Shown here one piece after another: positions 1 through 32,005 of a stretch of DNA of 32,005 nucleotides. The first letter of the stretch is position 1. Each line of letters starts with the position of its first letter. The DNA comes from a virus: IMG/VR virus record IMGVR_UViG_3300021960_000310, positions 1 to 32,005 of that record. One strand, written 5' to 3'. A program made the position numbers and the translations under genes. The notes beneath the pieces were generated by a model. That model saw only the letters and a program-made list of their open reading frames with translations, was not told the DNA's origin and ran no database searches.

Positions 1-243
1 AAGAAGCCTTTCACTGTTGATTACACTGGATTTGGTTGGTTGTTGATTAAGAACGGTGTATTTGAACATGGTGAAATGAAGTATCCTTGGTTTGCTCCAA
101 AGATGCAAGTCTTTGAATCTGGTGAAGTACAAGATATGTGTGGAGAGGATGTATCATTCTGTCTGGATGCAATTGCAGCAGGATTTGAGATTTGGTGTGA
201 TCCTCGCGTTCGCGTCGGACACGAAAAGACTCGCGTGATCTGA
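1..243 (+). CDS. Probable glycosyltransferase, C-terminal part (5' end outside window)
   Basis: The frame is open from base 1 and ends with TGA at 241-243, leaving about 80 residues of a longer protein. The fragment holds GEDVSFCLDAIAAGFEIWCD followed by P-x-V-x-V-GHEK. An acidic GED(V)xF-C block, then an 'A-x-AGF-x-I-x-x-D-P' stretch and a late His, is what GT-A type (family 2-like) glycosyltransferases show near the end of the catalytic domain, where the acidic residue is near the active site and the His helps bind metal. If so, it would transfer a sugar from a nucleotide-sugar donor, to phage DNA, a virion protein or a host glycan; the acceptor cannot be told. The next gene starts 4 nt after the stop, so it is probably cotranscribed with the two small genes that follow. 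The N-terminal half with the DxD motif is missing, so the family call is moderate. Confidence 0.55.
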   Translation, partial: KKPFTVDYTGFGWLLIKNGVFEHGEMKYPWFAPKMQVFESGEVQDMCGEDVSFCLDAIAAGFEIWCDPRVRVGHEKTRVI

Positions 244-247
244 TACA

Positions 248-409
248 ATGGCAGAGTTGTATACGATACTCCACCACAACAAAGTTCTTTATGAACACTT
301 GACTGAGGAGGAATATTTCGATACAATGGAGGACCTGTCTCAAAAGTTTTATGAGACGGGCTCTCCAAACCCTTCGGAACTTGAAACTCAAATTATTCAA
401 AAGGATTAA
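248..409 (+). CDS. Small conserved cyanophage-type protein, 53 aa, function unknown
   Basis: ATG at 248, 4 nt after the glycosyltransferase stop; TAA at 407-409; 53 codons before the stop. The sequence begins MAELYTILHHNKVLYEHLTE and continues with an acidic stretch (EEEYFDTMEDLSQKFYETG). It is rich in Glu, Tyr and Leu, has no signal peptide, membrane segment or cysteine, and looks like a small helical, acidic soluble protein. It is reported as a gene because the start and stop fit tightly between two neighbours and because I recall similar short ORFs in cyanomyoviruses; no function can be assigned. It could act as a small host-takeover or accessory protein, but nothing in the sequence shows that. 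Confidence 0.6.
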   Translation: MAELYTILHHNKVLYEHLTEEEYFDTMEDLSQKFYETGSPNPSELETQIIQKD

Positions 410-415
410 AACATT

Positions 416-565
416 ATGGCAAAAGCAAAAGTCGGTCTGAACAAGAGCTCTTATATTCCGGGATCTCCTAAGAAATCTCGTCAAGGAGCTGGGGCTGGAA
501 CAAAATACGCCGCGTCTTCTCGCAATAAAGCGCGTAAACCCTATCGGGGACAAGGTAAAGGTTGA
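416..565 (+). CDS. Very basic 49-aa protein, candidate nucleic-acid binder
   Basis: ATG at 416, 6 nt after the previous stop; TGA at 563-565. In 49 residues I count 9 Lys and 4 Arg and not one Asp or Glu. It has short Gly/Ala/Ser runs (RQGAGAGTKYAASS) and ends KPYRGQGKG. Such a composition means an unfolded, strongly positive chain that would bind nucleic acid or an acidic partner. I recall near-identical small basic ORFs in other cyanomyoviruses, which supports a real gene. The terminator at 574-601 follows at once, so this is the last gene of the upstream transcript. It could be a DNA-condensing head protein or a regulator of transcription; neither is proven. It lacks an obvious capsid targeting sequence, unlike the next gene. 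Confidence 0.65.
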   Translation: MAKAKVGLNKSSYIPGSPKKSRQGAGAGTKYAASSRNKARKPYRGQGKG

Positions 566-573
566 TATGTTGA

Positions 574-601
574 GGGAGGGTCTTCGGACTCTCCCTTTTT
601 T
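574..601 (+). terminator. Rho-independent terminator with UUCG tetraloop
   Basis: Arm 574-582 (GGGAGGGTC) pairs with 587-595 (GACTCTCCC) over 9 bp with one G-T wobble. The loop 583-586 is TTCG, the very stable tetraloop, and six T follow at 596-601. It closes the transcript carrying the glycosyltransferase and two small genes, and it directly abuts the late promoter at 602. Confidence 0.93.
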
Positions 602-609
602 AATAAATA
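602..609 (+). promoter_or_regulatory. T4-type late promoter (AATAAATA)
   Basis: One base off the T4 late consensus TATAAATA. It lies immediately after the terminator T-run and 18 nt before the ATG at 628. T4-like phages use such a single -10 type element with gp55/gp33 and the sliding clamp. Position between a terminator and a gene makes it convincing. Confidence 0.65.
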
Positions 610-627
610 TCTAGAAAGATTGGTATA

Positions 628-1047
628 ATGAAGACCTTTAATCAGTTTTGTTCAGAAGCATATCAGTTGGATGAGAATATTATTCAACGTGCCGCTAATA
701 CTCCTATCGGCAGAACGATTATTGGACGTACTGGTCTTGGTAGAGCAGTCAGAGGAATATCAGCAGCGACAGCAGCAGACGAAGTGATTCAAAAATTGCC
801 TCGTCCTGTAAGAGACATTGGTGAAATTGGTATGTCTGGTCTTGGAATGGGTCCTTTAGCAGTTCCTGCAATGGCAGTTACGGCAGCGACTAAACTTGCA
901 ACACCTGTAGGTAAAAGAGTTCATAAAGCAAAAACTGAAAGAGACGCTACAGCACGTCAGGCACTCTCTACAGCACCTAGCACACGCGGTATGACCTTTG
1001 CTGATAGAGAAAGATTAGTCCAAGGCACCCGTTTGAAGGGTGTTTGA
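628..1047 (+). CDS. Putative internal head protein with capsid targeting sequence
   Basis: 139 aa. The first eleven residues, MKTFNQFCSEA, closely match the T4 capsid targeting sequence (MKTYQEFIAEA) that carries internal proteins IPI-III and Alt into the prohead. Residues 14-16 are LDE, which fits the (L/I)-x-E cleavage rule of the gp21 prohead protease. The rest is basic (21 Lys+Arg against 11 Asp+Glu) and Gly/Ala-rich, with Arg-rich residues 21-62, a hydrophobic stretch at about 69-94 and a basic tail. By analogy it would be packed in the head, cleaved, and possibly injected with the DNA. The gene is single, between its own late promoter (602) and that of the next gene (1053). The body has no recognised domain, so the specific role is unknown. 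An alternative is a structural protein that merely shares the N-terminal motif. Confidence 0.7.
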   Translation: MKTFNQFCSEAYQLDENIIQRAANTPIGRTIIGRTGLGRAVRGISAATAADEVIQKLPRPVRDIGEIGMSGLGMGPLAVPAMAVTAATKLATPVGKRVHKAKTERDATARQALSTAPSTRGMTFADRERLVQGTRLKGV

Positions 1048-1052
1048 GGTAG

Positions 1053-1060
1053 AATAAATA
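1053..1060 (+). promoter_or_regulatory. T4-type late promoter (AATAAATA)
   Basis: AATAAATA five nt after the stop of the preceding gene and 60 nt before the ATG at 1121. This is the longest leader behind a late promoter in the window and it holds the hairpin at 1089-1114. Confidence 0.6.
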
Positions 1061-1088
1061 GAGATAAGGGATAGCAACCCCTCTAAAA

Positions 1089-1114
1089 GTTCTGATTTCA
1101 CTGTAAATCAGGAT
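1089..1114 (+). promoter_or_regulatory. Leader hairpin enclosing the ribosome binding site
   Basis: Arm 1089-1098 (GTTCTGATTT) pairs with 1105-1114 (AAATCAGGAT) across a six-base loop (CACTGT); 10 bp, including two G-T wobbles. The best Shine-Dalgarno candidate for the gene at 1121, AGGA at 1110-1113, lies in the 3' arm. No T-run follows, so it is not a terminator. It could limit or time translation. Confidence 0.5.
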
Positions 1115-1120
1115 CTTAAA

Positions 1121-1417
1121 ATGGGACAATCACCTGTCGATAGAAATTCTGACTACATGTATGAGATGTGGGGAACCACTAAACTCGTCACAGACTACTA
1201 TAAGGACGAAAAAATGACTGCACAACATGATTTTTTGGACAATCTAGGCAATCATCAGCACCAAAAGATGCTTCGTGAGATTGCAAATGACGATTTGACA
1301 CCTAAAAAACATGATTTTAGGACTCAGAATGAACTTCATGAAAAAATTCGCAATGACGAGGACTATGATGACTGGGATTATGGCACAGAACCCTATTATG
1401 GGAAGATTTCTGAGTAG
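1121..1417 (+). CDS. Acidic hypothetical protein, 98 aa
   Basis: 98 aa with ATG at 1121, preceded by AGGA 7 nt upstream. The chain is hydrophilic, with a His/Gln patch around residues 44-49 (GNHQHQKM) and a very acidic C-terminus (NDEDYDDWDYGTEPYYG). No membrane segment, signal peptide or known motif is seen. I recall similar small proteins in cyanomyoviruses but do not know a function. It is a single-gene unit: late promoter at 1053, then the promoter for gp25 at 1422 just after its stop. Late expression beside the baseplate cluster suggests a virion or assembly role. Its likely translation control by the leader hairpin is the most notable thing about it. Confidence 0.6.
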   Translation: MGQSPVDRNSDYMYEMWGTTKLVTDYYKDEKMTAQHDFLDNLGNHQHQKMLREIANDDLTPKKHDFRTQNELHEKIRNDEDYDDWDYGTEPYYGKISE

Positions 1418-1421
1418 GTAC

Positions 1422-1429
1422 TATAAATA
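1422..1429 (+). promoter_or_regulatory. T4-type late promoter (perfect TATAAATA)
   Basis: Exact match to the T4 late consensus, 24 nt before the gp25 start, in a 36-nt gap. It should drive gp25, gp6 and the 12.8-kb giant gene, because no other consensus site was seen in the short gaps up to 16684. Confidence 0.85.
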
Positions 1430-1453
1430 AATTCAGAAAAATCTACCTATTCA

Positions 1454-1855
1454 ATGGCAACCAGAAGGGTTTCAAGAGCATTTAAGGATATTAGTTTTGC
1501 ATTTGACCCACATCCTGTGACAAAGGACCTTCCTGTCTTGATTAATGAGCGTGCAATCATTAGATCTGTGCGTAATTTGGTTGAAACCATTCCTACAGAA
1601 CGATTTTTTAACTCAGACTTGGGGTCTGATATTCGTAGAAGTCTCTTTGATTTCGTGGATATTGCCTCAAGTCGTGTTATTGAAGAGCAAATACGGGAAA
1701 CTATTCAATTTTATGAGGATAGAGTCGAAAATTTACTCGTCAAAGTTGATCCACAACCCGATAATAATAGTTTTGACGTAAATGTTTACTTCGATATTGT
1801 AGGTTTAGATTTACCAACCCAAGCATTTTCGTTCATATTAGAGGCGACGCGATAA
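1454..1855 (+). CDS. gp25: Baseplate wedge subunit gp25
   Basis: 133 aa, almost the same length as T4 gp25 (132 aa). The GPW/gp25 family core is visible: LPVLINERAIIRSVRNLVET at residues 26-45, then IPTERFF and a D-L-G-S segment (55-58) before the IRRSLFDF helix, and a C-terminal beta part that ends in FSFILEATR. In contractile tails gp25 is a central wedge/sheath-initiator subunit: it binds gp6 and seeds assembly of the tail sheath. It is followed by gp6 with a gap of 3 nt, so the two partners are translated from one message. In T4 the gene sits in a different baseplate cluster, away from gene 6, so this direct pairing differs from T4. The family has sometimes been called lysozyme-like, but no catalytic site is evident. 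Confidence 0.93.
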   Translation: MATRRVSRAFKDISFAFDPHPVTKDLPVLINERAIIRSVRNLVETIPTERFFNSDLGSDIRRSLFDFVDIASSRVIEEQIRETIQFYEDRVENLLVKVDPQPDNNSFDVNVYFDIVGLDLPTQAFSFILEATR

Positions 1856-1858
1856 AAA

Positions 1859-3835
1859 ATGCCTTTTACACAGTTTACTAACCTAGATTTCGATCAAATC
1901 AAGGCTCAAATCAAGGATTATCTCCGTGCAAATTCAAATTTCACGGATTTTGACTTTGAGGGGTCGAATTTTTCTGTTCTGATCGATACTCTTGCGTATA
2001 ATACTTACATTAATGCGTTTAATGCGAACCTGGTTGTCAACGAATCCTTCTTGGATGGGGCAACAGTTCGTGAAAATGTGGTTTCATTAGCAAGAAACAT
2101 AGGTTACATACCACGCTCTAGGAGCGCCTCTAAGGCAAACGTAACTTTTAGTGTTCCTACCACTACCAGTAGTGGATTTATCACCCTCCAAGCAGGTCTG
2201 GTGTGCATTGGAAGGCAAGATAACACTTCATATCGCTTCTCAATTCCAGAAGATGTCACTGCCGCAGTAGTAAACGGTGTGGCACAGTTTGGATCAGCAG
2301 CAGCACCAATTCAAATCTATCAAGGTTCTCTACTTTCAAGACAATTTTTAGTTGATACGTCAATTGATCAGAGATTTGTTCTCGATAATCCAAATATTGA
2401 TACCTCAACTATTACTGTATACGTCAAAGGTATTAATGATACCGGTTTAGGAAGAGAATATAGTAAGATTGACAATATTTTAAACATTGACAAAAATTCT
2501 GAAATCTTTTTAATACAAGAAGTTCAAGATGAGCGTTATGAACTTCTGTTTGGTGACGGATACTTCGGTAAAGAGTTAGAAAATAATGCTGTTATCACAG
2601 TAAGATACATTATTACTGATGGTGAGTCTGGAAATGGACCTTCGGTCTTTGATTTCCAAGGAAACTTCCTTGATCAGTCGAATGTTCGCGTCATTCCTAC
2701 TGCGTCAGTTCCCGTAACGACCATTCAGAAGGCGATGAATGGCGGTGAAATTGAGAATGTGTCCTCTATCAAGTATTTCGCTCCAAGACTCTACTCAGCG
2801 CAATACAGAGCAGTTACAGCGAGGGATTATGAGGCAATCATTGCTTCAATTTATCCAAATACAGAATCAGTTGCAGTAGTTGGTGGAGAAGAATTGTCCC
2901 CACCACAGTTTGGTACGGTACAAATCAGTATCAAACCAAAAAATGGTACATATGTTTCTGATTTTGATAAGCAAAATATTTTAAACAAGATCAAACAGTA
3001 CTCAATTGCTGGAATCAACCAGAAAATTGTTGATCTTAAGGTTCTTTATGTTGAAATTGACTCCTTCATTTACTATAACAATGCTCAAGTTACAAATGTT
3101 GATGATCTAAGAACCAACGTTATTGATTCTCTCACCAAATATTCTCAAGATGTTGACATGAATCGCTTTGGTGGAAGATTCAAATATAGTAAAGTTCTAC
3201 AACTTATTGATAGAGTTGATTCTGCAATTACTTCTAATATCACAAAGGTGAAAATTAGAAGAGATATGAAGGCATTGTTGAATCAGTTTGCACAGTATGA
3301 ACTTTGTTTTGGTAATAAGTTCCATGTAAATGTCAACGGGTACAACATTAAATCTACAGGATTCACAATTGCTGGAGAATCATCAACCGTATACATTACA
3401 GACGCACCAGAAATTACAGCAGGTGGAAATAGAGTATCAAATGCTACTACAGCGTCACAGGTATTCCTTTCCAGACCAGGAACTGTAAGTGCTGAAAAGG
3501 GAATTCTTTCACTGGTTAAACTTGATTCTAATGGAAATAGAGTTGTCGTTGCTAAGGAAGCAGGAACCGTTGATTATGTTAAAGGTGAGATCATACTTAA
3601 CACACTTAACATCACAAGTACTCAAAGACCAAACAACATTATTGAAATTCAAGCATACCCAGAATCAAATGATGTTGTAGGTCTTAAGGATCTATATTTG
3701 ACGTTCAGCATTCCAAATAGTTCAATAAATATGGTTAAAGATGTAATTGCATCTGGTGAAGATATTTCTGGCGTGTCTTTCACAAGAGATTACTATACTT
3801 CAAGTTACTCAAACGGAGCTCTAGAGAGGAAATAA
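1859..3835 (+). CDS. gp6: Baseplate wedge subunit gp6
   Basis: 658 aa, close to T4 gp6 (660 aa). The N-terminal region has the family pattern: a helix with SNFSVLIDTLAYNTYINAF (36-54), then RENVVSLARNIGYIPRSRSA (71-90), which is typical of gp6/baseplate-J proteins. Around residues 305-325 is a second J-type motif with Ala-Pro then RAVTARDYEAII. gp6 forms the dimer that joins neighbouring wedges into the baseplate ring and holds gp25 and gp7. The C-terminal half is beta-rich, and the last part (about 480-658) shows Ser/Thr-rich strands. It lies between gp25 and the giant gene with 3-nt gaps on either side. There is little Shine-Dalgarno signal before the ATG, so coupling to gp25 translation is likely. 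Confidence 0.92.
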   Translation: MPFTQFTNLDFDQIKAQIKDYLRANSNFTDFDFEGSNFSVLIDTLAYNTYINAFNANLVVNESFLDGATVRENVVSLARNIGYIPRSRSASKANVTFSVPTTTSSGFITLQAGLVCIGRQDNTSYRFSIPEDVTAAVVNGVAQFGSAAAPIQIYQGSLLSRQFLVDTSIDQRFVLDNPNIDTSTITVYVKGINDTGLGREYSKIDNILNIDKNSEIFLIQEVQDERYELLFGDGYFGKELENNAVITVRYIITDGESGNGPSVFDFQGNFLDQSNVRVIPTASVPVTTIQKAMNGGEIENVSSIKYFAPRLYSAQYRAVTARDYEAIIASIYPNTESVAVVGGEELSPPQFGTVQISIKPKNGTYVSDFDKQNILNKIKQYSIAGINQKIVDLKVLYVEIDSFIYYNNAQVTNVDDLRTNVIDSLTKYSQDVDMNRFGGRFKYSKVLQLIDRVDSAITSNITKVKIRRDMKALLNQFAQYELCFGNKFHVNVNGYNIKSTGFTIAGESSTVYITDAPEITAGGNRVSNATTASQVFLSRPGTVSAEKGILSLVKLDSNGNRVVVAKEAGTVDYVKGEIILNTLNITSTQRPNNIIEIQAYPESNDVVGLKDLYLTFSIPNSSINMVKDVIASGEDISGVSFTRDYYTSSYSNGALERK

Positions 3836-3838
3836 AAT

Positions 3839-6800
3839 ATGTCGCATTTTGAGAAGAGAGTGCAACTCAATAAAATTATTGAGAGCCAACTTCCAGAATT
3901 TTTAGTTGCAGATTTTCCAAAAGCTGTTGAATTTTTTAGACAGTATTATCTGTCTTTAGAGCATCAGGGTGGTAATGTTGATCTTGTTGATAATTTAGAT
4001 CGTTATATTAAACTCGATAATCTTATCCCAGAAGTTGTTGTGGGAGAAGTATCTCTCACATCTGCAGTATCTGAATCCGATACTACAATTAATGTTACTT
4101 CGACAAAGGGATTTCCTGAGGAATATGGTCTGTTGCAAATTGGCAATGAGATCATTACTTACACTGGAATCACAGGCACTACTTTCACTGGTTGTATTCG
4201 TGGATTTAGTGGAATTAGTGGATATGATGTAGGAATTTCCAGCGTCTTTAGTAATGTAAACAAGCAAAATATTATTTTCTCTCAAACTTCTGCTGCTGCA
4301 CATAATCAATCTGCAACGGTAAAGAATCTGAGCGTATTGTTCTTACAAGAGTTTTATAAGAAACTTAAGAAAACTTTTACACCAGGACTGGAAGAGTATG
4401 ATTTTGTTTCCGATTTGAATGTTGGAAACTTTATTAAACATGCAAGAAACTTCTATCAGTCAAAAGGTATTGCAGAATCTATTAGAATCTTGTTCAAGGT
4501 TCTTTATGGAGTAAATGCTGAAGTACTGGATCTCGAAAGTCGCCTAATCAAACCCTCTTCTGCAGAATATATCAGAAGAGAGGTTGTTGTTGCAGAAAAT
4601 ATTTCTGGAGATCCATTTGGATTGGAAGGTCAAACAATATTCAAGTCAAATGATTTGAATACAAATGCATCTGTATCAGAAATTGAGATCTTTACTAGAA
4701 ATAATCAAACGTTCTATAAACTTAGTCTCTTTGTAGGATACAATGACAGAGATCTTGTAGAAGGAGTATTTACAATCCCTGGCGCTTCAAGATGCTTGGA
4801 ACCAGTTAGTGTCAATGCTTCCGTTATTAGTGTAGATTCCACAATTGGATTTGGCGAATCTGGGACGATTATCTCTGGTGATAATGTAATTAATTACACC
4901 TCAAAGAGCATAAACCAGTTCTATGGTTGCACTGGTGTAACTAATCAAATTGAACTTGGAGATCTCATAAGAGCAGATGAGACTATTTTTGGATATGAAA
5001 ATGGTGATACAGAAAAGAGATGTGATTTAAGAATCACTGGTGTTCTCTCTGGATTTAAAGCACTGTCAGATATTCCTCTTATGGAAGAGGATGAAGTCAT
5101 TTCAACCAGAAATGTTGGTGAGATCATTGACAATCCAGTAGGTGATAAAACTTTCAAGCAAGTTTTTGCAAATTCTTGGATCTACAATACTAGTGCAAGA
5201 TTTAAAGTACAATCAATCTCATCGTCAGTATTCACCTTATTCTCTGAAATTGATAAGTCCAGTCTCAAAGTAGGTGACTTTGTTGAAATTCTTGTTGGTA
5301 ATAGTAATATTGTAGTTGTACCAGATCCAAATAATTCAAATGCTTCATATGCACAAGTTTCTAGCATAAACGCATCTTCAAGAGAAGTTACTCTTTCCAA
5401 TACAGGATCTTTTGTACCATTACCAAATGTTGATTATAGCATTAGAAGAAAACTTGTAAAAGCGAAGAGTTCTGGTGTTATTATTACAATTGGAAATGAC
5501 GTTTATATTGCAAATGCCCTGAACGTTTATAGTAATGATGCAGATTCTTACGGGTATATTGCTTCAAACTCACTACCTTCATATACCATTGTAGAAAATA
5601 TTCTTGAATCTACACTTCCAGATGGAACTGTTAATGGTCTTGGTGATTATAGTTCCTACTTCCAATCATATGGAACTATAAAATTCTCCTCACCTGTTGA
5701 TTTTAGAGATGGTGATGAGATCAGATATACTGCAGCAAATTCTTTATCTGGATTAGAATCTGGTCAAACATATTTTGTCAAACTTGTAGCAGCAAATGAG
5801 ATCAAACTCTATGCCTCAAAGGCACTCTTATCTGGGAATGAGAGCATTAGATTTGGACAAAATAACAATCCTGGAGTACATTATTTCACTCTAAAGCGCC
5901 ATGAAAATAGAACACTCAGTTCTAATAAGATTGTTAGAAAGTTTCCATTAAATCAAACATTTGAAAATAAGAAAGGTGACGAAAGATCTGTAGAAAACAT
6001 TGGTATTTTAATTGATGGTGTAGAAATTACAAGTCCAAATTCTTCAGACAAGATTTATTATGGACCTATTGAAAAGTTTGAGGTCTTGAATGGTGGCAGT
6101 GGATACGATATAGTCAATCCTCCAAATATTACAATTTCTTCAGGTGCTGGGTCTACAGCATATGTTGAACCAATCATTGTTGGTAATGTAAAGAGCATTA
6201 TTATCGATCCACAAGACTTTGACTTTGAAGAATTACTCTCAGTATCTCTTACTGGTGGAAATGGATCTGGTTGTTCATTGGAACCAGTAGTAGGTCAAAG
6301 ATTTAGAGAAATGTCATTTGACAGTCGCAAACTGTCTCTCGGTGGTGGTATTGATATTTCAAATGAAACAATTACGTTCTTAGAACCACATAATCTTGGT
6401 GACGGTCAGCGTATAATCTACAATCAAAATGGAAATGATCCAATTTCCATTGGTGTTGCATATGACCCAACAAACACTGCTACAGGATCTTTGGTTAGTG
6501 GTGACGAATATGTTGTTAGATTTGTAAACACAAGTACAATTAGACTCTTCAAAAATGAGTTAGATGCTTTTGCAGGAACAACTGGAATCAATACAATTGG
6601 TCTTTCTGCAGCAACGACCGCGAGCGGCATTCACAAATTTAGAACTCTGTCTCAAAATAATCTGAGAAGTGTAAAGGTACTAAATTCTGGATCTGGGTAT
6701 TCTCATAGAAAACTTAGAGTAAGATCTTCAGGAATCTCTACAGAATATAATACAGTAACATTCAAAGATCATGGATTTAAAACTGGAGAGATTGTTACTT

Positions 6801-9800
6801 ATGAATCTTCAGGAACCACCATTGTTGGATTATCCACATTAAATCAATATTCTATTCAGAGATTAGATTCTGATACATTCAGACTTGTAAATGTTGGTGT
6901 TGCTGGAACTTATAGACAAGATCTTACAAAATCAAAATATACAAAATTTGATTCAATTGGAAGTGGATATCACATTTTCAAATATCCACAAATTGAAGTA
7001 TCTGCTAACGTTTCCTTTGGTGCAACAACTGGAACATTTAACTTCACTCCAATTGTTACTGGTGAAATTGTCGGAGCATATCTGTATGAATCTGGTAGCG
7101 GATATGGATCTACTACTTTAAATTTACATAAAAAACCAATTATTTCTATCAGCAAAGGTAAGAACGCACAGTTAAATCCAATCATTTCTAATGGAAGAAT
7201 TGTAGACGTTCAAGTGCTGAATAAAGGTTCAGAATATATTTCTATTCCAGAACTTAATATTGAAGATCAATCTGGTGGAACAGGAGCGATTTTCAGACCA
7301 GTTGTTGTTGACGGTAAAGTTGACGATGTTATTGTAATCAATCCAGGTATTGGGTATAGTTCATCAACAACTTCAATATACGTTGATCCAAGAGGATCTG
7401 GTGCAATATTTGACACTCGTGTCAGAAGTTTGAGTGTAAATGACGCATTCAGATTTGGAAAGATATCTGCAACACAATCGACAAAGATTTATTCAAATCT
7501 TTATAAGAATGATAAAGAAGATTCATTAGTTTATGGAATTTATGGATACTCTGAAGATCTTGCTGCAAACTATGAAAATCTCAGTGGATCTCACTCACCA
7601 ATTATTGGTTGGGCATATGATGGAAATCCAATCTATGGACCATATGGGTATCAAACAGCAAATGATATTCAATCTGGTATTATTAAAGTAAGACCTGGAT
7701 ATGAATTAAAAACTTCTGGTGTATTTGACAGACCAGCATTTGAACAAGGATTCTTTATCGAAGATTATCAGTATACCAATAGCGGAGATCTTGATTCACA
7801 TAATGGTAGATTCTGTAAGACTCCAGAATTTCCAAATGGAGTTTATGCATATTTTGCTGGTGTTACGACTAGTACCATTTCACCAGATTTTGTTCCCACC
7901 TACCCATACTTCGTCGGCAATACATTCAAATCAAGAATTATTGAAGATAATGAAGTCTTAGATCAAACATTTGATTTTAATGGGCAAAATCTTGTTCGTA
8001 ATACATTCCCATACAAGGTAAACGATCCAGATGCTGATTATGATTTCATAAATGAATCCTATGAAAGTTTTGAGCAACTTTCAATCGTCGAATCTGTTAC
8101 TCAGGGTGATGTCGATGAGATCAGAGTCATTGACGGTGGAAGAGGATATTCCATTGGTGATGCAGTAAACTTTGATTTTGAAGATGCTAATGGATCTGGA
8201 CTGAGAGGTCGGGTAGAAGAACTTAAGGGTGCTGGCATATCTTCAATTACTACAGAATTGGAGAGAAATTCAAATTGTGTATTTGTTTGGGATAATGATA
8301 CCCAAGTTTCAGCATATACTTTAGATGGATTCGATCTAAACAATAATGATACAGTTCTTGTAAGTGGTCTTTCAACTTCAGTACCATTCCTTGCGGGTCC
8401 AAAGAAAATAGGATTTACTACAGAATCTGTTGGATTAGCAGGTACAATGACCTCATATTCAGCAATTACTGGTGGAATCGATGAGGATATCTTTGTATCT
8501 TCAAGATTCAGAACAGTATCTATAGGAAATTCTATAACCATTGTATCTTCAAGTGGTACAGAGGTTGTTAAGGTTCTGAATGATTTTGAAAATGGTGTAG
8601 TAAGAGTTAAGAGATTTGGTTCAGCAGGTGTTGCCCACTCTTTCGGAAGTAAACTCAACTTGAGTTGTGATAGAGTTAAGTTACCTGTAAAGACTACAAA
8701 GTTTGAATCGCAGAGAGATAAGTTAATTTATTTTAATGCTATAGAATCTGTAGGAATTGGAACCACTGTAGGTGGTGCAGTAGAAAAAGTATCTCAGGTT
8801 GGCGTCACTACATCTAGTGTTTCTATTCCTTGTAGATCGATCTATATTTCAAATCACGGTCTTAAAACTGGTGAGAGAGTAACGTTTACAAAGACATCTA
8901 CTGCAGGTGTAGATTCCTTGATTGTTGGTGACAATAATCTAAATGTAAACACTTTCTATATCCCAGATAATTTTACACTCACAAGTGAAGTTTATGTAAT
9001 CAACAAAGGACAAAATTATATTGGTCTTACCACACAGGTTGGTTTGACAACTTCAACTGAAGGATTGTTCTTCTATAGTGACGGATCTGATAATGCAGAA
9101 TATCTGCTGAAGACCAATAAGCAACAAATAACTGGTGATGTTGATAGAATTACAACTACCGTCAGTACTTCTGCAACACACGGTCTGCAGAATGGTGATT
9201 CAATTAAGTTGACTGTTGTTCCCAATACTGTTGTTGGATTTGGTACAACTGCAGCACTCAACATAAAACTGAACAGTAGTGAGAAGAAGATACTGGTAAA
9301 TCCTTTAGGTATCAACTCAACTTCTATTAGTATTGTTGATGGATCGTTTACATATACAGATCATGGATATGAAACTGGCGACAAGGTTTTCTATGAAAGT
9401 GCAGAAGTTGCTACAGGATTGAGCACTGGTTCATACTATGTAATTAAAGATAGTAACAGTAAGTTCAGACTTGCTGAAACTTTATATGAATCAAACCCAA
9501 GCACAGAAAATGCTGTAAGTATCACAGCGACTGGTGGAGTAAATCATTATGTTTCAGCGATTAATCCAAAGATATCTGTCGTAAGAAATAGTGATCTTCA
9601 ATTCAATCTCCAAGATACTTCTCTGAGAGGATATGAGTTAAAGATTTATAGAGATAAAGATTTCATAAACGAATATATTAGTTCTGCTGATAGTAGAGAA
9701 TTTAATGTTGTTGGTCTTGGTAGTGTAGGATTTGGAACAGCGTCAAATTCTTCTCTGACTTTAAGATATTCGAAAAATATTCCCTCTAAACTCTATTATG

Positions 9801-12800
9801 CTTTAGAAAAAGGTGGATACATTAGTACTGCAGATACTGACGTAAGATCTCATTCTGAGATTGACTATATTGATAGTGAATATAATGGAACATATAGTGT
9901 CTTTGGTATTTCAACCGCTTCTAATAATACATTTAAGGTATCTCCATACAGATATCCAAATGTATTAGTGTACAATGCTGAAGATTGCGATTCTCTTACA
10001 TATTCAACAAAGTCTGCTACTGCTCTGAACGGAAGTATCAGTAAAGTCAAAGTAATATCCAAAGGATTTAACTTTGATAAACTTCCAAAATTCAAAGATG
10101 TAACAACTGTAAATGGTGTCAATGCTAATATTATTGGCGTTTCCACCTCTATTGGTAGAATCAACAAGATTAGATTCCGTGATATTGGATATGATTATTC
10201 TGCAGACAAGACTCTGAGACCAGAAGCATTTGTTCCACCCATTGTCAGTATTGATAATTTAGATACAATTGAAGAGATTGATATTCAATATGGTGGTGCA
10301 AGATATCTAAGTGATCCAAATCTTTTATTGTGGAATGATACTAAGAAAGAAGTAGTAGATTCAACAACCCTCATTGCACATGCACCAAACGGAGCAATCT
10401 CGGAAATTGAGCAATTAGCACCAATATATGGATTAGAATCAGAACCACACAAGATTATTGCAATCAATAACTCAAATGGTGTTGGTATTGTTTCTATGGT
10501 CAGTGGACCAACTGGTATTGCAACTTGTGTTCTTAAAACACCAATTCTTGGTTATACCTCACCTCCATTTGCTGTTGATGACAGAATATTTGTTGAAGGT
10601 ATTGAAATGTCGTCTCCAGACGGATCTGGATTTAACTCTGAAAACTACGATTATAAGTTCTTCAAAGTTACTCAGTTTGCAAATACAAGTCCTGCAACAC
10701 TGACATTCCAACTTGTTGATGATACTGGAGTTGGTCTTACAACTAACGCTGGTATTGCAAAAACATATCAGTCTGGATATGCAACAATTGTAAACGAAGA
10801 AAATTATCCAATTATTAATATTAACCAGAAGAGAGCAGTGTTCTCCGACAATGAGAAACTGTTCGTCAATACTGGAACTGGATTCCGTGCAGAAGATCTT
10901 TTTGTCTCCCTGGTAAGAGAAGATTATATTAAGGTTAGGGGAAGATATAACCTTAAGAAAGGTGATAAAATCAAAGGAATCAACAGTGGAGCTATTGCAG
11001 ATGTAACTTCTGTAGATAGAAAGAGATCCAAGTTTACCGTTGATTACTCTTCAAGATTAGATCTTGGTTGGAGTAATGATACTGGTAAGATCAGTGAAGA
11101 TTATCAAGTAACACCTAATAACGATTATTATCAGAATCTCTCATATTCTATTAAGAGTCCAATAACATGGAATGAACTCTCTGCGCCAGTAAACAGCATT
11201 ATTCACCCAGCAGGTTTGAAGAACTTTGCTGACGTTGGAGTTACTTCTGAAGCATCCAGTGGTGTTGGTCTTGGTGGATCAACAACTTCAATTGTTATTT
11301 TGGATGTCGTCAATGAAAGAAGAGTTGATACAGTTAACTACTTTGACAATGCCGTAGATGTTGATCCAAGAGTAAGTTCAATTAGTGGTCTTCCACAATC
11401 AAATGCTCTGCAAATCCAGAATAGAAAACTTACTGATTACATTGAATGTAGAACAAATAGAGTTCTCACTCATGACGACATTAGTAGCAAGTTCTCTAGT
11501 AGAGGATTTAAAGATACCTTTGTTGAAATTGAAGAGATTGACTTTGTTGATAATCATGTAAGATATGCAATTCAGATTGTTGATCCAGACACCGATGATG
11601 TTCAATTATCAGAACTTATTGTACAATCTTCAACTAATGATATCTTCTTATTTGAAAAATATACCACCTACTCAAATAGAAAACTTGGAGATTTTAGTGC
11701 AGATATTGATGATCTCGGAAGAAAGACCCTCATCTTCACACCAACAGATCCATATGAAACAGATCATGACATAAAGATCATAAAGAAAACATACCTTTAT
11801 CAAGCACTTCCAGCAGGAAGTACTGGCATTGGTACACAATCAATAGGTTGTGTTGATCTCGTTGCTTCATTTGTCGGTGTTAGCAGTGTGCCAAGTGGAA
11901 ATGATATTCAAACTCTGGCAGAGTTTTCTGACGCAAACTTCAGAGGATTGTTTGCAAATATTGAGGTTACTAATAGATTTACAAGAGAAACAAATTACAT
12001 TGAAGCAGTAATTGACTTTGATGGATCTGATACTTATGTAAGTGAGTACTATTTTGATCACAATACACAAACCTACAGTGCTTCTTCTGTTGGATTAGTA
12101 ACTGCAACCTACGATTCTGTTTCTGGTATTGTTTCTGTAAGAGGGCGCAATTTCAGTCAAACTGACGCACTTGATTATAGAACTAATATTGTTGGATTTG
12201 GCAACACAACTGCAGGTATTGGAACATACAGATTCTTACTGAATAATCAACCAGCAGGAACAGAGAGAAGTGCCAGACTTGAATCTGTTGTTGGATTTGG
12301 TACTGATATTGTAAGAGCAGGAACATTCGATATTAATACAATTTCTTCTGCAGCATCAATTGTTCGTGTTTCGGTTGGAGAAACTTCCGCGATACACCAA
12401 GTTAATATTCTGGCAAATGCAAGAGATCTTGAAGTAACTGTTACTCCAGGACCATTCTCTGCGGTTAATAATGTAACTGGTCTTGGAACATTTGGCAGTG
12501 AAATTGTAGGAACGAATTTCTACTTGAACTTCTATCCAGACTCTCCATACGATGTAGAACTTCAGTCTTTCAATGAAGTCTTCTACAGACAAATGGATTT
12601 TGATAATCAAGCAAATCCACTTTCTTATGGTCCTTCCAATCAACTTTTATTCCTTTCAGCATTTGATGGATTGAATGGTCTGAGAGCAAATAGAGTAAAC
12701 TTCCCAATTACTCACGATGGAAAACCAATTTATGTGAAGACCTTTGATCCTTCAGATACCACAAAATTAAATTATGCAACGGGTCTCTTTACACTTCCAG

Positions 12801-15800
12801 ATCACTTCTTTAACACAGCAGAAGAAGTTCTGTACAATCCAGTTTCTACCTTTGTTGGAGTTGGACAAACTTCAATGGGAATTGGAGCAACTTCAAACTA
12901 TCTTGGAATTGTTACCGATAAACTTCCAGAAAAAGTTTATCCAATTGCACTGACCCCAGATACTTTCAAATTAGCAACAACTCCTGAATTTGCAAGAGCA
13001 GGAATCTTTGTTACCTTTACTGATCCTGGACTTGGAAATGCTCACGAATTAGAATTTACTAAGAAATTAAGTAAAACTGTTATTGCGATTGATGGTATTG
13101 TACAGCAACCAATTACATTTACTCCCGTCAACCACAAGTTAGACTTTAATGGTCACTATCTTGCTGGAGGAATTCCTGCAGGCATTTCAACCTTCAACAT
13201 TAGTGGAATTTCGTCGGTTCAACCAAGAGATCTTCTCAAAATTGATGAAGAATATATGAAAGTTATTGAAGTTGGTTTTAGTACCAACTCTGGCGGAGAA
13301 ATTCTTGGTCCAATCAATGGTCTTATTGCCGCTGGTGCTGCCGCAACATTCCCAACAGTTTCTGTTGAGAGAGGATCTGTTGGAACAGCAGCAACATCAC
13401 ACACAGATGGATCTACTGTTCAAGTATACAGAGGTGCTATCAACATTGTAAAGAATGAAGTATTCTTCATTGAACCACCAAAAGGAAATAATAGAGCAAG
13501 AAGAAATGAGAGCAATCTTCCTTATGTGACTGCTTCATTCTCAGGAAGAACTTTCTTGAGATCTAATTATGATACCAATATGATATTCGATGATATTTCG
13601 GATTCATTTACTGGTATTGGTAAGACATACACACTTAAGGTCGGTGGTGCTGATACAACTGGCGTTGAACCAGGAAATGGAATTCTGTTTATCAACGGTA
13701 TTTTCCAGACTCCTTCAACAGATAACAACGCTGGAAACAACTACGATATTGAAAGAGACACTGCTGCAGGCATTACAAGTGTAGTTTACACTGGTATTAC
13801 TTCTGTTGACGGATCTTATATTTTATCAGAATTTGATATTAACCAGAATCAACTTCCAAGAGGTGGTTTGATTGTTTCTCTGGGTTCTACACCTGGTCTT
13901 GGATATGCACCTTTGGTTGGTGCAAAAGTTAAGGCAGAGAAAAATTCTTCGGGTGAAATTACAAATATTATTGGAATCAATACTTACACGGGTTCAGTTT
14001 CAATCAGTACAGCACTTTACAATGAAGTTACTGGAATCCTTGAAATTGAAACAACAGATTCACACAATCTGCGCGGTGGAGACAGAGTAAAACTTGCTAA
14101 TCTTGAATTTAGTTGTGCTTCAGCACATGCAGGTGTTACAACAACAATCTTCCCAGATTATGATTATGCCTTAGACGTTGATAATATTATTTCTGCAACA
14201 GGTGTTGCAATTAATGTCGGACCAAGCACAATTGCTCACACATATGAGTCTGGTGGAACAGTAGCAAGATTCTTTGATCTTAACTTTGGATCTGGTTATA
14301 GATCACCAGTTTCTATTGGAATTACAGATATTGCATATGAGCACAGATTTGTAAGATCTGCTTCTAACAGCATTACTGCAAGCACTGGTGGTCCATTCAC
14401 TCCAACTAAAGCGAAGTTTACCCCACATACTGGTATTCTCCAATTAACAATTCCAAATCATGGTTTAACCACCAGTGATACTATCGGAATTGCTACAGAT
14501 GGTCTGGTATTTACTTGCTCCGATGATGATTTCTTCACTGAGCAACCATATCCAAGATCTACTGATCCTGCTGCTGGAGCAACACTTGGAATTACCACAT
14601 ATACTACAAATACAATTAGTGTTGGAGTTGGTTCTGCTGGTGGTGCTGGAACTGGTGCTGTTATAGAAGCAGTAGTTGGTGCTGGAGGAACTTTATCATT
14701 CTCGATTACAAATCCTGGTCAAGGATATATCAATCCTTCAGTTATTATTCCAGAACCAAATTATGAGAACATGCAAGTTGTTGGTGTTTCCAGACTTGGT
14801 GTTGGAGCAACTACAGAAGTTGGAAGAAATCTCCTGCTTAATCTGACAGTCGGATCAGCAAATACTAGTGTTGGTATTGGATCTACATTGTTCCTTATTG
14901 ACACATTTAAGATTACAAGATCTGGATATGGTTTCCAACCAGGTGACGTTATGAAGGTAGTTGGTCTGGTCACTGCAAAAGACTTTGCAGCACCAGTTTC
15001 CGATTTCCAACTCGAAGTTGTAGAAACATTTAGCGATAGATTTGCTTCCTGGTCATTCGGTGAAATGGATTATATTGATAGCGTCTTTGGATATCAAGAT
15101 GGAAACAGAAAGAGATTCCCACTTTACTATAATGGAGAACTCTTAAGTTTCGAATTAGATCCTAACAATCCACTTTCCTCTGCTATTGACTTAGATTCTG
15201 TTCTGGTAATATTCGTCAATGGTGTACTGCAAACTCCAGGATATTCATATCAATTTACTGGAGGAACCTCATTCCTGTTCAGTGAGGCACCAAAGGTAAA
15301 TGACAAGATTGATATCTTCTTCTATGTTGGCATAGATGGTGTTGATGTTCTTCAAGTTGAAACTACCGAAACAATTAAAGTTGGTGATGACTTATTCGTA
15401 AGGAAGCATCCTTCCTATAATGACACCGAAGATCAACTTCGTGAGAGATCTATCACAGAAATTACTGGATCTGATATTATTGAAACTGATATCTATACTG
15501 GTCCAGGTGTAAATGATAATGTCTTTAGACCATTTGACTGGATTAAACAGAAGAAAGATATCTATGTGAAGGGTGATATCATTAGCAAAGTTAGACCAGT
15601 ACTTGAAACTAAAGTATTCCCAACTGCAAGAATTATTGGTGATGTTTCACCTTCTTCTTCGGAAATATTCGTAGATAATGCACAATTCTTTGATTATGAC
15701 GAAATCATTCTTGATCTAAACTCAGGATCATTCACATTTGACGCATTCATGGTCGATTCAAACGAACCAGTTTCTGCAGCATTTACTTCCACAGTTTCTA

Positions 15801-16684
15801 TTGCGGGTACAGTTTCGGCAGTAACTATTGATAATGTCGGTGCAGGATACACAACTTCCACAATTGATATTAAGTTCTCTGCTCCTAAAGAAGTTGGTGT
15901 TGGTGTTGGAACTACTGCAACTGCAACTGCAACAATCACAAATGGTCAAGTTTCTGCAGTTACAATTACAAATCCTGGTTTCGGATACACAAATACAAAC
16001 CCACCAAGAATTATTGCCGAACTTCCCACTCCAACTTATGAGACCATCACCACTGTACAGAATGTACAAGGATTTAGTGGAATCATAACTGGAATCAGCA
16101 CCACTACTGGTGTTGGTGGTCACCCACTTGCACTTAAGTTTAACTTCCGTGCAATGACAGATTATGGTTTAAATGGTGAAGCAAACGTTGCTTCAGACGC
16201 ATTAGATCTCCTTGCAGGTTATCCTGTAATGATCTACGACACAACCGTTGGAAATGGTGTTACTTCTGTAAACAGCAGTGATTCCGCAGTTGTTGGTATT
16301 GGGACAACATTCTTGGATAACGTTTATGTTGTAAGTTCTATAACAAGTCTTGCTTCAAATGCAGAAATTATCTGTAATGTTCATTCAAACAGTCCAGTAA
16401 TTGGAATTCTTGAAAGTGGCAATTTTGATGATCTTCAAGCAGGATTAACAACTTCACTTGGATATCTTTCCTGGGGAAGAATATATAATTACGACAATAG
16501 ATCCAATGGAATTTCTATTGGTGTCACTGGTTTGACTGTAGATGCTGGATTATCAACGTTCCCAACTATTCAAAGAAGAGGAAACTTCGGTGAGGGTAAG
16601 ACTGGGGCAGTACGTTCTAGAAAACCACGCGCAGATGGTGTAAGTCTTGAAATCGATAATTCTTTACCATTCTACATCCAATAA
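3839..16684 (+). CDS. Giant virion protein in the gp7 position (VrlC-like baseplate protein, 4281 aa)
   Basis: 4281 aa in one open frame, about 40% of the window; T4 gp7 is 1032 aa. The place between gp6 and gp8 is that of T4 gene 7, and cyanophage proteins here are often labelled VrlC-like, so I infer a baseplate wedge role. The N-terminal 250 residues are helical (FPKAVEFFRQYYLSL at 27-41; FIKHARNFYQSKGIAES further on) and may be the part docked in the wedge. The rest is almost all beta modules: GxGY repeats (near 752, 951, 1086, 1130, 1170, 1433, 3627, 4001, 4047), HG[LFY]-type modules (His 851, 978, 1673, 1781, 1842, 3409, 3541), a YHYH domain (about 1230-1365), and an RG..GT..SH.DG module (3178-3191). 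The block to about 3365, ending in STPGLGYAPLVGA, is one I recall as conserved in marine T4-like phages. No signal peptide or membrane segment is seen. Direct homology to T4 gp7 cannot be shown by eye. Confidence 0.75.
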   Translation: MSHFEKRVQLNKIIESQLPEFLVADFPKAVEFFRQYYLSLEHQGGNVDLVDNLDRYIKLDNLIPEVVVGEVSLTSAVSESDTTINVTSTKGFPEEYGLLQIGNEIITYTGITGTTFTGCIRGFSGISGYDVGISSVFSNVNKQNIIFSQTSAAAHNQSATVKNLSVLFLQEFYKKLKKTFTPGLEEYDFVSDLNVGNFIKHARNFYQSKGIAESIRILFKVLYGVNAEVLDLESRLIKPSSAEYIRREVVVAENISGDPFGLEGQTIFKSNDLNTNASVSEIEIFTRNNQTFYKLSLFVGYNDRDLVEGVFTIPGASRCLEPVSVNASVISVDSTIGFGESGTIISGDNVINYTSKSINQFYGCTGVTNQIELGDLIRADETIFGYENGDTEKRCDLRITGVLSGFKALSDIPLMEEDEVISTRNVGEIIDNPVGDKTFKQVFANSWIYNTSARFKVQSISSSVFTLFSEIDKSSLKVGDFVEILVGNSNIVVVPDPNNSNASYAQVSSINASSREVTLSNTGSFVPLPNVDYSIRRKLVKAKSSGVIITIGNDVYIANALNVYSNDADSYGYIASNSLPSYTIVENILESTLPDGTVNGLGDYSSYFQSYGTIKFSSPVDFRDGDEIRYTAANSLSGLESGQTYFVKLVAANEIKLYASKALLSGNESIRFGQNNNPGVHYFTLKRHENRTLSSNKIVRKFPLNQTFENKKGDERSVENIGILIDGVEITSPNSSDKIYYGPIEKFEVLNGGSGYDIVNPPNITISSGAGSTAYVEPIIVGNVKSIIIDPQDFDFEELLSVSLTGGNGSGCSLEPVVGQRFREMSFDSRKLSLGGGIDISNETITFLEPHNLGDGQRIIYNQNGNDPISIGVAYDPTNTATGSLVSGDEYVVRFVNTSTIRLFKNELDAFAGTTGINTIGLSAATTASGIHKFRTLSQNNLRSVKVLNSGSGYSHRKLRVRSSGISTEYNTVTFKDHGFKTGEIVTYESSGTTIVGLSTLNQYSIQRLDSDTFRLVNVGVAGTYRQDLTKSKYTKFDSIGSGYHIFKYPQIEVSANVSFGATTGTFNFTPIVTGEIVGAYLYESGSGYGSTTLNLHKKPIISISKGKNAQLNPIISNGRIVDVQVLNKGSEYISIPELNIEDQSGGTGAIFRPVVVDGKVDDVIVINPGIGYSSSTTSIYVDPRGSGAIFDTRVRSLSVNDAFRFGKISATQSTKIYSNLYKNDKEDSLVYGIYGYSEDLAANYENLSGSHSPIIGWAYDGNPIYGPYGYQTANDIQSGIIKVRPGYELKTSGVFDRPAFEQGFFIEDYQYTNSGDLDSHNGRFCKTPEFPNGVYAYFAGVTTSTISPDFVPTYPYFVGNTFKSRIIEDNEVLDQTFDFNGQNLVRNTFPYKVNDPDADYDFINESYESFEQLSIVESVTQGDVDEIRVIDGGRGYSIGDAVNFDFEDANGSGLRGRVEELKGAGISSITTELERNSNCVFVWDNDTQVSAYTLDGFDLNNNDTVLVSGLSTSVPFLAGPKKIGFTTESVGLAGTMTSYSAITGGIDEDIFVSSRFRTVSIGNSITIVSSSGTEVVKVLNDFENGVVRVKRFGSAGVAHSFGSKLNLSCDRVKLPVKTTKFESQRDKLIYFNAIESVGIGTTVGGAVEKVSQVGVTTSSVSIPCRSIYISNHGLKTGERVTFTKTSTAGVDSLIVGDNNLNVNTFYIPDNFTLTSEVYVINKGQNYIGLTTQVGLTTSTEGLFFYSDGSDNAEYLLKTNKQQITGDVDRITTTVSTSATHGLQNGDSIKLTVVPNTVVGFGTTAALNIKLNSSEKKILVNPLGINSTSISIVDGSFTYTDHGYETGDKVFYESAEVATGLSTGSYYVIKDSNSKFRLAETLYESNPSTENAVSITATGGVNHYVSAINPKISVVRNSDLQFNLQDTSLRGYELKIYRDKDFINEYISSADSREFNVVGLGSVGFGTASNSSLTLRYSKNIPSKLYYALEKGGYISTADTDVRSHSEIDYIDSEYNGTYSVFGISTASNNTFKVSPYRYPNVLVYNAEDCDSLTYSTKSATALNGSISKVKVISKGFNFDKLPKFKDVTTVNGVNANIIGVSTSIGRINKIRFRDIGYDYSADKTLRPEAFVPPIVSIDNLDTIEEIDIQYGGARYLSDPNLLLWNDTKKEVVDSTTLIAHAPNGAISEIEQLAPIYGLESEPHKIIAINNSNGVGIVSMVSGPTGIATCVLKTPILGYTSPPFAVDDRIFVEGIEMSSPDGSGFNSENYDYKFFKVTQFANTSPATLTFQLVDDTGVGLTTNAGIAKTYQSGYATIVNEENYPIININQKRAVFSDNEKLFVNTGTGFRAEDLFVSLVREDYIKVRGRYNLKKGDKIKGINSGAIADVTSVDRKRSKFTVDYSSRLDLGWSNDTGKISEDYQVTPNNDYYQNLSYSIKSPITWNELSAPVNSIIHPAGLKNFADVGVTSEASSGVGLGGSTTSIVILDVVNERRVDTVNYFDNAVDVDPRVSSISGLPQSNALQIQNRKLTDYIECRTNRVLTHDDISSKFSSRGFKDTFVEIEEIDFVDNHVRYAIQIVDPDTDDVQLSELIVQSSTNDIFLFEKYTTYSNRKLGDFSADIDDLGRKTLIFTPTDPYETDHDIKIIKKTYLYQALPAGSTGIGTQSIGCVDLVASFVGVSSVPSGNDIQTLAEFSDANFRGLFANIEVTNRFTRETNYIEAVIDFDGSDTYVSEYYFDHNTQTYSASSVGLVTATYDSVSGIVSVRGRNFSQTDALDYRTNIVGFGNTTAGIGTYRFLLNNQPAGTERSARLESVVGFGTDIVRAGTFDINTISSAASIVRVSVGETSAIHQVNILANARDLEVTVTPGPFSAVNNVTGLGTFGSEIVGTNFYLNFYPDSPYDVELQSFNEVFYRQMDFDNQANPLSYGPSNQLLFLSAFDGLNGLRANRVNFPITHDGKPIYVKTFDPSDTTKLNYATGLFTLPDHFFNTAEEVLYNPVSTFVGVGQTSMGIGATSNYLGIVTDKLPEKVYPIALTPDTFKLATTPEFARAGIFVTFTDPGLGNAHELEFTKKLSKTVIAIDGIVQQPITFTPVNHKLDFNGHYLAGGIPAGISTFNISGISSVQPRDLLKIDEEYMKVIEVGFSTNSGGEILGPINGLIAAGAAATFPTVSVERGSVGTAATSHTDGSTVQVYRGAINIVKNEVFFIEPPKGNNRARRNESNLPYVTASFSGRTFLRSNYDTNMIFDDISDSFTGIGKTYTLKVGGADTTGVEPGNGILFINGIFQTPSTDNNAGNNYDIERDTAAGITSVVYTGITSVDGSYILSEFDINQNQLPRGGLIVSLGSTPGLGYAPLVGAKVKAEKNSSGEITNIIGINTYTGSVSISTALYNEVTGILEIETTDSHNLRGGDRVKLANLEFSCASAHAGVTTTIFPDYDYALDVDNIISATGVAINVGPSTIAHTYESGGTVARFFDLNFGSGYRSPVSIGITDIAYEHRFVRSASNSITASTGGPFTPTKAKFTPHTGILQLTIPNHGLTTSDTIGIATDGLVFTCSDDDFFTEQPYPRSTDPAAGATLGITTYTTNTISVGVGSAGGAGTGAVIEAVVGAGGTLSFSITNPGQGYINPSVIIPEPNYENMQVVGVSRLGVGATTEVGRNLLLNLTVGSANTSVGIGSTLFLIDTFKITRSGYGFQPGDVMKVVGLVTAKDFAAPVSDFQLEVVETFSDRFASWSFGEMDYIDSVFGYQDGNRKRFPLYYNGELLSFELDPNNPLSSAIDLDSVLVIFVNGVLQTPGYSYQFTGGTSFLFSEAPKVNDKIDIFFYVGIDGVDVLQVETTETIKVGDDLFVRKHPSYNDTEDQLRERSITEITGSDIIETDIYTGPGVNDNVFRPFDWIKQKKDIYVKGDIISKVRPVLETKVFPTARIIGDVSPSSSEIFVDNAQFFDYDEIILDLNSGSFTFDAFMVDSNEPVSAAFTSTVSIAGTVSAVTIDNVGAGYTTSTIDIKFSAPKEVGVGVGTTATATATITNGQVSAVTITNPGFGYTNTNPPRIIAELPTPTYETITTVQNVQGFSGIITGISTTTGVGGHPLALKFNFRAMTDYGLNGEANVASDALDLLAGYPVMIYDTTVGNGVTSVNSSDSAVVGIGTTFLDNVYVVSSITSLASNAEIICNVHSNSPVIGILESGNFDDLQAGLTTSLGYLSWGRIYNYDNRSNGISIGVTGLTVDAGLSTFPTIQRRGNFGEGKTGAVRSRKPRADGVSLEIDNSLPFYIQ
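7526..7933 (+). other. YHYH domain inside the giant protein
   Basis: Residues about 1230-1365 of the 4281-aa protein. HSPIIGWAYDGNPIYGPYGY (1252-1271) is followed by LDSHNGRFCKTPEFPNG, then VYAYFAG and YPYFVG. This order (GWA-DG-PIYGPYGY, LD..NGRF..TPE.P.G.YAY, YPYF.G) is the signature of the YHYH domain family (PF14240), named for conserved Tyr/His. Its function is not established. Confidence 0.85.
15893..15931 (+). repeat. Two adjoining hexanucleotide repeats in coding sequence
   Basis: GTTGGT is repeated almost three times at 15893-15909, then ACTGCA three times at 15914-15931. They encode GVGVG and TATATAT, inside the GxGY module pair near the C-terminus of the giant protein. The period of six keeps frame, so slippage would lengthen or shorten the strand without breaking the gene. 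Confidence 0.7.
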
Positions 16685-16689
16685 CCAGA

Positions 16690-16697
16690 TATAAATA
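16690..16697 (+). promoter_or_regulatory. T4-type late promoter (perfect TATAAATA)
   Basis: Exact consensus in the 30-nt gap between the giant gene and gp8, 17 nt before the gp8 ATG at 16715. It should drive gp8 and the DUF4815 gene. Confidence 0.85.
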
Positions 16698-16714
16698 CAT
16701 AAAAAAAGATAACG

Positions 16715-18274
16715 ATGTCAGCAATTGTTACTGATCAATTTAGAATTCTGAATGCCAGCAATTTTGTTGAGTCAGTAGAAAATTCTTCTAACTCATATTA
16801 TATAACTGTGGGTCTACCAAATCCAACTGTTGTTGGTTATGGTAGAACCACTGCTTGGAATACAAACCCACCATCACCTATTGATAGCATTAGTTACAAT
16901 AGTCATGCTGGTGATGTTATTTTGTATGGAAAGAGAATAACTTCTGCTAATGTAAGAAGACTGGTTAGAAGAATTGATTGGATCGCTGGAAGTAGATATG
17001 AAATGTATCGTGATGATTATAGCATTCTCAATCCAGCACCTTTGACAAATGCATCTAGATTATATGATGCAAACTACTATGTAATGAATAGTGATTACAG
17101 AGTTTATATCTGTATTGAAAATGGGTCCAGTGGAGGTAGTCCAAAAGGAAATGTCTCTCAAGATGAACCCACTTTCACCGATTTAGAACCAACAAGAGCT
17201 GGTGATAGTGGTGACGGATACATTTGGAAGTATCTGTTCACTATTAGTCCAAGTGACATTATCAAATTTGATTCTACAGAATACATTACTGTACCAAATA
17301 GTTGGACAACTAGTACAGATTCTCAAATAAGATCTATTAGAGAGTCTGCAGATTCTAGTGTTAATGAGAACCAAATTAAAACGGTATACATTGAAAGATC
17401 TGGTTCAAACTATGCAAATGGTTTGGGTCAAGAAATGAATATCATTGGTGATGGAACTGGAGGAAAAGTAAGAGTTGACGTAGAAGGTGGTAAAATCACT
17501 AATACCGTTGTCACCTCTGGTGGTAAGGATTATAGTTATGCACTTGTAGATTTGGGATCAATCAATTCCAACACTACAGGTACTAGTGCTAAATTGGTGC
17601 CAATTATTCCACCCTCAAAGGGTCATGGATTTGATGTTTATACAGAACTAGGAACCGATAAGGTTTTAGTTTATGCAAGATTTGATGATTCTACAAAAGA
17701 CTTCCCAGTAGATACCAGTTTTGCTCAAGTTGGAATTGTAAAGAATCCAACTAAAGTTGGTACAAATGACGTTTACCAAGAGAATACGTTCTCTGGTCTT
17801 AGTTCCTTCAAATTCTCATCAATTACAGGAACACCAAAAATTGGTGAAAAGATTGAGCAAGTAGTTGCAAATGGAACAGGGAAGGCATTTGGTTATGTCG
17901 CTTCTTATGATCTTGAAACGAAGGTTCTGAAGTATTTTAGAGATAGATCTCTATTCTATAATCAGACCACTTTTGATCAACAAGATTATACTGGTATATC
18001 CACCAATGGAAGACCATATAATTTTGAATCTTCATCAAATGTAATCAGCGGAAAAACTTCTAATTTTTCTGCAGCAATTGATACAGCATTTGCGGGGATT
18101 ACTACAAATCCAACAGGAACAAAATTAATTAATCTTGGTGTTAACTTCACTAGTGGAATGGCGGTTCCTGAAATAAATAAAGGATCGGGACAATTAATTT
18201 ATCTCGACAACAGAGCTAGCATTGCTAGAAACGCACGCCAAAAAGAAGACCTCAAAATTATACTGGAATTTTAA
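16715..18274 (+). CDS. gp8: Baseplate wedge subunit gp8, with extra beta insertion
   Basis: 519 aa against 334 in T4. The T4 family marks are present: an N-terminal AIVTDQFR segment, R-R-x-DW (86-89), the DSGDGYIWKYLF block at 164-175 (T4 has GDGYVWEYLF), EYITVP (189-194), and a C-terminal LIYLDNR...EDLKIILEF matching T4 MIYMENR...EEINILFTF. gp8 forms the dimer that ties gp7 and gp10 into the wedge. The extra length comes mainly from about residues 221-300, which carry two GxxY beta repeats (SGSNY and GGKDY), and from the following region to about 460. It begins right behind its own late promoter and is followed 3 nt later by the DUF4815 gene. A weak Shine-Dalgarno is seen before the ATG. Confidence 0.9.
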   Translation: MSAIVTDQFRILNASNFVESVENSSNSYYITVGLPNPTVVGYGRTTAWNTNPPSPIDSISYNSHAGDVILYGKRITSANVRRLVRRIDWIAGSRYEMYRDDYSILNPAPLTNASRLYDANYYVMNSDYRVYICIENGSSGGSPKGNVSQDEPTFTDLEPTRAGDSGDGYIWKYLFTISPSDIIKFDSTEYITVPNSWTTSTDSQIRSIRESADSSVNENQIKTVYIERSGSNYANGLGQEMNIIGDGTGGKVRVDVEGGKITNTVVTSGGKDYSYALVDLGSINSNTTGTSAKLVPIIPPSKGHGFDVYTELGTDKVLVYARFDDSTKDFPVDTSFAQVGIVKNPTKVGTNDVYQENTFSGLSSFKFSSITGTPKIGEKIEQVVANGTGKAFGYVASYDLETKVLKYFRDRSLFYNQTTFDQQDYTGISTNGRPYNFESSSNVISGKTSNFSAAIDTAFAGITTNPTGTKLINLGVNFTSGMAVPEINKGSGQLIYLDNRASIARNARQKEDLKIILEF

Positions 18275-18277
18275 AAA

Positions 18278-21200
18278 ATGCCACAAAAGACGAATTTAAA
18301 CGTAAGTCCTTACTATGACGACTTTGATAAGGCAGATAATTTTTATAAGGTTCTGTTTAAACCTGGATATCCAGTACAGGCTAGGGAATTAACAGGTCTT
18401 CAATCGATTCTACAGAATCAGATAGAATCCTTTGGCAGTCACATGTTCAAAGAGGGTTCTATGGTGATTCCTGGTGGAATCACATGTGACAATGCATTCA
18501 CAACGGTAAAGGTCAATCCAGACCATTTAGGTATTGATGTTACAGTATACCTTGATTCTATTGTAAATGCAAATAACGGCAAAGGTGCGAAAGTAAAAGG
18601 TCAAAGTTCTGAAATTAGTGCAGCAGTAAAGGGATATCTTTTACCACCAGAAGAAGGTGTAGAAGAAATTACTCTGTTTGTTAAGTATCAAGATGGTGGT
18701 GTTGACGGTTCCAGTGTAGAATTTGAGGATGGCGAAACATTAATTCTTCAAGAAAATGTCACTTATGGTAATACTTCAATAGTTTCTGGGGATACTGTAT
18801 TCACACTGAATGCGGTAGATGCTGCTTCTACTGGATATGCTGTTGGTGTTGCAGAAGGTGTTTACTTTATTAGAGGAACATTTGTAGATGTTCCCAATTC
18901 ACAAGTTGTTCTTGATCCATATGACAATAGTCCGTCATATAGAGTTGGTTTTGATATTGTAGAAGAGATTGTAAACTCAGATCAGGATCAGTCTCTAAAT
19001 GACAATGCAAAAGGATTTACAAACTATGCTGCACCTGGTGCAGATAGATTAAAAATTAGTTTAAATTTAACCAAGAAGTTACTTACAGATATTGAAGATA
19101 CCAGTTTTGTAGAACTGGTAAGAGTTGATGACGGAGTAATCAAGAAGTTACAGAATAAATCAAATTATAATTTAATCAAAGACTACTTCGCAAAAAGAAC
19201 TTTCGAAGAGTCTGGAAACTATGCTGTAGATAATTTTATTGTAGATGTTGTTGATACTTTAAACAACGAGACAGGCAATGGAGGTCTCTTCAGAGAGGAC
19301 GAAGTAACTGACCAAGGAAATACACCTAGCGACGATTTGATGGGGGTCAGAGTCTCTGCTGGCACCGCATACGTTAGAGGATATGATGTTGATCTTGTAG
19401 GTTCTACAGTCATCGACGTACAGAAACCAAGAACAACCAAAAAGATAAATGGATCATTAATTCCATTTGCTCTTGGTAGTTTAGTTAAAGTCAATAATGT
19501 TCATGGAACACCTTATATAAACATTGGTGACACTGCTGCAGGTGGATCTGGCAGCACCAATAATAATATTATTGAATTATATGGTGAAAGAAGAAACGCT
19601 GGAGGAAATACCAACACATCTAACGCAAGTACTGCGGGTTTAACTACAAAAGTTGGTGAAGCAAGAGTATATTGGTTTGGAGTATCAGATGCTCCATACG
19701 AAGATAATGCAACTGATTGGGATCTTTATCTTTATGACATTCAGACATATGTCAATTTAACTCTCGCCAACACATACAATCAAACTGATCAAGTTCCCCT
19801 AACTTCATATATTAGAGGTCTCTCTAGTGGTGCTACTGGATATTTGTCAGCATCTACCGGAAATAGTTACAGTCTAACACAAACTTCAGGAAGATTCCTG
19901 ATTGGTGAGCAAGTTATTATCAATGAAAATGAGCAGTATAAAACTGCTATTACTGGAATGACAATCTATGATACCAGTGATATTAAGTCAGTGTTCCAAG
20001 ATGCAGATGCATTGAATACTTCATTACATACGAACTTTATTGCGGATACTGTTCTTTATGAGCAAGAACTTGAAAGATTTGGAATAAAGGATCAACTGGT
20101 TGTTAGTGGTGGAAATACTGGTAGAGTTTCTGGAAGAAACTTTGCAGATGGTGAAGGTGGAATAAAAGTTAGCAGTATCATTAAGTATCAGACAGGAACA
20201 CAAGATCCAACATACAATGTTGTTACTGAAATTCGTGCAGATGGAACTACAGTAACTTTGGCATCAGCACCAGCATCCATTAATAAGGTAAACGCAAATG
20301 CTGTTACCAATGGATCATACACATTCTCATTGATGGTTCCTAGAATTCGTCAATATGGATTCAATGGTCTTTATGCAACCTTACCAGTAGAAAAGATTGC
20401 ATCAGTTGATCTCGCAAATTCTGAATTAACAATTACAAAACAAATTACTGGAAAGTCTGTTACTAGCAATAGTCTTACATTAACAGTTGCTGATGCAATA
20501 GATGTGAATGCAGGTATTACTAGTGTATTTTTTGAAACTTTTGACGCCGAAAGATATACTATTACTGAAGATGACGGAACAGTCGTACAACTCAAGAGTG
20601 GAATGTTCACCCTTGGGGCAAATGGTAATTCAGTAACATTCAATGGTCTTCCAAATAATGGTGCAGTAACTGTTCAAGCAACTCTGAAGAAGAGAGGAGT
20701 TACTAATAAGACAAAAGATTTTACTAGATCGAATACAGTATCAATCGTAAGAACTAGTGGAGTATCTGAAGTTACTGGATTAACAACTAGCAAATATTAT
20801 GGAACAAGAATTGAGGACAATGAGATTTCTCTCAATGTTCCTGATGTTGTTAGTATTCGTGCCGTTTATGAATCTACCAATACTTCTGCACCAGTTCTTG
20901 ATAAATTAACTTTTGCTACTGGTCTTGCTTTAGATCAGAATGTAATTGTTGGCGAAAAAATCGTAGGACAAGACAGTAGAGCTGTTGCACAAGTAGTAAG
21001 CAAAACTTCAAATAGTGTTAGTTATGTAAAGTTAAATACAAACAACTTTGCAGTAGGCGAATCTGTCAAGTTCAAAGATTCTGCAATTAGTGCAGTTATT
21101 CAAGAAATAACTCCAGGAAGTTATGTCAATAGAACTGCAAATTATAGACTTGATAAAGGTCATCGCCACCAATTCTGCGATTACTCCAGAATTATAAGAA

Positions 21201-24200
21201 GACAAGGATCTGCAGTTCCTTCTCGCCAGTTGTTAGTTGTTTATGATGCATACGCAGTTGGTTCGAATAATACTGGGGACATTTTCACAGTAAATTCATA
21301 CTCTCAAGATAGATTTACTAGCGATATTCCAACTCTTCCAAACGGACTTCGCTGCTCAGATCTGCTCGATTTTAGACCTAGAGTTGCAGCATTTAATCCA
21401 GCAACCACGAATGCATCTCCATTTGCATTCTCTAGTAGACAGTATGAATACAACTATAAGTATGTTGTTTCTCCAGATGAAACTTCATTCATGGGTTATA
21501 GTTACTATCTCCCAAGAATTGACTTAGTTACTATTAATCGCTTAGGTGAAATTGAAGTTATCAAAGGAGAACCTGCGGATAAACCACAGGCTCCAGTCCT
21601 TGCAGATGATGCAATGGAGATTGCACAAATTCTTCTGCCACCATATCTGTTTAATCCAACAAAAGATCCAAAGGTTCTTCTTCGTGATAACAGAAGATTC
21701 ACGATGAGAGATATTGGTAAACTTGAAGATAGAATTGAAACATTAGAAGAGTTGACCAGCTTAAGTATGCTGGAAATGAACGCAAAAACTCTTGAAATTA
21801 CCGACGCTAATGGTATCAATAGATTCAAGAGTGGATTTATTGTTAGTGACTTTAGAGACAAATCTCTTTGCGATCCACGCCTTTCCACAATTGATATTTC
21901 AAAAGAAGGTGCAACAGCGATTGCCCCAGTTGATTTTTGGTCAATGGGAGCACAACTGGCATTAGATCCAGGAATTGACGTAGATCAAGCAGATATGAGT
22001 CAAAACTTGACTCTTCTTGATAGAAATATCAGAAAGACTGGAGATTTATTAACACTCGATTATCAGGAAGTTGGTTGGATTGATCAACCACACGCAACAA
22101 ACGTTGAAAATGTTAACCCATTCAATGTTATTGTATTCGTTGGTGGCGTTGTATTAGATCCTCAATCTGACAACTGGGTTAGAACTATTTACGTTGACGA
22201 TCACAGAACAGAATCGACTGGTGCCAAATGGACTCAAGAGGCAAATGTAACCAGAGATGTTGATAACAAAACGGAGTATGTAACTTACAAAAAAGGTGGT
22301 GGTAGAGGTGAGACTGCAACTAGAGCATTTACCACTACAACAATTACAACAACAACTAAGTATACTCCAAAACTTCAAGGTCCTTCAAGAGAATTTAATT
22401 ACGTTGAAGATGTAAAAGTATCCGGGGAAGCAGATCCATGGATGCGTTCAAGAAATGTTTATTTCAATGCAAATGGATTGAGACCTTTCTCAAAGCATTA
22501 TTTGTATTTGGATAGTCAGCAAGTTGACATTATTCCAAAACTTTGTGAAATTGAGATGGTTTCTGGATCATTTAGAGTTTTTGAAAACGCAAATATCTTT
22601 GACTCTACAGGTAAGAAGATTGGATACATTAGAGTTCAAAAACCAAATCACAAATTTGGTGATACTTCCAGACCAGACATTGGTGCTGGACTTGGATCCC
22701 CAGCAGTTTTGGTTGAAGAATACAGCGTAGATCCATACGATAGAAACAGACCAGCACCAGGTGACGCTTATTCACCAACCTCAAGACTTATTAACTTTGG
22801 TGTAAGAGCACTTTCTACCGATGAAAAGTTCTATGGATATGTTGAAAGAGGTTCCAGAGTAATTGGTGAAACATCTGGTGCCGTTGCTACAATTACCAGA
22901 GCAGAATTAGTGTCTGACAACTGGGGAGATATTGTTGCAAACTTCTTCTTCAGAGATCCAAATTCAAATCCACTGCCACCAGTAAGAGTTAAGAGTGGAA
23001 CAAAGACCGTTAAGGTAACAGCAGTTCCACCAAATACAGTAGTTCTTCCAGGATCTACAGTATTTGCTTCAGAGGCACTTGGAACTTATAGTGGATCTGG
23101 ATCAATTCTGACACAAGAAACAAGTCGTGTTTCTGTTAGAAATCCACCCAAACCTGCAGCAAGAAAAACAGAAGTTGAAGTTCAAGTTAAAGCACCTCAT
23201 AGAGACCCATTAGCACAATCATTTACTGTTGATGGAAGAGGAGCATTCCTCACTTCATTCGATCTCTATTTTGCAACCAAGGATCCTGGGGCAAAAATTT
23301 ATGTGGAATTGAGAACTATGGAGTTGGGAACACCAACCTCATTCCTTGTTCAGGATTACACTCAGGTTGCCTTGAATCCAGATGATATTAATATCAATGA
23401 GGCAAATCCATTCGAACCAGTTCCAACAAGAATTCGTTTCCCATCTCCAGTTTATCTTGAAGCAAATAAAGAATATGCAATTGTTATTCTTTCACCAGCT
23501 TCAGACGGTTATGAAATGTGGACTGCAACAATGGGTAAGAAGACTGTCAGAACGACAAATCTTCCAGACGTTCAGAATGTAGTTGTTACCAAGCAATATA
23601 TTGGTGGATCTCTGTTTAAGTCTCAAAATGGTACTATTTGGACAGCAAGTCAGTATCAGGATTTAACATTCAAACTGTATAAAGCAAAGTTTGTTCCTTC
23701 AGGAACAGTTACTTTCTACAACTCTGATGTTCTTCCAAAAGGTGATAATAGCAGCAAACTTCAAGATAACCCAATCGAAGGTTTGCCAAGAAAGTTAAAA
23801 CTGCCAATTTCTGGAACACTTAATGCAAATGTTAGACCTGGCGTAAAAGTCACAGAAGGATCCAGTGGTTCAAACATCACAGGATTTATTGAGAACATTG
23901 GTGGACCAGCAGTATCTGGAACTGGAAATGTTTCAATTGCTAGCAGTGGTATTGGATATGTAAATAGTTCTTCTATTTCAAGTGTTCCTCTTTATTCATT
24001 GACTGGCAAAGGAACTGGAGCACAGGCAACAATTACAACAAATGCTTTTGGTAATATTCAATCCGTAAATATTACTTCTGTTGGTGAAGGATTTGTTCCT
24101 GGAGAAACTGTTGGCATTGTTACCTCAAGCATGGGTACTGCTTCACAACAAAAAGGTTCTGGAGCAAAAATAACAATCACTGGAGTTGGAAATCCAGATT

Positions 24201-25699
24201 CACTCTATCTCACAAATGTTCAGGGTGAAAACTTCACAAATACTCTTGCGGTACATCATTATACCGATCCAAATAATGAATCAACCAGAACAAGTTCTGG
24301 AGTAACTGTAAATGGATCTTCATCAATTGTTGACGACAGATATACTGGAAACGTCTTCAGAATCAAGCAACAAAACCATGCACACCATGGTGGAAACAAT
24401 AGAATTCTGATTGAAGACGTACTTCCAGATACTGAAAAAACTACAATCACTTCAAACTTTGGTGAAAATGATACTATAGTTTCTGTCGCCAATACTACAA
24501 TTTTTGCAAGATTTGAAGGAATCGGAACAAGTCGTGGATATGCTCTTCTTAATAATGAAGTTGTTTCTTACAGTGCAATTAGTGCTGGTAGTGGAGGAGC
24601 AGGAACTCTTTCAATTGATGCAAGATCAATTAACAATTCCTCTAAGTCTTCACATACAGTTGGTGAATCTATTCAACCATATGAAGTCAATGGCGTTTCA
24701 TTGACAAGAATTAACACTTCCCATAATATTCCATCAACATATTACAGATCTGAGAATTCTAACCTCGACAACTATTATCTTGAATTTGATAGAAGCACAG
24801 CGTCACCAACTGTAAGATCTACTGGATCTGGAATGCTCAACTTTGCAGCACAAAAAGGATTTGGTGGAAATACAGTTGGAATTTCCCAAAACTTCCAGTT
24901 TAGTACAATTGAACCTATGTTCAACGTTATTACTCCAGGAAAAGGAACTGCTGCGAATGCTTTAGTTAGAACAGTTTCTGGAACAAGTGCTGGTGGAAAT
25001 GAAATTTCATTCATCGATCAGGGATTTGAACCAGTAACTCTGAATAAAGTAATGAATTTACGCACACCAAGAATGGTTGCTTCTAGAGTAAATGAACTTG
25101 CAAGATTAAGTGCCCTTCCTCGCAACAAATCTCTTTCTATGAGAGTTGAATTCTCAAGCACAGATGAAAATCTGTCTCCAGTAATGGATATGCAGAATGC
25201 AACATTTGTTCTTGGAAGAAACAAGTCTAATTCTCCTATCATTGATTATGTTGATGATCCAAGATCAAACAATATTGATGGAGATCCACATGGAGCAATC
25301 TTTGTAACGAAGACTATTTCTTTGGCACAACCCGCAACAAGTTTGAGAGTTATGATTGCTGCTAACAGACAAGAAGATGCCGATTTCCGCGTCTTCTATA
25401 AACTCATTAAAGCAGATTCAAGTGAAGTTGATCAAAAGTTTGCACCATTCCCAGGTTGGGATAACCTTATTGATGACGACGGTGATGGATTCGGTGATCG
25501 TGTCATTGATCCACAAAAGAATAGCGGTAGAGCAGATGCGTTTGTTTCTCCAAATGATTTTGAAGGATTCTCTGAATATCAATTTACCGCCAATAATCTT
25601 GATCAATTTACTGCATTTGCAATTAAAGTTGTTATGTCATCTAAGAATGAATCTACACCAGTAAGATTGAAAGATTTCAGAGCTATTGCACTTGCATAA
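18278..25699 (+). CDS. DUF4815-containing giant virion protein (gp9/gp10 position), 2473 aa
   Basis: The N-terminus has the DUF4815 pattern: NLNVSPYYDDFD, then VLFKPGYPVQARELTGLQSI (25-44), LQNQIESFG and a VIPGG turn (to 67). This domain is known from tails of T4-like and other large phages. Residues about 1642-1780 hold RDPLAQSF followed by a jelly-roll-like stretch (DLYFATKDPGAKIYVELRTM). A Thr-rich linker lies near 1345-1360. Two GxGY repeats sit at 1891-1894 and 1936-1939. A His cluster NHAHHGG is at 2033-2039, and an acidic DDDGDGFGD loop at 2399-2407. The C-terminus has a FRVFYKLIKAD segment, then YQFTANNLDQFTAFAIKVVM. In T4 genes 9 and 10 follow gene 8, so a baseplate-periphery protein that carries fibres is likely. 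Exact equivalence to gp10 is not shown. It is expressed with gp8. Confidence 0.78.
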   Translation: MPQKTNLNVSPYYDDFDKADNFYKVLFKPGYPVQARELTGLQSILQNQIESFGSHMFKEGSMVIPGGITCDNAFTTVKVNPDHLGIDVTVYLDSIVNANNGKGAKVKGQSSEISAAVKGYLLPPEEGVEEITLFVKYQDGGVDGSSVEFEDGETLILQENVTYGNTSIVSGDTVFTLNAVDAASTGYAVGVAEGVYFIRGTFVDVPNSQVVLDPYDNSPSYRVGFDIVEEIVNSDQDQSLNDNAKGFTNYAAPGADRLKISLNLTKKLLTDIEDTSFVELVRVDDGVIKKLQNKSNYNLIKDYFAKRTFEESGNYAVDNFIVDVVDTLNNETGNGGLFREDEVTDQGNTPSDDLMGVRVSAGTAYVRGYDVDLVGSTVIDVQKPRTTKKINGSLIPFALGSLVKVNNVHGTPYINIGDTAAGGSGSTNNNIIELYGERRNAGGNTNTSNASTAGLTTKVGEARVYWFGVSDAPYEDNATDWDLYLYDIQTYVNLTLANTYNQTDQVPLTSYIRGLSSGATGYLSASTGNSYSLTQTSGRFLIGEQVIINENEQYKTAITGMTIYDTSDIKSVFQDADALNTSLHTNFIADTVLYEQELERFGIKDQLVVSGGNTGRVSGRNFADGEGGIKVSSIIKYQTGTQDPTYNVVTEIRADGTTVTLASAPASINKVNANAVTNGSYTFSLMVPRIRQYGFNGLYATLPVEKIASVDLANSELTITKQITGKSVTSNSLTLTVADAIDVNAGITSVFFETFDAERYTITEDDGTVVQLKSGMFTLGANGNSVTFNGLPNNGAVTVQATLKKRGVTNKTKDFTRSNTVSIVRTSGVSEVTGLTTSKYYGTRIEDNEISLNVPDVVSIRAVYESTNTSAPVLDKLTFATGLALDQNVIVGEKIVGQDSRAVAQVVSKTSNSVSYVKLNTNNFAVGESVKFKDSAISAVIQEITPGSYVNRTANYRLDKGHRHQFCDYSRIIRRQGSAVPSRQLLVVYDAYAVGSNNTGDIFTVNSYSQDRFTSDIPTLPNGLRCSDLLDFRPRVAAFNPATTNASPFAFSSRQYEYNYKYVVSPDETSFMGYSYYLPRIDLVTINRLGEIEVIKGEPADKPQAPVLADDAMEIAQILLPPYLFNPTKDPKVLLRDNRRFTMRDIGKLEDRIETLEELTSLSMLEMNAKTLEITDANGINRFKSGFIVSDFRDKSLCDPRLSTIDISKEGATAIAPVDFWSMGAQLALDPGIDVDQADMSQNLTLLDRNIRKTGDLLTLDYQEVGWIDQPHATNVENVNPFNVIVFVGGVVLDPQSDNWVRTIYVDDHRTESTGAKWTQEANVTRDVDNKTEYVTYKKGGGRGETATRAFTTTTITTTTKYTPKLQGPSREFNYVEDVKVSGEADPWMRSRNVYFNANGLRPFSKHYLYLDSQQVDIIPKLCEIEMVSGSFRVFENANIFDSTGKKIGYIRVQKPNHKFGDTSRPDIGAGLGSPAVLVEEYSVDPYDRNRPAPGDAYSPTSRLINFGVRALSTDEKFYGYVERGSRVIGETSGAVATITRAELVSDNWGDIVANFFFRDPNSNPLPPVRVKSGTKTVKVTAVPPNTVVLPGSTVFASEALGTYSGSGSILTQETSRVSVRNPPKPAARKTEVEVQVKAPHRDPLAQSFTVDGRGAFLTSFDLYFATKDPGAKIYVELRTMELGTPTSFLVQDYTQVALNPDDININEANPFEPVPTRIRFPSPVYLEANKEYAIVILSPASDGYEMWTATMGKKTVRTTNLPDVQNVVVTKQYIGGSLFKSQNGTIWTASQYQDLTFKLYKAKFVPSGTVTFYNSDVLPKGDNSSKLQDNPIEGLPRKLKLPISGTLNANVRPGVKVTEGSSGSNITGFIENIGGPAVSGTGNVSIASSGIGYVNSSSISSVPLYSLTGKGTGAQATITTNAFGNIQSVNITSVGEGFVPGETVGIVTSSMGTASQQKGSGAKITITGVGNPDSLYLTNVQGENFTNTLAVHHYTDPNNESTRTSSGVTVNGSSSIVDDRYTGNVFRIKQQNHAHHGGNNRILIEDVLPDTEKTTITSNFGENDTIVSVANTTIFARFEGIGTSRGYALLNNEVVSYSAISAGSGGAGTLSIDARSINNSSKSSHTVGESIQPYEVNGVSLTRINTSHNIPSTYYRSENSNLDNYYLEFDRSTASPTVRSTGSGMLNFAAQKGFGGNTVGISQNFQFSTIEPMFNVITPGKGTAANALVRTVSGTSAGGNEISFIDQGFEPVTLNKVMNLRTPRMVASRVNELARLSALPRNKSLSMRVEFSSTDENLSPVMDMQNATFVLGRNKSNSPIIDYVDDPRSNNIDGDPHGAIFVTKTISLAQPATSLRVMIAANRQEDADFRVFYKLIKADSSEVDQKFAPFPGWDNLIDDDGDGFGDRVIDPQKNSGRADAFVSPNDFEGFSEYQFTANNLDQFTAFAIKVVMSSKNESTPVRLKDFRAIALA

Positions 25700-25705
25700 T
25701 AAATA
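25698..25705 (+). promoter_or_regulatory. Possible late promoter overlapping a start codon (AATAAATA)
   Basis: AATAAATA covers the DUF4815 stop region and the first base of the next ATG (25705). Transcripts from it would begin inside the 70-aa gene and so could serve only the 56-aa gene at 25907. It may be a chance match at the TAA/ATG junction. Confidence 0.3.
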
Positions 25706-25917
25706 TGGAAGAAAAAGATTTTATTCAAGTTGAAGGAGAACATAATCTTTTCAGAGATAGAAATACTGGCGCTATTCTTAATACCGATAGCGCCGGTTAT
25801 ATTCAATATCAAAAAATGAAACAACGAAGACAATCTGAGCGTGCTGAACTTGATATGATAAAAAATGATATAGAAGAAATCAAATCACTATTGAGGCAAC
25901 TTGCCAATGGATCCTGA
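25705..25917 (+). CDS. Small conserved phage protein with C-terminal coiled coil, 70 aa
   Basis: 70 aa, starting 5 nt after the DUF4815 stop. The N-terminal half reads FIQVEGEHNLFRDRNTGAIL, then NTDSAGYIQYQKMK, a pattern (LFRD..TGAI.NTD..GY..Y) I have seen in small proteins of many T4-like marine phages. The second half is a charged helix (RRQSERAELDMIKNDIEEIK) with spacing fit for a coiled coil. It lies in the block between baseplate and neck genes, so a virion or assembly-adaptor role is plausible. Its end overlaps the next gene by 11 nt, which suggests translational coupling. No function is known to me. Confidence 0.7.
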   Translation: MEEKDFIQVEGEHNLFRDRNTGAILNTDSAGYIQYQKMKQRRQSERAELDMIKNDIEEIKSLLRQLANGS

Positions 25918-26077
25918 TAAAATTGAATTAGAAAATTTAAGCAAGAGTTTTGAATATTTCAAACTGGCAGCAGAGGTTGACAACATTACTTCTGTTGAGG
26001 AATTGAGAAATCTGGCTAAATCCTACATAAAACTCTATTTTAAACAACAAGAAGTTGTAAGTAGTTTGGGACTTTAA
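25907..26077 (+). CDS. Small helical conserved protein, 56 aa
   Basis: ATG at 25907 inside the end of the previous gene (11-nt overlap, other frame); TAA at 26075-26077. It encodes 56 residues: MDPDKIELENLSKSFEYFKL, an EVDNITSVEELRNLAKSYIK stretch, and FKQQEVVSSLGL at the end. It is predicted all-helical. The 'L-x-N-L-A-K-S-Y-I-K-L-Y-x-K-Q-Q-E' run is a pattern I recall from small proteins of other cyanomyoviruses at this place. It is easily missed by gene callers because of size and overlap. Pairing with the upstream gene suggests the two products may act together. Function unknown. Confidence 0.65.
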   Translation: MDPDKIELENLSKSFEYFKLAAEVDNITSVEELRNLAKSYIKLYFKQQEVVSSLGL

Positions 26078-26081
26078 GGAA

Positions 26082-26089
26082 TATAAATA
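26082..26089 (+). promoter_or_regulatory. T4-type late promoter (perfect TATAAATA)
   Basis: Exact consensus 25 nt before the ATG at 26115, in a 37-nt gap. Because later gaps are too short to show another site, it probably drives the fibre block and the neck genes through gp16. Confidence 0.85.
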
Positions 26090-26114
26090 TTTCTACATCC
26101 TGAACTGTATATAA

Positions 26115-26342
26115 ATGGCTGAAATAAAAGTCAGAGTAGGTCAGCAACCGGCGGTAAAAGTAATATCTTCTCTCGCAGGTGCCCAGGGTCTCTCTTTGGC
26201 AGAACTCAGTGATGTTAGTGCTTCTAACTTGCAAAATGGTATGGTGCTAGTTTACAACAGTAGCATCAGAAAATGGGAAGCAACACTTACCCTGACGCCA
26301 GGCGCAACGCAGAATTTAGACATCAACGGAGGAAATTTCTGA
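26115..26342 (+). CDS. Small fibre-associated virion protein, 75 aa
   Basis: 75 aa. After a short beta N-terminus (MAEIKVRVGQQPAVKVISSL) comes LSLAELSDVSASNLQNGMVL, then VYNSSIRKWEATLTL and a C-terminal LDINGGNF. The 'L.DV..S.L.NG.VLVYNSS..KW.A' pattern is a repeat unit found in many tail-fibre proteins of marine phages; here it stands nearly alone as its own gene. It ends 1 nt before the next start and shares the closing GG-x-F motif with that protein (TLDGGTF). I infer a small tail-fibre or baseplate adaptor. T4 keeps genes 11, 12 and wac in this interval, but no homology to them is visible. Confidence 0.65.
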   Translation: MAEIKVRVGQQPAVKVISSLAGAQGLSLAELSDVSASNLQNGMVLVYNSSIRKWEATLTLTPGATQNLDINGGNF

Positions 26343-26343
26343 C

Positions 26344-28050
26344 ATGGCAAGTATTATCAGGATTAAAAGATCCTCGGGTACTAGCAAACCATCCACCCTA
26401 CAATGGGGTGAATTTGGATATGTAACCGGTATTGGTAGTTTCGGAGGAACTAATCAGTACAAGGACAGAATTTTCCTTGGAGATGATGGTACTAACGCCA
26501 ACCCAGTTGGTGGATATTACTACACCTCAATGATGGAGCACGATCCAGGTGCTGTTGCAGGTGTACAAAACACAAGAAACCAAGACGGTGGCGTTGTCGC
26601 CGTTATGGAACCACTGCCAAATACTGGTCTTGGTGGTGCTTCTTCACTCAAAGTGGATCAGTGGAACGTCGATAATTTAAGAATCGATACCAATACAATT
26701 TCTTCAACAGATACTGACGGAGACATTGTACTCGATCCAAATGGAACTGGTGAAATTCAGATTCCAGACGATACATTTCTCACTTTTGGTGATGATAAGA
26801 ATGCAAAATTTGAATATGATGAGAATGGAGTAGATCAGTTTACTTATACTGGTGCCGACTTCCGCATTAATGTTGTTACAGAGTCTGTCAATAAGGACAC
26901 TGGTGCATTAATTGTTGAAGGTGGTGTTGGTATTGAAAAGAGTCTGAATGTTGGTGGAAACTTTAGTGTAAGTGGAAATTCAATATTCGATTTAATCAGA
27001 ATCGAAGATAATATTATTTCTAGTATTCCAGGAAGTAATGATACGATCTACATTGATCCATATCCCGATGGATTGAGCAATGAAGGAACTGTTATAATTA
27101 AGGGTAACTTACAAGTTGATGGTACAACCACCACCATTAACTCAACACAGAAGACGGTAAATGATCCGATCTTACATCTTGGTGATGTAACAAGCGCAAG
27201 AACGGTTATGGCAACCGTTGCTAGTGGTGCAAACTTAATTACTCTCGATTCTGTTGTTGGTATCAATACTGGGGATATAATTGCTCACGCAAATATTCCT
27301 AGTTCAACTTCAATCACAGCATATAATACTGGAACAAAAGTAGTTACTATCAGTGCCAACACGACTGCTGGCATTTCAACAACTGAGCAAGTAACAATTA
27401 CTCATGCATATGATAGCAATACCGATAGAGGTATTTCTTTCGCATACAATAGTGGAAGTGGCGTTGCAGATAACGAAACTGGATTCTTTGGTATGGAGGA
27501 TGACTCCATTGCCACCAGCACTGCTGGAGTAGATAACCACGGAACACACGCTGACGATAGCAGAAGATGGGTATATATTCCCGACGCTACTATTGCCAAT
27601 AGTGTTGTAGCAGGAACCAAAGGTTTCCTTGATATCAAAGGTATTTACTATCAGTCTGGTGACTATGCAACTGGTGGTGTTGTCTATTTTGACAGCACTG
27701 GTCTTCAAAGATCTACAAATGCTGTTGCTTCTCCAATTTTCACTTCAAAGCAAGTTTTAACTGCAATCACTAAAAAGACATTTGATCTTAGTGTAGCAAT
27801 TACTGCTTCTGCTGGTGATATTATTAGACAAGATACCAGTGGTGCATATGGTGTTGTTGAGCAAGGTGTATCTGGATCAACTCAAGTCAGTCTTGTTGGT
27901 ATTGAAGGCACATTTACCACTGGAAGCAATCTGAGAAGAGAAGGTCAGAACGGATTTATTACAAATCTCGCTTCAGTTCCCAATACAATCACCGACATAT
28001 ATACTAATAAACCACACTGGACTTCAACTCTTGACGGAGGAACTTTCTGA
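26344..28050 (+). CDS. Tail fibre-like structural protein, 568 aa
   Basis: 568 aa. The start MASIIRIKRSSGTSKPSTLQ followed by WGEFGYV (21-27) is a common N-terminus of cyanophage and pelagiphage fibre-type proteins. Two related beta repeats follow: LRIDTNTISSTDTDGDIVLD (112-131) and IRIEDNIISSIPGSNDTIYI (218-237). Between them is NKDTGALIVEGGVGIEKSLN (183-202) followed by VGG, another fibre repeat seen in these phages. A TINSTQKTVNDPILHLGD segment (264-281) precedes a C-terminal half of about 290 residues with no known domain, ending TLDGGTF. No chaperone-type peptidase end is seen. It lies between the baseplate and neck genes, the interval T4 uses for gp11, gp12 and fibritin, and I infer a fibre or fibre-network protein. 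Host binding cannot be read from sequence. Confidence 0.72.
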   Translation: MASIIRIKRSSGTSKPSTLQWGEFGYVTGIGSFGGTNQYKDRIFLGDDGTNANPVGGYYYTSMMEHDPGAVAGVQNTRNQDGGVVAVMEPLPNTGLGGASSLKVDQWNVDNLRIDTNTISSTDTDGDIVLDPNGTGEIQIPDDTFLTFGDDKNAKFEYDENGVDQFTYTGADFRINVVTESVNKDTGALIVEGGVGIEKSLNVGGNFSVSGNSIFDLIRIEDNIISSIPGSNDTIYIDPYPDGLSNEGTVIIKGNLQVDGTTTTINSTQKTVNDPILHLGDVTSARTVMATVASGANLITLDSVVGINTGDIIAHANIPSSTSITAYNTGTKVVTISANTTAGISTTEQVTITHAYDSNTDRGISFAYNSGSGVADNETGFFGMEDDSIATSTAGVDNHGTHADDSRRWVYIPDATIANSVVAGTKGFLDIKGIYYQSGDYATGGVVYFDSTGLQRSTNAVASPIFTSKQVLTAITKKTFDLSVAITASAGDIIRQDTSGAYGVVEQGVSGSTQVSLVGIEGTFTTGSNLRREGQNGFITNLASVPNTITDIYTNKPHWTSTLDGGTF

Positions 28051-28053
28051 TAC

Positions 28054-28242
28054 ATGGAACAACAAAATGAAGTGGATGTAAATGTTCTCATTAAACTTTA
28101 TAATTCCAAATTAGCAACATTAACAAATCAAAACGTTCTGCTTGAGGCAAAGTTAAGTACTTTGTCTCAGGATTATAAATCACAAGTAGAAGCACTGCTC
28201 GAAGAAAACGCCAATCTTAAGGCACAACTAGAGACAAAGTAA
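28054..28242 (+). CDS. Short coiled-coil protein, 62 aa
   Basis: 62 aa, nearly all one amphipathic helix. Heptad 'a' positions fall on Ile13, Leu20, Asn27, Leu34, Tyr41, Leu48 and Leu55, with Tyr16, Leu23, Leu30 and Leu37 at 'd'. An Asn in one core position is typical of parallel dimers or trimers. The start is 3 nt after the fibre gene and gp13 begins 1 nt after its stop. T4 has wac (fibritin, a long trimeric coiled coil of the whiskers) directly before gene 13, so position and fold suggest a whisker- or neck-related part; this is inference and no sequence match to fibritin is visible. It could instead be an assembly chaperone. Confidence 0.68.
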   Translation: MEQQNEVDVNVLIKLYNSKLATLTNQNVLLEAKLSTLSQDYKSQVEALLEENANLKAQLETK

Positions 28243-28243
28243 T

Positions 28244-29107
28244 ATGGCAAAACCATCAACTAGACAAGGTTTAATTGACTACTGCTTGCGTCAACTTGGT
28301 GCTCCAGTATTGGAGATTAACGTTGATGATGATCAAATCGACGATCTAGTTGATGATACCATTCAATATTTCAACGAGCGTCATTATGATGGTGTTGAAA
28401 AAATGTACCTTAAGTATAAAATTACTCAAGACGATATTGATAGGGGAATAGGTGCTGTTACTGCAGGTTCAGACACTGTAAATGGGACAACTGGGGTAGG
28501 AATTGTAACTACCACGGCAACTTCCACAGGTATTGCTGCAACCACATTCAATTTTTACGAAAACTCAAACTTCATTCAAGTTCCAGATTCAGTAATCGGA
28601 GTTGAAAGAATATTTAAGTTTGATACTAGTTCCATTTCTGGTGGAATGTTTAGTATCAAATATCAACTGTTCTTGAATGATCTTTATTATTTCAATTCGG
28701 TAGAATTGTTGCAATATGCAATGGTAAAATCATATCTTGAGGATATTGATTTTCTGTTAACTACCGATAAACAAATAAGATTTAATAAGAGACAAGATAG
28801 ACTGTATTTGGACATTGATTGGGGAGCACAATCAGTAGGAGATTTTATTGTTCTTGAGTGTTATAGAGCATTAGATCCAGGATCTTTCTCACAGATTTAT
28901 AACGATAGTTTTGTTAAGAGATATTTGACCGCTCTCATAAAGCGTCAGTGGGGACAAAACCTAAGTAAGTTTAAAGGTGTTAAACTTCCTGGAGGAATTG
29001 AATTAAACGGTGGAGAAATCTACCAACAAGCCGAACAAGAATTAAGTGACATCAAATCAAGGATGTCCATGGAATATGAACTTCCACCTCTCGACTTTAT
29101 TGGATAA
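28244..29107 (+). CDS. gp13: Neck protein gp13 (head completion)
   Basis: 287 aa against 309 in T4. The N-terminus has the strong family block LRQLGAPVLEINVDDDQIDD (15-34), then YFNERHYDGVEK. The middle carries a Gly/Thr-rich insert at about 67-100, and then the conserved region with QIRFNKRQDRLYLDIDWG, ECYRALDP, KRYLTALIKRQWGQNLSKF and a closing ELPPLDF. In T4, gp13 and gp14 form the neck ring complex that closes the filled head and lets the tail attach. Its stop overlaps the gp14 start by one base (taATG), a sign of translational coupling of partners needed together. Confidence 0.93.
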   Translation: MAKPSTRQGLIDYCLRQLGAPVLEINVDDDQIDDLVDDTIQYFNERHYDGVEKMYLKYKITQDDIDRGIGAVTAGSDTVNGTTGVGIVTTTATSTGIAATTFNFYENSNFIQVPDSVIGVERIFKFDTSSISGGMFSIKYQLFLNDLYYFNSVELLQYAMVKSYLEDIDFLLTTDKQIRFNKRQDRLYLDIDWGAQSVGDFIVLECYRALDPGSFSQIYNDSFVKRYLTALIKRQWGQNLSKFKGVKLPGGIELNGGEIYQQAEQELSDIKSRMSMEYELPPLDFIG

Positions 29108-30546
29108 TGGCACTTAATCCTTTCTTTTTACAAGGGACTGCATCTGAGCAGAGATTAGTCCAAGATATTGTCAATGAGCACCTGAAATTTCATGGTGTGG
29201 AAGTTACTTATATTCCAAGAAAATATGTAAATATAAAGACGATTATTGAAGAGGTACAAACTTCAAAATTTGATGACAACTTTGCAATTGAAGCATATGT
29301 AAACACTTTTGAGGGATATGGTGGTGCTGGAGATATCCTGACAAAGTTTGGTGTAAGTGTTAGAGATGAATTGATTCTCACAATCTCCAAAGAGAGATTT
29401 GAGGATTTTATCGCACCATTTATGGCAGGTCAGGACGACGGAACTGAAGATTCTATAATGCCAACTCCAACAAGACCCAGAGAAGGAGATCTTGTTTATT
29501 TCCCATTGGGACAAAGACTTTTCGAAGTTAAATTTGTTGAGCATGAAGATCCTTTCTATCAGTTAGGTAGAAATTACGTTTATCAACTCAAGTGTGAACT
29601 CTTTGAATATGAAGATGAAGTTCTTGATACAACAATTGAAGAAATTGATACTCAAATTCAAGATGAAGGATATATTACTACACTCCAATTGATTGGTGTT
29701 GGAAGAACTGCAACAGCATCGGCAATTATTGCAGGAACGGTTCCAAGTGGATATATTTCCGAAATTTATTTAAACAATGATGGTAGTGGATTTACTTCGG
29801 TTCCAACAATTGGAATTACTTCTTCCCCAACAGGTCAAGTTGGAGATAATGCAACTGCTGTTGGATTCTTAACAACAAGAGCTGGAGTAACTTCTATTGA
29901 TAAGATTCTTCTAACAAATGCTGGTGCTGGATACACTGTTGCACCAACAATTACAATTACTGGTGGAGGTGGTGTTGGAGCAGCAGCAACTGCTGCTATT
30001 GTTACTTCTGGTCAAGGTGTGGTTAGAATTACAATTACTGATGGTGGTGTTGGTTATAGTACAACGCCTATTGTAACTATTTCTGGTCCACCAAGCAGTG
30101 GTATTGCAAAAACTGCTGTTGGTATTGCATCTATTGGTTACGACGGATCTGATAAGATTGTCAAGGCAATCTACATCAAAGATCCAGGTAGAGGATATAG
30201 TTCTGACCCAACCGTTACCATTGCAGATCCAGAAACACTATCTGGAGTTGGAACTTACCTGTTTAACGAAGTTGTTATCGGATCCAGATCAATGCTGGAA
30301 GCAAGAGTCAAAGAATGGGATGAAGATACTAAGGTCCTTAAGATTTCTAACGTTGGTATAGCAGACACTCAGATAGGATTCTATCCTGGTGAGCTTATTA
30401 TTGGTAAGACTTCTGGAGCGTCTTATCCTGTCTTAATTTATACGCAGGATGACATTTATGATAAATACACTGAAAACGATGAATTTGAAAGACTAGGAAA
30501 AGGTATCCTAGATTTCACAGAATCAAATCCATTTGGTACTTATTAA
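29107..30546 (+). CDS. gp14: Neck protein gp14 with four inserted GxGY repeats
   Basis: 479 aa, nearly twice the 256 of T4 gp14. Residues 1-200 are the gp14 core: MALNPFFLQGTASEQRLVQD, IPRKYVNIKTIIEEV, GDLVYFPLGQRLFEVKFVEH and a YQLKCELFEYEDE segment. The core resumes at about 383 (YLFNEVVIGS) and ends with FTESNPFGTY. Between them, about 205-378, lie four tandem beta repeats with GxG[YF] at 226-229, 273-276, 314-317 and 361-364, spaced 47, 41 and 47 residues. gp14 joins gp13 to make the neck and the site to which the tail binds. The insert should stand out from the neck surface. It overlaps gp13 by 1 nt and its last base is the first base of gp15's ATG. Confidence 0.92.
   Translation: MALNPFFLQGTASEQRLVQDIVNEHLKFHGVEVTYIPRKYVNIKTIIEEVQTSKFDDNFAIEAYVNTFEGYGGAGDILTKFGVSVRDELILTISKERFEDFIAPFMAGQDDGTEDSIMPTPTRPREGDLVYFPLGQRLFEVKFVEHEDPFYQLGRNYVYQLKCELFEYEDEVLDTTIEEIDTQIQDEGYITTLQLIGVGRTATASAIIAGTVPSGYISEIYLNNDGSGFTSVPTIGITSSPTGQVGDNATAVGFLTTRAGVTSIDKILLTNAGAGYTVAPTITITGGGGVGAAATAAIVTSGQGVVRITITDGGVGYSTTPIVTISGPPSSGIAKTAVGIASIGYDGSDKIVKAIYIKDPGRGYSSDPTVTIADPETLSGVGTYLFNEVVIGSRSMLEARVKEWDEDTKVLKISNVGIADTQIGFYPGELIIGKTSGASYPVLIYTQDDIYDKYTENDEFERLGKGILDFTESNPFGTY
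29719..30240 (+). repeat. Four-copy GxGY protein repeat inside gp14
   Basis: Each unit reads roughly Gly-Ala-x-Ala-x-Val, then x-Ile-x-x-Ile-x-[DN]-x-G-x-G-[YF]-x-x-x-P-x-[IV]-x-[IV]. Examples are TDGGVGYSTTPIVTISGPP and KDPGRGYSSDPTVTIADP. The DNA copies are diverged, so this is a protein-level repeat and not recent DNA duplication. Confidence 0.85.
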
Positions 30547-31394
30547 TGCTAGGAAAATATTATTATCACGAAATAATTAGAAAAACTATTATATCATTTG
30601 GAACATTATTTAATGATATCCATATCCGTCATGCAGATGGAGACGGAAATAGTGTTAGTGATATGAAAGTGCCATTGGCATATGGTCCTGTTCAAAAATT
30701 CCTAGCAAAAATAACACAACAATCTGATTTAAATAAACCAATTCAGATTACTATGCCAAGAATGTCATTTGAAATGACATCTATTCAATACGACTCAACA
30801 AGAAAGACAAGTTTAATACAAACATTTAAAACTTGTGAGGATGGTAGTAAAGTAAAAAAAGTCTTTATGCCAGTTCCATATAATATTGGATTTGAATTAA
30901 ATATTCTCTCCAAACTAAATGATGATTCTCTACAGATTATAGAGCAAATCTTGCCTTATTTTCAACCACATTTTAATCTCACAGTAGACTTAGTAGATTC
31001 TATTGGAGAAAAGAGAGATGTTCCAATTATTTTGGATTCAGTAAGTTTTCAAGATGATTATGAAGGAAGTTTTGATACTAGAAGATCTTTAATTCACACT
31101 CTACAATTTACCGCAAAAACCTATCTGTTTGGTCCCATTGCTGATAGTAGTGATGGTCTTATCCGTAAGGTACAGGTTGATATGTACACCAGTACTGATA
31201 TTAAAACTGCTAAGCGTGAAGTAAGATATACGGTTACACCAAAAGCACTTGAAGATAAGAATAATGATGGTGTAATTGATTCAACTGATCATGCTCTTCT
31301 CCAACCAGGAGATAATTTTGGATTTGATGAAGAATGGCAATTCTTCTCAGACGGAAAAACTTATAGTCCAACTCGCCAAACTGACCTTCCTTAG
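30546..31394 (+). CDS. gp15: Tail sheath stabiliser / tail completion protein gp15
   Basis: 282 aa against 272 in T4. EQILPYFQPHFN at 133-144 matches T4 gp15 nearly exactly, and the N-terminus (YYYHEIIRKTIISFGTLFND), the R-x-x-x-I-x-x-x-x-F pattern near 185-195 and GLIRK also fit. gp15 forms the hexamer that caps the tail tube and sheath and joins the head at the neck. Near the C-terminus, residues 237-248 read DKNNDGVIDSTD, a textbook EF-hand/dockerin Ca2+ loop (D1, N3, D5, G6, I8, D9, D12). I do not see this in T4 gp15 as I remember it. It begins on the last base of the gp14 gene and is followed by gp16 after 8 nt. Confidence 0.93.
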   Translation: MLGKYYYHEIIRKTIISFGTLFNDIHIRHADGDGNSVSDMKVPLAYGPVQKFLAKITQQSDLNKPIQITMPRMSFEMTSIQYDSTRKTSLIQTFKTCEDGSKVKKVFMPVPYNIGFELNILSKLNDDSLQIIEQILPYFQPHFNLTVDLVDSIGEKRDVPIILDSVSFQDDYEGSFDTRRSLIHTLQFTAKTYLFGPIADSSDGLIRKVQVDMYTSTDIKTAKREVRYTVTPKALEDKNNDGVIDSTDHALLQPGDNFGFDEEWQFFSDGKTYSPTRQTDLP

Positions 31395-31402
31395 TAATAA
31401 CC

Positions 31403-31840
31403 ATGCCAGATAATTATGATTCCATTGACAAGGCACTCAATATTGAGAGTAGCATTGTTGAAACAGAACCAGCAGAGATTAGGAAGCCACCTATTCCTAT
31501 TGAAAAAACTGATATTAAAAAAGATTATGAGTATACCCGCGCAAACTTATATTCTCTTATAGAAAAAGGTCAAGAAGCAATCAATGGCATCATGGAACTT
31601 GCAGGCGAAAGTGCGAGTCCAAGAGCATATGAAGTTGCTGGACAATTAATCAAGAGTGTTGCTGATACTACAGATAAATTAGCAGATCTTCAGAAAAAAC
31701 TCAAAGATCTTGAAGAAGATTCGGTAAAACAAACAACTAATAATGTTACTAATAATGCATTATTTGTAGGATCAACAAGTGAACTTTCAAAACTACTCAA
31801 GCAAGGTTTTCTAAATAATAATAAGTCACAAGACGCATAG
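31403..31840 (+). CDS. gp16: Terminase small subunit gp16
   Basis: 145 aa against 164 in T4. The order of elements agrees with T4 gp16: a variable acidic N-terminus, DYEYTRANLYSLIEKGQEAI (41-60), SPRAYEVAGQLIKS (72-85), a central coiled-coil helix DTTDKLADLQKKLKDLEED (88-106), and the C-terminal ALFVGSTSELSKLL (119-132; T4 has ATVFVGSPTDLMDE). gp16 forms a ring that recognises concatemeric DNA and stimulates the gp17 large terminase. It lies right after gp15 as in T4, so gp17 would be expected downstream, outside this window or after the small gene that starts at 31843. Confidence 0.9.
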   Translation: MPDNYDSIDKALNIESSIVETEPAEIRKPPIPIEKTDIKKDYEYTRANLYSLIEKGQEAINGIMELAGESASPRAYEVAGQLIKSVADTTDKLADLQKKLKDLEEDSVKQTTNNVTNNALFVGSTSELSKLLKQGFLNNNKSQDA

Positions 31841-31842
31841 GT

Positions 31843-32005
31843 ATGGCGAAAAAATCCTGTAAAAAAGGATATTACTATTGCTTCACTTCAGAGAAGTGTA
31901 AGAAGATTCCTAAGGGATGGCACCTTATGTCGTCTACTGGTCGTATTATGAGAGATAGTGAGCATAAAGAGGAAGAGGAGACCAAAAAGAATGGCAATGG
32001 TACAA
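31843..32005 (+). CDS. Start of Cys/His-containing phage protein (3' end outside window)
   Basis: ATG at 31843, 2 nt after the gp16 stop; open to the window end, 54 codons. It starts MAKKSCKKGYYYCFTSEKCK, then KIPKGWHLMSSTGRIMRDSE and a Lys/Glu/Asn/Gly tail. Cys6, Cys13, Cys19 and His27 could form a small metal site, or the Cys may be chance. The pattern C-KKGYYYC-F-T-x-x-KC-KKIPKG-H is one I recall at the N-termini of proteins in several marine phages, often followed by such a low-complexity tail, but I know no function. T4 has gp17 directly after gp16; an insertion here would be a cyanophage addition. The full domain content cannot be judged because the gene is cut. Confidence 0.65.
   Translation, partial: MAKKSCKKGYYYCFTSEKCKKIPKGWHLMSSTGRIMRDSEHKEEEETKKNGNGT

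What the first reader, a model, noticed from the sequence alone, without database searches (positions are those of the whole stretch)
6080..30240. One GxGY beta-module shared by four different virion proteins
The same 40-47 residue unit recurs in the giant gp7-position protein (GxGY near residues 752, 951, 1086, 1130 [GSEY], 1170, 1433, 3627, 4001, 4047), in gp8 (two copies, about 221-280), in the DUF4815 protein (1891, 1936) and in gp14 (four copies). Consensus: G-x-G-A-x-a-x-V, then G-x-[IV]-x-x-[IV]-x-[IV], then G-x-G-Y-x-x-x-P-x-[IV]-x-[IV]. Copies that lie side by side keep a 40-47 residue period. Finding the same unit on baseplate, neck and fibre-network proteins suggests a portable surface module, perhaps for glycan or particle binding, spread by recombination over T4-like core proteins. 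The repeats are seen; function and exchange are inference.
Basis: partly seen in the sequence, partly recalled or inferred. Interest (0 to 1): 0.75.

Follow-up and report, generated by a model that had tools for sequence, protein, structure and literature searches.

The report
Portable GxGY beta-module on virion proteins

Summary
Observation confirmed. An HMM trained on gp14 units finds gp7 copies; trained on gp14+gp7 it finds held-out gp8 and DUF4815 copies in relatives, with no reversed hit at 10 bits or more. AlphaFold2 models of gp14 and gp7 show the same three-strand unit.

The unit also sits in other cyanophage fibre and wedge proteins and, cleanly inserted, in tail sheaths and lambda-like tail tubes: a solved 164-residue tube protein aligns on both sides of a ~70-residue unit pair. 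61 of 64 cellular loci found by similarity carry two or more units in one ORF, some in multicopper oxidases. One solved example is protruding Ig-like domain D3* of tailspike Dpo31. HMMs run both ways tie it to domain I of T4 sheath protein gp18, the outward knob that binds retracted fibres; one of three published retraction-blocking mutations (G106S) is the first glycine of its GxxY motif.

Pfam models only the T4-type version (PF22639), which hit none of the canonical GxGY proteins scanned.

Most likely: an accessory exposed insertion module giving weak docking surfaces. Family and insertion are well supported; docking in this phage is inferred. In gp14 the array looks old and inherited.

The parts
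6053..6139 (+). gp7-position protein, GxGY unit (res 739-767, GSGY 753)
   Evidence: HMM 23.7 bits; modelled beta unit
6614..6703 (+). gp7 unit (res 926-955, GSGY 951), directly before a small beta-barrel (957-1050)
   Evidence: HMM 22.6 bits; model strands; barrel match
6959..7000 (+). gp7 possible half-unit with GSGY 1041
   Evidence: motif and model; no HMM hit in the window (-2.3 bits)
7031..7138 (+). gp7 unit with GSGY 1086
   Evidence: motif; 0.9 bits in window; HMM hits in 10 orthologues; model strands 365-370, 373-385, 402-405
7166..7267 (+). gp7 unit (res 1110-1143, GSEY 1130)
   Evidence: HMM 30.3 bits
7274..7378 (+). gp7 unit (res 1146-1180, GIGY 1170)
   Evidence: HMM 29.9 bits
8081..8173 (+). 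gp7 unit, GxGYxxGD subtype (res 1415-1445, GRGY 1434)
   Evidence: HMM 18.3 bits
10013..10084 (+). gp7 degenerate unit (res 2059-2082)
   Evidence: 5.8 bits in window, up to 16.8 in orthologues
14246..14329 (+). gp7 unit (res 3470-3497, GSGY 3484)
   Evidence: HMM 16.2 bits
14642..14758 (+). gp7 unit (res 3602-3640, GQGY 3627)
   Evidence: HMM 30.6 bits
15767..15886 (+). gp7 unit (res 3977-4016, GAGY 4001)
   Evidence: HMM 24.4 bits
15902..16021 (+). gp7 unit (res 4022-4061, GFGY 4047)
   Evidence: HMM 44.7 bits; found by gp14-only HMM at 24.0 bits
17354..17416 (+). gp8 unit 1 (res 214-234, GSNY)
   Evidence: 5.3 bits in window, up to 16.3 in orthologues
17447..17536 (+). gp8 unit 2 (res 245-274, GKDY)
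   Evidence: 7.5 bits; 13.8 bits with broad HMM, not held out
23900..23986 (+). DUF4815 protein, possible unit (GIGY 1891)
   Evidence: motif and 45-residue spacing only; -1.0 bits
24005..24121 (+). DUF4815 protein unit (res 1910-1948, GEGF 1936)
   Evidence: 6.4 bits; 12.0 bits with broad HMM, not held out; profile match
29695..29832 (+). gp14 unit 1 (res 197-242)
29833..29964 (+). gp14 unit 2 (res 243-286)
29965..30096 (+). gp14 unit 3 (res 287-330)
30097..30237 (+). gp14 unit 4 (res 331-377)
30244..30417 (+). gp14 small beta-barrel part (res 380-437) that, with res 187-195, brackets the array
   Evidence: most VIA-align rows span model residues from about 187 to 437 with only some 60-80 aligned residues, i.e. 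the array looks inserted in a barrel loop

Best explanation
The GxGY units are members of one family of ~40-residue beta units (hairpin, GxGY turn, short strand) that occur in tandem, often in pairs, as an accessory module inserted into loops or between domains of virion proteins. In this T4-like cyanophage they decorate neck gp14, baseplate gp7 and gp8, and the DUF4815 protein. Shown: homology of the units across the four proteins, shared predicted strand pattern in gp14 and gp7, clean insertions in tail tubes and sheaths elsewhere, presence in cellular proteins. Strongly indicated: T4 sheath gp18 domain I is a divergent member. Inferred: the module is solvent-exposed here too and its job is to offer a protruding, weak docking surface, mostly for other virion parts (retracted fibres, baseplate, appendages) and in some carriers for glycans, not to build the core machine.
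For: Family; PHROGs cross-hits (gp7 to head-closure family phrog_460, E 6e-14; gp14 to the families of gp7 and gp8, phrog_2885 E 1e-5 and phrog_438 E 1e-4). Shared strand pattern. Insertion: tail tube L280 aligns to solved 164-aa tube 25vd as res 1-114 and 109-164 with ~70 residues (a unit pair) between; L299 has the same arrangement. Aestuariivirga sheath L241 aligns to pyocin sheath up to and from residue 138 with four units between. Sheaths L366, L367 and L357 carry a pair at about 95-171, where T4 has domain I (98-188). gp8 is 178 residues longer than gp8 of 9f4a, the unmatched middle (198-448 against 220-265) holding the pair. T4 link: the five Straboviridae sheaths have their best hit at 96-118 (avDM3 14.2 bits, 0 of 3000 shuffles; summed score of six T4-type sheaths reached by 0 of 500 column-consistent shuffles). 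Reverse direction: an HMM of T4-type domain I gives 25 hits at 8 bits or more, 22 on GxGY units, which fill 3.7% of residues; 0 in reversed sequences; several hits are orthologues of each other. Role: domain I protrudes, makes no sheath-sheath contact, binds baseplate and retracted fibres; G106S, S175F, A178V inhibit retraction (PMC3004832 section 12). With initiator Met counted these are G107, S176, A179; G107 opens the GSNY motif. Solved member: Dpo31 D3* (434-536) is an inserted, protruding Ig-like domain (PMC13317679, passages); a unit profile hits 445-506, E 0.00097.
Against: No binding or fibre contact was tested for any cyanophage copy. Foldseek against PDB gave no match below E 0.001 for either model, so fold identity with T4 domain I ('six-stranded barrel', PMC3004832) or D3* ('Ig-like', PMC13317679) is not shown, and the two papers name different folds. 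The T4 link rests on ~25 residues. T4 alone scores only 4.4-5.0 bits, within reach of shuffles (best 5.3 in 100 shuffles of 17 T4 proteins), and profile comparison gave 16%. 8 of 8 named non-T4-type sheaths examined lack a detectable unit. The first half of the Dpo31 pair alone is within shuffle range. gp14 and gp7 may use the array simply as structure.
Confidence: 0.6

Rival explanations
1. Glycan-binding adhesion module: weak binding to host-surface sugars speeds adsorption, as proposed for Ig-like domains on phage tails.
For: Dpo31 D3* sits on an exopolysaccharide depolymerase and its authors found distant likeness to sugar-binding Ig-like domains, DALI Z 2.9. Ig-like accessory domains are proposed to bind carbohydrates weakly (passages of PMC8718954 and PMC9230969). 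Nearly invariant aromatic in the motif.
Against: D3* alone showed no depolymerase activity, and whether it is needed could not be tested (PMC13317679 section 22); binding was not reported in the passages seen. No carbohydrate-binding Pfam model hit the proteins scanned. A neck protein lies far from the host surface. The aromatic sits in a turn and may be structural.
Confidence: 0.25
2. Structural cement or spacer: units thicken the baseplate and neck and hold neighbouring subunits, with no partner outside the shell.
For: Many copies strung with small barrels through the 4281-residue gp7; array present in 78 of 78 near gp14 relatives.
Against: Array diverges faster than the gp14 core (mean pairwise identity 0.65 against 0.82 in 38 sequences), though no faster than the C-terminal part (0.64); copy number differs (2 to 7 detected) among six named cyanophages; T4 gp14 shows no unit, and solved tube 25vd and pyocin sheath lack the insert.
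Confidence: 0.3
3. Convergent Gly/Thr/Val-rich low-complexity repeats, not homologous.
For: Composition is biased; relatives of the window protein at 26344-28050 give 9 reversed-sequence hits at 6 bits or more, one at 8 or more; single shuffled gp14 copies reach 9.6 bits.
Against: Reversed and locally shuffled controls are otherwise near empty; motif order, spacing and predicted strands agree; the reverse-direction HMM result.
Confidence: 0.04
4. Calcium-binding repeat of RTX type.
For: Glycine-rich tandem repeats on exported or surface proteins.
Against: No unit column is acidic in more than 0.38 of sequences in any of three groups; the RTX consensus (recalled) needs conserved Asp.
Confidence: 0.02

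Closest known systems
T4 tail sheath gp18 domain I (Pfam PF22639, Gp18_dom_I)
   Same: Same GxxY motif block found by HMM in both directions, same slot as the GxGY pair in sheaths L366, L367 and L357, protruding accessory insertion (PMC3004832 section 12).
   Different: Pfam's model hit T4 and avDM3 but not L366 or any other GxGY protein scanned; T4's domain also has a helix; homology shown for ~25 residues only.
Dpo31 domain D3* of Cobetia phage Carin-1 tailspike (8ck1, 28lx, 28mg)
   Same: Holds a unit pair (445-506) in an inserted, protruding domain.
   Different: On a podovirus depolymerase; its authors call it Ig-like and do not name this family in the passages I saw.
Phage Ig-like accessory domains (e.g. 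lambda gpV C-terminal Big_2)
   Same: Portable, exposed, non-core module on tail tube, sheath and other virion proteins (PMC8718954, PMC9230969 passages).
   Different: No Ig-type Pfam model matched the units; in the tube protein the GxGY pair is inserted in a loop, not appended at the C terminus.
BACON tandem repeats of crAss-like phages
   Same: Tandem repeated domains on a phage protein (PMC6949934, seen only in a search listing).
   Different: Different family; not compared here.

Membership tests
GxGY unit family (defined here) | HMM match above shuffled and reversed controls | tested here: met
   gp14 and gp7 in the window; gp8 and DUF4815 clearly only through held-out orthologues; 15 of 17 listed sites at 5 bits or more, gp7 1086 and DUF4815 1891 not met
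GxGY unit family (defined here) | hairpin, GxGY turn, short strand | tested here: met
   DSSP of AlphaFold2 models for gp14 and gp7; gp8 and DUF4815 copies not modelled
T4 gp18 domain I (PF22639) | match to the Pfam model | tested here: not met
   no PF22639 hit in window gp7, gp8, DUF4815 protein, gp14 or in L366; met only by T4 and avDM3 sheaths
T4 gp18 domain I (PF22639) | two-way sequence relation through the motif block | tested here: met
T4 gp18 domain I (PF22639) | same three-dimensional fold | tested here: inconclusive
   not among rows shown; no coordinates to superpose
Phage Ig-like accessory domain | match to an Ig-type Pfam model over the units | tested here: not met
   the one Ig hit, Big_7 in L276 at 1299-1373, lies outside its units, which end at 1185
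Phage Ig-like accessory domain | accessory, exchangeable position on tail proteins | tested here: met
Phage Ig-like accessory domain | Ig fold | tested here: inconclusive
   authors call Dpo31 D3* Ig-like; no structural match for our models
Carbohydrate-binding module | binds glycan | not testable with these tools
   needs binding assay
RTX calcium repeat | conserved acidic position in the repeat | tested here: not met

The most novel reading that the evidence does not exclude
GxGY modules are the tailed virion's general docking knobs: from T4 (gp18 domain I) to cyanophages (neck gp14, baseplate gp7/gp8, DUF4815 protein) the same module, placed along the path of folded fibres, clamps retracted fibres through its GxGY turn, and phages retune fibre deployment by adding, losing or swapping modules.
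Probability: 0.2. Interest if true: 0.85.

Novelty: new variant of a known kind. Interest (0 to 1): 0.7.

Why it matters
It unites annotated and unannotated pieces (a T4 domain with published mutants, an 'Ig-like' tailspike domain, repeats on cyanophage necks and baseplates, inserts in tail tubes and sheaths, arrays in bacterial multicopper oxidases) in one unit family for which the Pfam and NCBIfam scans here showed no general model. A single HMM would annotate many hypothetical stretches of giant cyanophage proteins, and the T4 mutants make the function directly testable.

Tried and rejected
Low complexity or chance: rejected by shuffles and reversals. RTX calcium repeat: no conserved acid. 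A known Pfam or NCBIfam domain over the units: none seen in the proteins scanned, apart from PF22639 in T4 and avDM3. Known PDB fold for the models: no Foldseek hit below E 0.001. VIA rows for gp14 matched the bracketing barrel, not the array (Z 6.2 at best, 66 aligned, rmsd 2.6). For gp7 they matched the small barrels between units (UBA6 Z 8.4, 77 aligned, rmsd 2.3; endosialidases 4hiz Z 6.7 and 3ju4 Z 6.5). Absence of gp18 or Dpo31 there is uninformative. Cyanophage-only module: suggested by tblastn (65 of 65 records are Synechococcus or Prochlorococcus phages, cyanophages or 'Marine virus' records; 312 records with 2 Alteromonas phages) but overturned. Plasmids: no match. A first genome scan with the S-RS29 array found 0 relatives among 247 stretches. 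Recent exchange into gp14: not supported. Other ORF classes of the relative loci (gp6, gp13, gp15, small terminase, protein 26344-28050) gave no site at 8 bits or more. Among 17 T4 proteins only gp18 scored above 0 bits. The shuffle test of the Dpo31 segment supports its second unit (17.5 bits; best of 2000 shuffles 13.5) but not the first half alone (12.8).

Literature: ten searches; no listed title or abstract start described this repeat family. I saw sections 12-13 and passages of PMC3004832, section 22, outline and passages of PMC13317679, passages of PMC8718954, PMC9230969 and PMC10684548; all others only as listings.

Biases: the gp14 pool (78 ORFs) was chosen by closeness to the query. 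Cellular and viral loci L241-L384 were chosen by likeness to one unit pair, so 144 of 144 carrying units is by construction and the lists are capped, no census. The HMM used for the T4 test left out units of L366, L367 and L241 but not of sheath L357. The six-sheath shuffle test includes K491, whose record gives no family and whose hit lies elsewhere. In scripts ORFs were taken from stop to stop.

Full report
What the window is. A T4-like cyanophage structural block (a virus record of 32,005 bases): a small wedge protein, gp6, a 4281-residue gp7-position protein, gp8, a 2473-residue DUF4815 protein, a further protein of unknown function, gp13, gp14, gp15 and small terminase by PHROGs (gene numbers follow T4 order). 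Closest named gp14 among the 40 rows listed is that of Prochlorococcus phages P-SSM2 and P-SSM5, 67%.

Is the unit real? Yes. A four-copy gp14 HMM already finds gp7 4022-4053 at 21.7 bits, with no shuffled copy reaching 8 bits in 100 shuffles of each window protein. Enlarged with gp14 orthologues only, it reports six gp7 sites at 5 bits or more against one hit in all shuffles. Enlarged with gp7 sites it recovers the held-out gp8 (63 sites at 10 bits or more) and DUF4815 (8 sites) families, with none in reversed ORFs; at 6 bits or more reversed ORFs give 9 hits, all in relatives of the protein at 26344-28050. Profile-profile comparison agrees at the predicted places, though for gp8 and DUF4815 with 1 of 4 gp14 units each and at 33% and 16%. 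PHROGs shows the same cross-links: gp7 matches the head-closure family phrog_460 at 1112-1184, gp14 matches wedge families phrog_2885 and phrog_438. The window's own gp8 and DUF4815 copies are weak with the gp14+gp7 HMM (5-7.5 bits, inside the range of the worst shuffles) and clear through orthologues; a broader HMM gives 12-14 bits for one copy each but saw their relatives in training. gp7 1086 and DUF4815 1891 are not recovered in the window.

Structure. AlphaFold2 on a 38-sequence gp14 alignment (mean pLDDT 60.7, pTM 0.41) gives low confidence for the T4-like core but 75-93 for residues 201-370 of the array; each unit is two longer strands, the GxGY turn, and a short strand. The gp7 piece 700-1480 on 36 sequences (mean 72.1, pTM 0.63) shows the same pattern at about 81-96 through residues 740-1200, with a dip near 910-930. 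In gp14 the residues before and after the array seem to form one small beta-barrel, so the array looks like a loop insertion. In gp7 the units alternate with other small barrels resembling those of endosialidases and ubiquitin E1 enzymes. Foldseek found no solved match below E 0.001. Against viral models the gp14 model matched a YHYH protein of a cyanophage (E 3e-6) and, less surely, wedge and other virion proteins; those alignments have large rmsd and can be driven by sequence.

Where else. tblastn with the gp14 array finds 65 records, by name cyanophages and marine viruses; among the 60 listed most hits are gp14, some tail-fibre, wedge or structural proteins. Six named cyanophage gp14s carry 4, 4, 4, 7, 2 and 6 detected units. 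A unit pair from an S-RSM4 fibre protein led to 64 cellular loci of many phyla and 80 viral loci; 400 and 379 units at 8 bits or more, reversed 1 and 2. 61 of 64 and 80 of 80 have two or more units in one ORF. Recognised carriers: multicopper oxidases in 5 of 13 cellular proteins scanned with Pfam (L253, L249, L255, L245, and L262 below the Pfam cut-off but with NCBIfam support); lambda-like tail tubes (L280, L299); tail sheaths (L241, L366, L357); gp14-type head closures (L329, L370); a DUF4815-family protein (L325); a fibre protein (L334). Many others have no recognised partner domain.

Insertion. L280's tube protein matches the 164-residue solved tube 25vd on both sides of a unit pair; L299 has the same arrangement. 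L280's neighbours are tail genes: neck-type, assembly chaperone and tape measure. The L241 sheath matches pyocin sheath PA0622 up to and from residue 138 with four units between, again beside phage-type head-closure, tape-measure and tail genes. In T4-like sheaths the slot at about residues 95-190 holds a canonical pair in L366, L367 and L357, the PF22639 domain in T4 and avDM3, and no detectable unit in 8 of 8 other named T4-like sheaths.

The T4 connection. All five sheaths from listed Straboviridae have their best HMM hit at 96-118 (avDM3 14.2, Skers 8.5, T4 5.0, phiAS5 4.7, Lazarus 2.9); a sixth T4-type sheath, K491, has its best hit at 165-191. T4's own score is not significant alone. Nulls: 0 of 3000 shuffles of avDM3 reach 14.2; 0 of 500 column-consistent shuffles reach the summed score of the six. 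Profile comparison gives 16% at 100-118, reversed 0.1%. The reverse search with a T4-type domain I HMM lands on GxGY units in 22 of 25 hits at 8 bits or more, some of them orthologues of each other. In T4 this domain protrudes, is not used in sheath-sheath contacts, binds the baseplate and retracted long tail fibres, and three mutations in it (G106S, S175F, A178V) inhibit retraction (PMC3004832 section 12). All three residues match the sequence only if the initiator Met is not counted: G106 is then the first glycine of GSNY, and S175 and A178 lie in a stretch that in phiAS5 weakly matches the unit's first strand (3.2 bits). This is the strongest lead to function and it points to docking. It remains a lead: the relation covers about 25 residues and no fold comparison was possible.

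The solved member. A six-sequence unit profile hits one PDB protein below E 1, Dpo31/Dpo36 (445-506, E 0.00097). Its structure paper describes domain D3* (434-536) as inserted, protruding and Ig-like, with DALI Z below 3 to sugar-binding domains (passages); D3* alone has no depolymerase activity (section 22).

Mechanism. Shown: homologous tandem units, inserted in accessory positions, on many virion parts. Inferred: exposure in the cyanophage, and docking or weak adhesion as the job. No acidic column argues against calcium repeats; the aromatic of GxGY is nearly invariant (0.99-1.0). The gp14 array diverges faster than the core, but no faster than the C-terminal part, and its units match by position in 17 of 24 comparisons between distant phages, so it has probably been inherited for long, with some expansions, not swapped in lately.

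Verdict. A real, widespread and apparently unnamed module family; the kind (portable exposed beta-modules on virions) is known, the family and the T4 and Dpo31 links appear new within the searches listed.

Noticed in passing
window 7541-7879 (gp7 residues 1235-1347): A YHYH domain (PF14240, E 6e-25) lies in the gp7-position protein between GxGY units; function in a baseplate protein unclear.
   Followed up: no
window 6707-6988 (gp7 residues 957-1050) and gp7 residues 821-937: Small beta-barrels between units resemble the endosialidase beta-barrel (3ju4, 4hiz, 23-24% identity) and the E1 enzymes UBA1/UBA6: a second repeated module in this protein.
   Followed up: partly
L253, L249, L255, L262, L245: Bacterial and archaeal multicopper oxidases carry GxGY arrays along with their oxidase domains, in ORFs of about 1000-2200 residues.
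   Followed up: no
L367 2-4922: One virus has units on both the gp14-type gene (four) and gp18 (two), separated only by gp15 and the large terminase.
   Followed up: partly
L241 150-3605: An 1152-residue DUF4815-like protein (phrog_877) lies near the unit-bearing sheath in a bacterial genome, perhaps a prophage or tailocin.
   Followed up: no
window 25700-26343: About 640 bases between the DUF4815 gene and the next gene hold no ORF of 80 codons or more.
   Followed up: no
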